The position numbers and the translations under genes are program-made. Below the pieces are notes generated by a model that did not search any database, was not told the DNA's origin, and was given only the letters and a program-made list of their open reading frames with translations. A stretch of 64,000 nucleotides of DNA from Cymbomonas tetramitiformis (taxonomy: Eukaryota; Chlorophyta; Pyramimonadophyceae; Pyramimonadales; Pyramimonadaceae): NCBI GenBank assembly GCA_001247695.2, contig LGRX02027051.1, positions 19,584-83,583 on the forward strand, written 5' to 3'. The stretch's first letter is position 1. Every line of letters starts with the position of its first letter. Shown here piece after piece: positions 1 to 64,000 of the stretch.

Positions 1-314
1 CCTACAAACACACTGGAACAAAGGGAATAAGGAGGCATCATCCGTGCAAGGCCCGAAGAACAGCAACCGATCAGGGTGAATTCATATGCCTGGATTGTGT
101 TCACTAAACTCTGTAGTGACTCTTGTCTGCGAGGCAAGGGATCGAAGGACCCTGCCGAAGGTACCCAACATGTTCCCCGTAATCCTCCTCCCTCTAGGGT
201 ACCACAGTGCCTCCATTCATGGAGCACATAACTTTCAAGGAGTGGACAGTGACAGTAGTGAGAAACACTCTGAAGTGAACAAGCCTGCACTTTGGTCGTG
301 GTGGGGCAACTCAC

Positions 315-3300
315 CAACAACCACAAAGAGCCTCAGTTTGGTTTTGCTCCAAGTCTGCGCAACGGCCGATCAACAGTTGAGTGGATGCCTTAGGTTCGCT
401 TCGAAAGGCTTCAATTCGAACGTTTCAAAAGAAAAAGAGGAAAAACTTCATACAGGGAAAGATCGCTCACCTTGTGCTTGGTCAATAAGAAAGGGATGAG
501 CAACAGCAGTCCCTGGGCCGGTAGAAGATCGAAAATCCACCATATGTCGACGGTGCCCGACATCTCCTCATCATTGGTGGGAAACTCTTCGTTTGCTTTA
601 CAGATCTGTGAAATAGTTGAAAAGCCCAATGGCATTCCCCCGATGAGTGAGTGTTCCGGGGACCGGAGCTCAAACAAAGAACGTCTATCTGCCTTCGTTG
701 TCACCCATCCCACGGCTCGAACCAAACTCAAGGTCGACCTTAGAAAGTCAGCAAAACCCTTCCACACATCCAAGTCCTGCTAGTGACCTGAAGCGACCGT
801 TGAGCAGCCAGGGACTTCTTTGAAGCGCACCAATAAAGTTTTCCCCGCAACGCGGCAGTCATGACAAGTTTGAAGGAAATCCTCTTTCTCCTGCACGGTA
901 GTGTGAACCACTAAGTCTGGGAGCAACATTCCTGATATGCTGCCCGGGGCAGACCACATAAAAGAGGGCCATCAAGGAACATCATCACACTCAGACGTGA
1001 GGAGCGCTGGAAGGCCCAACCACATCATCGAGCGAATCACAACAAGAGCTTGCTTGCGTGTCCAATTAATCCGCGTGTCCAATTACTCCACAGTACTATG
1101 CAACTTGCACAGGAATCGGAGATTGAATCTCCGAAATTTAGCAAACCTCTACCTTAACCCGTGTCCGCCCGGCGTGACGTGGACCTAGCCGAAATCATGG
1201 AACATCACACATACACAGGTTTCTTTGGCAACTGCAAAGCCGGGTGTGGAAGTATGAGAAAACAAGGGACAAAATGCAAAGAAGTGTTCTGAGCATTTGC
1301 TGCAGGTGCTATCATCTGTGCCAGTCGTGTATAAAACTGGTCGACACATTGTGCAGTAAAAGCCCATACCTTATCTTCCAGTGCAGCATAGTCGGGGAAG
1401 CCCAACATCACGGTGTTAGGCCGCAGCACACCGAAGCCCTTGCCTGTGTGTTGGGGGCCACGGTATTGAGAGTACGGTGGATGCATAATATGGATCGCAG
1501 ATGGACTGCGAGAAAAGACTTCTAACGACTTGAAAGACAGCAAAGGTGTTGAAGCTGGCGCATAACTTAAGGAGATGCAGAAGTAGACTTATTGCAAGAA
1601 GATTCTACACGGCGTAGAAGTGAGATTTCGGCTTATACTCTTGAGTGACTTCTCCACTTCGATATCTCTTCTGAGGGATCTCTTGAATTCATACCTTGGA
1701 TCAAAAAACGCCGTCCCAAAAGTGTGTCTTCTGCAACAAGTACCTCCGGAAAGCCTTCGATGTGTTTCGCAAGGAGTGTTTCGCCAAGCAGAGCTTGCCC
1801 TTCCTGCAACAGTGCACACGGTGAAAGAGCCCTTTAGGTTCGTGCCACAGCCAGACGAAAGTTGACGAGCAACCTCCTTCAATACTAATAAGCAGATACA
1901 TTCCAGCAATAAGCCGACAAGAGTACCTTGGCGATTTGCCTGTGCTTCGCATCGAATGGAGCCGGAATAATGCCAGCAACGATAGCCAATCCTTTGCCAC
2001 GTTTGCCCAGCTGAGAGACCAAGTTGATCATTCCCTTTTGTGGAATGTATTTCCCATCACTCGGCGAAATCTGCAGCAAATACAGTAAAATTATTTCAAA
2101 GGGGGCCAGAAGCTAAGCACACTGAGCATCTTTGTAACTGACAAGATGTACGGTCCTCAGTCGGCACGGTTTAAGCCGAAGTGGTTCTTATATATGGAGC
2201 CCGACCGAAATCGTTCGCGAAACTTTGGCTGTAGCTTTTCCGTCTGATCCGGATCTGGCAAGAGTGAAGACGGAACGAAGGGTATTTCACAGTGTTTAGG
2301 AGCAGCATAAAAAGTTATAGTCCTCGCGGGGATTCTTTTTCTCTTTCTTTCCTTCGCGTTTAAAGAACAGGAGTCGACAGCCCGCGAGAGGGCTACTCTT
2401 CTCTTAAACCTTTTAGTTGGCCCAGGAAATCGCCCAAAACCTCCGCGGCCTGCCGAGACTCCTGTTCTCAAAAAGCGGAAAAAATAATTTCCCCAGAAGG
2501 TCTATTCGTTTCCGTTCAACCAATCAGAAGCGAGATACCTCAAATCGATATCGACTGTGAGACCGAACACGCAGTGAGAGAGCATGAGAAGCCTTCTAAT
2601 ATAAAAATAGAGCATGAGACGCCTTTATAGAGCTCAGATCATCTGTCAAACCCGATGGGACGTCTCAGAATCGGAACGACGACCAATCAACATCCAGGAA
2701 AGTATCATACCTTTAGTTGTATATAGTGACTAATTATATCAAATGACATAAATCGAACGGTTAAAATAGCGTGCTGTATCCATCTAGACGGTCATAAACT
2801 TGAAATTCTTAACGAGGAAACGTCCAGCTAATAATATACATATACCTGTGCCATTGCCGGCTTCACGAGTGGAGACTGAGGACCATACAAGATATAGATA
2901 CACCCAATTTTGCATTAACACCCCACATGAAGCCTTTGAGCCTCAGGATGTTTCAAGGCGAGTTTGCGTACACACCTTGCAAATGAAAAGTAGGAATGGA
3001 CGCCAATATTTGAATTCCACGTCGTGCTGCTCAAGGGCTAGTAAGCTCTTCCGCACCTGCGTCAATTTCCGAACTTTCTCTCAGGCCGCCGAGATACTAG
3101 GGAAGTGTTTTACGGTTCGTTTGCCGAAACTTCAGGAGGTGGTCTCGTCGAGGACTATCGGTTCCGACAGAGAGGTCACTGCACACCGCACCTGATTGAA
3201 CCGGAGTCCTGAAGCCCAGTCAGCTTTTTTCGTGCCGTGAGCTGCCACTGCACAAAAGAAGCACAAGTCTCCGAGAGCGTTCAGCCAACTGTTACCAACG

Positions 3301-6300
3301 CTCCTTCACTGGATATCAGTTGCTTTTCCTCGAAGAAGAAAGGCTAGTTTAACTCACCAAGCTCTCCGGAGGACTGGGTTCGTTGGATGGTCTTGTAAAG
3401 TATTCCCGCCAGAGTTAGAGCAACAAGCGCCAACCACCTATGTGAAAGCTCGAGCTATTTAAGGCAAAACATATACATAAGCAAAGCAACCCATGAAATC
3501 AAGGAAATCTAGCAGCAAAAAGCGACGACACACATGCGATAGGCACAGGAGACGGAGACAGCAGGAGTGTAAGAGCGCGAGCGCGAGCTCTATCCACACC
3601 TCCGCAAATTCTGCGCAGGGGCCGGAAGTTGTTTTGAGTGGAGTGTGATCCTGCTTAACTTACCAGCTGATGAAAAACATCATTGAGACGCAGATCACCA
3701 TCCCAGCGAGAGATGCCCCCCAGTGGTAGTATTTCCAGGCTGGTCTGAAACCTGGGGACTCCTCATAGGATAGCAGAAAGCAAGCACCTGCAACATCGAC
3801 AGATGTTTCGAAGAGAGTCAGGCAACTGCACAGTAGAGGTGCGAGGGGAAACACCTCTGACGCTGCACAAGGGAGCGTACCATTAATTATACCGTAACAA
3901 GTGAGAAACCACATAGTGATGAAGGGCGCGACTTTATCCAGAGACTGAAGGGAAACGACCACAAGCCAGTTAGAGACTAAGGTAAGATATCGGATTTCAA
4001 TATTGTACACAGGATGCCCTAAATAAAACCTATTTTGCAGCGTGAGAATTTCAAAATAGACAGAATCAATCCCAAGGAAAAGTTGTCCCGGGGCTGGTTT
4101 TCGGCTGCTCACTGCGGTTGTGCTTCCACATGGGTGGTAAGAAGGTCCAAGGCTTGTTAACGTATGAATAAATACCACACCATCTTATATGAAAGGCACA
4201 AGTTAAAACTAAAAGTGGAAAGCTACTAGCATGCAAAAGTGTTGCGGTGATGCAAAGCAGCATTCTTACCCCCAACATAACACAGCAAAGTGATATCGTG
4301 GCAGTCATGATAAGAATTTTCCGTGGCTCTTTACCCGGCTGCACCGAGAAGAAAAAAAGTTAGCAACACCAACATATTCGAAACAGAGGGGGAAATACAG
4401 TCAGAAAGACGCATACCCCCGGGGCAAGCTTGTGAAGACCAGGAACGAGGCGGTCGTTTGCAATTGCAGCCAGAAGTCGAGGGGCACCCGCCAGGCTTTG
4501 CAAACCTGCGCCTAACGTCGACAGCATCATCCCTGCGGCAGTAACAGGCAGAATTCCTCAGTTGTAAGGACGTAGGCCAAGCACGTGTTTCAATTGTGGA
4601 CGAAAATAGGTTTTCAAAGCACACTCGCCACGAACCTGCAAGAATGAGCCCAGGATATGGCCAGGCTATTGTAGCAGCGATCAGCTTTTCGTCAATCAAG
4701 GTTTGGCGTTCCACGCTTCCTCCAGTAAAAAATACCTAACAGACAAAAACAAACATAAGCTAGCAAAAAGAGAAAATGAACCCAAAGCGGGTTAGAAGTT
4801 AAGGCTCACCTGGAGCAAGAAGAGCGTGGAGGTGAAAAGCACAGCCATGATCGTTCCAGGAGGGATTGACTTGGAAGGATCCTTGAGATCGCCACTCAAG
4901 TTTGACCCCGCAAGCGGATCGGTGACCGCAGGAAAGAATAGAGCCAACATTGTCGCGAACGACTCTCCACTGATCCCCAACCCAGTTCAGACTTAAGAGG
5001 GCTCACCAAAATATTGAAGCTGTATTGTTGCCGTAAGTTAACGATCAAAACTTAATATTACCTGGCCCTTCGCGCAGGCGCGCATACACATTTCTACACG
5101 AGACAGGCTACAGGCGACTCGGAAAGCAGCCCACCCTGACGCAAGCTATAGTGACAACCAGTTCACAAGGATGCACACACATTCATCTACCGACCACGAG
5201 ATATGGCACAGGTACGAAGAGAAACAAAATTCACAGTTGCAGAGGAACTTGCAATCCGGAAACACAGAAAAGCACTTTCTTCTCCAGGTTACGCGCACCT
5301 CTCGTAACCAGACCCCAAGTTGTCCGAAAACGTATCCATCCGCAATCCAGTGATCCCCTCGCTCCTTAAGGGCATGGCGGTTTTTTGGTAAACTCCTGAG
5401 GAGAAAAGTTCCAAGTTAAAGCAACTGCGAGAGCTATGCTGCGTGCCATGAAAAGCGCGACAGCTTCACCGCGGTCCTGTCGCAAAATCTCTCTACAAAA
5501 CGCACTAGTGTGTGGGCCCCATGTTTCCGCAGCACCCCAGGAACACGATTCATCAAGAGCAAAACAAAACGTCATAACTTTAGGCTGGCGTCTAAAGCCC
5601 CCGGCAGGCCTGAACCGACAACTGCCAAAAAAAATAGCATGCAAACATACGCAGCGCACACATCGATTCGGTGGGTTTGGCCACCAATGCGCACCTATAT
5701 GGATGGACGTAATAGCCAGCAGAACGCCAGAGAGAAACAAAAGTGCGAATCTGGAAATGTATGATATGCCTATGAAAACTATTGTTGCAAGCGCCAACAG
5801 TGTGATTGGTCCAATAATCCGCCCATCTTGGTCCTCATCAATTGTTAAGGTCGGGAAAGCTTCCTGCAAGCCAGGATAGCCACTCAGAAACATGCACAGC
5901 AAGAACAGATATTTTGCAACACATCATTTGTCATAGAGCCAGCTCATGTTTCAATAAGCCCGTGAGCGAGGAGAATATCGTACCTGAAGGGGTTCTATAA
6001 AGCCCAGGACATACATCGCCACACCGAAAGAATTGGCGAGATACAGCAGCAAGCCGACCACACCACCGAATTCGGGCCCCAATGATTTCTGCATTCCACG
6101 CACCACCAGACTCAAATGCTCTACTGCAAGCAACAGCACGAAACTACCTGCTCTTCGCGCGTAGTTATATTTAGTCGGTGACTGCGCTTCCTATTCTTGG
6201 TTTGTGTCCTTTAGCTGCCGGGATATCAGTAGTAGAAACGGCGTGAAAGCGTCGCTTTCGAGAAAGATGCTCTCACAAACAACTGCACTGCGCACAACGT

Positions 6301-7237
6301 CAGTCGGCTCGTCGCCCGAAAAAAGCTAATTGCACCTCCGGTAATTGTAGAGTTGAAAGCCAAGGTGGTAGGTACAAGAAGAGGCACAAGCGAATTTAAA
6401 CCGCAAAAGCGCTAAACTCTGAACTATGCTATTGCTTCCTGCTCAGTTATGCACTTTTTCTGCGGCATACCAGTGAGCTCTACCTCGGGTGACTACGGGC
6501 ACCCGGATCCCTAAACTAAAACAGTATTTCAGCGCACTCCCAGAAAAAACCCGCTGCTAGTGCTGTTTGCCTTTATACCTTAATGATCTGGTAGCAACCA
6601 CCAGCCTGCACCTTGCCGGACGTGGCGATGGCACTCATACTGATGCTCGTCAACATGGACATCGTGCAGCTCAGCAAGACGATAATCGAGCCCTGCAACA
6701 CAAAATTTTCTGAGAACTCAGATACGCTTTTAATACCGCTTTCTTTAAATATCGATGGCCTGAGACTATCGACAAACTTGTGCGATGTAGCCAGCTTGCT
6801 GAAAGTCCACACAGCTCGCGCGTGGACCTTCGCCACAGGGTTTGCAACTTACGACGCAATTCAAAAGTGGGAATATGTACAGCGGCAAAGCGAATACGAC
6901 CGTAAGCAAATACCTGTTGTGCGAACTCCAGTAGCGTAGAGGGGAGGAGGGGGGGGGATATCCGTTTGTTTATCGCAAATTAAAGCAAGAACGACAAACG
7001 CAGCAAGCCCTGGGCAGGAAAAAACGGGAAACGCAGCAGAGTATCCAACCCAACGTATGAAAACTTTGCGCTATTTTTTCGCTGCGACACTTAGGCTAGG
7101 TGGGTGCAAGCCTTGTCTGGCACTGCCCTCAGAAGAACTGCCGTTACCTGGATGATTCCTGCTTGTCCGGTGATCATGGGAAGACGGATGAACAGGATGA
7201 TACCAAGAACGTTTTGAGTAGTAGGCACAAACACTCC
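315..7237 (-). CDS. K-Cl cotransporter-like SLC12 transporter gene, multi-exon, 3' end beyond the window
   Basis: Electroneutral cation-chloride cotransporter of the plasma membrane, SLC12/KCC family. Exons read on the minus strand: 7237-7148, 6692-6579, 6088-5984, 5863-5695, 5395-5309 (tentative), 4969-4810, 4735-4636, 4532-4417, 4338-4270, 3944-3881, 3787-3664, 3437-3358, 3079-2976, 2070-1927, 1803-1695, 1443-1370, 890-788, 586-471 and 354-315. Nearly all are bounded by GT-AG and most keep phase with the next. Family signatures in order: TM1 [16 protein letters not shown], then [37 protein letters not shown], then [10 protein letters not shown]. The cytoplasmic C-terminus has [27 protein letters not shown] and WSKTKLRLF. 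The join between 5309 and 4969 is out of phase, so an exon there is unresolved; the acceptor at 586 is weak. The last C-terminal exons lie beyond position 1. KCC rather than NKCC is inferred from the TM1 and C-terminal motifs. Confidence 0.88.
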
Positions 7238-8096
7238 CTGTAAACAGCGGTGCGCATCTAAGTCACTGCCTGCACGTGCTGGCAAATTTTGGAGGGCTAC
7301 CGCCGGAAACTTCTTCTCTTGGGTCTCTTCGCAACACGAAATCCTTCAGGAACAAGCGGCCAGGATGCAAAACAGGTGGAATATAGAATGTCATAAAAAT
7401 AACTCACGGCTCTCTTCACGAACCGAAGCGATTCACTTCTCATCAGGGACACCGCTCTCCCGGGTGGATAAGGAAAACGATATTTTCCGGAACTAAATAA
7501 AAGCAGCGGATCCATCTTCCTTCCTTACAGAATAAGGTACTCCGAGGAATATTGGAGAGCGACCATCGACCCAACGGAAATACCAACATGCCAGAGCACG
7601 CAGAATGACCAAGGCGCGAGGTTGAGGGCATCGCGGCAGCACGAATTCACCGACCAAACAGACACAATGTCCTTATTTCCTCTGGAAATTTTGAGGGTTA
7701 TGCATGAAGCGGAACGACTTTTCCACCATCGCAGCGTGCGCATTTATACGGGCTAAGTGATAATTCGCAACGCGCGTTCCTGGTGGGCAAGGTGCATAGT
7801 CATGCTTGCACCCAAGTCAGGCCTTCATCCTATCCTAGGATGTGAGCTCAGCGTTACCATAAATGTGCCCAGCTTTTCCGTCCGTGCACCTGCATTCGAG
7901 TCATCTGCCTCCCGCAACACCTGAGACCACCAAGGCAAATGCCAACAGTAAGGGGGCATATGAAAGCAAGAGGAACCAGAGAAGGAAATCGCGCAAGCAA
8001 CAAAATTTACAGTCAGTGACTTTAATTACAAATGAAAAACAAAATCGAAAACAGCTTAAGTGCGGTATGAGGGCTAGCAACAAGGCGCGCAAGGAC

Positions 8097-8222
8097 CTTA
8101 ATACTTTCCATACGTCTAATGGAGTCGGTATCCATTGTTTTTTCTTGAGCCCCGAGAACAATTTCTTGCACGGCGTCGTTATTTTCTTCACTCATGCCTC
8201 GGCACTCGGGACTCGGGGACAC
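8097..8222 (-). CDS. Possible first coding exon of the SLC12 gene
   Basis: An ATG at 8222 opens a 42-codon stretch beginning MSPSPECRGMSEENND. It is acidic and hydrophilic, as expected for the cytoplasmic N-terminus of a cation-chloride cotransporter. It ends at a possible AAG|GT donor at 8097 in phase 0, which matches the phase required by the TM1 exon at 7237. Only position and phase support it. The N-terminus of this family is not conserved, and other exons could lie between 7237 and 8097. Confidence 0.33.
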
Positions 8223-8299
8223 CTTAATAGGTGCCAGCGTGCCCGCTAGAGATATGAAAGTGGAAGGTCACCAAGAGAGCATGTGTTGATTCCGCAGAG

Positions 8300-9529
8300 T
8301 TTACGAGCCGACTGCTTCCGACATCGTGGAAATTTCTCACGTTAACAAGTTGTTTTGAGAAATTGTATGAAGTTATGAAAACAGTGGTAATGGGTTCCTC
8401 CAGGTAGGACCAAAATTAATCGCCCTGAGGACCATGCTATGAAGGCTGTTTTATTGAAATTTCGCCTCGTGGTCTTTCTTGAAGAGATCTCTTTGATTTT
8501 TGCTTTTAGCCTAAAAGGTTCACGCCTCACGCTCAGCCTGCAGACTCATGTCTGAGACCGTCTGCGTCTCTCGTCTGCCTGTTTTGATTTTTTTTCAATC
8601 ATCTATCATGTGGACTTTTTCTGGATCGGTTTGAGTATCAGAGATCCAGACCCAGTCGCCATCGCCATCGCCACTCGCCACTCGCCACTGTATCGTGTGA
8701 CACATGTATAAATCGGAAATCCTCATCGGATGAAGATTCTTCATTGTATTTCTATTTATTTCTATTTCGTATTTGTTGATTGTAGTTTGTAGATGCATAC
8801 TGTGACACGCGATACGCGGATACGGTATCGGGTATTATTTACAGTAGTTACTAGGCTAGTCGATCTCAGAATCTCCACTATGTAACATAAGATGCGGGGG
8901 AATCGAGGAAATGAACGGTCGATCTGCTGATGTGCTGAATGCATGGTCACTCACCATGATGATGATGGTGTCACCTGTCACGAGCTCACGACTCGTGACG
9001 CTGACGTCGCGGCGCGGCGCGTCGCGTCGTGACCTCGTGAATGAGGTTGACGATGGCGATTCGTTTACGACGACAATATCCGACTATCCAGACTCGCGAA
9101 ACGTTGACGTTCGACGATGACGATTCGTTTTCGTTTTGTACAAGTCGTTGCTCGTTCGTGATATTTCGTATATTTCGTGTACGGGCATATTGCGGAATTA
9201 TTCAACACAATTCATTAAACGGCGGCTCTCGCGACTAAAATTTTGAATATTTCGATATTTTCGATATGTTCAGGTGACTATTCGATATATATTCAGGTGA
9301 CCACAGTATTCGATATTTTCAGCAGACAAAAATAAAATTCGCCAAACTCCAAACTGCCCCAAATGCCAAAACGAAAAGCCAAAATTGCCCAAACGGTCGC
9401 GAAAAACTGCCCAAAATCGTCGCGAAAACGTGCAAAAGGCTCCACGTGTCCACGACGTAAACCCTCGCCTGGATTTGCAGTTATGCATTTAACATTAGAT
9501 TAAGATTTCAGATTTGGAGGTTACATTTT
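8300..9529. other. Gene-poor stretch
   Basis: No convincing coding region. It holds a short CGCCAT/CGCCACT simple repeat near 8657-8690, a CG-rich run with repeated GCGTCG words near 9003-9030, and AT-rich imperfect repeats of TCGATATTT near 9247-9320. Short ORFs on both strands show no recognisable motifs. Confidence 0.6.
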
Positions 9530-10233
9530 AAAAAGGGGAAGGGTTATACGCGCTGGAACTGGAACGTGGTTTCCGTCTCAGTCCCGGAAAAATTCTGAAC
9601 CAGCGTGACGATGACGGTCATATCGTCTCGCATCGTCTCGCGTGTCATCGTGAATTTAATTTCCAGGATTATTAATCCCCCCCCACGTAGGCAGAATATT
9701 CCGGGGATCTATAGCGAAACGTAGTTGAGAAATCTCGACCATGGCGGTCGAGTTTCGCTATGATCGAGATTTCGTGGTTTAAACCATGAACTTCTCATAA
9801 AACATATCATCTATTTATCTTCCATCGATATCGCGGATACGATTGCCGTTGGCGTTGACTCGCTCAAGGATAAAGAGCTGCGCACCAACATCCACTGCTC
9901 ATAATTTTCTCAACGGTCCTTCGCTTCGCCTCATGGGCGGAACGATGTCGTGGCCGCTGTGTTATGCGCAGGGATTTCGGAAGTGTTTGACTGATTTTAT
10001 TTTTCAGTTTGTTTATGCATATGTGCCGACTCACGATACTCGTTTTGTGCAGCTTGTGTCGCAGGTTTTCCGATGGCGAGGAGGGGCGCGCTTTCCGCTT
10101 GAGGTGTGGAAGTCTAGGGCAACCTAGCTTGGGATCACACCCAACCACATCGGACCCACCTTGTTCTCACGTTTTATTCAACTCACTTTGAATATGCATA
10201 CAAAGTTTGAGCAGCATCGGGTTGGGATAAGGT
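9530..10233 (+). repeat. Dispersed repeat, copy A
   Basis: The stretch from GAAGGG near 9537 to GGGATAAG near 10233 matches the reverse complement of 52,765-53,335 closely over its whole length. Copy A has an extra 122 bp (9676-9797). Both strands carry short ORFs of about 94 codons conserved between the copies, but they overlap each other and neither resembles a known protein, so I treat this as a non-coding repeat. It lacks obvious terminal inverted repeats. Confidence 0.8.
9676..9797. mobile_element. 122-bp insertion with TAA target duplication
   Basis: The sequence is present in copy A of the dispersed repeat and absent from copy B, which gives an empty site for comparison. TAA lies on both sides (9673-9675 and 9798-9800). 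The insert starts with a C tract and contains an internal inverted repeat (TATAGCGAAAC pairing with GTTTCGCTAT). A 3-bp TAA duplication is typical of PIF/Harbinger-type non-autonomous elements, but the termini are not clear inverted repeats, so the class is a guess. Confidence 0.55.
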
Positions 10234-10988
10234 TGTAACAAACGCCGGCTTCCCATGCGGGTACCGTGCCGCGGGGTTTGTCCAGCTGGTGACAGGCGTG
10301 ACAGGTATGACAAGTATGACAGGCCTCGCGTAAGATGACCGCTCGAGAAGTGTAGACTTGCCAAAGAAGATATGGTCATTATCGGGTGACCATGAAGTGA
10401 TAAGATGATATGACAGTTACTACTTTGCCACTGACGTGTCAGTCAGAATGTGGTAAACGGTACCATTGTTAAAGCTGGCATGGAATAATGACTTTCCATT
10501 GGCTAGATGAAGATTTCAGGGCGGGAGCCTGTTACAGTTTTGGGAGATGTGACAGAGAATTGAGATATAAGTAACCTCTGACCACAGGTCAAGGCTAGTG
10601 GACTCATTATTGTTTTGCTCTCGCAAGTGCTTGGTGGCTGTTCGCGTGCCAGTGCTAGACCGCTAAAACAGTTCTGCTCACAGTTTTGTACAATAATTCG
10701 TACTTTTGGTTATTATACCGATCTTTTGGTGAATATATTTTACTGATGTTTTTATTCTTTTACAAAACAATAATGTCCTGCGCGGAGCGGCTTTTTATTT
10801 CAGTGCTAATTCGGAAGTAGAGACCCTCTGGCGAGAAGTTAACAGCAGTTGGTGACAGCGGATTCGGACGAGTCAGGCGACTCCAGGGGCACCCAAGGTG
10901 CACTGGCGGACCCTTCTTCTTTTCTATACTTGGCGGTACTTGCACGAAAAAAGGCTACCAGTGGCGGCGGCTGCGGATCAGCACTGAA
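10234..10988. other. Intergenic DNA before the copia insertion
   Basis: No gene seen. Contains TGACAGG-type short repeats (10,290-10,325) and, near 10,880, one copy of the minisatellite word CCAGGGGCACCCAAGGTGCA that recurs from 20,137 onward. The copia element has therefore split a pre-existing repeat region. Confidence 0.6.
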
Positions 10989-10993
10989 TTTAC

Positions 10994-11327
10994 TGCTGGA
11001 GTGGACATTCAGTCCGAGCTCAGTCATCAGAGTTGTCATCACCGACCCGTCATGACCGCTGTCATCACCGACTCGACCTGACCGCTGTCATCACCGATAC
11101 GGCTCGACACCTCTGACTACCTCACTGACCTGATTGTCATCTCCTCTGATCGAGTTCGGTTGTCACATGAGACAGAGCACACACTAGCTCATTTCGCATC
11201 ACACTCAGCATACTAGAACTATATATATTATATCTTCTGTATGTTGAGAGAGATTCTGAGTGCGAAACCCTGAGCGTTGCAGTGCTTCCTGTTTGACCTG
11301 TCTGTTTACTGACTGGGTCTTCTCGCA
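10994..11327 (+). repeat. 5' LTR of the copia element
   Basis: 334 bp, TG...CA ends, direct copy of 19790-20123. Contains an AT-rich TATATATTATAT stretch near 11,220-11,232 that could serve as a promoter TATA region. Preceded by TTTAC target duplication. Confidence 0.95.
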
Positions 11328-11762
11328 GGTTTGGCCCCACCACCGGCCTAAGGCTAGGAGCCGATTATGGTCGGCTAAACGCTTAGGGAAGCGCCAAGGG
11401 GGCGCGCCATCTAGGGATCATGGAAGTAAAGTAGGCAAGTAGTGGTGAGTGAGAGGAATCGTACGTTCCGTTTCAGCGTTTAAATTAGTTAGGAAAATCC
11501 TGGGACGGCCTGATCAACCGTAGGGACCCTGACAATCTCGCGCGAGTACCTTTAAAAATCGCGGGACTGAACGAAGAGCTCCTCCACGCCATCACCACTG
11601 ACTGCTAACTGTGTTGTTTTGCATCACAGGCTTTCTTCCCCCTTCCCTTTTTGGCACCCTCTTGGTGCTCCTGTTGTGAAATTTGATTGCTTGCTTGCTT
11701 ATTATCCTGCTAGGGATTGCTAGTGTTGTCTTGCTTGTAGCTCTTTCTTTTAGATTTTCGAG

Positions 11763-13703
11763 ATGTCATCTACTCCGTACGCCACACCGCCAGTTCTGCC
11801 GCGACGCTTGCTGACACACCCTCCAGGGGCAAGAAAACGGCAGCTTAAATTTGGTGCTCTGAACGGCACACCAACGCCAGCGGATGCTCCGGACACGTCA
11901 GATTTATCAGTGTGCAACAACCTCGCATGGGAGTTATTGCGCAAACCCGCGGAGTTTGATGCACTACTCAGCGTCATCAAAGGGAAGTGCGTCGAGCCTG
12001 GAGAGTCTGCGAAGACCTGGAAATTCACTAGCAGCGAGAAGAATTCTCGTTTGCTTTTGGACATCCTGGTCGAGCAACTCGATTCCAGGCTCACACTCGT
12101 TCACCCTAAGATGGCGTTGATGTTCGATTTGCAAAACCACGGTTTGGAGGTTCCGAAAAAGGCGAACCTCCTGCTGTTGGAATTGCTCCAGTCGCTTTGC
12201 GCAGGAGACGCCTTGCGTGTCCTGCGCAAGGCTGACAGACTCTTCCCAGGGGATGGGAAGATCGCGCTTGTTCATCTCGTGAGGCACGTTGTGCCCGATC
12301 ACGAGGAGTTCAGCGCTGCGGACTTCCTATTCGCTGGTGACAGAGTTGACTTGAGAGCTGGCCAGGACCCAGCGGACTACATCGACGTGTTCCAGACTTC
12401 TCTGGACACCGTTGAGTCTGACTTGGGTCCTGGGTGCACCGTGACCATCTCCGAGAAGGCACGGATTGCATTGTTTCTCCGTAGGATCTGTCCCGTCTTT
12501 TATAAGGCGGTGCATGATGCCTACACAGAGGAGAAGCTCGACGCTGACTCCTCGCTTTCCTTGCTGACCTGCTTCCGTGAGACACGGGCAGTGCACAGGA
12601 ACGCGGGGACGAAACTCAAGTCTCCACTAACAGCCGCTTTCTACAATGATGCAGGTTCGCATCACGGCGGAAGCCGTGGTGCACATGGCCGCAGGGGAGT
12701 CTCTGACCGCACCCCTTCCCGTCAGTACATTCCGCCTCGTCGCACTAACCCTTTTAAGGGATTTGGCTCTGGTTACCGTGCAGGAGTCTTTCCCCGTAAG
12801 GGTGGTAAGACGGGCGGTAAGGGAAAGCAGAAATCCGGCAAAGGCAAGGGCAAGGGCAAGTCCCGTGTCGTCTTTGATCGGCAGACCCAGCAGTTCCGAG
12901 GGGAATGCTGGACCTGTGGGTCAAAGGGGCACAGGGCTGCCGACTGCCCGAAGCTGATGTCGGCTCATGCTTTCCACTTAGACCCGAAGCTGCTTGCGGA
13001 GCATGCTCGGACGGAGATCCTAGCCGCCCAGTTTCAGACTGCCTACGAGGAGTCTGAACAGGCACTAGAGTCCTTCTGTCTGTTGCACGGCACCCCAGCA
13101 GTTGTCGGGTACCAGGAGGACTCGTGCTCTGACAGTGAGAGTGAGGAGAGTTCTCACTCCGCTAGTCAGGAGCACGGGGACTCCGATGAGTCTGACGACG
13201 ATGGGGACTGGGACGGCCTCTCCGAGGCTCAACAACAGGAGTGGGACCGCCTACAAGAACATGCGGAAGCCAAATTCCAAAAGTTCTGTGCACAGTCCGA
13301 GAAGGTCTCGCTGTCACTCGGAAGAGTGCACTTCGGGATGTTCCGGACCGGCACAGAACAGAAGGCTTGTGACCCCTTTCCCACTCCCCCCTACTTGCTG
13401 CCTGACATCCCTGCTTCTGCACCTGTCTCTGCACAGCATGATGCACCTCTCGAGGTGTCACAGCACTCACCACAGTCCACGGCTGCGGTGGTGCTCGCCT
13501 GTTGCAGAGAGTACCATTCCGGCAGACACAGCAGACACCGCACGGGTCAGCTCTTGTGGATCATGCTCCGCAGGACCGAGCAGACTCGTCGGTGGTGTCT
13601 GCTAGACTGTTTGCAGCACAGTGTGAGTCACTATCCTCGCCCGTCCACCACACGCACACCGTCCCTGCACTCACAGAGACTTGTTCTCTGTTTGCAGGAA
13701 TGA
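11763..13703 (+). CDS. copia Gag polyprotein
   Basis: Structural nucleocapsid protein of the copia element, 646 residues from the first ATG after the 5' LTR leader. A CCHC zinc knuckle (CWTCGSKGHRAADC) starts near residue 382 and would bind genomic RNA. It is preceded by a Lys/Gly-rich basic stretch (residues about 340-365) and followed by an acidic Ser/Asp/Glu run (residues about 455-490). The upstream half is the likely capsid region. The last 200 bp overlap Pol, which lies in the -1 frame, so Pol probably needs a ribosomal frameshift between 13,502 and 13,703. I did not identify the slippery heptamer. Confidence 0.9.
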   Translation: MSSTPYATPPVLPRRLLTHPPGARKRQLKFGALNGTPTPADAPDTSDLSVCNNLAWELLRKPAEFDALLSVIKGKCVEPGESAKTWKFTSSEKNSRLLLDILVEQLDSRLTLVHPKMALMFDLQNHGLEVPKKANLLLLELLQSLCAGDALRVLRKADRLFPGDGKIALVHLVRHVVPDHEEFSAADFLFAGDRVDLRAGQDPADYIDVFQTSLDTVESDLGPGCTVTISEKARIALFLRRICPVFYKAVHDAYTEEKLDADSSLSLLTCFRETRAVHRNAGTKLKSPLTAAFYNDAGSHHGGSRGAHGRRGVSDRTPSRQYIPPRRTNPFKGFGSGYRAGVFPRKGGKTGGKGKQKSGKGKGKGKSRVVFDRQTQQFRGECWTCGSKGHRAADCPKLMSAHAFHLDPKLLAEHARTEILAAQFQTAYEESEQALESFCLLHGTPAVVGYQEDSCSDSESEESSHSASQEHGDSDESDDDGDWDGLSEAQQQEWDRLQEHAEAKFQKFCAQSEKVSLSLGRVHFGMFRTGTEQKACDPFPTPPYLLPDIPASAPVSAQHDAPLEVSQHSPQSTAAVVLACCREYHSGRHSRHRTGQLLWIMLRRTEQTRRWCLLDCLQHSVSHYPRPSTTRTPSLHSQRLVLCLQE

Positions 13704-16700
13704 CGGTGGTGCAGGGTGACAGTGAGGACAGTGACATGTACACGGCACCGGCACCCACCGAGCACTCTTCCCCACACCACACTCACAGTGCATCTTTGTT
13801 GAGGGAGGGGTCACGGAGCAGTGCGGTGCCCCCGCCTGCTTCCCCCCTGTCTGCTCCAGGGAAATCCCTGGAGCAGGTTCACTGGGAGCGGGTGTGGGAG
13901 GAGGACTACAGGTCCCCTACCGTTTGCCACGGTAACCTTTTGCCATCAAAGAGTTCACTAGGAGCTAGGGGTGTAGCCCCTCTGGTGACGCCCCCGCCAC
14001 CTGGCCCTCCTGACTTGTTGCTGTCTGATGCAGGCTCTGCCGTGTCAGTGTCCCCACCAGCCAGTGAGCACCGGGTGCACACTGGGGGCACTGACACGGC
14101 CCCAAACTTTAACTCAATCAATCTTGGAGGTCGCCCTACAGAAGGGAGTCTCTCCCCCTCTTTCCTTCAGCAGTGTCCTCCTGTCCCCGCTCCGGTCCAT
14201 GAGTCGCTTGACCTGACTGGTGACACGCACATGTCTGACACACAGGCACCACCTCCACCGCCACGGCGTGTCGGTAGAGGTGGTGTCTCTATCTTCCGGT
14301 GTGCATTCATGTCCTTTGCCCTGTTCACTTGCTTCCTGGCAAGTGCTTCGGCGGAGGCCCTCTCAGCCGCAGCACCTGTTCAGGGAGTGTGGTACGGATT
14401 GACATTGTGTCAACCGGGGGGGGAGATGGGAGGTGGGAAAAGCAGTACTGCAGTCAGTCAGTACAGTCAATCAGTCCAGTCAGTCCAGTCAGTTTGGTCT
14501 GGGGATGGTGGTTTATCCGATGGTGGCTTACCTGATGGTGGCACTGGTATCACTCCTGATTGGTCTGCCACCCGGCAGTGTTCCTCTGGTGATGGTTCTG
14601 GGTATTCCTCTGGTGATGGTTCTGGGTATTCCTCTGGTTCCGACTGGTATTGGCAGTATGACTCTGGTCAGCACCGCCACTATGGTTCTCCTCGTGGCTC
14701 CGACGGTTCCCCACCAGACAGCTCAGCCCAGATCTGTCTCCTTCAGGCGCTTGAGAAGCGGCGCCAGAGGTACAGAGCAGTATCAGCTCTGCTCCTGACA
14801 GCCTTCCTTGGCATAGTCCTGACATGTCTCTACCAGAGTGTCTATGAGGAGTTCCTCGTCGAGGCTCACTTTGAGGCTGGTCACCACCTGTCACCGATCT
14901 CCGCTGTCTGCAGCCCTGTGACTCAGACCTCGCTCTACGGCGCCATGCAGTATGTAGGCGACACAGCTCTGGAGATGTGTACCTGGTTTGGACTATTCTG
15001 TGCACCCCCTTCAGTCATCTTCTCCCAGGACCCCATGATACATCTGTACTCTATCACCGGTTCTGACACTGATGGCATTGTCTGTGACTCCGGTGCAACC
15101 GGCAATATCACCGGGTCCAGACACAGGATCACTGACCTTGATACCAGCAGGACCATATCCTTCAGTACAGTCATGACTGGACCCGCTTCACGGACTGATG
15201 GCACTGGCACACTGAGACTGATCGGCAGAGACATACTGACTGGTGACATTGATGAGTACAGCATTCCTGGCTGCCATTTCAAACACGGCGCCAAAACCCT
15301 CCTGTCAACCCGAGTTATGCTCCGGGAGGGTTTCTCATCACCTGACTTCATCAGTATGACATATACCCATCTTGACTCTGGCCGGATATACTCTATCATT
15401 GATGATGGCACAGACTATCTTTGGGCAGAGCCAGAGTCAGCAGATGTCAGCTTTCAGGCCTTTCAAGGCAATAAGAAGAGGCACAGATCAGGGGACCCAT
15501 CCGACTGGATGTGGTCCAACAGTCAGTACAGTACCTGGGCTACTACTCATGGTTCTCCTACGGCTACGGCCAAGCTGGGGGAACCAGCCTTTGATGTCTC
15601 TATGTTCGGCGACTCTCTCCCAGTCGGAGAGGGCAACAATCACCCTGCTCTTCAGCACTATCACAGTCAGAACAGTATATTCTCCGTCCAGTTGACTGGT
15701 TATTACTTCTATGCTAATCCGCCATTCACTATATCTATTCTGGACCGCCTTTTCACTAAAGGCAATGCTGACTTTCCTCTGGACCCTCATAATACTGTAT
15801 ATTTCTGGATAGTTCCCTATATGCCATCCCACAGGATCTGGCATAAGACCTGTACTATGGAGGTATTACATATCTGGCCTACTGGTACTACGGGGTTATT
15901 CAGCTACCTTGAGCGACACACCTACACCTCCACACACCCTCTCACCCCAGCTGGTTCTGACGGTGGACCTGGTCGGGTCTTCATCGATGGCACACCCTTT
16001 CCCATCTGCATCCTCTACCGAGACCGCCACACCCCGATCAGGGTCAGTCCTCCCCTTGAGCTGCATGATGCTCTCGGGCATGCCTCGATGACCCGTATCC
16101 TCCGTCTCTATGACATGCCAGGGGTAGACTTGGGCAGACCACAGTGTTCCAGAGCAGCTCTTGCTTCACTTACCACCTGCTCTCAGTGGTGTGCAGTCTG
16201 TGCTACGACGGGCCTCAAACAAAAACCAGCCCCGAGCAGAGACCGCCTCCGTACCAGTCAGCAACAGCCAGCCCGGAAATGGGCCTCAGACATGACAGGC
16301 CCCATCTCACCCAGTGGCTACAATGGGCACAGATACCGTATCCACTTCATTGACATCTCCACCAGATACCTATTTGTGTTCACCGTTGCCTCTAAGGCAG
16401 ACTACTATGTGTGTCTCCTGAGATTCATTGCCTATACCAGATCCCTCTCCTACGGCATTGATGAGCTATTCCTGTCCACCTCTACAGTCTCAGACACTGA
16501 GATGGTGCTGAGGACTGATTGTGCACCTGAGATGGCAGATGCCAAATGCCGGGCAGCTTACCAGCAGCATGGCATTATCCACCAGACCTCTTCTCCCACA
16601 GTCCATACGGACAATCCTTATGCGGAGAATGTCACTGGCATCCTGTCCCGTATGATCCGATCCATCCTCACAGCTTCTGGACTCGACCTCAGCTACTGGC

Positions 16701-18655
16701 CGCTTGCGGCTAAGCATGGTGCCTTGTTGTGGTCCATTACACCACACAAGGAAGTGGTGACTACCCCTATCCACACTATGACAGGTCATCACTTTCAGTA
16801 CCGTCGTCTCCGTGCATTTGGTGCACACTGCTATGTAGTTATGGACAGTCAGCAGAGGAACAGCAGACAGCCAGGCATCTCATCAAAACTTCAGAACAGA
16901 TCATGGGCAGGCCGCATGGTTGGTATCTCTATGGGCTCTAATGCCTACAAGATCCTAGACACCTCCGACGGCACAGTACATCTTGTGGGCAAGCCACACT
17001 GGATACCTACCTATGAGCACCTGGGCAGATCCATGTCAGCATTCCCAGACACTATGGCAGCTGACAGAGAGGCTGATGCTACATTTATTAGGCCATCTCC
17101 CTTCTCAGAGACACTCGACTGTACCTATGCCCAGATCATTGAGATCAGCTCATACTACTGCACTTCCGACCGACAGTCTTACGGCTGTGTGCTTCTCTCT
17201 GTTCCGTCGAGGGACAATACCTGGACTGACGTGGTTCATTATGTCAAGTCCACACCCGACGGTACACACTACAGACACCTGCTGGTGTATGTCGCACACT
17301 ATAGGAAGACCGTCTCGGTCAATGAGCACTATCCGATCTGGACAGCTGTCAGAGCCCGAGAGAGCCGCAGACATCCATCATATGGCGCTATCATCATCTC
17401 CACCGACAGAGGCAGCAGCACACCTTATGGTGTAATATTTGAGCCTACTCCAGAGTCTACCTATGGTTGGCATATGGACCTTCCTGCTACCCTCGTCAGC
17501 TTTCCGTCCACCCATGCCGCCGCCTTCCTTCCCTTCTCCGATGATCCCAGCAGAGATGTCCGCCCCGAGTACATTCCACAGCAGTACACCTCAGCTGACA
17601 GCTTCATCAGATCAGGACCCAGAGAGTTGGTGGTGCACATGTTCAATATTTCTGCACCCCAGCTCAAACCAGTCCACGGTGTCAAGCAGGCACTTTCCAC
17701 CCCAGAAGCAGTTCAGTGGCAGGAGGCTATGGATGCCGAAGTGGCTGGTCTGGCCGCCGACAATAAAATGGTCCCGGGACACCTTCCCTCGGGTACCAAA
17801 GGCCTGACCACTCTCTTTGTGTTCTCCAGACCCTTCAAACCAGACCCCTCAGCACCATCTGGCACACGGCAGATCTTCAAAACCAGACTGTGTGCCAATG
17901 GTAAGCAGACATACGGCTACCTTCCGTGGGAGACCACCTGTACCACACCTCAGCTTTATGCCTTCAGACTGGCCTTCATCTTCGGCAGCATCTTCAGTCT
18001 GAAGATGAGTCACTTCGATGTCTCCCAGGCCTTTATGAATGCTAAGCTGGATGTTCCAGTATGGGTATCATTTCCGGCTGGTTACACCTATCAGGGGTTC
18101 GGTGGTGCTTTACTGCACTATGCACTGTATGGCCTTAAGGTGGCTGGTGCTTCCTGGCAGAGACTGGTTAAGGTATTCATGCTCAGCTTTATGTTCGGCG
18201 AGGTGACATTCAGGCAGTCCTCTCATGATGACTGTATATATTTCATCTACACTGATTTGGTTAAGGCCATGTGTGTTGTCTATGTGGATGACTTCATTCT
18301 GGTCGCCAGTACAGAGCTTGAGGATGCCTTCTGGGCAGCTTTCAGAGCCAGGTTTCTGGCTAAGCATCTCGGAGAGGTCACATCGGTTCTCCAGATGCGG
18401 GTCAGGCAGGATCAGGCTGGTATCTACCTTTGCCAGTCCAGACAGATCAAGGACTTAATGGCCAACAACAACATCACAGCTCATTCCTTCAGAACACCTA
18501 TGGACCCGAAGCTCATCATCAAGAAACCAGCAGATCCAGACCTATCCCTTGTCCCCAGTTACAGATCCATCCTCGGCTCACTGCTATGGCTGGCCCGTGG
18601 CTCACGACCTGACTGCTACTATCCCGTAATCTATCTGGCTCAGTTTGTATCATGA
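13502..18655 (+). CDS. copia Pol polyprotein (protease, integrase, reverse transcriptase)
   Basis: Polyprotein in the -1 frame relative to Gag; the initiating ATG is arbitrary if it is made by frameshifting. The first 500 residues are an unusual Ser/Pro-rich spacer with two hydrophobic segments (residues about 265-290 and 424-446) and GDGSGYSS repeats. Then come the aspartic protease (DSGATG near residue 529), the GAG-pre-integrase H...C..C region (about 855-905) and the integrase catalytic residues in DMTGP (925), RTDCAPE (1003) and NPYAENV (1038). RT follows, with FDVSQAF (1505) and YVDD (1593). A TGA at 18,653-18,655 ends the frame, but the same frame stays open to 19,090 and encodes the C-terminal RNase H motifs (DNDAC, NLADPYTK). 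The usual RNase H N-terminal part is missing between them. Confidence 0.92.
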   Translation: MQRVPFRQTQQTPHGSALVDHAPQDRADSSVVSARLFAAQCESLSSPVHHTHTVPALTETCSLFAGMTVVQGDSEDSDMYTAPAPTEHSSPHHTHSASLLREGSRSSAVPPPASPLSAPGKSLEQVHWERVWEEDYRSPTVCHGNLLPSKSSLGARGVAPLVTPPPPGPPDLLLSDAGSAVSVSPPASEHRVHTGGTDTAPNFNSINLGGRPTEGSLSPSFLQQCPPVPAPVHESLDLTGDTHMSDTQAPPPPPRRVGRGGVSIFRCAFMSFALFTCFLASASAEALSAAAPVQGVWYGLTLCQPGGEMGGGKSSTAVSQYSQSVQSVQSVWSGDGGLSDGGLPDGGTGITPDWSATRQCSSGDGSGYSSGDGSGYSSGSDWYWQYDSGQHRHYGSPRGSDGSPPDSSAQICLLQALEKRRQRYRAVSALLLTAFLGIVLTCLYQSVYEEFLVEAHFEAGHHLSPISAVCSPVTQTSLYGAMQYVGDTALEMCTWFGLFCAPPSVIFSQDPMIHLYSITGSDTDGIVCDSGATGNITGSRHRITDLDTSRTISFSTVMTGPASRTDGTGTLRLIGRDILTGDIDEYSIPGCHFKHGAKTLLSTRVMLREGFSSPDFISMTYTHLDSGRIYSIIDDGTDYLWAEPESADVSFQAFQGNKKRHRSGDPSDWMWSNSQYSTWATTHGSPTATAKLGEPAFDVSMFGDSLPVGEGNNHPALQHYHSQNSIFSVQLTGYYFYANPPFTISILDRLFTKGNADFPLDPHNTVYFWIVPYMPSHRIWHKTCTMEVLHIWPTGTTGLFSYLERHTYTSTHPLTPAGSDGGPGRVFIDGTPFPICILYRDRHTPIRVSPPLELHDALGHASMTRILRLYDMPGVDLGRPQCSRAALASLTTCSQWCAVCATTGLKQKPAPSRDRLRTSQQQPARKWASDMTGPISPSGYNGHRYRIHFIDISTRYLFVFTVASKADYYVCLLRFIAYTRSLSYGIDELFLSTSTVSDTEMVLRTDCAPEMADAKCRAAYQQHGIIHQTSSPTVHTDNPYAENVTGILSRMIRSILTASGLDLSYWPLAAKHGALLWSITPHKEVVTTPIHTMTGHHFQYRRLRAFGAHCYVVMDSQQRNSRQPGISSKLQNRSWAGRMVGISMGSNAYKILDTSDGTVHLVGKPHWIPTYEHLGRSMSAFPDTMAADREADATFIRPSPFSETLDCTYAQIIEISSYYCTSDRQSYGCVLLSVPSRDNTWTDVVHYVKSTPDGTHYRHLLVYVAHYRKTVSVNEHYPIWTAVRARESRRHPSYGAIIISTDRGSSTPYGVIFEPTPESTYGWHMDLPATLVSFPSTHAAAFLPFSDDPSRDVRPEYIPQQYTSADSFIRSGPRELVVHMFNISAPQLKPVHGVKQALSTPEAVQWQEAMDAEVAGLAADNKMVPGHLPSGTKGLTTLFVFSRPFKPDPSAPSGTRQIFKTRLCANGKQTYGYLPWETTCTTPQLYAFRLAFIFGSIFSLKMSHFDVSQAFMNAKLDVPVWVSFPAGYTYQGFGGALLHYALYGLKVAGASWQRLVKVFMLSFMFGEVTFRQSSHDDCIYFIYTDLVKAMCVVYVDDFILVASTELEDAFWAAFRARFLAKHLGEVTSVLQMRVRQDQAGIYLCQSRQIKDLMANNNITAHSFRTPMDPKLIIKKPADPDLSLVPSYRSILGSLLWLARGSRPDCYYPVIYLAQFVS

Positions 18656-19090
18656 CAAAACAAGCCAGCAGACGGTCTGACCTCAGTCCGCCCAAACTCT
18701 CCTACAATTCCTGATGAACTCAGTACAGATGAAATCACCCCCCTCAAATTCCAGAACAACAGGAACAGAGAATATATCAGTACAGCTTCAGCTCAGCCCC
18801 GCCTGGAGTTACCTATTCCCCTACTGCTGGATAATGATGCATGCAGATCTATTGTCGAGCATCACCTCCTCTCCGAGAAGGTGAAGCATGTGATTATCAG
18901 ATTTCATGTCCACCGAGACTTTGTCAGATTGAACTGGATTCGGTGTGCCAGAGTCCCATCAGCTCGGAACCTGGCAGACCCTTACACCAAACCAGTTCCT
19001 CCAGTCAAGGACATGCAGCCCTATTTCATTCAGATGTTCCAGCAATATATGGCCATGGGTAAGGCTCAGGCTGCAGTTATTCAGAAATGA
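18656..19090 (+). pseudogene. copia Pol C-terminus after an in-frame TGA (truncated RNase H)
   Basis: In frame with Pol and open for 144 codons after the TGA. It begins QNKPADGL and contains EYIS, LLDNDACRSIVEHH and NLADPYTKPVPP, which match the second half of copia RNase H. Only about 60 residues separate the end of RT from the DNDAC motif where copia elements usually have about 130 or more, and the first catalytic Asp region is not visible. This suggests an internal deletion plus a stop in this copy. Intrinsic readthrough of TGA is possible but cannot be tested here. Confidence 0.75.
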
Positions 19091-19789
19091 TTTACCGGTA
19101 TTCAGAAAGCAGCAGCATGATCTGACTGTGAGTACCTTGCTTTCCTGTTTTCCTGTTTTGGGTTGTTTGTGTAGCTGACTGTGCTTTGCAGGTACTGGCC
19201 TATATTCAAAGTTACTTATGGCTGGTTACTTTATGTTAGTTACTGTTTTCCTTAGAAATGAATCACTGTATTAGATAGAAAATGATGTGGCACTCATTGA
19301 TAGATTTGTGTATATGGACATTGATATTCCGAGCTCACTCTTTGGTATTAGCTACACTGCATTAGTCACAGTACCATTACAGTGTCTGTTCCGACCGTGA
19401 GAGCCACCGCTGCTGTCAGTCATGATCTCTCTCTTCATTCTCCCTCTGCAGTAAGTCTTTCCGGTGACGGGCGGATCTGGACCTGCTTCGGCACTCCTTA
19501 TCCTACCCCTGACGAAGCACCCCGGATAGCTTGCAGCCACGGTGTGTGGACCTCCAGAGACATGACATATCACTATCCCCCGACAGCAGGGTGGCACCAG
19601 GGACAGATTACTGCCCGTGTCAGGACGTTGGGTCTACGGACCAGCTTTTCGGGGTTTTCAGCCCTGACACGGTGTGACTGCAGTTCCACCATTTCCATCA
19701 TCTTTCTGGATCTTGGTTCTGGCACTGGATTAGTGGCATGTATCTTGGTTTGATTGGTTATTGGTCTGACCACCTCACTCGAGGTGGTG

Positions 19790-20123
19790 TGCTGGAGTGG
19801 ACATTCAGTCCGAGCTCAGTCATCAGAGTTGTCATCACCGACCCGTCATGACCGCTGTCATCACCGACTCGACCTGACCGCTGTCATCACCGATACGGCT
19901 CGACACCTCTGACTACCTCACTGACCTGATTGTCATCTCCTCTGATCGAGTTCGGTTGTCACATGAGACAGAGCACACACTAGCTCATTTCGCATCACAC
20001 TCAGCATACTAGAACTATATATATTATATCTTCTGTATGTTGAGAGAGATTCTGAGTGCGAAACCCTAAGCGTTGCAGTGCTTCCTGTTTGACCTGTCTG
20101 TTTACTGACTGGGTCTTCTCGCA
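19790..20123 (+). repeat. 3' LTR of the copia element
   Basis: 334 bp, TG...CA ends, near-identical to 10994-11327 and followed by the TTTAC target duplication. Confidence 0.95.
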
Positions 20124-20136
20124 TTTACTGCTTAAT

Positions 20137-21060
20137 GAGCGGCCTTTTATTATCCTGCAATATGCCCAGCTTTACCACCTTGTTCTACAGTGAATCCAGG
20201 GGCACCCAAGGTGCACTGGCCTAACTGTAGACAGGTTTGCTTCACTGATAAGCTAATCAGCACGGCATCAGCTTGGGCGGCGACAGCGACAGAGCAGATC
20301 GGCGGTGAATGACCACCTTAATGAGTAGTTATTATCCTGCGGTCCCTCTAGTTGACCACCTTGTCTAAAGTGAATCCAGGGACACCCCTGGTGTACTGGC
20401 CTAACCGGAAGGCAAGTGTGCGACCTAGAAGCTAATTAGCAGCGGCATCTGCCTGGGCTGACTAATTAGAAGTGGATTAGCAGTGAGTTACTACCTGTAT
20501 GAGTGGTCTTACACCTTACGGTTTCCCTGGCGGTGCCACCCTGTCTGACGGCTAATCCAGGGACACCCCTGGTGTACTGGCCTAAGCCTGAAGCAGGAGT
20601 GTGTTCACAAGAGAATTAGCAGCGGCATCGGCCCTGAAGGCAGCAAGTGGGTCAGTTTCATATATATTATCTACTGTTCTGGCAGAGTTATCGGGTGAAT
20701 TCAGACTTGATTCGAGTACTGGCTCAGCCTGGAGTGCTGCTGGTTATTTTTGGAACACCTGCGGATGTTTGCTAAAACTCTCTTAGCTCTCCTACGGTAC
20801 TTGGCAACTGGTGAGGCCCTTATGACACCGGTCACCTTCTTAATGAACAGTGGTGTTGCGAATCCAGGGGTGCTCAGCACACTGGCTTAGCCTCCAGCTC
20901 TGCGTAGCGACCTACACTCTTGCTTACCGGACTGAGAACGAGCTTCCATGGCAACTTCTGGACCCTTAATGAGCAGTGGTGTTGCGAATCCAGGGGTGCT
21001 CAACACACTGGCTTAGCTCCCAGCTCTGCGCAGTGACGTTGTTCCTGGTACTTTGGCTGA
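20137..21060. repeat. Minisatellite array flanking the copia insertion
   Basis: Diverged tandem units of about 180 bp start near 20,137, 20,318 and 20,497, each with TTAATGAG-like words and an AATCCAGGG-CACCC-GTGCACTGGCCTAA core. Two shorter units of about 127 bp follow, starting near 20,840 and 20,966. The same core occurs at 10,881, on the other side of the copia element. No coding potential seen in 20,129-21,478. Confidence 0.75.
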
Positions 21061-21478
21061 GAACGAGTTCCCATGACAACCGTGAGATATAATATACTGT
21101 AATATATCGGGTGGTCACTGAATGGTTTTCATACAAGTGTCAACTGATTATAAAGATAAACGAATATATAATGCATCTGTGACCTAGGTATCTGTCACCA
21201 AGTACTGCACGAGTACTGGTACAGTCGAACGGAGTCATGCAAGTTATGACCTACAGTGCACTGACTCCAGCACACCACCCTGTAACTGTACGGAGTGCTG
21301 TTCAGGTGGCAGAGAGCGGCTCACAGATAAAGTCCAAAGTTCCGAAACAACGAACAGCTCGTAGCTGGAAACTGCTAGAGGGAGGCCTGTGCTTTAGCCA
21401 GGGCGGTCCCTTTCTAAAACTGCTGCTAGGATACTACTGCTCTCAAGCTAAGTTCCTACAGCGCAATCTTGCATGCAC

Positions 21479-22541
21479 TCAGCCACTTTCAAAGTGGTCC
21501 ACAAAGCTGCAGAGTTCACCAGAGTTGAAGAAGTTGTCAGTGTCAAAGATGTCCAACCAGAACCAGAGTCCAGAAGTCATAATCCAGAACCAGAGTCCAG
21601 AGACCAGTGTCCAGAACCAGAGGCCAGAACCATAATCCAGAAGCCAAGACCAGAAGCTAGAACCAGTAGAAGATTCGTAGAACAAATTTAGAAATCCTGA
21701 AAAGTGAAAAACTGAACCCAAGCCCGCCGAAACCACAGAAGGAAAAGGAATGCCGAAAGGAAGAGTGTACGGCAAGGCAGACAAACTGTTGGCAGTCACC
21801 CCAGTGGGATGCACTGCTGTGGTGAATACAGGGTCTCGATCGAGCACCACCGAACCCTGAACCGCTGACACACATGCAAGACACATGAGTGCGGGCAGGG
21901 CTAGGGATGCAAAAGAGAAGACTCTCGGCAAGGTTGCCACACCGACACGTGACCGTGTAGCCGGTGGGGCCGAGGGAATCCCGTCTCCGCAATAAGAAAA
22001 AACGTCGGAGTCGTCGTCATCGTCGATCACGGAAAGCTCTCCCGGGTGAATCGACTCGTGAACCGAGTCAATCGAGCACAATTTAAGGGAGGGGTTAGAG
22101 CATGCCGGTATTACCTGGTCCATAAAAGTGACACGAAGAGGCTCCTCGAAAGGAGACTCGACAGAAGCCGGGTCCGATGCCAAAACCGGGTATAGTCCAG
22201 TGTCGATCTCGTGATTGGCAGGTGGTGGCGCATCGCACACCACCTGCGGCACAGACATCGTGGTAAGATGCAGCGGTGGCTGCACACTGGTAGTGGCAGC
22301 ACCACCGACCTGTGCAGCTGTAGCCGCAGACCGTAGTGAGTCCAGGATACCCTGTGCGTCGGACAGTACACCCTCCATGCCGGCGTCCGGAGCATCATGA
22401 CTCAAGCCCGCATAGTAGTGAGCACGTAACCCCACATCGCGCCGCACAGGATAGGTGAAAGGCTCGGGGTCGTCACGCACCAGTGGCCGGTCGTGCTGGT
22501 GGCACAGGTCAGCGAATTCCTCGTCGTTCTCGTCGTCGAAG
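21479..22541 (-). pseudogene. Remnant of a second copia-like polyprotein spacer
   Basis: Open minus-strand frame of about 350 codons without a catalytic motif. It resembles the pre-protease spacer of the copia Pol at 13,502: an acidic disordered stretch (VIDDDDDSD), then an Arg-containing turn, then a hydrophobic segment of about 25 residues (FSFASLALPALMCLACVSAV). It ends in SGLWFW repeats generated by the minisatellite at 21,555-21,660. Similarity is in layout and short words, so the assignment is an inference. The first codons are read from the neighbouring LTR-like repeat (22,542 onward), so the true 5' end is lost. Confidence 0.45.
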
Positions 22542-22764
22542 TGTCGCGAACTTATGCACGAAGCGTCCACACAAAGCATAACTCTCTAGCCCTACTACTA
22601 AACAGTCTTACTTATTGTCAGCGCTTCTATAATACTAGCTCGGCTCTGCATATGTTGCCTTATATGACTGCACAGTTAACTTACTACTGTAACTACACAA
22701 AATCTCAAAATTTTTGATATCTTCTTCCTCTTTTCACAACTTATGCAAGCTCTTTTTCTCAACA
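22542..22764 (-). repeat. LTR-like repeat, copy 1
   Basis: 223 bp with TG...CA ends on either strand, identical to 23,151-23,373 apart from one base (GTTAAC versus GTTGAC). Separated from copy 2 by 386 bp in which I see no gene. Confidence 0.8.
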
Positions 22765-23150
22765 TGAAAAAGACTGTTAATTACAGTTCTGACACTATCG
22801 CACAAGAGCAAGTTCCACAAATGTATATCTTTACAAGCAGAAGAATGCTGTATCTCATAAATTATCTCATAACACTGCTGTTTTCGCGGTCTAAGCGAGT
22901 CCTGGCTATTTTCGGAATCACTGTTACGAAGGCAAAACAAAAATGAGCGTCTGCCTCACCCTTCCACGCCGCCCTACTTATTCTCACTATCTCTGAACAA
23001 GTGTAACACCCGCTTATCTTTCCGTATCTCTTCACTGTCATAACTCCTCACGCGTACCGTACAGCGCGTGTCATATGTTCGTCACAGAGACTGCTACAGC
23101 AAGTGTCACAACCCGGCTGAGGTACACGATAAGCCGTGGTTTGTGACAGC

Positions 23151-23373
23151 TGTCGCGAACTTATGCACGAAGCGTCCACACAAAGCATAACTCTCTAGCC
23201 CTACTACTAAACAGTCTTACTTATTGTCAGCGCTTCTATAATACTAGCTCGGCTCTGCATATGTTGCCTTATATGACTGCACAGTTGACTTACTACTGTA
23301 ACTACACAAAATCTCAAAATTTTTGATATCTTCTTCCTCTTTTCACAACTTATGCAAGCTCTTTTTCTCAACA
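23151..23373 (-). repeat. LTR-like repeat, copy 2 (probable 3' LTR end of the gypsy element)
   Basis: On the minus strand it starts TGTTGAGAAA directly after the purine tract GATGGGGGA (23,374-23,382). The gypsy Pol stop is only about 27 bp further upstream, which is exactly where a 3' LTR should begin. Whether the LTR is this 223-bp unit or the whole 22,542-23,373 block cannot be decided, because no matching 5' LTR is visible near 35 kb. Confidence 0.75.
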
Positions 23374-23408
23374 TCCCCCATCTGTAGCTGCCACTGGTAG
23401 CACAGACA

Positions 23409-26400
23409 TTAAACAAGAGCTTGCTCAGCATCTTCTGTTGTAACACCGTCCATCGCGAACTTGCCCATGCTGAAGGTAAACATACCCACTCCAGAAGCTT
23501 CTCCTCCTCGTAGCATCCTGGCCCGTGTCAGAGGATTCCGAAATACCATGACCCACATACATCTTCTGCCAATAGGCCCATGTTCTAAGTGTCCAATCAC
23601 ATGTAAGCGTCCAGCGTGACACAACTTACGAAAGTATTGTGCCCTGCTCTCTGTCATATCTGTCATGTAGTGCGATGGCACATGAATACAAGCCACCACT
23701 CGGCTGGCCAGCACTGCAAATGGCAACGCAATATCTAACACTGCGAACCAGGGTGAGGTCACCACCGCGTCACACACCCCATACTTTTCCTTCCAGGCGC
23801 GATAATTGCCCGGTTGCAAGGCGTTAAGGGCTTCGTGCCATTTCAGCTGCTGCGGGTTCCAATCATTATTCATAACCTTCAGGTGAGGCCATTCCAGTGA
23901 CATAACCTTGCCAATGACACCTGTGCCAGCCCAGGGATCCCAGACCTGTGTGATCTTCTCCCAAGTCACCTCGTGCGCCAGACGTCTAACCTCCTGGGGA
24001 ACTGTCATCACCAGCTCTAAGCCCCAGTCCAGTTGACTGGCAATTTTCACCTGGGCTCTGCTCAACTGCGTAACATCCCCCCTCTTCTGTACTTCCTCTG
24101 GGCTCATGGCCTGCACCGTGGACGCCTTGCGAAGGCTTCTCGCGCGAGTGTACTGCTCTGCACACTTTCTGCTCAAGATGGTGCGATGGCCCTCATGCCA
24201 GAATCCTGGCATCACGTCTGTTATTACTCTGCTGAGCTCCTCCTGGTTTCCCCAGGCCACTCTGTCAGGGAGATCCCCCATGCTCCCTTCTTTCCTGAGC
24301 ATCTGTCGCGATGTGAGCGCCTGCCATGGGTCTTCACGCCCCGGCTTCACCGCACGATGTGGACCCACGTCTGCAGGCAACAATACCACATCTGAGCCCA
24401 ACTTCTCTCTCAGCTGCAGCTCCATGGCAGCCATCTTCTCTACGATCGACGTACTCACTTCGGCGGCAGCTGCCACCACGGTCCCACCCAAGCACTTGGG
24501 ACATTGCCAATCTCCTTCAGGTACTCCATCCAGCGCTGGATTCAGACACCACGTGTGATAGCCACGGTTACAGGTGTCACACAGCAACATGGCTGCCTCC
24601 CCATCTGTCCTCATGCACACCTCACACGCGAGATGCTTGCTGGGGATGGCTGCACTGCAGTCGTATTGATCTTTCACCTGCAGGTGACATGGTGCGATGT
24701 TCTGCACTGTGCTCTTCTCCCGCAACTTCGTGCTGTCCTCCAACACTACCACCCCATCTCTTTGCACCTTGACTATCTTTAGGATGGCTGGCTTAGTGGC
24801 CACCTCCATGCCAGAGCGCGGTTGTTGTCGTATGTACACGAAGTCGCCTGCCTTGAACTGATGCGGCTTCGGCTCGTAGCTGCCACTCCTCCTGTGCTCG
24901 TATCGCAAGGTGTCGCGGTGCTGGGCGATCTCCAGGTTGCACCCTGCATGTACCATAAGCTTCTTCACGATGGCTGCTCGCTGTAACAAGTCCTCAGCCA
25001 GTGTCTTCTCCTCCTGCTTCCCAAAGTCCAACTCGGGTCGGGCACGAAGATCCGGTGGCACAGTGGCTTCCTGAGCGAACAGCAAGGTGAATGGCGCCAC
25101 TCCAGTCGACTGCTGTTTAGCTGCGTTGTAACTGAGTACTAGTGACCAAAGCATCTCGTCCCACTCGAAGTCCAGGCCCTTGTCGAGGGCCATCTTCTTG
25201 AAGCAAAACTTGAGGGTGCGTACCACCCGTTCAGTCAAGCCATTGCTCTCTGGGGAACTCGGTGAAGTTACTCTCCGGTCAATAAGACACTGCTTGCACA
25301 GGGCGGCGAACTCGCCCTCAAACTCTGTGCCCCCGTCCACAAGGCATTCTGCTGGCGCCCCAAACACGGATAAAACGTGATTGCGAAACGCGCTGGCGAT
25401 GGTGGCGGCCTCCTTGTCAGGGATTGGAACGCACACGACGAACCGCGTGTAGTGCTCAATCATGACCAAGACGCGTTGGTTCCTAGCCTTCGTGATGCGC
25501 TTCGTGGGCCAAGCTAAATCCAGAGACCAGCGGTACATGAAGGACTTGATTTCCAGCGGCGTGAGCATCGCCTCCTCCCGTGCATAGTGCGTCTTCACCC
25601 TCTGGCAAGTCTGACACTGAGTGACCACCGCTCGCACATCCTGTTTCATGCCCACCCAATAATGGCGTTGCCACAACAAGTTCAGTGTTCGCCTGATGCC
25701 CCAATGGCCAGTCCTCTCATGGTGCTCACGCACCAGCTGAATCCTGTCACAGGGCTTGGGCACCAGCAGCTCCTTACCACTGACGGTAACCATGTACAAC
25801 TCGCCCATGAGCTCGTCCCAGCGGTGACGTGCTGCTCTCTTCCTCACTCTGTGGTACTCCTCCTTGGGCACCTCCACTCTTCCTCCGGTCTTGATCCACG
25901 CGAGGCATAGCTCGTCCTCGTGTATGTCGGGGTACTTCTCTCGAAGTGACTCCTGGTTGGTTACACTGGCTAGCATGGCAACCATTCTCGTAGTGTCGGG
26001 CAGCCTAGGCAGCCTCATCTCTTTCTCCTTCGCCACTGGTGCCCATTCTGGAGCTGAGCTTGTCTCTGCTGGCTTGCCCCCAGGTCTTGAAAAGGCCTGC
26101 CGATGGCGCGCCTCATAGCCCGCGAGCTTCATGGAGGCAAGCTTCCACTGTCTGCGACGTGGGACGGCGCCGGCGGTGCCGAGTCCCTGAGTACCTTTCT
26201 GCCCCTGACTGCACATGTGTTGCAGTCGTTCTTCCCAGTCCTGATGGCTAAGGCGTCGCGCGACTTGCTGAGTGTAGTCGTTGGAACTGGTGACCCACTC
26301 TGCTAGTTGTGCTCGCACCGGCTCAGTTGTGTCCTCGGAGGTGGTAGCCACCTTGGTGGACTTCACGATAGGGATGGCCGCTAGCGTGCCATGCTCCTCC

Positions 26401-29400
26401 TCCTCGCTCTCCTCGCTCTTCGGCAGTTTGGTCGTGCTGACCTCGGCAATCGCATACAATAGCTCCATTGCTCTCCGATCCATGGCGAGGCCAAGCACTC
26501 CGGCCAATTCTTCGTCCTTCATGCCGTGCGCCATGCGAAGCTCACTCGCGCTGTACCCCATGGCGACTGCCTTCTCGTCCAGGTTGACCTCTCTGGTCTC
26601 CCCCACTTCATCATCATCTTCTTTCCTCACCACGGTGCCTGCGCGAGGTGCGCGAAAGGCGCGAGAGTTTTGTGTCGCCAAGATGGTTGGCAATACTCTC
26701 ATAGGCTCCCCCACAACGTTAGCGGTGTAGTGAGGCTTCCTGTCTCCAGTGACAACCCTGCGTGGCTTCCAGCCTCGCTGCAAAATATCGCGCACGTATC
26801 TGTCTGGTGGTCTGTCCACCCCCTCCATTACCAGATTGAACTGCTGATTCTGAAACAGATTGCTCCAATATGCTCGTAGACGATGCGCGTATGATCCCGC
26901 GCGCGCCGCGTCGAAGGATACTGGCTGGCCCACCACGCTATTGATGATGGGAAACACGTCCTTCCTGATCTTCGAGTTCTCCCTGTGTGACAACGGAGAA
27001 ACGTTCTCTAGCACATATGATGGCGGTCGCTGAGGCTGCAGCTGCTGCAGCGTAGAGAGGACTCGCACTGCCTGGTAGAACAGTCTGCTGTGCCTGCCCT
27101 CCAAACCAGCCAGCTTGCCAGCTGGTGACAGGTCCTGGCATGGATATCCACACACCATGACCCATTGTTCTCCACTCAATGCCCCTGCATGTACAAGGTC
27201 AATGAGACTGGTGTCTTCGATGTTGCTGGGCAGCTGTCCCAAATGGGCTGCCTCGGCACGAAACAAGTCAGGATGACGGCGGCTGATCGCCATGCACCTG
27301 GCCCTGGCTACCGCCTGGCTGGACTTCGAGATGTCCTGGTAGAGGTACTTGTTGACCTTAACTCCACAGCGCAAGAGCATCTCTAGTCCAGCACACAAGC
27401 CCCCACACGGCTCATAGCAGACCACGCCTTCTTCTCTGGCCTCCCGAAAGAAGCTCTTGTCAATCACTCTCGTGTCGATCTTCTTTGGCACTTTGAGCTT
27501 GCCACCCTCCATGGTCTCGTCGCCGTATATCGCTGGGGAGCCTCCAGAATGCATACCCCTGATTGGCCGGACCTGGCTGAGGGCATCCCAGGCGACTCGT
27601 GTCAACCTGCCCGAGCACCTGGCCACCTCCGGGTGGTCAGTGTCAAACATGACCCCCTTGTTGCACTCCAACTCTTCTTGGTAGTGCACGTCAAACAGTC
27701 GATGGACTGCGCTGGTCCCCAGCTGCTCCCTGACCATGTTCTCGCAGTAGTTGGCCACCTGTGCCTCTGGGCTCACTTCTAGACCAAGTGGTGGCTCCCT
27801 GGTCACTTCCAAGCAGATGATATCTGTGAAGCAACGCGTTAGCCTCTCGGCATGCCCCGCTTCCCTGGCTTGGTCCCCTTCACGGTCCAAGCGGGCACCG
27901 GTCTCGTCTGCGGTGCTGGGCAGCGGGTACCTGGATGGCACATCCGCGTTCTCATTCTTCGGACCTGGTCGGTACTGGACCGTGAACTCAAACTCCTGGA
28001 GGCTGATGGCCCAGCGTAGGTGTTGACCCTGCAGGTCCCCCTTCTCCATGAGTGTTGTGAGCGGCGAATGGTCGGTAATCAGCGTGAAGTGGATCCCGTG
28101 CAGGTACTGTCGTAACGTGCGGATTGCCCACACCACTGCCAGCATCTCACCCTGGAAGCTCGCGTACTGTCTCTCGGTCTTCGACAACGAGCGACTGATC
28201 ACCACGCAGATGTGCTCTACGCCGTTCTCGTCCTTCTGACCCAGCACTGCGCCAATGCCATGGTTACTCCAGTCCGTGTAGAGGAAAATGGGCCTACTAT
28301 AATCGATGGGCTTCAAACATCTCCCCGAACATAGGGCGTCCTTCAATGCCTGCAATGCCTGGTCCTGCTCCTTCCCCCAAGCTTCCTTGACGTCCAACAC
28401 CTCCTTTCTGAGCAAGTCGTTCAGTGGTCGTGCCATCTCTGAGGAGTAGTTGGGTCCCATGGGCTCCCCCACCAAACCTTTGTAGTAGTAGTTCATGAGT
28501 CCAAGGATGGAGCGTACTCCAGTCTTGTCCTCGGGCTTGGGCAACTCTTGGATGGCTTTGCACTTGATGTCCTGCGCACCAATAGTGTTGTAGCCGATGC
28601 GGTAGCCCAAGAAGTCCACAGTGGCTGACCCGAAGGTCGACTTGCCCGAATGCAGGCGTGTCCCTGCATCCCCCCAGGTGCGAAGCACGGCTTCCACATC
28701 CTTGATGTGCTGCTCAGCGGTGTCTGAGTATATGCACACGTCATCGACGTACGCCACCGTGCAATGTTGCAGGTGACGCAACTCGTAGTCCATGATTCTG
28801 ATGAAGGCTGCGGTCGCTCCAGCTGCTCCAAACGGCATGGATGTGTAACGATAAAGCTGGTTGCCCCACCAGAACGCTGTCTTGTCCCTGTCCTCCTCAG
28901 TAGTCATGGGAATCTGGTGGAACGCCTTGGTCGCGTCCAGGGTAGTCTTGCACTTGGCCTTGGCCACGCGCTGGTAGAGCTCTTCTGGACGATGTGGTAG
29001 CGTGTTATCCTTCAGCGACAACCGGTTCGTATTCCGGAGGTCGACGCAGAATCTCGTCGAAGTCCACTGTCCAGTGTCGTGATCCTTCTTCCCCGCGACC
29101 ACCACGTTGCTGGCGTGTCTGCAGTGCTGTGAAGCCGGCTCGATGAAGCCATATTCCAGCAGCTCCTTGCAGTGCAGGTCGATGATCTCCTGCTCCCCTG
29201 GGCTGTATTTCCTCGGTCGCTGGTCGGTTACCTTAGTCTCGTCCTTGAACGGGATGGCGAAGGTCGCATGTGCCGCACCTCCATGGTAGCCTTTGATGTC
29301 CTGCGGCTTGTTGGCGAAGCAATAGCTGCATCTCCTCACCACGTTGCGCATCTCCTCCCAGTTCTCCTCAGTGAACTCGGGATGTCCTCCAAAGGTGGCA

Positions 29401-30611
29401 TTGAGCTCGGTATCCAGCCACGCGGCCTCGTCCTTGGTGACCCTGGTTGTGCCCCCTGGCTGTAACGTGTCCAGCACCGTGTGCGGAAGCACCTCGTCTC
29501 GCTCTGCCACCATAGCCTCCCATCCAGTGTCCCATTGGCGCGAAGACCTCTGGTCCTCCCAGGCGGTCCTGAAAGATCTGGTTAGCGAGCTCGAGCACGA
29601 TCCCACCGCCAGCACGCCCTGAAACTCCCCAGGGGCCACAGCGGCCACCCAAGCAGCCACCACGAGTAACAGCAAAAGTTTCAAAATTCTGCTGGTCCCC
29701 ACTGGTTTGACCGGAGGGTGAAGGGTCAGTATGCAAGTCAGCATCCTCCACCCCCCTTGCATACGGCCCAGGCCTCCTCCCGCAGACACGTAGACCACCA
29801 GCGCCAAGACTGACGCCACATAGACGCAGTGCGCCACCTGGTAGCAAGCGGCTGTGAACCGCAGGCGTTGCAGCCGGGCGGCAAAACGCGGCTTCTGCAT
29901 GCGCCGAGGGACAGCTGCCAGCGTGGCCGGACCCGCTGCCGAGACTCGCTGGGCGATCGCCAGCGCACGGCCCATTCGAGCCCCAAGCGCAGGGAACGCG
30001 CCTCTATCGCAAACCAAGCAGGAGCCTGGCAGCCCATGGTTCATAACGTGGGCGCCAACTACCAAGATGCACCCCAGAGTACCGATCATGTGCGTGAAGT
30101 GCATGGCGAGCATGGCGAGCCCAAACCGTAGCAATGGCACGTACCACAGCCCGCGCTGGACATGGTGGAGCCCGGTTACCTTAAAGGCCCCCACGACCAG
30201 CAGCAGCAGGTGCCTAGCCAGCTCCAACAGCACATGCAGATGCGCCCGATGATGCGCCCATGGCTCGAGCGGCGCGGTATGTATGGCCCACAATGTGCGC
30301 GCCATGGCTCTGCGGGGCACCCCAGTGCGGCATGCCCAGACGGCGACGACCTCACCAAGGCACCTGGATATCTCCATGGCCATCCACACTACCATTACTG
30401 CAAAGTGAGGCAGCTGCGGCCATTGCAAGCGCACGAACACCCCCACGAGCAGGAAGCACACCTGAGTGCGCTTCGCCCACCGTCCATCGGCGGGCTGTGT
30501 GCCCGGCTGTGCGCCGGTGCTGCTTCTCAGTGGCGGGCGCGCCGGGCTGCAGCCGGCCCGGTGCCCCCTTGAAAAGGCCCCAGTGCGCTCTCCCTGCTTC
30601 TCTCCTCCCAA
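23409..30611 (-). CDS. gypsy Pol: membrane segments, RT, RNase H, DNMT3-like MTase, integrase, PHD finger, second MTase-like domain
   Basis: 2,400 residues. Residues 1-340 are rich in hydrophobic segments (for example near 52-75, 130-150 and 315-330). RT covers about 440-680 with FCVDLRN and YVDD (about 620). RNase H is at about 765-870 ([20 protein letters not shown]). A cytosine-C5 methyltransferase follows at about 1060-1260: [13 protein letters not shown] (motif I), GYPCQDLSP (catalytic Cys, about 1154), ENV (about 1201) and [11 protein letters not shown], most like DNMT3. Integrase has an HHCC finger (about 1630-1670) and DDE residues in SLDLAWP, VDGGTEF and [11 protein letters not shown]4HC3 PHD finger sits near 1990-2040. 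The C-terminus has DPWAGTG (about 2225) and TSPWF (about 2286), resembling an amino-methyltransferase fold. Each domain retains its key residues. Confidence 0.9.
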
Positions 30612-31615
30612 CGTTCCTCATAACTTAGGCGCTCATAGGAAGAACGCGGCGCGCTGCTGCCTGCATGTCGACTGCGAGCTGCGCCATGATGCTGGGCCTC
30701 CCTCCTGGGGCTCGGAGATCTCCTCCTGCGCTGGCCAGCCCGTGGCGAGCGCTGCTGCACGGGCCTCACGGTCAGACTCTGCGGGCTCGTCGCAAGATGG
30801 CCTTCTCGTCGGTTGTCGGTGTGCGCAACGCGGCCACTGGATCGCTCCGGGCTGCCGGGCGCTGTGGAGCCCCGGGTCGGCGATGGCACGAGCGAAGTGG
30901 CCTCCTGCTCCGGTGCAGCCGGAGGCATAGCTTCAGTCCGCTGCGTGCAGACTGAATGCGTTGGGGACCTTAGAATGTCGTGGACCGACTGGTGCTCGGA
31001 CCGCTGTGCCATGTTGCACTCTAAGCCCCTGGACCGTGTCCCGCTGAGAGCTTGGCCAGAGCAGTGTTCCCGCGTAGGTGCAGCTCGTGCACCACCACGA
31101 CCATCAAGCCCAGGGCAGTCTGACCCAAGCGTGCTCATCCTTGCAGTCGCGCGAGCAGTGCGAGGTCGCTCTTCATACTCTCTGATGATCTCCTCTGATG
31201 ATCTGATGATCTCCTGGCGCGCCCTCATCGACTCTGTGAGAGCCGCCATGGTGACGTTGTTCGCTGCGACCTCGGCGCGCCCTCGCGCCAAATCAGCAGC
31301 CAATCCAACAAATCTCTCACTGATGACCTCCACGTCCTCATCAGAACTCTCCGTCTGCGGCGACGGCGTTCTTGTGCGACACGTGTGGGTGCCCGCACCC
31401 GCAGCAGCTGCGAGGTCGGGCGAGTGTCTCGAGACGCTGCCATCTTCCTCCTCACTTCCTGCATGGGAATCATCATCCCCCACGATTGGGTCCAAGCACC
31501 GCATGAAGTCGTTGCGCAGGTGCTCGTGTACCTCTGCTCGATGTGCTTCAGCCAGCAACGTAAGGCCTACCAGGGATGTGAACGCTGACAATGGCTCCCG
31601 ATGCATCACGGCCAC
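30527..31615 (-). CDS. Extra ORF of the gypsy element, disordered Ser/Arg-rich protein
   Basis: 362 residues between protease and Pol; it overlaps protease by 10 bp and Pol by 85 bp. I do not recognise the family. The N-terminal third contains acidic patches ([15 protein letters not shown]). A helical, coiled-coil-like stretch sits near residues 100-150 ([26 protein letters not shown]). The C-terminal half is low complexity, rich in Arg, Ser and Pro, with SR-type runs ([11 protein letters not shown]). It is conserved as an open frame in a tightly overlapping operon-like layout, so it is probably expressed. Confidence 0.65.
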
Positions 31616-32826
31616 CTTGTTCCAGGTCTCCCAGCTGCAGCAATCGAACTTACGTGTTCACGTGGAGGTGGAGCGCAGCCTTCAAAGGCGGGGGCAAGAG
31701 TGCGCGCTAGCGTCGCACCGTCGTCGAAGATCTCAGTCGCCAGGCACACCCTGGGGTCTTCGTTCCGCTTGCTCCTCGCATCAACGGGCGGCGTCAGCTC
31801 GATCAACGGCAGCGTGACCTTCTCCCTCATGCCCAGTGACACCGCGGCCTCAGAGGTGGCGATGCCTCGGTAGGGGTCGATGGTCAGCTTGAGTGCGTTC
31901 TTCAGGGGTCCCGTGCCCACCAAGAAATCCCACGTGGTGTCGTTGGTGTATGTGACAAAGGCATGGAGCCGATGCAGAGTCATGTATGGTGTGCCCGCGG
32001 CGAGGACCACATCCACGTAGCAGTACTTGGTGAATTCTGCAGGGCTGCCGTCACATCTGGCCACTCTGGCCCCCGTCTCCGCATCGAAGATGGTCAAGCC
32101 AAGCCTGTTGACTGTTCTGATGGGGATGATGTTGCAATTGGCTCCAGTGTCCAGAAGTAGCGCTTTGTACAACACGAGCAGACCCCCAGAGGCCACCAGA
32201 GCCATCCCTTGTGACAAAGACTCGTTCAGAAGCTTGCATACAGGCTGGACCTGCGCCATGGCGGTGAGCTGCTCTTCCGTAAGGCCACTGAGCATCTTCT
32301 TCTTCAACAGCTCGTATGCTTTGGCCTCCATGGTCCCTGCGTGTAGCTCGCCCCTCTCGCTGAAGTCCTTCACCCCGAAGCTTTCCTGGACAGTGGCCGC
32401 TGCAGCAGTTACGCGCACCGTGGTTCTCCCCTTCCTGGGCTGCTCCACCGTGTCCTCCGGCATCTCGTCCAGAGGAATCTCCTCCTCGTCGCTGTCGTCG
32501 CCAGACTCCATGCCTGGGCAATCGTCATCCTCGTCGCTGTCGTCATCATTGTCTCTGCCGATGCCCTGACAGTCTGCTGCTAAGGCTGCTGGCATGGGGA
32601 GCTGATCGGTCTCAGCTAGCTCCACCAGGGTTTCCACACCCCTGGGAGCTGTTATCCGACCCTCTGCCACGAGTCCAGCAGCTAGTTTACGGAAAGCCGC
32701 TCCTAGACTCTTGATCACAGAAGCCATGAGCTGTACCTTCCTCTGCATCTCGTCCGCCGCAGGCGCCATGGGCACCTGTGCGTCGGCCTCGTACTCTTCA
32801 GGTGTCTTCACTGGGAAGCCCCTCAT
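31606..32826 (-). CDS. gypsy aspartic protease ORF
   Basis: 406 residues. The retropepsin active site is visible as LLLDTGANCNIIP near residue 225, followed by the VDVVLAAGT and WDFLVGTG strands expected of the fold. The protein would cleave Gag and Pol. Its N-terminal half is acidic and unassigned (VEQPRKGRTTVRV preceded by DDDSDEDDD). It overlaps the Gag end by 29 bp in a different frame and the next ORF by 10 bp, so translation coupling or frameshifting is likely. Confidence 0.85.
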   Translation of the reverse strand: MRGFPVKTPEEYEADAQVPMAPAADEMQRKVQLMASVIKSLGAAFRKLAAGLVAEGRITAPRGVETLVELAETDQLPMPAALAADCQGIGRDNDDDSDEDDDCPGMESGDDSDEEEIPLDEMPEDTVEQPRKGRTTVRVTAAAATVQESFGVKDFSERGELHAGTMEAKAYELLKKKMLSGLTEEQLTAMAQVQPVCKLLNESLSQGMALVASGGLLVLYKALLLDTGANCNIIPIRTVNRLGLTIFDAETGARVARCDGSPAEFTKYCYVDVVLAAGTPYMTLHRLHAFVTYTNDTTWDFLVGTGPLKNALKLTIDPYRGIATSEAAVSLGMREKVTLPLIELTPPVDARSKRNEDPRVCLATEIFDDGATLARTLAPAFEGCAPPPREHVSSIAAAGRPGTRWP

Positions 32827-34834
32827 GCGTTGAGTCTTGAGTGCTGCCCAGGGCTACCGCTGGGGCTGCTGTGAGCTCGGACTCTGCACTCTTGCACAGT
32901 GTCTCGGGGAGTGCCCCCAAACCCAAGGTGTCGAGTGCGCTCGAGAGTGCCTCTTCACCCATCTCCTCGGCCATTGCTGAGAGTAAGTCGGTTGGAGAGC
33001 CAGATGGCGCTCCTGCTCCTGCGCTGCCACGGTGGTACACATGTGTGTCGGCGATGTACGTCTCCCTCTCCGCGACGCGCGCTGCGACTGGCTCCTCGTC
33101 GGAGCCCTCGTCCTCGGACAGTACCTGCGATTTCACACTGCCCGCACGGCTGGCAGTCTTCCGGGCAGCCACCATGCCCTGGTACTCAGCCTTCAACGCT
33201 TCAGGGTTGCCAGTGGCGCCCTTCTGCTTGTCCTCTGGTGTCTGCTTGGCTCGGTACTTGTCTTTCTCGTCGTTAGGCAGCTGCTGCCAGTCCGTCACCA
33301 GGATGCCCCAGTCGGAGCTCTTGAAGCGGTTCTTCAAGTTGTACATGCGCAGGGCGGCATTCTCCGCGTCCCACCACTTGCTGGAACCAAGTCTGCTCTC
33401 GTGGAACCCGGCAGGCATCTTGACGTGTTTGTAGCCGCTCCTGCACTGCTCAGGATCGGACTCATGCCAGCCCCCTCCAAAGCAGCGTAAGCACTTGGGC
33501 TTGTCGTTCGTACGAGTGCCCTCCGCTGGCGGCGGCGTCTTGTTGTAGGAGGTCTTCTTGGTTCTTTCGGCAACGTTCACCTCCTTCTTCATCTTCTTGG
33601 AAGGCGGTGTCTCCGCCTTCTTGCTGCTCTCTAGCTCGCCTGGCTGCCCTTCCCCAGCGGACTCAATCTTCTTGATCGAGTTCTTTATCGCCTTGAGGTC
33701 GAGGCCATGTTGACGAGCCTCCCAGGTAGAGTACTGGCAGCCACACCGCCTGGTAATCTCCTGAAGGAAGGTGAGGATCCAAGACTCCGCGTCGCCCTTG
33801 AGCTTGTCCTGAACCTCGATGATGGACTCCAGGTCCTTCCAGGTCACCCGATTGGGTGGCGGGAACTGTGCCCTCAGCTGCTCCTTCACCCGTGTCTGGA
33901 AGACCTTGATGCGCAGGTTTTCTACGCAGTCCTCGATGAAGGTGCGCAGCTCCTCGTCGCTCAGCACCTTCCCAGTGTTGAGCTGCATCTCCCTGCGTTG
34001 ACACATCTTCATGTATGTTAGCCCATCCTGCCCCACCTCCTGCGGCTTCTGTGTCAACAGATCCACTTTCTCTTGCGTTCCCTTCATCATAAACTTCTTG
34101 TCAAGGGCAGCGATAAAACCCCTGAGCGCGTAGAAGTACTGCGTGTCACGGGTGCCATCATGTCCCGTCAAGCCTTTCAGCGAAGTTCCATCAGTCAGAT
34201 AGTCGTTGGAAACCTCCCCTTGGGCGTCTTGGTTCGTCACTGGCCTCGCTATCACCCACGTGGTACCAGCATTCATTTCGTTAAAGGGGGGCCTAGCACA
34301 CGGGATGGTACCCTCGAGTGGGCCATGTTCACTAGTGTCTTTGAGGACTCGGTCCATGTTGGAGGCCACTACACCCCCTTTCTCATAATTCTCACGCCAC
34401 CAGCTGAGAGTTTGCGAATTCTCGCCAGCCAGACATGCAGGGATGATATCCCACAGATACTCAAAGTCAGGAGGTGTCTCTCTCAGGGTCTTGATCTGCG
34501 CATCGGTGAGCGTGCCAGCCGCGGACCTGAGCCTCCTTCTGACGTTGGCGTTGTGCTGCCGCACAAAATTCTCGCACATGTCGGCGAACTCCCTCAGAAA
34601 CTTGGGACGGTCTTCCTCCTTGGTGCCCGTGTAGATGGGCAGCGTACCAAGGTTGATGCGCGCGGAGTCAGTGTACTCCATTTCCTCCTCGAATATCACC
34701 AACGGCTCTTGGGCTTGGACCTGAGGTTGCACTGGTGCTTGGGCTTGGACCTGAGGTTGCACTGGTGCTTGGACCTCAGGCTGGCCTCTGGCAGCCCCTT
34801 CTTCTTCTTCCAGCTCTGTGAAGTGCTGGCTCAC
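32798..34834 (-). CDS. gypsy Gag
   Basis: 678 residues. The N-terminus has a duplicated PQVQAQAPVQ-type repeat. The capsid-like middle (residues about 55-380) has LPIYTGTKEEDRPKFLREF, matched by the broken Gag at 35,484-36,380. A zinc-knuckle-like C..C...H...C motif (CLRCFGGGWHESDPEQC) lies near residue 447, followed by a second charged domain. It is first in the chain of overlapping ORFs and so is the likely major translation product. Confidence 0.85.
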   Translation of the reverse strand: MSQHFTELEEEEGAARGQPEVQAPVQPQVQAQAPVQPQVQAQEPLVIFEEEMEYTDSARINLGTLPIYTGTKEEDRPKFLREFADMCENFVRQHNANVRRRLRSAAGTLTDAQIKTLRETPPDFEYLWDIIPACLAGENSQTLSWWRENYEKGGVVASNMDRVLKDTSEHGPLEGTIPCARPPFNEMNAGTTWVIARPVTNQDAQGEVSNDYLTDGTSLKGLTGHDGTRDTQYFYALRGFIAALDKKFMMKGTQEKVDLLTQKPQEVGQDGLTYMKMCQRREMQLNTGKVLSDEELRTFIEDCVENLRIKVFQTRVKEQLRAQFPPPNRVTWKDLESIIEVQDKLKGDAESWILTFLQEITRRCGCQYSTWEARQHGLDLKAIKNSIKKIESAGEGQPGELESSKKAETPPSKKMKKEVNVAERTKKTSYNKTPPPAEGTRTNDKPKCLRCFGGGWHESDPEQCRSGYKHVKMPAGFHESRLGSSKWWDAENAALRMYNLKNRFKSSDWGILVTDWQQLPNDEKDKYRAKQTPEDKQKGATGNPEALKAEYQGMVAARKTASRAGSVKSQVLSEDEGSDEEPVAARVAERETYIADTHVYHRGSAGAGAPSGSPTDLLSAMAEEMGEEALSSALDTLGLGALPETLCKSAESELTAAPAVALGSTQDSTHEGLPSEDT

Positions 34835-34899
34835 CCGTATCGCTCTCTGGGTACGCCTCTCTGCCCTTTGCTGTTTCTGACGGTCAGTGCTGGATTCCG

Positions 34900-35345
34900 T
34901 TGCTATTTTCCCGGTGGAGAGGAGATGCTACACCAGCATCACCATCAGCAGCAACAGCAGCAGCATCAGCAGCAGCAGCAACAGCACTCGCAGGAGGAGT
35001 GGCAGCCACACTGAGAAGGAATCGTGGTAGAATGTGGTAAACTGGTGTTAAAATGTGGTAAACTGGTGGTAAACGGCGGTAAGCCCCTATGTGGGGTGGT
35101 AATCAGGTGGTAAACGTTAAAATATTTAAAAAAAAAATAATAACTGACGGTAAATCATTGGTAATTTGCGGTAACATAGGTTGAAGCATGGTAAAAGCCT
35201 GGTAATTTCAGAACGGAGCGTGGTAAACGAGGATCTGGAATGGTAAATGGTCGTGGCCTAATGGTAAATGGATATAAAACTTCGCAATGTAGTATAAATA
35301 TAGAGACGGAGCTGGTAAACCGTGGTAAACGAGGATCCTGAATGG
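34900..35345. repeat. CAG-rich tract and TGGTAAA repeats between two divergent gag genes
   Basis: 34,930-34,990 holds imperfect CAG/CAA/CAT triplets. 35,030-35,345 holds many scattered copies of TGGTAAA or GGTAAAC, plus an A-rich run at 35,128. TATAAA-like words at 35,272 and 35,292 precede the plus-strand gag. This may be the LTR or leader of the second element, but I see no direct copy of it elsewhere in the window. Confidence 0.55.
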
Positions 35346-35483
35346 TAGATGTGCAATTCTCTGGTCTGTGGCCAAGGTAGAATTGACAGGAGTGGAGCGA
35401 CTGGCGAATGGCGGCCAGGTATGAACGCAGCCTCAGTGCCCGCAGCCAGTTAGTTTCTCTTCGCACTCGATAGCTTAGACGAT

Positions 35484-36377
35484 ATGGACCAGTATGACAG
35501 GGACAGTGACGCACTTGACAAGACTGACACGAAGCTTTGTTACACTGGTGGCAAGAACGAGGATAGGGCGGCCTTTATCAGGCGTTTCGTTGAAATGGTG
35601 GGGAAAGAGCAGCGGGCTCATGAGTCCAGGGTACGCAGGCACATGAGGTCAGCGACTTTCCAGGGGCTCAGCCCACAGGCGAAGAAGGCCCTGAGGGACT
35701 CCCAGCCAGATTACAGATAGATCACTATGGGACGGCCTGCCTTCGATCCTAGCAGCGGATGATCATTCCACCTCAGTCGCTCATGACTAGTGGTGCGCTG
35801 CATACATGAAGAATGGCCTTATGGCTTCCCACGCGTATCATGTCCTGAAGGATATCGCTGAGAGGGACTCTTTCCAGGGCTCTGTGCGCTGTGCACAACC
35901 TCCTTTCCATGAGCTGAAGCCAGGGGTGACATGGGCAGTCTGCAGAAAGTTCCAGGATGGCGATGTCGATGGTGAACTGTCTGACGAGTGGGAATTGGAG
36001 GGAACCTCTACCAAGGGTCTCACAGGCACGGATGGCACTGAGGATGCTCACTATTTCTGGGCCTTGAGGGCTTTCGTTGCAGAGCTTGAGGCCAAGTTCT
36101 TGATGAAGGGCACCAAGGAGAAGGAGGACCTTCTGGTCGCCAAGTCGCAGACCCCCGAGCAAGATGGCCTCGCCTACGTGAAGAGTTGCCGCCGCAGGGA
36201 GTCCGCGCTCAACGCTGGCAAGATGGTGGAGGACTCCATCGTCAGGCAGGACATCGAGGAATGCATCAAGGGACTGCGTATCAAGGAATACAGGGAGCGC
36301 GTGTCCGAGCAGCTGCGAGTCAGCCATCCTGCCCCCAACAAGGTCACGTGGGAGGACCTGGAGGTTATCGTAGAGAA

Positions 36378-36384
<7 letters not shown>
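35484..36384 (+). pseudogene. Broken Gag of a second, diverged gypsy element
   Basis: Two frames (35484-35720 and 35806-36384) align with consecutive parts of the minus-strand gypsy Gag: shared words include YTGGKNEDRAAFIRRF, LWDGLPSILA, GTSTKGLTGTDGTEDAHYF, KFLMKGTKEK and NKVTWEDLE. Around 35,718 one frameshift separates them, and an in-frame TAG occurs near 35,786. The copy stops abruptly at a (TAA)n tract. It is on the opposite strand from the intact element and clearly diverged, so it is an independent insertion. Confidence 0.85.

Positions 36385-36410
<26 letters not shown>
36379..36410 (-). repeat. (TTA)n tail at the 3' end of the LINE
   Basis: About ten ATA/TAA triplets on the plus strand. 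Read on the minus strand it follows the LINE 3' untranslated region, and it abuts the broken gag on its other side. LINEs often end in short tandem repeats instead of poly(A). Confidence 0.7.
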
Positions 36411-36654
36411 CATTTACGCTAGCAAAGGGGACAAAGTCCTGAGAGTGCGGTATCCCTGCAAAGCAGGCTAGTGAAAACACCAGGGGCTACTCCCTCTGCT
36501 ATAGCGCGCCCACAAAGGGGCTCAGCCCACTTTTCAGCAGGGTGACATCTAGAGAAAAGGCTAGGTGCTAAGCAAAAAACTCTAGAAGATGGAGAAGCAG
36601 CCATGGCCGGGTGAGTGCAGGGGTGGCTGAATCTGAGCGGTGGGGAGGGAAGTC

Positions 36655-36760
36655 GAAGAATTAAGGGGGTATTTGGAGACGTTGAGGGAGGGGGTCGTGG
36701 GCGGGGGAGGGGGGTGGTGGGGGGAGGGGAAGGGGGGAGGGCCCCTCCCTAGGGGACAGG
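36655..36760 (+). repeat. G-rich tract in the LINE 3' untranslated region
   Basis: Runs of three or more G recur on the plus strand, which is C-rich in the LINE sense. A GGGCCCCTCCC palindrome lies near 36,738. The tract could form G-quadruplexes on the non-sense strand. The rest of 36,414-36,791 has no ORF. Confidence 0.6.
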
Positions 36761-36791
36761 GAACCATCTTATATTGCAAGACTTTTGAAAA

Positions 36792-39700
36792 TTATTGCAG
36801 GAGGGTTTGAAGAAAGTCGTTTGATTGCTGCACAGCTTCTGTTTCTGTCATGGTCTCACTGCTCGAGATGTCAACTGTATGCGGGTCAGTGTTTAAGGTG
36901 GTGGTGGTGTTTAACAGAAACACGTCTCGCCTATTTTTGGTGTGTTGCCTACAGATTCTTGAAAGTTTTTTAAGGAGAGGTTTAATCTTGCCACGGGGAA
37001 CACCTATCGTGTTGAGGACAGTACCAAAAAGAGGAGGGAGGTATCCCATGAGTGTAAGTACTTTGGGCCATTTCACGGTGCTTATGAAGGGCTTGGAGTT
37101 TGCGTTGGTGATTGTCGTGTCATGGTGACCACCATAATAATGCTCAGCATCACTCTGATGATAGGGAGGGTCTTGAGTGGGCCATGGGCAGAGCGAAGAA
37201 GGAAGTGCTTTGTCGCTTTCGTTCAGAACTTCATTCCAAATATCAGGGCTGACTCCTGTGTATTCTAGCCTCTTCTCCGTGACTCTGGACTTAGGAAGGA
37301 CATTGAGGAACCATCTGGCAATCTTTTTCTGTGTAGGCCTCCAGTCAAAGGCTGGTTGAGTATCACTGGGTGCACTGTCTATAGCTATGATAACGACATC
37401 CGAGAAGTCATCCTTATAGCATCCGTCACCTGGAAGAACGTAGGGGTCATCACCCGTCCAATAACCATGTGGGATGAATGGAATAGTGTTATGCGGGAAT
37501 CTGAAAACAAGTTTAAAGCCTTTATCAAACCATCTTTTTTGGTTTTTGGGAGACAGCGGAAGAATCCATGTTCCTGAAAATCCAGGGACGGTGTTGGCCG
37601 CTTTATGTCCCATTTCCAAGGTAGTCATAACCGCCGAAGATTTGCCCTTATCCTTCCCATCAAAGGGGGGATTTCCGTAAACGATTCTGCCAATGCCTGT
37701 TATCGGGTCCACGTAGGCATCCCAAGCGAGACCATCAAAGCCGATTTTTCCATGATGGCAGAAGGGCCTGAGGGCTCTTTTCATTCTTGTGGTGGGTATG
37801 CATCTTCTCGAGTGAATTCTAGGGTGGGCATTTAGTGGGTTGGAGAAAAGTTCACAGCCGTTTTTGTCAAGGTTTCTGTCATCCACCAAAATATCTAAGA
37901 GGCTTCTTCTGATCGCGTAGCAGTTTTTAGAATCTCCCGATTCAAACTTACATGCATTGAGTGCTTCATGAATATCGTGAGCCCTATTCGAGTACTCCGT
38001 AAGTGAGCATGGGACTGCTTTGTTGGAAAGGCGGTGCCAAGCCAAACGTTTCCAAAACTCTTTCTTTTGGACATAATGTAGTTCGGGATATTTAATTGTT
38101 CCCGTAACATGGTCCACTTCGGGTTTAGCGGTCACAGCAATGGTATTCTTTTTTGAACTTGATGGACGGTACATGCTAGCTTCCGGGAGAGCGTGTAAGT
38201 ATAATTCCTCATTCATTTCCTGTCTTAGGTCAGCAAGTGGAAAAAGTTCCGATGGCTGTGTCTTGATGTATGTGGTACCTTTCCCAGGGTTTAGTAGTTT
38301 AGGCTTTTCTGAGATTTCTTCAGCGATGATTTTCCTTAGTTCGCTATCTTGGGTTGTTCTAAGACTATACAAACTATTATTATGTCCTGGGCATTCAAGT
38401 TGGATGTGTTCGAAGGTGCATTTTGTAGTCTGTTGGCAGTAGGGGCAGTTTTCAGTCCCGATTTTCCCCAGTTTAAATAAACGTGCTGGAGAGGCTTGAA
38501 GGCCCAGGAGTTCTCTGCTTCTAGAAGCGGTGAAAGCTTTAGGTGTTATTTTGGAAATATCTTTAGTGGGGGCGGTGTTATTCTCGTTGAGCATTCTCAG
38601 GTACTTCCCTTGAGACTGTAGAGTTCTCCAATTATGATAGTGTGAGAGTCGTTGAATTCTTCTGATGTGACTACGGATATCGCCTAAAATAGGGACCTCA
38701 AAAAAGAATAACGAGAAGGGCAGTTCCTCGGCAGGGTCGTAGCGGGAGATGTCTAAACAGCCCCCTCTGAATGAGGCTCTTTTAGCAGTACGGTCCACTC
38801 TGTCATGGACTTTGTCATTATTGTGACCCCTAATCCATTTAAGGATGATTTTACTGTGGTCTCCTTCACTGTAGAAGCCAAGTTCTTCTAACAGTAGGCG
38901 AACAGCCTGCACATCTCTGCGATTAGCTTCACGTAGTTTGTCCCGAGCACTCATGGATCTGCCATCCTTTGTTACAGCAGATATTGCGGCCATGGAGTCA
39001 ATGGCATGTACCATTGGAGTCATGGATTTGAGGAGTTTCTCTTTTTGTTCTGTGAGTAGAAATCGCAGTCCCGCAATTTCAGCAGATGTGCTACTCGGGT
39101 TTTGGATATCTTCCTTGATAAGAAGCCCCGGTGCGGAGAAAGTTCTTGAGGGGGGGATATTCATCTTCCGAACAAGTGGCATTCCGTTGTCAAAGTTTTT
39201 TATGGCATATGCTGCACCACTGCATGCTGTTTTCTTACCAGCAAATAGAGAACCATCGCTTGCCATATTATAATCTTCCATTTGTTTGCTCTTTTCGGCG
39301 TTGGGGGTAGATTCTTCTTCCGAGTCGCTAGGGCAGCTATATTCACTTTCTTCTTCCGCAGTTTTGTTTTTCATTCTGGCAATAATGGTCTCATACTGTC
39401 TGTCTGAGATGTAATCATAGTGTGAGTTAATATCACTGACTTTAGCAAGGACAGAAGAGGGCGGGTCCATATGGTCATTATATTCGAAAATAGAACCTGC
39501 TGGAATTAGGATGCAACCGTCATTGGCGATGCTATATTCAAAGTCGTATTGAAAACTGTTGGTTCCTTCGATTCTGACAAAGACATTAGGGTTTATGGCA
39601 TTGTTACTGTATTCTGTATATTGTATTGACATGGCCTCTAAGTCAATATTGGTAATGTGAATAAGAGAGATGGAATTTCGGTCACCATTTCCTTTCCAAT

Positions 39701-41759
39701 GAAACTCACCCGTGTCGGGGGGTACTATGTTGTCTCTATATTGTTTCTTGACATATCTGGCCTGTGGGTCCAAATCTACAGGGTTTTGAAGCATTTCCTT
39801 TTCGATTCCGGTTAGCCATCCAGGGGGTCTATTACCGTTCAGCCTGAAAAAGCCTTTACTTTCTTGCCATTTTTTTAACATTCCACCGCAGGGAGTCAGA
39901 AAGGAACCTGTGTGCTTGAGGTTATATTTTTGTATTGCGGAGGTAACATTCCTCGACATGTAGAGTTGTCTGGGAAGGGTGGTGATTAATGTGGTTTCAC
40001 CCGCTTCATTTTCAGGGTAATTTTTAGAGTCGATAGCGTATCCAAGTTTTGCCATAATGTGACCTGTACGCCTAAACCAGTTAAAGCGTTTGTCTTTTGT
40101 GTGACTGTAGCTTGCATAGTGTGATGAGGGGAAGCCCGAGATGGCATTTTTACCCATTTCGTTGTTCATGTTTTGAATTATTATTTTAAGCCACAGGTTG
40201 CTGTTTCTACGGTATAGTGAGATGAGGTGGGGATCAGTGATACGGTCCGTGTGGTTGTGTTGCCAATATTCGTGTTCATCTGCAGAACACAGGGTGTTCA
40301 TAGTTTCAGTAATACACGACGCGGTTACAATATCGAAGACACTATCAATACCGTACCCGCCTTGGCAGACTGCTGTCCAGATTATTTGGTGATTAGTGTC
40401 AACTGGGCAGCCCAAATATTTAATTATAAACGAAGCTATCATTTTGTCTAATTCAATTGCGACATTCTTTGAGGAGTTGGCAATTGCTGAGGTAACTTTA
40501 AGGGGGTACGCCATCCTCGGAACTACAACCGCATTTATAACATATCTTAGCTGGTGTAGAGTCATGTGTTGCAGTTGGATGGATATTAGAGTAGATTTAA
40601 GTCTGTCGATAAGGATTTCCGCCTGTTTGTCCCATTCCCCATTTAGTGCAAACCATACTCCGAGGTATCTGTTTACCTCTTTGCTGTTGGAGAAATCGAG
40701 AAAATCTGGTGACTCAGGGGGTATCCATTTCGAATCAATGGAAGGACTTGAGTCAATGGTATTGGGCTCCAGATGACCCCCTGAGATGAGTAAATCATCG
40801 GACAGGTCATATCGTGTTACCATTTTGCCCTGAGGTTTGGTGCGCTTTCTGTAAGAGTATTTGGATTTCTTAATATTGATGGGAATACCGATGAAGCTCA
40901 TAAATTCATTAACTATACCTAGCATGTCTTGAACTTCGTCTTTAGTTTTCCCCACGAGAATGATGTCATCACAGAGGAACCGTGCAAAGATATTTAAAGG
41001 GGTGTCCTTTTCTAATAGGTTTTGGGAGGGAGGAATAACATTATTTCCTGGTTTGTCTGGTCTATGGCGTTCCGAGTTCAGTTCATATCCATATGTGGTT
41101 CCTGTCGGGTTTGCACCGTTTGCTCTTTTTGCTAACCAAATTGCCAGAATGTCCATAATGGCTACAAACCTTAGTGGGCTCAAAACTTCTCCCTGAGGAA
41201 CTCCACATTCGAGGGACCATTCATCTGTGAGGCCTTCTTCGGTAAGTACGATTCTAGAGGCATCATTGGTGATGTCTGAGATGATGTTAATTATTTGCGA
41301 TGGGAGTCCTAACTTTATGAGCGCTAAATTGCTCATCCAGAATTCGGCTCTGTCAAATGCTTGTTTGAGGTCCAGGTAAACTACGTGGAGGTCTTTGTCG
41401 TATCTATTGGCATCCGAAATTACTTCATTCAAAATTTGGAGTGAGTCATCTTTGTTTTTATTCGGAAGAAAGGCATCTTGAATGGGAAAGAGAATGGGGT
41501 GGGTGTTGAGTATTGTTTTGAGACGGTTAGCAATTATTGTGTTAAATAGTTTAAGACCCGTTTCCAACATTGTGAGAGGTCTTGAATTATCTATTGTACA
41601 TGGTGCAGAGGGGTTTTTAGGGATTGGAAGGATGACTCCAGATTTTGCACTCTTAGGAAATCTCCCAGTTATAAGAATGTGGTTAAAAAGTGAGACAGTA
41701 ACTTCTTGAAAATTCTCTGGGCCCTTGATCCACTGTGAGTATCTCATTCCTGAGGGTCC
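36792..41759 (-). CDS. LINE Pol, main part: RT, RNase H, zinc motif and NPPF methyltransferase-like domain
   Basis: 1,651 codons from the ATG at 41,747, with the true frame continuing upstream through the insertion. RT opens with GPSGMRYSQW and has CDD in FLCDDIILVG (residue about 258) in place of YADD. RNase H is at about 825-1020 (ASDGS, HAIDSMAA, KWIRGHNN). A CCHC-type motif follows (CPYCQQTTKCTFEHIQLEC, about 1105). Near residue 1358 is YGNPPFDG, with a conserved block after it (GTWILPLSP, NTIPFIPHGYW). NPPF is the catalytic motif of N6-adenine methyltransferases such as PCIF1, so methylation of adenine in DNA or RNA is the likely activity, but this is inferred from motif and fold context only. 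Confidence 0.85.
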   Translation of the reverse strand, partial: GPSGMRYSQWIKGPENFQEVTVSLFNHILITGRFPKSAKSGVILPIPKNPSAPCTIDNSRPLTMLETGLKLFNTIIANRLKTILNTHPILFPIQDAFLPNKNKDDSLQILNEVISDANRYDKDLHVVYLDLKQAFDRAEFWMSNLALIKLGLPSQIINIISDITNDASRIVLTEEGLTDEWSLECGVPQGEVLSPLRFVAIMDILAIWLAKRANGANPTGTTYGYELNSERHRPDKPGNNVIPPSQNLLEKDTPLNIFARFLCDDIILVGKTKDEVQDMLGIVNEFMSFIGIPINIKKSKYSYRKRTKPQGKMVTRYDLSDDLLISGGHLEPNTIDSSPSIDSKWIPPESPDFLDFSNSKEVNRYLGVWFALNGEWDKQAEILIDRLKSTLISIQLQHMTLHQLRYVINAVVVPRMAYPLKVTSAIANSSKNVAIELDKMIASFIIKYLGCPVDTNHQIIWTAVCQGGYGIDSVFDIVTASCITETMNTLCSADEHEYWQHNHTDRITDPHLISLYRRNSNLWLKIIIQNMNNEMGKNAISGFPSSHYASYSHTKDKRFNWFRRTGHIMAKLGYAIDSKNYPENEAGETTLITTLPRQLYMSRNVTSAIQKYNLKHTGSFLTPCGGMLKKWQESKGFFRLNGNRPPGWLTGIEKEMLQNPVDLDPQARYVKKQYRDNIVPPDTGEFHWKGNGDRNSISLIHITNIDLEAMSIQYTEYSNNAINPNVFVRIEGTNSFQYDFEYSIANDGCILIPAGSIFEYNDHMDPPSSVLAKVSDINSHYDYISDRQYETIIARMKNKTAEEESEYSCPSDSEEESTPNAEKSKQMEDYNMASDGSLFAGKKTACSGAAYAIKNFDNGMPLVRKMNIPPSRTFSAPGLLIKEDIQNPSSTSAEIAGLRFLLTEQKEKLLKSMTPMVHAIDSMAAISAVTKDGRSMSARDKLREANRRDVQAVRLLLEELGFYSEGDHSKIILKWIRGHNNDKVHDRVDRTAKRASFRGGCLDISRYDPAEELPFSLFFFEVPILGDIRSHIRRIQRLSHYHNWRTLQSQGKYLRMLNENNTAPTKDISKITPKAFTASRSRELLGLQASPARLFKLGKIGTENCPYCQQTTKCTFEHIQLECPGHNNSLYSLRTTQDSELRKIIAEEISEKPKLLNPGKGTTYIKTQPSELFPLADLRQEMNEELYLHALPEASMYRPSSSKKNTIAVTAKPEVDHVTGTIKYPELHYVQKKEFWKRLAWHRLSNKAVPCSLTEYSNRAHDIHEALNACKFESGDSKNCYAIRRSLLDILVDDRNLDKNGCELFSNPLNAHPRIHSRRCIPTTRMKRALRPFCHHGKIGFDGLAWDAYVDPITGIGRIVYGNPPFDGKDKGKSSAVMTTLEMGHKAANTVPGFSGTWILPLSPKNQKRWFDKGFKLVFRFPHNTIPFIPHGYWTGDDPYVLPGDGCYKDDFSDVVIIAIDSAPSDTQPAFDWRPTQKKIARWFLNVLPKSRVTEKRLEYTGVSPDIWNEVLNESDKALPSSLCPWPTQDPPYHQSDAEHYYGGHHDTTITNANSKPFISTVKWPKVLTLMGYLPPLFGTVLNTIGVPRGKIKPLLKKLSRICRQHTKNRRDVFLLNTTTTLNTDPHTVDISSSETMTETEAVQQSNDFLQTLLQ

Positions 41760-41763
41760 TGGT

Positions 41764-42847
41764 TGTCTATTGGGGATACGGTGGGGTAACCCACCGTAAC
41801 GAGGCGTTACGGTGGGTTAACCATACCCTAAGGTCTTAGCTATTTATTATCATTCTGAAGCAGTATATCGGGTCATACACGTGACACACATTGACTTTAG
41901 ACTCATATCCACCATGTGAAATGGAAAATATACCGCTAGATCGCCGACAAGGCAGCAAAAAAACATGCCACCGCAAGCGAAAACAACGAAACACCCTGAA
42001 AAACTTGTAGGTTGCAAACTCAATGTTCCGGCCGGTGCTTGTGGCCGTGAATGGGCCATTCAGGAGTTCAAAGACGTTTGCGACGACCCCCTGGAGTATC
42101 CCCTTGACGCGACAGTCGCCTCCTATGACGCTACGAAGGCATATGGCAAACGGTTCTGCGTGGTATTTGCTTATGACAATGACGAGCACCAAAAGTCCCT
42201 CTCCTTCGTTCTGGACGAGCAACTTTCGATGAGAACTGTAAGTTATATGACCTCTCGGTGCAAGAAATGTGCAATTCTAGATAGGATATCTGTGTGTAAC
42301 TCATAACAATGCTTGGTAATACATTACAGCACGTGCATGCAAAGTTTCATCCCAATTGAATAACATGGTGTGATGTTATTTCAGAAACCCAAACCCTATT
42401 GTAATGCACCGTATTTATGTATATTCAGTGCATTTTTCAAGCCATACCCCCGCGTGTAAACCGCCTCAGAATTCCATCTATAATCAGATGATAATTGGAC
42501 CCCATCTAAGGGAGGTCCCCTAGGTGTCATAGATGATAGAAAAATTCTAATATACATGTTCCAGATGCGAACTGCGTTCTTAAAATCTACCCATAGATGA
42601 AAAATGGGGTAACCCACCGTAAGGATTTGGGGCATTTTTCTGCTTGACCCCTTGATATTAGGGCGTATATAAGGCACACCTATACGATATGTCTAGTATT
42701 TTTTGCAAGTCTACGCATTAATACAACACCTAAGGTGTGTCAAAAAGCATGGGTTTGCCAAGTTGTCACAATATGCTAGCACTAGCATGCGGTTTCCGAA
42801 AACCTCTTACGGTGGGTTAACCCACCGTAAGGTGCGCCCAATAGACA
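41764..42847. mobile_element. DNA transposon 1 inside the LINE (1,084 bp, TGGT target duplication)
   Basis: Terminal inverted repeats start TGTCTATTGGG on both sides and are followed by a GGTTACGGTGGG-type block. TGGT flanks both ends (41,760-41,763 and 42,848-42,851). Removing the element with one TGGT copy restores an in-frame RT motif reading TAPGPSGM. The 113-codon plus-strand ORF at 41,965-42,306 has no recognisable domain, so the element is probably non-autonomous. A 4-bp duplication and TGT ends would suit Ginger-type elements; that class is a guess. Confidence 0.85.
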
Positions 42848-42851
42848 TGGT

Positions 42852-43885
42852 GCTGTGGAGATACCACAGTCCGAGTATGCTTGTTGAAGTTCTTTGTGCG
42901 TGATTTCTGTCAATAGTCTCGCGACGGCCGTATCGGGGATTTTAGGGCTATCCTTGAGAATGTCAGTGAGCCACTGTGGGAGTTCATCTGGCTCATTCGG
43001 GTTAGTAGAAAATAATTTTTCATTTTTGTATTCATCTAGTGTTGTGTTTAGTCTTTCTGTTTTTGTCTCAGGTATCTTTCCATCACTACCTGGGGTAGCG
43101 GCTGCACCTTTTTCAGTAGGTTTCATCTGTCCCATGACTGTGTCTAGAAACCTCGAAAGGTTAGTTGAGAAAAGATGCTGCAGGGCTTCTTTTTCTCGAA
43201 GTTTGCGTCGTTCAATGTCGGTGTCTCTGCTTTTTTGAAAAGCATTTCTGATTATTACATAATTTTCATGCAATCGTAATCTCCATGTGGCTGCTGCTTC
43301 ATTGAGTTTGGGTTGGAGCGAGGCAAACGGTAGTGTGCGGGCAGCCTTTTTGGCTTGCTTTGGAATGTTGCTAACATGAGTTCTTGTATCCAAATATTTG
43401 ATGTTGCGGCGTACTGTGTTTAGCCATTTGTATATATAGTTAGATACTGCTGATGGTTTTTCGGACCTCCCAGTTTTGTTCAGATTCTTGGTGCTAAAGG
43501 CGTCACTTGCCGCCTGATGTGCCAATTTGTGCAGGGTATCCCATGTCGCGTCAGGGTGCATTTCCTTGAGGCCAGTGCCGCCGTTTCTAGCTGCTTCCGA
43601 TCCATTATCCATTTCGAGTGTGCTATGTAGTCTTTCAGTGTAGGACACCCAGCCTGTAGCGTATTGGAATAAATGGGTGGTGCAGTCTATTTTTTCCGAA
43701 TGCATCTCAGATCCGTACAGGTTCCAGAATTTAGCAGGCATATGGGGTTGTAGATGAATATCCCAGCTGGTCATGTGATCATCTGTGCTGGATTTCGTGA
43801 TTTTCTTAACTTCCAGTGAGCTGAATGAAAGGTGTCGTTTGAGATAGGCATTTACATCTTTCTTATTTAGTAGGTGAGGCGAACC
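42852..43885 (-). CDS. LINE Pol, middle segment between the two transposon insertions
   Basis: Open frame continuous with both neighbouring Pol segments once the insertions are removed; it begins GSPHLLNKKDV after the upstream insertion and ends STAP at the downstream one. It covers the linker between endonuclease and RT, rich in charged residues (LREKEALQHLF, PELPQ-type stretch). Residues near its end (EITHKELQQAY) match the usual approach to RT block 1. No catalytic motif of its own. Confidence 0.75.
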
Positions 43886-43889
43886 TATA

Positions 43890-44924
43890 TGGCTACTATC
43901 CCGAGATCCTTGTGGGAGGACCTAGAACGCTCTAGATCCTCCCACAAGGATCACTTTTTCATTAATTTATTTAGGCACCCCACGAGCTTTCTACAAGTCA
44001 ACGCCAAGGAATACTTTCCACATGGGACCTATACTAAGTAGTATGGTGCGTGGTTTGACGAGAGTCCATCATATATGCTCCTAGCTAATACATTTATAGC
44101 ATGTCCCAACCAAATTTTGAACTGCTGCGGTTTCTAAAGCTTCAAAAACGGGGTGTATCTTCCACATTTTTTTGCCAATCGTGTATCGATCCTTTGCCAC
44201 TATATACATGATATATCTCAAGGTATGCAGGTATATTAATCATGTTTGGGTCAAAATACGACTTGGGTCATGTATATTGGACACATCACACGAACGCGGT
44301 CACATGGGTAAGATATACACACTCCTTAAGTATGGGGACAATTTCGCATTTTGGGCGTAAGTCTTGGTCCATTTTAAGCTTTGAGGCTAGATCTTTGCCT
44401 TGGTGAGTACTTCAGTACTTTAATATGACTTCAAAGTCTCCTTGGGATTTTTGGGGGATTTTTTGAACGTTTAGAACTACCGCTAGAGGTTCTAGAATAC
44501 GATTTTCAGACCCTGATTATGATGGAAATATTGAATTTCGACGGTACTACACCATGTCATGCGCATATGCGGCGATTAATACGGCTAGTATGATATTAAA
44601 GGGCTTACAAAATTAGTTTTGGTGATACCCTCGAGGGTTGACAACATACGCACCAACCCGAGCTCGTGTAACAAGGCCTAGAGTTGTCGGTACCCTAGAT
44701 CCTTGTGGTAGAATCTAGCATTCTGTGAAAACACCCACCCAAACCACGCTAAGATTAAAGGTCAAACCATCGACATTTCAAGCAAACCAATGTTATAGAT
44801 AATTCAAAAGGTTCATAAATATTGCCCCAAAGCATATGCCGGGCCAAGAAATGCGACATACAACGTCGCCATGCCCATTTGCGCTAGATCCTTGTGGGAG
44901 GATCTGGATTAAGGATAGTAGCCA
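43890..44924. mobile_element. DNA transposon 2 inside the LINE (1,035 bp, TATA target duplication)
   Basis: Inverted ends TGGCTACTATCC / GGATAGTAGCCA, flanked by TATA at 43,886-43,889 and 44,925-44,928. Just inside each end lies a second inverted motif, AGATCCTTGTGGGAGGA; the left one also forms a local hairpin (43,904-43,952). Removal with one TATA copy rejoins the LINE frame across WHI-GSPH. No ORF with a known domain, so it is non-autonomous; the 5.5-fold higher AT content of its middle is apparent only by eye and not measured. Confidence 0.82.
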
Positions 44925-45449
44925 TATATGCCAGATGTTATCTTTGTCGTTATGGCCTAAGTTGAGACCACCTTCTGGCATCCCCTTTCCTCTAGAGAGT
45001 AAATGGGCTGCATGCCATGGGCTATTAAGGTGAATCCACCATTCCTTGGGTTTATTGTGCCATTTTAGACATTGTTCTATGTTGTCTGTCTCTTTATTTT
45101 TAGCTATGAGCTTGCTCACTGTTATGGGGCTGCCGTCAGTATTATCCCGTTTAAGATCGAGATCAGTGGTGTCACCCTTGATGGTGCTGATAGCATCTCT
45201 TGCTTTGTTTTTATTGATGCACGCGTGCACAAGTTCATTTGTGCTGTATCCGTTTGCTTCAAGGAGATCTACAATATCTTTCTTGTTTATTTTCCTTTTT
45301 GTATCCGTGTTTTTGTTTGTCATTCTGATTGGGTAACCTGGGTACTCATCATGTGTGGTTTCCTTGGCACCATTAAATCTAGGTGTTGGCAAAGTAGTAT
45401 CTGAAGTTATCTCAGGTTTAGTGTCGTTTTGAGGGAGCTTAAATTCAGC
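44925..45449 (-). CDS. LINE Pol, N-terminal segment after the endonuclease
   Basis: Starts in the frame of the endonuclease end (SDHGIV, then TAG at 45,450-45,452) and continues AEFKLPQNDTKPEITSD and on to DNIWHI at the transposon. Mostly hydrophilic, with a Lys-rich stretch (NKNTDTKRKINKKD) and a Trp-containing block (KEWWIHLNSPWHAAH). Function unknown. If the TAG is a real stop, translation could restart at the ATG at 45,392. Confidence 0.65.
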
Positions 45450-45452
45450 CTA

Positions 45453-46366
45453 TACTATCCCGTGGTCGGAGATGCGATATAAGGGTTTTCCTCCGTCCAT
45501 CCAGATTTAACTGTCATTTCTGCCATAGTAGAGTTTGCCATGATATGGGTGAGCTTTGCTTTTGAGTTTTTGGATATAACATGTGTGAAAATTTCTGTGT
45601 TTGGGTTATGGTCCATTATCAGTTCATTGAGGGAACAGTTGTCATTGTTGAAATAAGTTAGAAGATGCTTATTCTTCTCGACATGCTCTTGATATGACAT
45701 GTAATTTCCACCTGACACCCGCTGATTTGGGGTAATAGTACAGTTTTTGTCACCTATCTCTATGTAGGCATTTTTTGGATTATTTCCTGCCTTTCCTGCC
45801 CAGTCAGTGAGTGTGTCATATAATTCCTTTTGTTCATCTACTAGTGTGGCATCATTCATGTAACCGCTAGCTATGTAGAGCTCCAGACCGTTATTTCCTG
45901 AAAATTTTGTCATTACTGCCCTTTTTGCATCACCATCAATTGTGGTAACCGAGGTGGAAAGTGGTAAACTTTTCGGGTTCCATAAGATCATGGAACCAAT
46001 GGAAGCTCTTTCGTTTACATGAGATGTGCGGAATTGAATTCCTTTTTGTGTCATTAGGGTTTTAATTAATGCAAGGTTTTCAGTATTCACCTTGGTTTCT
46101 GATATACAAATTATATCGGCCCGTTTGTCAATTAAAAGATTGCAGATTGTTTCTAATTTAACCAAACTGTCTTTATCTTCTTTGTGGTGTCGGAGGCCTC
46201 TCATATTCATACCCATTATAATCAGACTGCCAGAGTGTTGTGCTAGTTGTAGTTTTGTAAGAGATGAGGCTAGTTGTAGCTTTGCCTGAGATGAGGTGAT
46301 TATAAGCAGTGTAGGTAGGTTTACACTCTTTGTTTTCAGGATTTGGCTTTGTAGGATGTGCATCAA
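45453..46366 (-). CDS. LINE APE-type endonuclease, with a frameshift before the last motif
   Basis: Nicks the target DNA for target-primed reverse transcription. Visible motifs: MNMRGL (Asn54), CISETKV (Glu90), GDKNC and THIMANS. The expected final SDH motif is not in this frame: the ORF ends ASPTTG, while SDHGIV is encoded at 45,453-45,470 two positions over, preceded by MDGGKPLYR in the same alternative frame. One indel near 45,473-45,500 therefore explains the break. Translation of the first 45 residues overlaps the preceding ORF and may not be native. Confidence 0.85.
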
Positions 46367-46631
46367 TTTTCGGGAGGTGAGATCTTAATGATTGTCGTAT
46401 GGTTGAGATGGCTTTGTTGTTTTCGTGTTTGGTTATTCTAGCTTCTCTGCCCGTTTGCGGAAGAATTCTAATGTTTAGGTTTTCAAGTTCGTATAGTAGA
46501 TCTCTGTTTAGTTGTGCTGCCGAGAAGAATTTAGTGTTGTGCAGGATGTGGAAGGCTTTGTGGGCTAGTGTAAAATTGAAAACCCCCACGTTGTTCGGGT
46601 GTACTCCCAGTTTCAAGGTTATGCGGTGCAC
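46173..46631 (-). CDS. Small LINE ORF upstream of the endonuclease
   Basis: 152 codons, hydrophilic, no recognisable domain; begins MHRITLKLGVHPNNVGVF. It overlaps the start of the endonuclease frame in another phase, and the overlap encodes a similar Thr/Ser/Gln-rich stretch in both frames. The two may once have been one ORF separated by a frameshift. Probably part of the endonuclease-bearing protein. Confidence 0.5.
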   Translation of the reverse strand: MHRITLKLGVHPNNVGVFNFTLAHKAFHILHNTKFFSAAQLNRDLLYELENLNIRILPQTGREARITKHENNKAISTIRQSLRSHLPKIDAHPTKPNPENKECKPTYTAYNHLISGKATTSLISYKTTTSTTLWQSDYNGYEYERPPTPQRR

Positions 46632-46695
46632 ACTTAGGTCTTGTGGGAAAGGTGTGAAACTGTCTTTCTAGTGTTTATTGGTAGAAAGATCAAAA

Positions 46696-47691
46696 TCACA
46701 ATAAATAATCTTTCTTTCTGGAATTATGGACCGCAGTTGACCATATTTCATTTATCACAAGGAGATGAATTTGAATGTTGGTGTTATTCGTATTCGAGGT
46801 GTGATGATATTTCCTATGTGATTCGATGGCTTCTGAAACAATTGTTTCATTAGTGGTGTGTGTCTTCCATTCCAGTCTGAAAGTTTCTATCAGAGTTTCT
46901 ATCTGCTTTGTAGGTGTGGCACCTCTCCGTGTGAGGATATGGTGGGAAGGTGAAGTCATATTTGGGCCGCTGGTTACCGCGTCATTTCCAGTGGGCTCCA
47001 GGTTTTTGAGCTCCAGTGTGTTGCGGATATTCTTGTCCAGCAGCTCTATTTCTTTCCTGATCTCTAATCGATATTTATGCATTTCCTTTTGCATTGTTTT
47101 GTCGCCATACTCCCCGCTACATAGGTCATGCTTTAGGTACTCGAAAAATGAGGTCTGGTGGGAACCTCTGTTCCACTGGGCCCATCTGAAAGCAGTTTTT
47201 GCTACCCATGTGCCACAGTTGTATGTATCTGTTTGAAATGTATCTTTGCTAATGGTAATTGTGAATACCTTATATTCTGTGGTGGCTTTGAGATTTTCCA
47301 GCCAAGTTCCGAGTGCTACCACAATCGTATTGATGGTTTCTCTTTCGGCTTTATCTCCAAAAGGGTCATATATGTAAGCTTCTATTTTCCCAGGTGATGA
47401 CAAGCGGATCATTATGAGGCGCCAGTGTATATTGTCACACACGCCTATTTGTGTGTGGCCATATTTCTTGAGTCTACTGATAATGAGTTGTGTGAATTTT
47501 TGGTCCCCCAATGTCATTTTTAGCATCATGTCTGTGAGGTCCATGGGGGCAATGGTACTCGGGTCCCGGATTTTCATTACGTCACCAACATGAGTTGCAT
47601 TTAACCACCCCTTTTCTGAGAACAGTGATTCCGTGGCCATCCTATTTCCATCTATTGCATTATCTTCGGTGCTTGCTCCACCGCTTAACAT
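46696..47691 (-). CDS. LINE-encoded Ulp1/C48-type cysteine protease
   Basis: 331 residues. The catalytic triad of SUMO-protease-like enzymes is visible: His89 in DNIHWRL, Asp109 in YIYDPFGD, Gln153 as the oxyanion residue and Cys159 in TDTYNCGTW, with normal spacing. The C-terminal 120 residues are charged and unassigned. The ATG overlaps the stop of the upstream ORF (ATGTTAA arrangement), suggesting coupled translation. Some transposable elements carry such proteases, perhaps for processing their own polyprotein or removing SUMO from host factors; which applies here is unknown. Confidence 0.85.
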   Translation of the reverse strand: MLSGGASTEDNAIDGNRMATESLFSEKGWLNATHVGDVMKIRDPSTIAPMDLTDMMLKMTLGDQKFTQLIISRLKKYGHTQIGVCDNIHWRLIMIRLSSPGKIEAYIYDPFGDKAERETINTIVVALGTWLENLKATTEYKVFTITISKDTFQTDTYNCGTWVAKTAFRWAQWNRGSHQTSFFEYLKHDLCSGEYGDKTMQKEMHKYRLEIRKEIELLDKNIRNTLELKNLEPTGNDAVTSGPNMTSPSHHILTRRGATPTKQIETLIETFRLEWKTHTTNETIVSEAIESHRKYHHTSNTNNTNIQIHLLVINEIWSTAVHNSRKKDYLL

Positions 47692-48122
47692 CTGATCAGG
47701 ACATTATGTTGTTCGGTATCATTGCCCTTCTTGCGGTGGATTTTATATTTCGTTAATTTTAGGGGTGATTTCATTTTAGATTTCTTTGTATTTTGGGTGC
47801 GTGCCCTCTCCCAGAGCCGTGCCATTTGGGGGTTTTGTATCATGTATTTCAAGGCGCCCTTACTGATCCTTTTGCATGCCTTAGGTCTCTTGTGAGCTAA
47901 TAAGTGTATTATGACTCTAGGCCCTGGAAAATATTGTTTAGAGTTCAACTTCATTTTGCTAAGTCCCGCCATTAAATGAAAAAGCATGATAGCGGGCCCG
48001 TAAGTGATTTTTTGCAGTTCTGCTCGTGTCTTAATATTCTCCTCACATCTCAAGAGGTGTCGCATTATGTAATATGTCATAATTATGCTGCCGCTTATGT
48101 CTTTATCAATTATTATCTCCAT
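47685..48122 (-). CDS. First small ORF of the LINE
   Basis: 145 codons, strongly basic toward the C-terminus (KKSKMKSPLKLTKYKIHRKK), with a hydrophobic N-terminal half. No known domain. A basic tail would suit nucleic-acid binding, as in LINE ORF1 proteins, but this is inference. Its stop overlaps the protease start. Confidence 0.55.
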   Translation of the reverse strand: MEIIIDKDISGSIIMTYYIMRHLLRCEENIKTRAELQKITYGPAIMLFHLMAGLSKMKLNSKQYFPGPRVIIHLLAHKRPKACKRISKGALKYMIQNPQMARLWERARTQNTKKSKMKSPLKLTKYKIHRKKGNDTEQHNVLIRC

Positions 48123-48310
48123 TTAAAATATGTCTCGGTCCGTGCTGGGTTTACTAAGTACAGTCTTAAGTTCTCAAGGTGACTTGTAGTTTTACCGACA
48201 GAAAGGGTAGCATAATGATTCGGGAATAGAAAAGTGCAAAATGGGGAATAGAAATTTCAATCTGTTTTTGGGGAATAGGTTTGTGACACATGCATATGCG
48301 TCTAAAATTT

Positions 48311-48363
48311 TGCGTTTAAATTTTTAATAATGCGTTTAAATTTTTAATAATGCGTTTAAATTT
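48311..48363. repeat. 20-bp tandem repeat, about 2.7 copies
   Basis: TGCGTTTAAATTTTTAATAA repeated from 48,311 to 48,363, next to the left inverted end. Confidence 0.8.
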
Positions 48364-48401
48364 TTTCCCCCCACCCATCTGTTCACTTTCGTTTTGCAAA
48401 C

Positions 48402-48530
48402 ATGAGGAAGCCTCCGAAAAAGTACACTAGGGTGTGCCTTTCTTGCGATAAAGGCGGGCGTCGTTGTACTATTGAACACACTGATGGTATGCATTTTATT
48501 GTCCTCTATTCAAGAAAGAGGACAGGGTAA
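48402..48530 (+). CDS. Tiny ORF with a possible zinc-binding pattern
   Basis: 42 codons beginning MRKPPKKYTRVCLSCDKG. Cys-x2-Cys, Cys and His residues (CLSC, RRC, EHTDGMH) could bind zinc. A GTATGC after the THTD-like region could be an intron donor, so this may be the first exon of a longer gene. No homologous family recognised; it lies inside the palindrome-rich element. Confidence 0.25.
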   Translation: MRKPPKKYTRVCLSCDKGGRRCTIEHTDGMHFIVLYSRKRTG

Positions 48531-48647
48531 AAGATTCTCCATCAAAAATGAAAGGTGCGTTGCCCTTGCTTTCCACGGTTCCCTTGTACAGTTGACTACA
48601 TAATAAGTGTTAGGAACAACTTTGTTTGCGCAAGCAAGATTACGGGG

Positions 48648-48785
48648 CTTTCATTGAACCAGATACGGGGCTTTCGTTGAACCAGGTACGGGGCTTTCAT
48701 TGAACTAGATACAGGGCTTTCGTTGAACCAGATACGTGGCTTTCGTTGAACCAGATATGGGGCTTTCAGTGAACCGGATACGTAA
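48648..48785. repeat. 23-bp tandem repeat, six copies
   Basis: Units of GGGGCTTTCATTGAACCAGATAC with single-base variants, head to tail with no spacers. Confidence 0.85.
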
Positions 48786-49603
48786 TTCTACGCGAGTTCC
48801 TGACCACGATACCGAGTGTGCAGGCAATTCTGCTCAAATTAGAATGGGTTGGAAGCAAGATCCGTTCGGAATCTAGGATGCTTGACGGTTCTTGTGAGGG
48901 GGGTAATCATGGGCGTGATTCGAGCCAACTCGACTCACGCCCAACAGGGACGCATCCTGCACAACATGAACATATCACGCATATCATATAAGCATAATAA
49001 ACACATACTGACCGTTTGGCAGTGCAATTTCACCTCTAGCGGAAACGCGGATGTCAACCGCGTCCACGTTTCCGCTAGGCGTTTCTTCCCTCATTCGCGC
49101 GCTCGTTTGCAAGAGAGCCTGGGCAACGGATGAGGGAAGCGTTAGCAAAAATAGTATTTCGTATGCGTTGTTTTCCCTAAACAAATTGCACAAACTGAAC
49201 GGTCAACCACACATCTCGTTGTGGGATGACGCGTTCATTTGGCGGAAGCGGACCGTGGAATTTAAGGAATTTGAAACCCGCAATAGTTGCGCTATGGGGT
49301 TTCATCTTCTTTGAAGCGAAACGGGTACCCACATCATACTAAGTAGGAATATGTGATAATATTTTGAAGCAAAAGATTACTCAGATTAGTATTCAATCTT
49401 AGAGATCTTTATTTCGCTGGACAGGGGCACACTCCCGGAGAGAAAGCCTTCCGCCTTTAGTTAAAATTGCATATTTAACAAATCAAACAGTGAGTATTTT
49501 CTTTAAGTATTTTCAGACGGTAATACTTAAACACTGGTAATACTTAAACACTGAGTGTTGTCTCGCGTGTTGTCACCATGCCTTAGAAACTCACCATCTC
49601 ACT

Positions 49604-50155
49604 CCCAAAGTGACCAAAAACCGTTCGATCGCCGATCGTTCGGTTTTTGGTCACTTTGGGAACGCGTCTGAAAATACTCAGTGTTGTCTCGCGTGTTGTC
49701 ACCAAGCCTAAACTCGCGATCTTACTCCCAAAGTGACCAAAAACCGTTCGATCGCCGATCGTTCGGTTTTTGGTCACTTTGGGAACACGTCTGAAAATAC
49801 TCAGTGTTGTCTCGCGTGTTGTCACCAAGCCTAAACTCACGATCTTACTCCCAAAGTGACCAAAAACCGTTCGATCGCCGATCGTTCGGTTTTTGGTCAC
49901 TTTGGGAACACGTCTGAAAATACTCAGTGTTGTTTCGCGTGTTGTCACCAAGCCTAAACTCGCGATCTTACTCCCAAAGTGACCAAAAACCGTTCGATCG
50001 CCGATCGTTCGGTTTTTGGTCACTTTGGGAACACGTCTGAAAATACTCAGTGGTTTCGCGTGTTGTCACCAAGCCTAAACTCACGATCACTCCCAAAGTG
50101 ACCAAAAACCGTTCGATCGCCGATCGTTCGGTTTTTGGTCACTTTGGGAACACGT
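49604..50155. repeat. Five tandem 60-bp palindromes at 123-bp spacing
   Basis: Palindromes start at 49,604, 49,727, 49,850, 49,973 and 50,092. Each has 20-bp arms (CCCAAAGTGACCAAAAACCG and its complement) around a CGATCG-containing centre. The roughly 63-bp linkers are nearly identical too. Because 123 is divisible by three, frames stay open through the array and create long but probably meaningless ORFs. Confidence 0.9.
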
Positions 50156-50248
50156 CTGAAAATACCTGGAGAAAATACCAGACAGGTCTTTGCAACCAAG
50201 CCGACTTCAGTTCTCACATAAACGTACTGTACGGTTTACGCCCTCCCG

Positions 50249-50315
50249 AATCTGGAATTCACGGCCGTGAATATTAATTTCACGGCCGTGAATATTAAAT
50301 TCACGGCCGTGAATA
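50249..50315. repeat. Three TTCACGGCCGTGAA palindromes
   Basis: Three perfect 14-bp palindromes joined by TATTAA-type linkers (about 23 bp apart). Could be protein-binding sites or merely repeat expansion. Confidence 0.75.
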
Positions 50316-50534
50316 TTTCACTGCACGTATGTATACCCCACACTGTTTGCGAGTAAATTAGATTGGGAAAACATTTTCCAACGTTCGTAATGCACATAGA
50401 TATATCATTTAGACTCTTAGGTAGGAGTTTTTTGAGCTCTTGACTGAGCCGATCCGTGGCCGCATCAGCTCAGTTTGCAGTCGCGACTGCGAGCTAAGCT
50501 GAGAGGCCCTTATAACTTTCATGCACATCGCATC

Positions 50535-51440
50535 AAAACTCAAACAGCGGAGGGGTTCTCGTGCGTTCTAGCGCACGATACTTGGCACCAATATTGCTAA
50601 CAGCAATATTGGTGCACCCTCAAACGCACAACCTCTGATGTAAGCTATGCGCAAAACGCGTGCTACACATAATGGGTTTGGGTACATGCAAACCCAAACC
50701 CAAACATGCCAAACAGCAAAGGGCTTCCCGTGAGTTCCAGCGCACGTAACTTTGCAAAAGTATCACTAAGATATATATCTTTTAGTTGCCAAAGGCCTAA
50801 GGCCTCAAAAGCCTTGTGCACGAAGCCATCAATTTATTTCTTTGGAGATTTATTGGGTTTGTGTTCGAGTTTACCCAAACCCAATACATGCCAAACTGAA
50901 TAGCAATTCCCGTGCGTTATAGCGCGCGAAACTATGCACACATATTTACAAGACACATATCTTTCAGTTCTCAGAAGCTCAAGGTTTGAGATAACTTGTT
51001 GGCAAAACCATCAATTTATTTCTTTGGCAGATCTATTGGGCTTGGGTTCGAATGTTTCCAAACCCAATACATGCTAAACAGCGAAGGGCTTCCCGTGCGT
51101 TCTAGCGCACGTAACTGCGTAGAAATATTGCCAAGATAATTATCTTTGATATATTCGAAGCACAAGGTCTAAGAAAGTCTGTGCGCAAAATGGTATTACT
51201 ATTTCTTTGACACAGATTTTAGCGTGATATACAAACTCATAAATCTGGGTCAAAGAAATAATATGTTAACTTCGCGCACAAGCTATCGCAAAACTTGCAC
51301 TTCAGGAAAGTGAAATATATGCATCTTATCATTATATTTTGCAAAGTTACGTGCGCTGGAACTCACGGGAAGCCCTTCGCTGTTTGGCATGTTTGGGTTT
51401 GGGTTTCAAACCCAAAAGGCATCATGCCAGCACGCGGCCG
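50535..51440. repeat. Diverged direct and inverted repeats around GCTTCCCGTGNGTTCTAGCGCACG
   Basis: Units of about 180 bp with AAACCCAAACC, CATGCCAAACAGC and a CGTGCGTTCTAGCGCACG hairpin start near 50,550, 50,705, 50,887 and 51,069; an inverted copy lies at 51,345-51,415. No coding sequence seen in 50,280-51,890. Confidence 0.7.
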
Positions 51441-51977
51441 TCTTTAATATACTCAACGGCTTGCCATATGCTCTTGAGGGTGCACTGATATTGATATGAA
51501 CAATATCACTGCCAAGTTTCGTGAGAAGATTCTCACGAAAACCCCTATTATGCAAAGCCGCAAGTGGTTGAAACCATCTCACACCGCACCAACTTAGCTG
51601 CCAGTCGCGAAGGCTAAGCTGATGCGGTTGCGGATGGGGCCAATCGATAGCTCAAACGAAAGGTATTCACCTAATGAATACAAACGCTTTAGAATCGAAT
51701 GGTGGAAAAAATTATGTTTCATGCTACATGCAAAAAATTGTTTAGAAGAAGGGGGTGTGCCAGACGCAAAATATTGCACACGCTGAACCGCTTGCGCTTG
51801 TACCTCCGGGTAACCGAGTACGCTAGTCAAACTGCTTGATTTTTTTTTTTTTGGCGCTCGATTGAATTAATTAATGGTTACATGTGACATATCATCTATT
51901 CCCCAAAAACAGATTGAAATTTCTATTCCCCATTTTGCACTTTTCTATTCCTCGATAACCTTTTTTCCGACAGAAAG

Positions 51978-52700
51978 TATAGATTTATTTTCGGTCCATA
52001 TCAGATTGAAAGTAGACTTTTTTAAGTTATCCGTCCACCGCGTTAGATTTGCAATATATCGCCGCATTATTTCCGAGCTCCGTATTAGTTTATCTGTACC
52101 CCGCTTGGCTACATCCCGCAATTGGTTGTTTGAAAGCCAAAACAGGTTATCCGAAGACCGCTTTAAGTTAGAACCGGACCGCTTCAGGTTATCTATCAGC
52201 ATATTAAAGTTATCTAACCTCCGTGTTGCGTTAGCCGCATGCTGCTTCGGGTTTCCCGAGTCCTGTGATTGTTTATCCTTTAGCCGCTTACATTTGTTGG
52301 TTGTCCTTATCCGGCTGACTGCATTCCATTTCAAGTTACCTGCATTACTTGGTGAGTGTGCTGAAAACCGCTTTGGGTGTGAGACCGTCCGCATCAATCT
52401 ATCTGTTGGCTTATTAAAGTTATCAAGCCACAGTATTGAGTTGGCCGTATGCCGCCTCCAGCTTATTAAGCTCCAAGTCTGTTTATCCAGGAACCGCTTC
52501 AAGTTTTTATCAGTACTATTACGGTGTATTGCATTCAGTTCTAAGTTGTTAAAACACCAAGCTAAGTTTGCCGTGACCCGCTTCAGGTTAGCAGCAAACC
52601 GCTTCGAAAAGTATATGGGTTTATTTTTGTTATTTGTTAACCGCATGTTGTTTTCTAAGCACCGTGTAAGTGTTATTAAACTTTCTGTATAATGCATTGA
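51978..52700 (-). other. Open frame built from degenerate 30-36 bp repeats
   Basis: A minus-strand frame of about 240 codons keeps returning to words such as NLKR, DNL and RRxTAN at intervals of about 10-12 residues (DNLKRSGSNLKRSSDNLFWL is typical). The plus strand is also open with LSxxRF periodicity, so openness may be a by-product of the repeat. It directly adjoins the LINE once the element at 48,206-51,966 is removed, and its frame continues about 25 codons into that flank before a stop. It may be a LINE 5' ORF or a satellite-like sequence. Confidence 0.4.
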
Positions 52701-52764
52701 GTTATCAGTATGCCGTAAGAGGTCGCGAAGAAGACGCCATAAACCCAAAAACAAAATCAGTCTA

Positions 52765-53335
52765 TAGCTTATCCCAAACCGATGCTGCTCAAACTTTGTA
52801 TGCGTATTCAAAGTGAGTTGAATAAAACGTGAGAACAAGGTGGGTCCGATGTGGTTGGGTGTGATCCCAAGCTAGGTTGCCCTAGACTTCCACCCCTCAA
52901 GAAAGCGCGCCCCTCCTCGCCATCGGAAAATCTGCGACACAAGCTGCACAAAACGAGTATCGTGAGTCGGCACATATGCATAAACAAACTGAAAAATAAA
53001 AGCAGTCAAACACTTCCGAAATCCCTGCGCATAACACAGCAGCCACGACATCGTTCCGCCCATGAGGCGAAGCGAAGGACCGTTGAGAAAATTATGAGCA
53101 GTGAATGTTGGTGCGCAGCTCTTTATCCTTGAGCGAGTCAACGCCAACGGCAATCGTATCCGCGATATCGATGGAAGATAAATAGATGATATGTTTTAAT
53201 AATCCTGGAAATTAAATTCACGATGACACGCGAGACGATGCGAGACGATATGACCGTCACGCTGGTTCAGAATTTTTCCAGGAATGAGACGGAAACCACG
53301 TTCCAGTTCCAGCGCGTCATATTCCCTTCGCTTTT
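52765..53335 (-). repeat. Dispersed repeat, copy B (inverted relative to copy A)
   Basis: Reverse complement of 9,530-10,233, lacking its 122-bp insertion. Differences are scattered single bases and small indels. Confidence 0.8.
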
Positions 53336-53527
53336 TACGATGTAGGCGATCATACGATGCGAAACAGAAATATGAAACGTGATGCGAAATAACTGAAGTG
53401 CGAAGGGACATGCGGAGTAACTGAAGTGCGACATGCGAAACGTGATAAGTCAAGAGAAGCTAAGAACTGAAGTGCGAAACGTGATGCGAAACTAAGAACT
53501 GAAAATGCGGAAGGGACTTACCTTAAA

Positions 53528-53757
53528 TTAAGTCTTGGGAAGCTTCGCAGGACGCTGTCCAAGTCCAATGAGTTCAGCCGCACGTTCTACAGCAGTCTTC
53601 TGCACAGGTGGCAGCAAAACTTCCGCGTCCATCAAGTTTGGGATAGGTTGGGGACTAGGAGTGGGTATCAAAGGAGCTGTGGGCACTGGGAGGCCTTCGA
53701 CTGGAGCTGAGTGCGGATCAAACTTAGCTAAAAGAGCTAGCAGCTCCTCCTTTGTCA
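53528..53757 (-). CDS. Small Pro/Leu-rich hypothetical ORF
   Basis: 75 codons reading TKEELLALLAKFDPHSAPVE, then a Pro-rich linker and an Ala/Leu helix ending GLGQRPAKLPKT. No known family. The frame has no ATG at its start and overlaps the stop of the upstream ORF at 53,755, so it may be reached by frameshifting from it. Confidence 0.35.
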
Positions 53758-54195
53758 ACTGAGATGCGACGGTTTTTTCTGCTCATCTCGCACGTTTTTT
53801 TCAGTGATGCGACGAGACCCAACAAGGTACTTCCCTTCTAAGTTAGTTCTCCAATCGTACTCACTTTCCTTTGATTCTGTGTCGCAGCTATGGTATATTT
53901 GAGCCCATAACTCCTCAGCCTCTGACAACTGACCAACTGGTGCACACTCTACTTCTTTGACCATAGATATCTTGCACCCTCGTCGCTCACTTTCCAACAA
54001 AATTCGCTTTTTCCCTTTCTTACAAATTTCCTTTTTCAGGTAAGCCCTTTCGCTAGTAGACGACCCTTGACCTTCGAATGTGGGCTCAGGCACGTCGTGT
54101 CGAACTATGTTTGTTGTCGCGTCAACCAGATCAGGTTCAGCCTCAGCGAGCTCAAATGCTTCCTCGTAATAGTCAATGCACTGTGATTCTGCCAT
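53755..54195 (-). CDS. Hypothetical acidic ORF next to the viral region
   Basis: 147 codons from the ATG at 54,195 (MAESQCIDYYEEAFELAEAE). Acidic N-terminus, a Lys/Arg-rich middle (KKEICKKGKKRILLESERR) and a Trp/Tyr-containing C-terminal part (YDWRTNLEGKYLVGSRR). I do not recognise it. It lies between the dispersed repeat and the hairpin array, and could belong to the host, the virus or a transposon. Confidence 0.4.
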   Translation of the reverse strand: MAESQCIDYYEEAFELAEAEPDLVDATTNIVRHDVPEPTFEGQGSSTSERAYLKKEICKKGKKRILLESERRGCKISMVKEVECAPVGQLSEAEELWAQIYHSCDTESKESEYDWRTNLEGKYLVGSRRITEKNVRDEQKKPSHLS

Positions 54196-54460
54196 GGTAC
54201 TTTTACGAAAAGAATGATACAATGATATGATATATCTAAACAACTGTGACGTGCGAAAGCAGGGATCGATGATACCTGTTGACGGCTGCAACGTTTATTC
54301 AGGGGCTGCATTTTATTCAGGGTCTTTAAATTAATTACTGTTCATATCATCGCACGTTCTGCCAAGTGTACTGAATTGATTGTATCAGATATTTGTGACA
54401 ATTTCCTGCCAGCTGTCTCGAAAGCACTGGCAACTTCGGCTCAATGTAACGATCGACTTT

Positions 54461-54790
54461 CAAAAAAGTGTATGACGTTCTTATATAAACTGGTCATAGT
54501 CTTTTTTACGTTACCTGGCTTCAAAAAAGACTATGACGTTTTTATATAAACTGGTCATAGTCTTTTCTACGTTACCTGGCTTCAAAAAAGACTATGACAT
54601 TTTTATATAAACTGGTCATAGTCTTTTCTACGTTACCTGGCTTCAAAAAAGACTATGACATTTTTATATAAACTGGTCATAGTCTTTTCTACGTTACCTT
54701 GCTTCAAAAAAGACTATGACATTTTTATATAAACTGGTCATAGTCTTTTTAGCGGGTCATGCCTTTAAAAAAGACTATGACGCGTTTATA
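54461..54790. repeat. 60-bp hairpin-forming tandem repeat, six copies
   Basis: Each unit carries AAAAGACTATGAC and its inverse GTCATAGTCTTTT around TTTTTATATAAACTG, then a TACGTTACCTGGCTTC linker. Units begin near 54,461 and every 60 bp to 54,761. It lies directly upstream of the virus-like genes and could be a viral origin or structural repeat, but no function is shown. Confidence 0.85.
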
Positions 54791-55093
54791 CGCGAAATTC
54801 ACTGGAACTCTATGACGTAATAACTTCGAAAGCGTTCCTGCGTCCGAGGAGCATTTGAAATTATACACAGATTCCGCACAGACCTTTGATATTATTTGAT
54901 CGCCCCGTTACCGACTGAATTAATGTAGAATGTACTTCGTACTAAGACACTGTAGTGTCATCTTGATCGTAAATTGAAAACTGTTTTTCGCTAAGTATTT
55001 CCCTGGGAATAGAGATAGAGAAAATTAAAAAGAACTTTTACCAGTTATTTCTTTGTTTTCATTTAAGAAATAAATATAAGTATATATATTAAT
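54791..55093 (+). promoter_or_regulatory. AT-rich leader with TATA-like motif before the first viral ORF
   Basis: No gene in 54,791-55,093. The last 20 bp (ATAAGTATATATATTA before the ATG at 55,094) share AAGTATATATA with the sequence just before the primase ATG (55,362-55,376) and AAGTATAATATATA before the fibre ATG (61,281-61,293). A shared element at this distance suggests a viral promoter class. Confidence 0.5.
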
Positions 55094-55288
55094 ATGGCTT
55101 TGACTGAAGCTCAATTAAAAGCTCAAAGGAAGTATAGAGAGACTCATGTTGAAAAAACGAAGGCTTTGAACCGTAAGCATCAAAAAACATGGTACGAAAA
55201 TCACAAAGAATTGCATCGAGAAAAAATGAGGGAATATCAACGATGTCGTCGAGCGATGTTAAAAAACGTTATTTGTTGCCAGAATTGA
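55094..55288 (+). CDS. Small basic coiled-coil viral protein
   Basis: 64 residues, beginning MALTEAQLKAQRKYRETHVEK. Almost entirely charged helix with Lys, Glu and Arg, ending in a CC motif. Short proteins of this look recur in large DNA viruses of protists, which fits its place beside primase. Exact function unknown. Start chosen at the only ATG after the AT-rich leader. Confidence 0.6.
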   Translation: MALTEAQLKAQRKYRETHVEKTKALNRKHQKTWYENHKELHREKMREYQRCRRAMLKNVICCQN

Positions 55289-55376
55289 ATTATATTATAT
55301 ATATTAGTGTTTTGGCAACATTCATCGCTTATTCTTATAAACATATTTAAAGAATATTATGTATATATAAGTATAT

Positions 55377-55904
55377 ATGGATTTCGCAAACATTGATAAG
55401 AGTAAGCATGCTATTGTTAATTATCTCGGTCTCAAATGGATCAAGAATATTTCCAAAATGTATGGTGCTCAAGATTATGTCTTGTCTACCATAAAAAATG
55501 AAGAAATTTCAATAAAAGCTGAAAATCCAAATCATCAATCATCTCTTTGGACAAAAGTGAATGATCAAGAATTATCGAAATTATTAGAAAGTAATCACGG
55601 TATCAATGAAGTAATACAATCACATGTAAAACGAAAAGTGTTCTTTGATATTGATGGGAAGGAAGAAATAGATCTAAACGTATTGAAAACAACTATTCTC
55701 GATAAATTCCCAAATGCCAATATGCAAATTAGCGGCTCAACTTTACCGAAAAAAGGAGTACCAAATTGGTCATATCATATTACCTTATCAAATTACTACT
55801 TCAAGAATTTGAATGATATGGCACCGTTTAGAACATGGACATCAGTTGTCAAACACATCGATAATTCTATTTACACATCAAATAGAAGCTGGCTGGGACC
55901 CTGA
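55377..55904 (+). CDS. Virus-type archaeo-eukaryotic primase, N-terminal part, truncated by a retroelement
   Basis: 175 codons; the native part probably ends near residue 170, where the Penelope-like element begins. KVFFDID (residue about 86) is the metal-binding hhhDhD motif of AEP/PrimPol primases, and WSYHITLSNYYF (about 132) supplies the conserved His strand. NANMQISGSTL between them fits the same fold. In large DNA viruses this domain is usually fused to a D5-type helicase; that half is not found anywhere in the window. The last residues (SWLGP) come from inserted DNA. Confidence 0.75.
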   Translation: MDFANIDKSKHAIVNYLGLKWIKNISKMYGAQDYVLSTIKNEEISIKAENPNHQSSLWTKVNDQELSKLLESNHGINEVIQSHVKRKVFFDIDGKEEIDLNVLKTTILDKFPNANMQISGSTLPKKGVPNWSYHITLSNYYFKNLNDMAPFRTWTSVVKHIDNSIYTSNRSWLGP

Positions 55905-55945
55905 AGAATGTTATTACGACACTGCGGAGGAGAAGAGCGAGACTG

Positions 55946-58147
55946 GTGGTGGAGAAGCTCGTTGTCGTACGTGGTGATCACTGGGCCAGAACAGTGGTCA
56001 GAAGACTCAGATCGAGCCCTGGCGAAGTGGCAGCACTTTACTCTTTTACCCTGGCTCAGCTGGTGAGAGTATTCGAGGCAATCAGAGGCAACACCGAGTG
56101 GAAGTTGCGCGCCAAGATGAGAAGGTGGGTGTCGACAGCGGCAATCAAGGTGCACGGCTTCCCCTTAAGGGGGATGTATCCTTTCTTCCTACCACCTGCC
56201 GATGTTTGGCAGACATACAATCTGAAGTGGCTGACCAGCGACATAGTTCGGACACTACGGGTGGACAAGGTGGTCGGGGATTTCGTGCGGCGGAGGACGA
56301 TGGTGGTGCAACGAGCCGGGGTAAAACTGAACAACCTCTTCTGCAACTTCAGAGAGATCGCTGCCAGAACCTCTGCACCCCCCTGCCTATGTGACACCCA
56401 CTCACCGAACCTGCCCAGAGTGAATGGACATATCTGTGCGCGGACTACTGAGCTGCATACTGCCCCCTTGTCTATTCTGAACAACAGCCTCAAAGACACA
56501 CCCAACTACGAAATCAAACCTATCGAGGCGGTCAAGTCCGCCTGCCTGGACTTTGCAGAGATCTTTACACAGGCGGGACGACGTGTCAACGAAGCTGAGG
56601 TGATGGGGGCGCTCCCGCACAGAATGACTAAGGCGGGTGAGGTGTATATGATTATCCACCGTGTGCAGGCGGGTGATGCAGCACTGGAACGCTGGGTGGA
56701 ACTGCGGAAGAGGGATGCTCTCGTTATGAGAGTGAGATGGGAACGTTGGTGCTGGCTTCTGCTGAGGCTGCTATGTTGCTGGGACGAGGAGCGCGGCTTA
56801 TACGAGCTGATGGAAAAGGTGGCAGAGCGTATGCTCTTCTGGGTGGAGAGAATCACCCGTGACTATTGGATCGTGCGGTACCCAGACCAGAACGTGGTGA
56901 GAGATGTCTTCGGGCTCAAGGATGAGCTGTTCGGTACGCCTTTCGACATAAACGTCAACACCGTTGCTTTCTTTACTCCGTACAAGGATGACGAGGTGTT
57001 TGGAGCCCAAGAAGATGCTCATAGCGCTTTGTGGCACACTATGGCGTTGGGGAACCCGATCTACACGATGGAGAAGCTCACACAAGCAGCGACACACGCA
57101 GTACGATCTGCTGAGACCAGCAACAAACCGGTGAGAATCCTGCTTATTTTTCCAGCCTGGGCAGAGTGGACGGAACTCCGGGGTGTCCACAGAGTGATGC
57201 AGCTCGCAGCACATAAGTTTAAATTCCTGGCGCCTCAATCAGCACTCGGGTACGCTGACCGCTCAACGGGGGCACGCTTCAATGTGGACGTTCTGATTGT
57301 CCAGAACCAGGCGGCAGCACGACTCGTCCCAGTTCCTCTGCCAGCACTTGGTAGGCTGAGGAAGCAGTTCAAGGGCAGACTATCTATCTCTCCCTCCTAC
57401 GAGTCGAACTGGTGTGTTAATTTCGCTGGAAAACCGGTGGCTGGTGACCCCAAACCTTTTCCAATGCGTTTGAGAAAACTTGCTACACGGCTGAGAGGGG
57501 GTGTGGCTCTAAGGATTGAGCAGAGCCGCCTGGTGGAGAGGTGGTGTGCTGGAGAGCAACTACCAGGAGGAGCCTGCCGCTACAGCGGCCCAGCAGTCTG
57601 TGCACGACAGTATATGAGAATGATCGACAGAGAGTGTGCGGGAACAGCTCGTATGATGCTGGACCGTAACGGGGGTGTGGGCGGTATTATCTGCCAACGC
57701 CGCTATTATGAGATGCTTGAGTCGGAGAGGGACTCCAGTGCAGCCCAGTTTGTGGTCAGTGATGATGCTCTGGAAGTAGTGGTGAAGAAGCTATGGCTAC
57801 GGTATAGACAGCTTGGCCTCCAGACGATCACGAAGTTCGACAGCAGGGGACAGTATGGTTTTATGTATGCCCTGCTGAAGGACAAGGACCCTGAGCTGAA
57901 GAAATGCAGACCTATTCAGCCGAACAGACTGGCCCCTCTGGCGAAGATGCAGAACATACTGGGCAGAGGTATAGAGTTCCTGGTGTCCGCGATCGGCCTC
58001 TCCTTCACGTGTGGTGGCACACACAAAGCTCTGGAATGGGTTGCAGAGTTTAATGAAACTGCTACTGGTGCTCTCGGGGTCTATGGCTATGCTTTCGACG
58101 TGAAGGAGAAAAAGAAAAAGAAAAAACCACGCCCGTCGGGCGTATGA
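55946..58147 (+). CDS. Penelope-like element protein, N-terminal part with methyltransferase-like domain
   Basis: 733 codons. A CxC...GH block (CLCDTHSPNLPRVNGHICAR, about residue 150) precedes the unusual domain at about 320-480: LFGTPFDINVN, then FGAQEDAH, then GNPIYTMEKL (about 370), then ILLIFPAWAEWTEL and VDVLIVQN. The order and spacing match the PCIF1-type N6-adenine methyltransferase fold, with NPIY in the place of NPPF. RT block 1 begins near 650 (CRPIQPNRLAPLAKMQNI). The frame is broken within RT block A after AFDVKE by an insertion that adds a Lys run and a stop. Before it, the protein continued into the next ORF. Confidence 0.8.
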   Translation: MVEKLVVVRGDHWARTVVRRLRSSPGEVAALYSFTLAQLVRVFEAIRGNTEWKLRAKMRRWVSTAAIKVHGFPLRGMYPFFLPPADVWQTYNLKWLTSDIVRTLRVDKVVGDFVRRRTMVVQRAGVKLNNLFCNFREIAARTSAPPCLCDTHSPNLPRVNGHICARTTELHTAPLSILNNSLKDTPNYEIKPIEAVKSACLDFAEIFTQAGRRVNEAEVMGALPHRMTKAGEVYMIIHRVQAGDAALERWVELRKRDALVMRVRWERWCWLLLRLLCCWDEERGLYELMEKVAERMLFWVERITRDYWIVRYPDQNVVRDVFGLKDELFGTPFDINVNTVAFFTPYKDDEVFGAQEDAHSALWHTMALGNPIYTMEKLTQAATHAVRSAETSNKPVRILLIFPAWAEWTELRGVHRVMQLAAHKFKFLAPQSALGYADRSTGARFNVDVLIVQNQAAARLVPVPLPALGRLRKQFKGRLSISPSYESNWCVNFAGKPVAGDPKPFPMRLRKLATRLRGGVALRIEQSRLVERWCAGEQLPGGACRYSGPAVCARQYMRMIDRECAGTARMMLDRNGGVGGIICQRRYYEMLESERDSSAAQFVVSDDALEVVVKKLWLRYRQLGLQTITKFDSRGQYGFMYALLKDKDPELKKCRPIQPNRLAPLAKMQNILGRGIEFLVSAIGLSFTCGGTHKALEWVAEFNETATGALGVYGYAFDVKEKKKKKKPRPSGV

Positions 58148-58196
58148 GTAAATTAATTTCCCCGGCCCTACTCTGGGCCTGTTTCGACGTGAAGGA
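58093..58196 (-). mobile_element. 74-bp SINE-like insertion with 15-bp target duplication
   Basis: TTTCGACGTGAAGGA occurs at 58,093-58,107 and 58,182-58,196; the 74 bp between include a CGCCCG-TC-GGGCG hairpin and, on the minus strand, a T-rich tail (TTTTTTC followed by two TTTTTC). A 15-bp duplication plus such a tail points to LINE-mediated retroposition. Removing 89 bp rejoins the two halves of RT block A in frame (FDVKDQF). Confidence 0.8.
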
Positions 58197-59109
58197 CCAG
58201 TTCTCTAATGTCGAGCACCCCGTGGCCGAGAGAGCAATCTCGAGGACTGTGGAGGAGGCCAGGCAACTGAGCGGATGCACCGGTTCCCTCCTGATCAACA
58301 GAAGAGGCAGCCGAGGAGTCCAATGGTGGGTGAAGGGACTCCCGAAGAGAACGGCAGTTCGTGTACCGTTACGGAAACTTTCCACTGGGCTTATTCTTTC
58401 TCTGACCAACAACTTCGTATGGATCGCCGGACAGCTGGTGCGACAAACCAGAGGTGCAGGAATGGGTGGCTCTGACAGCCCTGCCACCGCTCTCTGTGTA
58501 TGTGCTTATGGGGAGAGAGAATTCCACCGCTCGGCCAACTGTGATGCTAACTTTATTATGTTTGTGAGACAAGCTGATGACTGCCTTGCTCTTCTTGCAG
58601 TGTTCAGCTCAGCACACAGGGAATGGCGACGCTCTCGGAGGAGATTGAGGGAGTACAGGGACTCCTGCTATGTGGAGGGGATGCGAGTCCTCCTGACAGG
58701 AGTAGCGGGCAGCGATGCTGATTTGCCCGACAGCCTTGAGTGGTGCGGAATGACAGTGAACTTTGCTGGCAGCAGGGTGACACTCCGGCAATTGTTACAG
58801 AATGAAAAGAGAGGTTGCCGGCTTCTCTCCGATCCGAGACGGGCTTTCCCACTTGTCAGCTGGTTCTCTGCATGCCCTGAAAGTAGAAAGGCAGTCACAG
58901 CTATCTCATATTTACACAGATTTACTCAGCACTGCAGCTCCTCTGCCCTGATCATAGAATGTATTCTGCAGCTCAAGATCGAGTTCACCAGGCAGCACTA
59001 TCCGATCGGCTGGCTCAGCAGAGCTCTCAGATGGATGGCTAACAGCTTTCCCCTTGACTTCTGGGGTATACTCTGGAACGAGATGGACAAGCTCGGAGTG
59101 GTCCTATAA
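58144..59109 (+). CDS. Penelope-like element reverse transcriptase, C-terminal part
   Basis: 321 codons; the annotated ATG lies in the small insertion, so the native frame really starts at 58,182 in block A (FDVKDQFSNV). Block B is QTRGAGMGGSDSP (about 58,450), and block C is FVRQADDCLALL (about 58,560), in which the usual Tyr before Asp-Asp is replaced by Ala. Block D-like LEWCGMTVNFAG follows. The C-terminal thumb is hydrophobic and basic. Joined to the preceding ORF it would make a protein of about 1,025 residues. Catalytic Asp residues are all present. Confidence 0.8.
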   Translation: MSKLISPALLWACFDVKDQFSNVEHPVAERAISRTVEEARQLSGCTGSLLINRRGSRGVQWWVKGLPKRTAVRVPLRKLSTGLILSLTNNFVWIAGQLVRQTRGAGMGGSDSPATALCVCAYGEREFHRSANCDANFIMFVRQADDCLALLAVFSSAHREWRRSRRRLREYRDSCYVEGMRVLLTGVAGSDADLPDSLEWCGMTVNFAGSRVTLRQLLQNEKRGCRLLSDPRRAFPLVSWFSACPESRKAVTAISYLHRFTQHCSSSALIIECILQLKIEFTRQHYPIGWLSRALRWMANSFPLDFWGILWNEMDKLGVVL

Positions 59110-59317
59110 TCTCTGACTGCCTGGGGCACTTGAGTTACCAAGTGTCCGGGCAGCATATACCTGATGGACTTCTGTACTGGACTCCCACACTTCACGCAGC
59201 TCCGCGCTCTGGGGGGCCCTCTGTTTGCTCAGCTTGCTTTCTTTGACTCTGGCAGTATGACATGTGACATTCACTTTTTTAGGACTTAAGGCGACGGTGC
59301 CTCATTGTTTCAGAAAA
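59110..59317 (+). other. 3' untranslated region of the Penelope-like element
   Basis: No ORF. Contains CACTTGAGTTACCAAGTGTC, an imperfect hairpin at 59,125-59,146, and leads directly into the ribozyme. Confidence 0.55.
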
Positions 59318-59359
59318 CCCACTGAAGAGTAGCCCGGCAGGGCACGAAACCGGTCTGGG
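59318..59359 (+). ncRNA. Minimal type I hammerhead ribozyme
   Basis: Self-cleaving RNA. Stem I pairs CCCA (59,318-59,321) with UGGG (59,356-59,359). The core CUGAAGA (59,322-59,328) has the required C3, U4, G5, A6, G8 and A9. Stem II is GU-A-GCCC / GGGC-AC around a GGCA loop, with one bulged A. GAA (59,346-59,348) follows, then a 2-bp stem III (A-U, C-G) with a CG loop. The cleavage triplet GUC ends at 59,355. All invariant residues are present. The very short stem III is typical of ribozymes in Penelope-like elements, where they process terminal-repeat RNA. Confidence 0.88.
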
Positions 59360-59534
59360 ATGCAAAAAACTTTTTGGACATATATATCTTAGAAGTATTT
59401 CTAGAAATTTTATCTGAGTATATCCCAAGTCCACTGAGTTACTGTTGAACTTGTACATGTTCACTAGTTATTAAGAGTTAATTGTTACATAATATAATTC
59501 AATATTGGAAACATTTAACGTTCTATACTATAAG
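59360..59534. other. AT-rich junction between retroelement and viral DNA
   Basis: No clear gene. Poly(A)/poly(T) runs at 59,365-59,376 could extend ribozyme stem I. A minus-strand frame of about 35 codons (MNMYKFNSNSVDLGYTQIK) may be a trace of a viral gene, but is too short to assign. Confidence 0.4.
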
Positions 59535-60002
59535 ATGAAACGCACACCGTGTCAACGATGTATCGCCATCAAAAAGGATGGACAACGATGTAAAAATATG
59601 ACATGCAAATGGTCACCAATGTGTTGGGCTCATAGACAAGTCAATGTACAAGAGAGTACTATACCCGACTCCGGACAAGGTGGGTTTGCAAGAGTTGATT
59701 TAAAAAAGGGAACCATTGTAGGTAGATATATAGTGGGCACGATCAAACTTGATGCTGATCAGTTGCCACCGATGAATGATAGAACTCACATTTGGCAAAA
59801 GAATGTCAATACATTCTTTGATGCTGAAAAAACCAACTCGGTAGCCGGTAAATACAATAGTTGTACAGCACGAGATGCCAAACGAACCGGTTGTTCTCAG
59901 AATGCCAAAATAAATTCTGTTGGGAATGTGAAGCTTACAAAAAATGTTAAGAAGGGTGCCGAGATCTTCGTCCCGTATGGAAAAGATTATTGGAATAGAT
60001 AG
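59535..60002 (+). CDS. Viral SET-domain protein with N-terminal Cys-rich finger
   Basis: 155 residues from the ATG at 59,535, chosen because MKRTPCQRCIAI starts the recognisable finger (C..C......C......C..H). The SET domain follows, with GGFARVDLKKGTIVGRY at its start and the closing NSVGNVKLTKNVKKGAEIFVPYGKDYW pattern ending in the usual YG-x2-Y. The central NHS-like motif is degenerate (KINSVGN). SET proteins methylate lysines on histones; short viral SET proteins are known in chloroviruses and relatives. Strand and codon use match the neighbouring primase and fibre genes. Confidence 0.8.
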   Translation: MKRTPCQRCIAIKKDGQRCKNMTCKWSPMCWAHRQVNVQESTIPDSGQGGFARVDLKKGTIVGRYIVGTIKLDADQLPPMNDRTHIWQKNVNTFFDAEKTNSVAGKYNSCTARDAKRTGCSQNAKINSVGNVKLTKNVKKGAEIFVPYGKDYWNR

Positions 60003-60008
60003 TATCTG

Positions 60009-60161
60009 ATGCCAACGACATTTTATGATTTACCAAAAGAACTTCAAGATAAAATATATTTTATGAAATATCAATTAGAGCTCAAGGACCGCCCGACAAT
60101 TGACATTGAAGAGCTTAAAATATGGCGGGATTTTTTTGGTCTTCTTGACTTGGAAGAATAA
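60009..60161 (+). CDS. Small F-box-like viral ORF
   Basis: 50 codons starting MPTTFYDLPKELQDKIYFMK, 6 bp after the SET stop. The LPKELQDKIY pattern resembles the start of F-box-like motifs common in large DNA viruses, which recruit SCF ubiquitin ligases. The protein is too short for a complete F-box. Its last 47 bp overlap the convergent ATPase gene. Confidence 0.5.
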   Translation: MPTTFYDLPKELQDKIYFMKYQLELKDRPTIDIEELKIWRDFFGLLDLEE

Positions 60162-60741
60162 ACTCATTGAAATTTTTTCTGAACATACTCGGGTGACACT
60201 CCTTTTTCGCCAAATCGATAAAAAGAAAGTCGTATCGATCTTTTACCGCCTGATTGAAGACATCATAGAACTCTTCGGGAGTCACCTCACCGCCAAGTTC
60301 GTTTGCGATCTGTTTTAGCTCATCTTGATTTTTTGTCTTCATAAGTAGGATGTGGGTAAGGTTCGATCGTATAGCACGTTGTAGTCCCGCCCCGTTGCTC
60401 GTATATGCTTGGGTTGCAAACAACAGGGAGCAGCCGATCGAGCCCATATTCTTCGTTTTACCTTTATGTCGATGACTGATAACGAAACGGCCCAATCCCG
60501 ATTTGGGTCTGAACACGGGTGAGTCTAAACAATCATCGAAGAATATTGCTACAGATGGTGGTCTATTGGTAACCTTGTATTTGTATTGTGGTGGTGCAAT
60601 GTTATCGTTTTCGTCGGCAAACTCCAAAAGTAAATCAGCGGGTATTTCGTACACACTCATTTCACTCTTGTGTAACATGTCCATGAGTCTTTTATAACGT
60701 TTTGTTTTTTCAACATATGATTCATATTCAAGGGCTTCTTC
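60115..60741 (-). CDS. A32-like DNA packaging ATPase, C-terminal fragment
   Basis: About 205 codons. FtsK/HerA-type ATPase that loads genomes into capsids of nucleocytoplasmic large DNA viruses and their relatives. The Walker B strand (VAIFFDDCLD), the sensor region with ATQ (LLFATQAYTSNG) and the C-terminal HPSMFRKNFNEFI are visible in order. The N-terminal half with Walker A is missing: at 60,741 the frame runs into a fragment of the Penelope-like element. The gene cannot be functional. Confidence 0.85.
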   Translation of the reverse strand, partial: EEALEYESYVEKTKRYKRLMDMLHKSEMSVYEIPADLLLEFADENDNIAPPQYKYKVTNRPPSVAIFFDDCLDSPVFRPKSGLGRFVISHRHKGKTKNMGSIGCSLLFATQAYTSNGAGLQRAIRSNLTHILLMKTKNQDELKQIANELGGEVTPEEFYDVFNQAVKDRYDFLFIDLAKKECHPSMFRKNFNEFILPSQEDQKNPAIF

Positions 60742-61276
60742 ATGGCGTTGGGGAACCCGATCTACACGATGGAGAAGCTCACACAAGCAGCGACACACGC
60801 AGTACGATCTGCTGAGACCAGCAACAAACCGGTGAGGATCCTGCTTATTTTTCCAGCCTGGGCAGAGTGGACGGAACTCCGGGGTGTCCACAGAGTGATG
60901 CAGCTCGCAGCACATAAGTTTAAATTCCTGGCGCCTCAATCAGCACTCGGGTACGCTGACCGCTCAACGGGGGCACGCTTCAATGTGGACGTTCTGATTG
61001 TCCAGAACCAGGCGGCAGCACGACTCGTCCCAGTTCCTCTGCCAGCACTTGGTAGGCTGAGGAAGCAGTTCAAGGGCAGATTATCTATCTCTCCCTCCTA
61101 CGAGTCGAACTGGTGTGTTAATTTCGCTGGAAAACCGGTGGCTGGTGACCCCAAACCTTTTCCAATGCGTTTGAGAAAACTTGCTACACGGCTGAGAGGG
61201 GGTGTTGCTCTAAGGATTGAGCAGAGCCGCCTGGTGGAGAGGTGGTGTGCTGGAGAGCAACTGCCAGGAGGAGCCT
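60742..61276 (+). repeat. 535-bp duplicate of the Penelope-like element's methyltransferase region
   Basis: Identical to 57,041-57,575 except for about four substitutions. It begins exactly at the codon for Met before ALGNPIY and ends within GGA, and no target duplication or tail is visible at its ends. It replaces the 5' half of the packaging ATPase gene. It is open on the plus strand for 178 codons, because it is copied from a coding frame, and is unlikely to be expressed as such. Confidence 0.92.
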
Positions 61277-61293
61277 AAAAAGTATAATATATA

Positions 61294-62349
61294 ATGTCAG
61301 CTTTCGGTTCAAATTTAATTGTAACAGAAATTAACGGTAAACCATTTGTAAATGGCACGGGTCCGACTGATACACTCACTTGCGATACGGTGGTGTGTCA
61401 AACTATAGGCAGCCTTGAATCGCCGCTTGAGACCATGCATATCGGCTCGGACATACGCTACCAGAACGATATCAAATTTATAGATACTCAAGACCCATTG
61501 AATGAACGAGAACAAATGTCCTTGTTGACAGATGGGTCGCTAAAAGTACACACATCAATCAAATTCAACGACTTCGTGTTAAACAATCCAGTGTCAAAAT
61601 CACGATTCTCAGCAGGCCTCGATGACCTCGATGCATCGTTTGAGATTAAAAGCTTGGATCCTGTTGAACAAACACGAGTTAAGATAGGCGAAACGGGCAT
61701 CAACGAGGTAACCTGCTTGCAGACAACAATCAATATAGAGCCTTTCGGCAGTGGACTGCTGGTATCTAATGGTCCATTAGTTCTTGATACCGGCGATCTA
61801 ACATTAACTGCAGGTAAGTATATTGGAGATGGCTCATTGTTAACTAACTTACCTTCAGGTGCTAATCAAAATCTTCAAAATGTAACCGATCAAGGTTCAA
61901 CGACGACAAATAGTATCAGTGCATCTGCATTTGTCGGTGATGGGTCAGCGTTAACAAATCTCCCAGTTCAACCTGATACATCTACACTTCAAGATGTGAC
62001 CACCCGAGGGGCTATAAGCAGTGTTGCCGATGTTTCATACACCGGTACAGGTACAATGGTAGTCAATCAAGAAAAACTCAGTGGAAATAATCTTAGGATT
62101 GAAAGTGGTGCCGGTTTCGGAAAAGTGTCCATCGGAGAACAAACTCAAGGGTTTACCAATGCCGACCATATGGGTGAACGTTCCATCGCTATAGGTCGCA
62201 ATGCACTATCTATTAATAATACAACCAGTAATGATACGATTGCTATTGGTTCTGGTGCTTGTAATAATAACTGCGGTGATTATGTCGTGTCTATTGGGGA
62301 CGACTGTGGGCAGAACAATTGCAAAGATGCTGTAGGAGTCTACACTTGA
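61294..62349 (+). CDS. Fibre-like viral structural protein, probably truncated
   Basis: 351 residues. Contains the IGDGSLLTNLP and VGDGSALTNLP repeats (about residues 182 and 218) found in tail-fibre and capsid-spike proteins of large DNA viruses and phages, and C-terminal SIAIGRNAL, TIAIGSGAC and SIGDDCG repeats of the trimeric-adhesin type. The end (KDAVGVYT) is abrupt and the sequence beyond resembles host repeats, so the 3' end is probably lost. Start follows an AAGTATAATATATA leader shared with other viral ORFs. Confidence 0.8.
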   Translation: MSAFGSNLIVTEINGKPFVNGTGPTDTLTCDTVVCQTIGSLESPLETMHIGSDIRYQNDIKFIDTQDPLNEREQMSLLTDGSLKVHTSIKFNDFVLNNPVSKSRFSAGLDDLDASFEIKSLDPVEQTRVKIGETGINEVTCLQTTINIEPFGSGLLVSNGPLVLDTGDLTLTAGKYIGDGSLLTNLPSGANQNLQNVTDQGSTTTNSISASAFVGDGSALTNLPVQPDTSTLQDVTTRGAISSVADVSYTGTGTMVVNQEKLSGNNLRIESGAGFGKVSIGEQTQGFTNADHMGERSIAIGRNALSINNTTSNDTIAIGSGACNNNCGDYVVSIGDDCGQNNCKDAVGVYT

Positions 62350-63170
62350 CTTCTTCTCTTCTTTACGGTTTCGGACTTATACTATTCTACACTTATTAAA
62401 CGACCGCACGAGGTATGCTTACGATTGGGCAACTACAAGACTTCGGTTTCGTAAATCTTAATAGTTATGCTTATGCTTTCAAGTGTATGCTTTCAATACA
62501 CAATATACAGCGGATACGGCTCTTACTTTTTATGTTACAATTCTCAGTTCAGTTCATCCCCGAAACTGGTTACACTTAGAGTTCTTATGCATTCAGGAAC
62601 TCTCTCCATAACTCAACTGTACTGAGTACTCCGTACAACAGGCTAGGCACCTCACATCAACATCATTCTGATCGGTCCTACTGTACTCCGTACTGAGTAC
62701 TCTTGCGTTTTATACTTAGCCGTTTTTCTTGCTCTTGTGCTTGCCTCCTAGCACAACTCCCCCCCCCTTAGGGAAGGTCACGTCCACGCTGACCACGTCG
62801 GACCAGTAAAGTTTTTATACAGATCTTCTACTGTTGCTCAGGATGATTATACAGGTCTCAGCCGCCTGTTGTCCGGGATGACATTACACTTCCCAAGACA
62901 CACCGCAATAAGGAGATCAACCTCTTAAGCACAAGGGTCGGCCTCTCACCGGTCTGCCATCTGCACTACCAGGCTCCCCCAAGGCTCGAGATCTCACATC
63001 CATTACCACGCTCAAGGTTTCAAACCTTCCAACACGGTACACTTACAGGTGATGACAATAGGTTTGCCAATTACCTGACAGTTCTCGGGATGCCGGCCCG
63101 GAGGAAAGGTTTTAAACCCCTACCGCCTCCTCGGATGCGCAGAGCTTTTATCCAGATCTCCAACTGCCGC
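62350..63170. other. Repeat-rich spacer without a gene
   Basis: Contains several GTACTGAGTACTCCGTAC palindromic words (62,620-62,700), a C tract near 62,760 and scattered GTT/TTC-rich sequence. No ORF above background. Confidence 0.6.
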
Positions 63171-63554
63171 CTGGCTATGCCGAGGCTAGAGCCACCGCTC
63201 TGTTGGATGGATTATCCAGGTTCTCACCTGTCGCCTGGCTATGCCGAGGCTAGAGCCACTGCTCTGGTGGATGGATTATACAGGTTCTCACCTGTCGCCT
63301 GGCTATGCCGAGGCTAGAGCCACTGCTCTGGTGGATGGATTATACAGGTTCTCACCTGTCGCCTGGCTATGCCGAGGCTAGAGCCACTGCTCTGGTGGAT
63401 GGATTATACAGGTTCTCACCTGTCGCCTGGCTATGCCGAGGCTAGAGCCACTGCTCGGGTGGATGGATTATACAGGTTCTCACCTGTCGCCTGGCTATGC
63501 CGAGGCTAGAGCCACTGCTCTGGTGGATGGATTATACAGGTTCTCACCTGTCGC
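63171..63554. repeat. 64-bp tandem repeat, six copies
   Basis: Units begin CTGGCTATGCCGAGGCTAG at 63,171, 63,235, 63,299, 63,363, 63,427 and 63,491, nearly identical, and the array breaks off at 63,555. Confidence 0.92.
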
Positions 63555-64000
63555 CTGGCGCGCTCACGGCGGCTGCCATCTGCCACTCGCGGCGCGCTCT
63601 CTCCCCCCCAAAAGAAAAAGCGGTCCGCTCCCAGACGCTACTCTCTCGGTGGCCCTAAGGGGAGGGCGCGGGTGAGCACCTCGGTGTGCTCACCTCGTGG
63701 CGACACGCATGCAAGGGTGGGCCTCCTTGCAGGCGCGTGGCGATGCGTCCCGTCGAGACGGGTGCACTCGCCCGGAGCTTGGGGCTCGCCGGCCGCATCA
63801 GCACCCCGAGTGGGGGTGCCGCGCTCCGCGCTCGGCGGCGGGGCATGCGTGCGCGGTGTGCTGCTCCCAGGCACGCGCATCAACCTCTGCAAGGAGGCCC
63901 GATGCGCCCGGACGCGGTGCACACGCTGCGCGCTACTCCCAGGCACCATGCATGCGTCACTCTGGTGTGCCTGGCGGGGCAGCGGCGCGTCACGCAGCCC
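63555..64000. other. GC-rich sequence at the right edge
   Basis: Strongly GC-rich with a GTGAGCACC/GGTGTGCTCAC hairpin at 63,673-63,694 and several GGCACGCG-like words. Short ORFs are compositional. It does not look like conserved rRNA to me. No gene seen. Confidence 0.5.

Follow-up and report, generated by a model that had tools for sequence, protein, structure and literature searches.

The window analysed here (the whole stretch of DNA under study, 64,000 nt) comes from the 852-Mb genome of Cymbomonas tetramitiformis and contains a Ty3/gypsy element, a LINE and a Penelope-like element (PLE); neither tRNAs nor Rfam families at the gathering score were found in it. A previous reading, made from the sequence only, had given coordinates that proved correct, and had drawn attention to methyltransferase-like motifs in all three elements. 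A loose form of these motifs, [DNS]P[PILW][FYW], occurs in 203 (gypsy), 387 (LINE) and 90 (PLE) of 1000 frame shuffles. Since loose four-letter motifs are so frequent by chance, we have to reject the motif letters as evidence, and the case must rest on homology, selection and fold.

Domains of the gypsy Pol

The gypsy element comprises the following features.

23409..30617, minus strand: Ty3/gypsy Pol, a single frame of 2402 aa with reverse transcriptase (RT), RNase H, DNMT, integrase, PHD finger and C-terminal methyltransferase
28596..29009, minus strand: RT, Pol residues 537-674 (PF00078, E 1.2e-20)
27990..28379, minus strand: RNase H, residues 747-876 (PF17917, 6.4e-32; PF17919, 3.7e-29)
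26358..27590, minus strand: piece of a DNMT3-like C5 cytosine methyltransferase (residues 1010-1420), with the Pfam core at 26955-27170
25251..25748, minus strand: integrase zinc-binding and core domains, residues 1624-1789 (PF17921, 4.2e-16; PF00665, 2e-7, slightly below cut-off)
24492..24626, minus strand: PHD finger, residues 1998-2042 (PF00628, 1.3e-10)
23457..24104, minus strand: second, C-terminal class I methyltransferase domain (DPWAGTG ... TSPWF), from its predicted fold
32798..34927, minus strand: gag-like frame (residues 18-712 of P0013 match 32837-34918, 90%)
31606..32853, minus strand: frame with a weak aspartyl protease match (PF13650, 0.0013, under cut-off)
23151..23374, unstranded: copy 1 of a 224-nt direct repeat at the 3' end (repeat search)
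22542..22765, unstranded: copy 2 of this repeat, 99.6% to copy 1

A 5' partner of these 3' repeats was looked for and not found.

Between RNase H and integrase, Pfam places a DNA_methylase match (PF00145, E 3.9e-9) in the 2402-aa Pol, and 29 of the 30 matches of this domain in the PDB are DNMT3A, DNMT3B or DNMT3C (best 3.2e-5), so that, by these matches, DNMT3 is the nearest solved family. The catalytic residues are conserved in the window frame (PCQ at 1159, ENV at 1204, and RxRxYW in the form AHRLRAYW), and the identification of a DNMT3-like cytosine-C5 enzyme by the sequence-only reading is thereby borne out. Among ten homologs of the Pol, [PE]CQD is present in seven, SPW[FY] in seven, both in six and the PHD pattern in all ten. 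Two of these homologs, P0021 and P0022, show only 37-39% identity in the DNMT domain and have ECQ in place of PCQ; given such divergence, both methyltransferase domains have probably been retained together over a long time.

The second domain, with DPWAGTG at residue 2227 and TSPWF from 2287, is predicted to adopt a class I methyltransferase fold, as had been proposed. The AlphaFold2 model (pLDDT 63, pTM 0.67) retrieves 15 rows at E<=1e-3 in a Foldseek search of the PDB, eight of them titled methyltransferase and the remaining seven (GidB, BchU twice and Rv0187 four times) being proteins that we take to be methyltransferases, with low TM-scores of 0.25-0.34 by query length. The nearest folds include N6-adenine DNA enzymes and METTL5. 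Of the three regions for which the sequence-only reading had named lack of a Rossmann fold as refutation, SPWF therefore withstands that check as far as the predicted model goes. The NPP[FYW] form of motif IV that characterises N6-adenine enzymes of the HsdM and M.TaqI type is absent from the gypsy C-terminus, which has TSPWF (ISPWY in P0022). In sequence comparisons of this region, Pfam gave a weak MethyltransfD12 match (0.013) in one of eight rows, the profile had no match among PDB sequences, and a relationship to Dam had to be dropped because 85 of 100 shuffles reach the score of the profile comparison. An equally weak PGA_cap match (0.013, two of the eight rows) was judged to be due to chance.

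The PCIF1-like domain of the Penelope-like element

The Penelope-like copy and its parts are as follows.

55887..59498, plus strand: PLE copy, 5'-truncated and with a broken RT frame, 99.3-99.6% to genome copy L002
56894..57244, plus strand: PCIF1-like methyltransferase domain (NPIY at 57053-57064)
58057..59109, plus strand: RT part with the RQADD motif (no Pfam match in the window frame)
58093..58195, plus strand: 75-nt insertion between 14-nt direct repeats (insertion proper 58107-58181), which breaks the RT frame
60742..61276, plus strand: internal 535-nt fragment of another PLE copy, 99.25% to 57041-57575

The segments 57041-57575 and 60742-61276 were considered as terminal repeats, a candidate that was dropped once the second was recognised as an internal fragment. 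Virus-like frames adjoin the PLE copy, as seen by Pfam and by eye.

In the plus-strand frame 55886-58147, NPIY lies at residue 390, within a match to PF12237 (PCIF1) with E 0.0014, under the curated cut-off. Full-length open frames are present elsewhere in the genome, and 57 of the 60 genome places scored for the PLE have no internal stop. PF12237 is detected at E<=1 in seven of the 12 family members, the window copy included (best 9.2e-7), in five of the six intact frames (all under the curated cut-off; none in L025), and as a precomputed domain in four of 11 relatives. The PCIF1-like context of NPIY noticed in the sequence-only reading thus stands on profile evidence; when the PLE profiles A1 and A5 were run against PDB sequences, no methyltransferase was found and the matches were weak, e.g., a group II intron RT at 0.081. 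All 28 PLE copies examined, that of the window among them, have NP[I/L]Y (20 NPIY and eight NPLY) and lack the NPPF of PCIF1, and the N, P, Y and T of NP[I/L]YT are invariant across the 10 rows of alignment A5. As for the rest of the protein, RQADD, an xxDD-type RT motif, is found in 26 of the 28 copies, with RVT_1 at 0.0071, under cut-off, in one of the six intact frames (L027). GIY-YIG (PF01541) is matched in two of these six at 0.016 and 0.034, both under cut-off, and YVGK is present in 25 of the 28 copies, the GIY-YIG region being absent from the truncated window copy. Pfam reported no WW domain in the six intact frames at E<=1.

The methyltransferase domain shows pN/pS of 0.04-0.21 in six subfamilies, compared with 0.06-0.15 for the RT, although the loci that supplied copies for pN/pS had largely open frames, a choice that biases the values downwards; in one subfamily, the stretch behind the methyltransferase reaches 1.28. 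The PLE module is under strong purifying selection. Thus, by sequence comparison, two unrelated kinds of retrotransposon, gypsy and Penelope-like, bear methyltransferase-type domains of differing families.

The LINE tail and Dam domains across the genome

The LINE features are listed below.

36766..48156, minus strand: LINE copy with two insertions of ~1 kb and ~200 nt missing, its pieces 89.5-96.6% to the open-frame copy L055 (3128 aa)
40836..41624, minus strand: RT (PF00078, 2e-19)
45455..46384, minus strand: AP-endonuclease-like frame (PF03372, 0.019, under cut-off)
37365..37889, minus strand: C-terminal NPPF module, likely a Dam-related methyltransferase (NPPF at 37662-37673)

The open copy also matches TIGR00195 (exoDNase III) at 2.2e-6, under cut-off. 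NPPF, residue 1382 of the window frame, is kept in all of the ten best-scoring copies, the window's included, and over these ten copies the module has a pN/pS of 0.065, with higher values in the flanking parts (0.086 and 0.106); the module is under strong purifying selection. Its profile aligns with that of Dam with a score of 25.2, which none of 160 shuffles reaches (maximum 21.4), at an hhalign probability of 6.7%; the alignment spans the domain, with NPPF falling on NPPY/F, although in uncut alignments the match covers only 12 columns. In uncut profile comparisons among the LINE, the PLE, the gypsy C-terminus and Dam, probabilities did not exceed 5.3%, and a link between the LINE module and the PCIF1-like profile was rejected (score 18.4, 11 of 160 shuffles as high).

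That the module is an unrelated conserved tail domain and no methyltransferase at all appears unlikely but has to be taken seriously. In its favour, Pfam detects no methyltransferase family at E<=1 in the module (window LINE and P0001), searches of Pfam, NCBIfam, PHROGs and PDB sequence profiles gave no match, no motif I was seen, the structure model, built from two sequences, is unusable (pLDDT 39.7), and the PCIF1-like link failed; against it stands the Dam alignment, which runs across the module with its NPPF lined up and scores above every shuffle. The module is therefore likely to be a Dam-related methyltransferase, and the LINE likely the third element class with such a domain. The earlier proposal of an NPPF methyltransferase in the LINE Pol accordingly keeps its motif, its purifying selection and a Dam match above all 160 shuffles, but not the backing of a Pfam family; likewise, the broader claim that unrelated element classes carry methyltransferases of several families at differing positions holds for the gypsy, with its two domains, and for the PLE, and only probably for the LINE.

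Elsewhere in the genome, PF05869 (Dam) was scored at 150 places out of 7257 candidates, all above the cut-off. In the gypsy Pols L035, L037 and L044, Dam lies between RNase H and integrase, and the one Dam gypsy read to its end carries a C5-type domain after its chromodomain; judging by these domain assignments, that element has the layout of the window gypsy with the chemistries swapped. The C-terminus of L044 had no match in the PDB. Two further loci, L031 and L032, combine an RT with Dam and resemble DIRS elements with Dam, a likeness that rests on these two domains. For the gypsy Dam domain, six aligned pairs involving L040, which has an upstream stop in its piece, give pN/pS of 0.30-0.31, whereas the other 15 aligned pairs have at most nine changes each and ratios from 0 to 1.22 or none; a value of 0.865 (15 of 21 pairs) was rejected because its windows were unaligned across an indel. 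No relatives of the gypsy C-terminus, the PLE or the LINE module were found in viral contigs by tblastn.

Possible roles and known counterparts

Which scenario could accommodate these findings? We favour, with moderate confidence, the view that the domains borne by these retrotransposons, i.e., the DNMT3-like and the second, Rossmann-predicted one of the gypsy Pol, the PCIF1-like one of the PLE and the likely Dam-related one of the LINE, methylate the new copies of their own elements. This view draws on the matches of DNMT3-like and PCIF1-like type, on where the domains sit in the proteins, on their retention in relatives and on the purifying selection that acts on the PLE and LINE modules. 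The differing families and slots also support separate captures of methyltransferases by the different element lineages, in agreement with the separate acquisitions postulated earlier. The domains would most likely serve to mark the cDNA of their own element or, in the PCIF1 type, its RNA. Translated within the polyprotein, the enzyme would remain with the replication complex of the element; the gypsy and LINE enzymes might then methylate fresh cDNA, while the PCIF1-like enzyme might act on either RNA or cDNA of its element, and new copies would thereby arrive pre-marked. The mark could either let the copy pass as host DNA or put it in a tolerated, quietly silenced state, and thus favour its persistence, while the PHD finger (in the second gypsy lineage, the chromodomain) may steer integration to chosen chromatin. 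Retrotransposon DNMTs are reported to be capable of methylating CG de novo (PMC5890265). The NPIY and SPWF motifs differ from the catalytic NPPF/NPPY, and the predicted activity is accordingly not assured.

An extension that we hold more tentatively, somewhat short of an even chance, is that each of at least five retroelement lineages of this one algal genome (the DNMT gypsy, the Dam chromovirus, the Dam DIRS-like element, the PCIF1 Penelope-like element and the Dam-type LINE) has acquired methyltransferases, drawn together from at least four families, that two gypsy lineages fill the same pair of slots with one cytosine and one adenine enzyme but in opposite order, and that selection favours double marking, C5 plus N6, of an element's own copy.

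Several alternatives have to be weighed. PCIF1 is a cap-specific N6-adenosine methyltransferase that methylates the cap-adjacent adenosine of host mRNA. The domains might, then, target element RNA instead of DNA, with the PCIF1-like enzyme acting on the cap-adjacent adenosine of the PLE transcript, to the effect of stability or translation, and the gypsy C-terminal domain acting likewise, given the resemblance of its model to METTL5, an rRNA m6A enzyme. This appears improbable: the DNA adenine enzymes PacII, HsdM-type subunits and M.TaqI score as high as METTL5, the DNMT3-like and Dam domains belong to families of DNA-modifying enzymes, and the intact PLE frames lack a WW domain by Pfam. Still less probable is that the captured folds are structural leftovers, that is, non-catalytic nucleic-acid-binding modules of the polyproteins: the altered motifs (NPIY/NPLY, SPWF, and ECQ in P0021 and P0022) would fit, but the invariance of NP[I/L]YT, the conserved Cys, ENV and RxRxYW of the window DNMT and the strong purifying selection on the LINE and PLE modules do not. 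The idea that the enzymes are aimed at competitors or help to defend the host, so that DNA viruses and other elements become marked or silenced, has been proposed in print for retrotransposon methylases generally (PMC6338049) and could draw on the richness of this genome in endogenous viruses (PMC10675990) and on the virus-like frames beside the PLE, but is very improbable, there being no sign of action in trans, and fusion to replication proteins favours action in cis.

If the domains are active, one alga would provide natural experiments running side by side, with retrotransposons as writers of 5mC and 6mA (or, on RNA, m6A), and it would become testable whether self-marking aids the persistence of new copies and whether 6mA is a real, functional mark of eukaryotic DNA. 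A PCIF1-like enzyme in a PLE would link an RNA-cap enzyme family to a retroelement, and the pairing of C5 with N6 enzymes in each of two gypsy lineages would suggest a need for both marks.

The impression that such a collection had not been described is correct in part. DNMTs in LINE, DIRS and gypsy elements and Dam in DIRS elements are already documented (PMC5890265, PMC6338049), but our literature searches did not find a PCIF1-like PLE, gypsies with two methyltransferases or a LINE with a likely Dam-type tail, and the word PCIF1 is absent from the literature matches listed for PCIF1 with retroelements (12 of 65 and 10 of 1,545). In Klebsormidium nitens, de Mendoza et al. (2018, PMC5890265) report KnitGypsy-Dnmt3, like the window element a Ty3/gypsy Pol with a fused DNMT3-type enzyme and conserved catalytic residues, and the 3' direct repeats in the window may recall the DIRS-like repeat arrangement reported there; the window gypsy differs in the second, unrelated methyltransferase-like domain at the C-terminus, behind the PHD finger, in its prasinophyte-grade algal host and in that no matching 5' repeat was found. 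Symbiodinium, with SymbioLINE-Dnmt and SymbioDIRS-Dnmt3, likewise has two methyltransferase-bearing element classes in one genome, one of them a LINE, but according to the same source these enzymes are of the C5 type and lie upstream of the LINE RT frame (PMC5890265), whereas the Cymbomonas LINE module is C-terminal, of the NPPF type and at most Dam-like. A Dam domain within a retroelement polyprotein is also known from DIRS elements, whose Dam-like N6-adenine methyltransferase is cited by PMC5890265 and PMC6338049, and L031 and L032 look similar; in Cymbomonas, by contrast, Dam also occupies the RNase H-integrase slot of gypsy Pols, one of which has a C5-type domain, and likely the LINE.

The PLE domain shares with PCIF1 a PF12237 profile match, under the curated cut-off in the window copy and in the intact frames that match, and an aromatic NPxY-type site, but it is part of a protein that also contains an RT and a likely GIY-YIG endonuclease, has NP[I/L]Y in place of NPPF, and no WW domain was found with it. 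Chlamys-type Penelope-like elements reportedly have an N-terminal GIY-YIG domain, as Craig et al. are said to have described in 2021. The Cymbomonas PLE likewise has a likely N-terminal GIY-YIG and a C-terminal RT in one frame, and is unlike that type in the PCIF1-like methyltransferase between the two. Both the Chlamys group and another case of self-encoded methyltransferases appear in PMC12477816: Sola1 and other algal DNA transposons are reported there to carry ParB plus an N4C/N6A methyltransferase gene proposed to mark the element, this being a separate gene of a DNA transposon and not part of a retroelement polyprotein.

The Penelope-like element and its PCIF1-like domain

The Penelope-like element of the window lies at 55887-59498 on the plus strand; this copy is 5'-truncated, its sequence beginning at 55887, and its reverse transcriptase (RT) part carries, at 58093-58195, a 75-nt insertion with an A-rich start, flanked by 14-nt direct repeats. 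The window corresponds to positions 19584-83583 of contig C18023 in an assembly of 851.7 Mb and 25,745 contigs. When this assembly was searched for relatives, 2040 candidates yielded 60 scored places, of which 57 have no internal stop, and the complete frame was found to span about 1327-1367 aa. Among six full frames, the PCIF1-like domain was detected in five at E<=1 (best 1.4e-6; none of the six above the cut-off), RT in one (RVT_1, 0.0071), and weak GIY-YIG matches in the N-terminal region of two (E 0.016 and 0.034). The methyltransferase motif reads NPIY in 20 of 28 loci and NPLY in eight. Against a Dam profile made from 10 pieces of the same genome, the PCIF1-like domain scored 29.0, a value that none of 100 shuffles reached, with NPIY aligned on NPPY.

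Selection was assessed on 27 copies with frames >1250 aa, 20 picked by place and seven taken from the search. Across the six subfamilies represented, pN/pS was 0.04-0.21 in the methyltransferase versus 0.06-0.15 in the RT, 0.06-0.63 in the endonuclease region and 0.08-1.28 in the stretch behind the methyltransferase, all values being biased low because nearly all copies used have open frames.

Dam and C5-like domains in gypsy and DIRS-like Pols, and a probable Dam-type module in the LINE

The search of the genome for Dam adenine methyltransferases (PF05869) gave 150 scored places out of 7257 candidates, all 150 above the cut-off; among 14 control genomes, a match appeared in E. coli alone. Ten Dam-bearing frames were scanned for domains. 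Two are gypsy Pols (L035, L037) in which Dam (4.2e-13, 7.9e-13) sits between RNase H and integrase, and a third (L036, 5.8e-13) has a similar layout in a piece that begins behind RNase H. Another two (L031, L032) combine RT and Dam with weak RNase H matches and are assigned to the DIRS kind from RT and Dam alone; the scanned pieces of the remaining five show no RT. In the DIRS-like Dam, pN/pS was 0.16 over 11 of 36 pairs (ungapped windows, with more distant pairs left out), and in the gypsy Dam 0.30-0.31 in six pairs with locus L040.

The sole gypsy frame read to its end (L044:879-8000, 2374 aa) encodes, in order, protease, RT, RNase H, Dam, integrase, SH3, chromodomain and a C5 methyltransferase-like domain. 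The latter carries the motifs FSGTGS, SPPC and LENP; it has sub-threshold matches to NCBIfam dcm (0.0089) and, with the cut piece as query, to PF00145 (4.6e-4). Judged by its domain order, this one frame appears to mirror the window gypsy Pol (23409-30617, minus strand) with the chemistries swapped. In two distant gypsy relatives (P0021, P0022), the catalytic-cysteine DNMT motif is ECQ instead of PCQ.

The window LINE (36766-48156, minus strand) ends in a module with an NPPF motif (37365-37889). Its relatives amount to 86 places scored out of 5350 candidates, two with an internal stop; an open copy (L055, 3128 aa) shows an AP-endonuclease-like part (2.2e-6, below the cut-off) and RT (6.8e-22), followed by RNase H-like and CCHC-like stretches recognized by eye and then the C-terminal module. 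With the related protein P0001 as query, 42 places were scored, three matching at 72, 89 and 99%, with the 99% match covering residues 1-747; the other 39 match at 55%. In the ten best-scoring copies, the window copy included, NPPF is present throughout; the module has a pN/pS of 0.065, compared with 0.086 for the part preceding it and 0.106 for the part that follows. Compared with the Dam profile, the module (four sequences) scored 25.2, with NPPF on the Dam motif and no column shuffle of 160 as high (maximum 21.4); with two sequences, the score of 23.2 exceeded the highest of 100 shuffles (22.9) by a thin margin, and uncut alignments matched over 12 columns only. On these sequence comparisons, the module is likely a Dam-type methyltransferase, a grading kept no firmer because the predicted structure model is unusable (pLDDT 39.7) and no Pfam family was found in the module. 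The window LINE copy contains two insertions of ~1 kb (41777-42830 and 43904-44908), each bounded at both ends by 23-nt repeats 91-96% alike, and a frame at 46696-47703 that resembles a Ulp1/C48 protease by eye, with no Pfam matches.

Possible use, precedents and host

Fusion into the polyprotein would place the methyltransferase within the complex that makes and inserts cDNA, and its simplest use would be to mark the element's cDNA in cis. The choice of chromatin would fall to the PHD or chromo modules. For the PCIF1-like domain, element RNA would be a real alternative target. DNMTs have been reported in LINE, DIRS and gypsy retrotransposons, as has Dam in DIRS elements (PMC5890265; PMC6338049), de novo CG activity of retrotransposon DNMTs has been described (PMC5890265), and ParB-methyltransferase genes are on record from algal DNA transposons (PMC12477816). 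The literature searched, with its incomplete journal coverage, yielded no account of a Penelope-like element carrying a PCIF1-like domain, of a gypsy element bearing two methyltransferases or of a LINE that ends in a Dam-type module.

We take the host to be Cymbomonas tetramitiformis, a prasinophyte-grade green alga; of 21 protein relatives of the Penelope-like element and the gypsy C-terminus, all 17 named ones belong to this species. The published long-read genome (914.3 Mb in 35,945 scaffolds) differs in size from the assembly searched here; interspersed repeats make up 68% of it and endogenous viruses are many, and a term search of the paper's main text returned no words starting with 'methyl' (PMC10675990).

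Other features of the window

Further features (window positions)
9522-10231 and 52768-53344: inverted copies ~42 kb apart; longest stretch 434 nt, 97.7%
10994-20123: copia element; 334-nt LTRs 99.7% identical; 5-nt target duplication TTTAC
35541-36375, plus strand: diverged gag-like fragment, 41-50% identity to related protein P0013
49464-50165, 54398-54851, 63084-63595: tandem repeats, units of 123, 61 and 64 nt
within 60115-62349: reading frame resembling a viral packaging ATPase, by eye; no fitting Pfam family
within 60115-62349: protein matching a Chlorovirus glycoprotein repeat at 1.1e-4, under the cut-off

The stretch at 60115-62349 perhaps represents the remains of an endogenous virus. 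The near-identity of the copia LTRs, together with the target duplication, points to a recent insertion.
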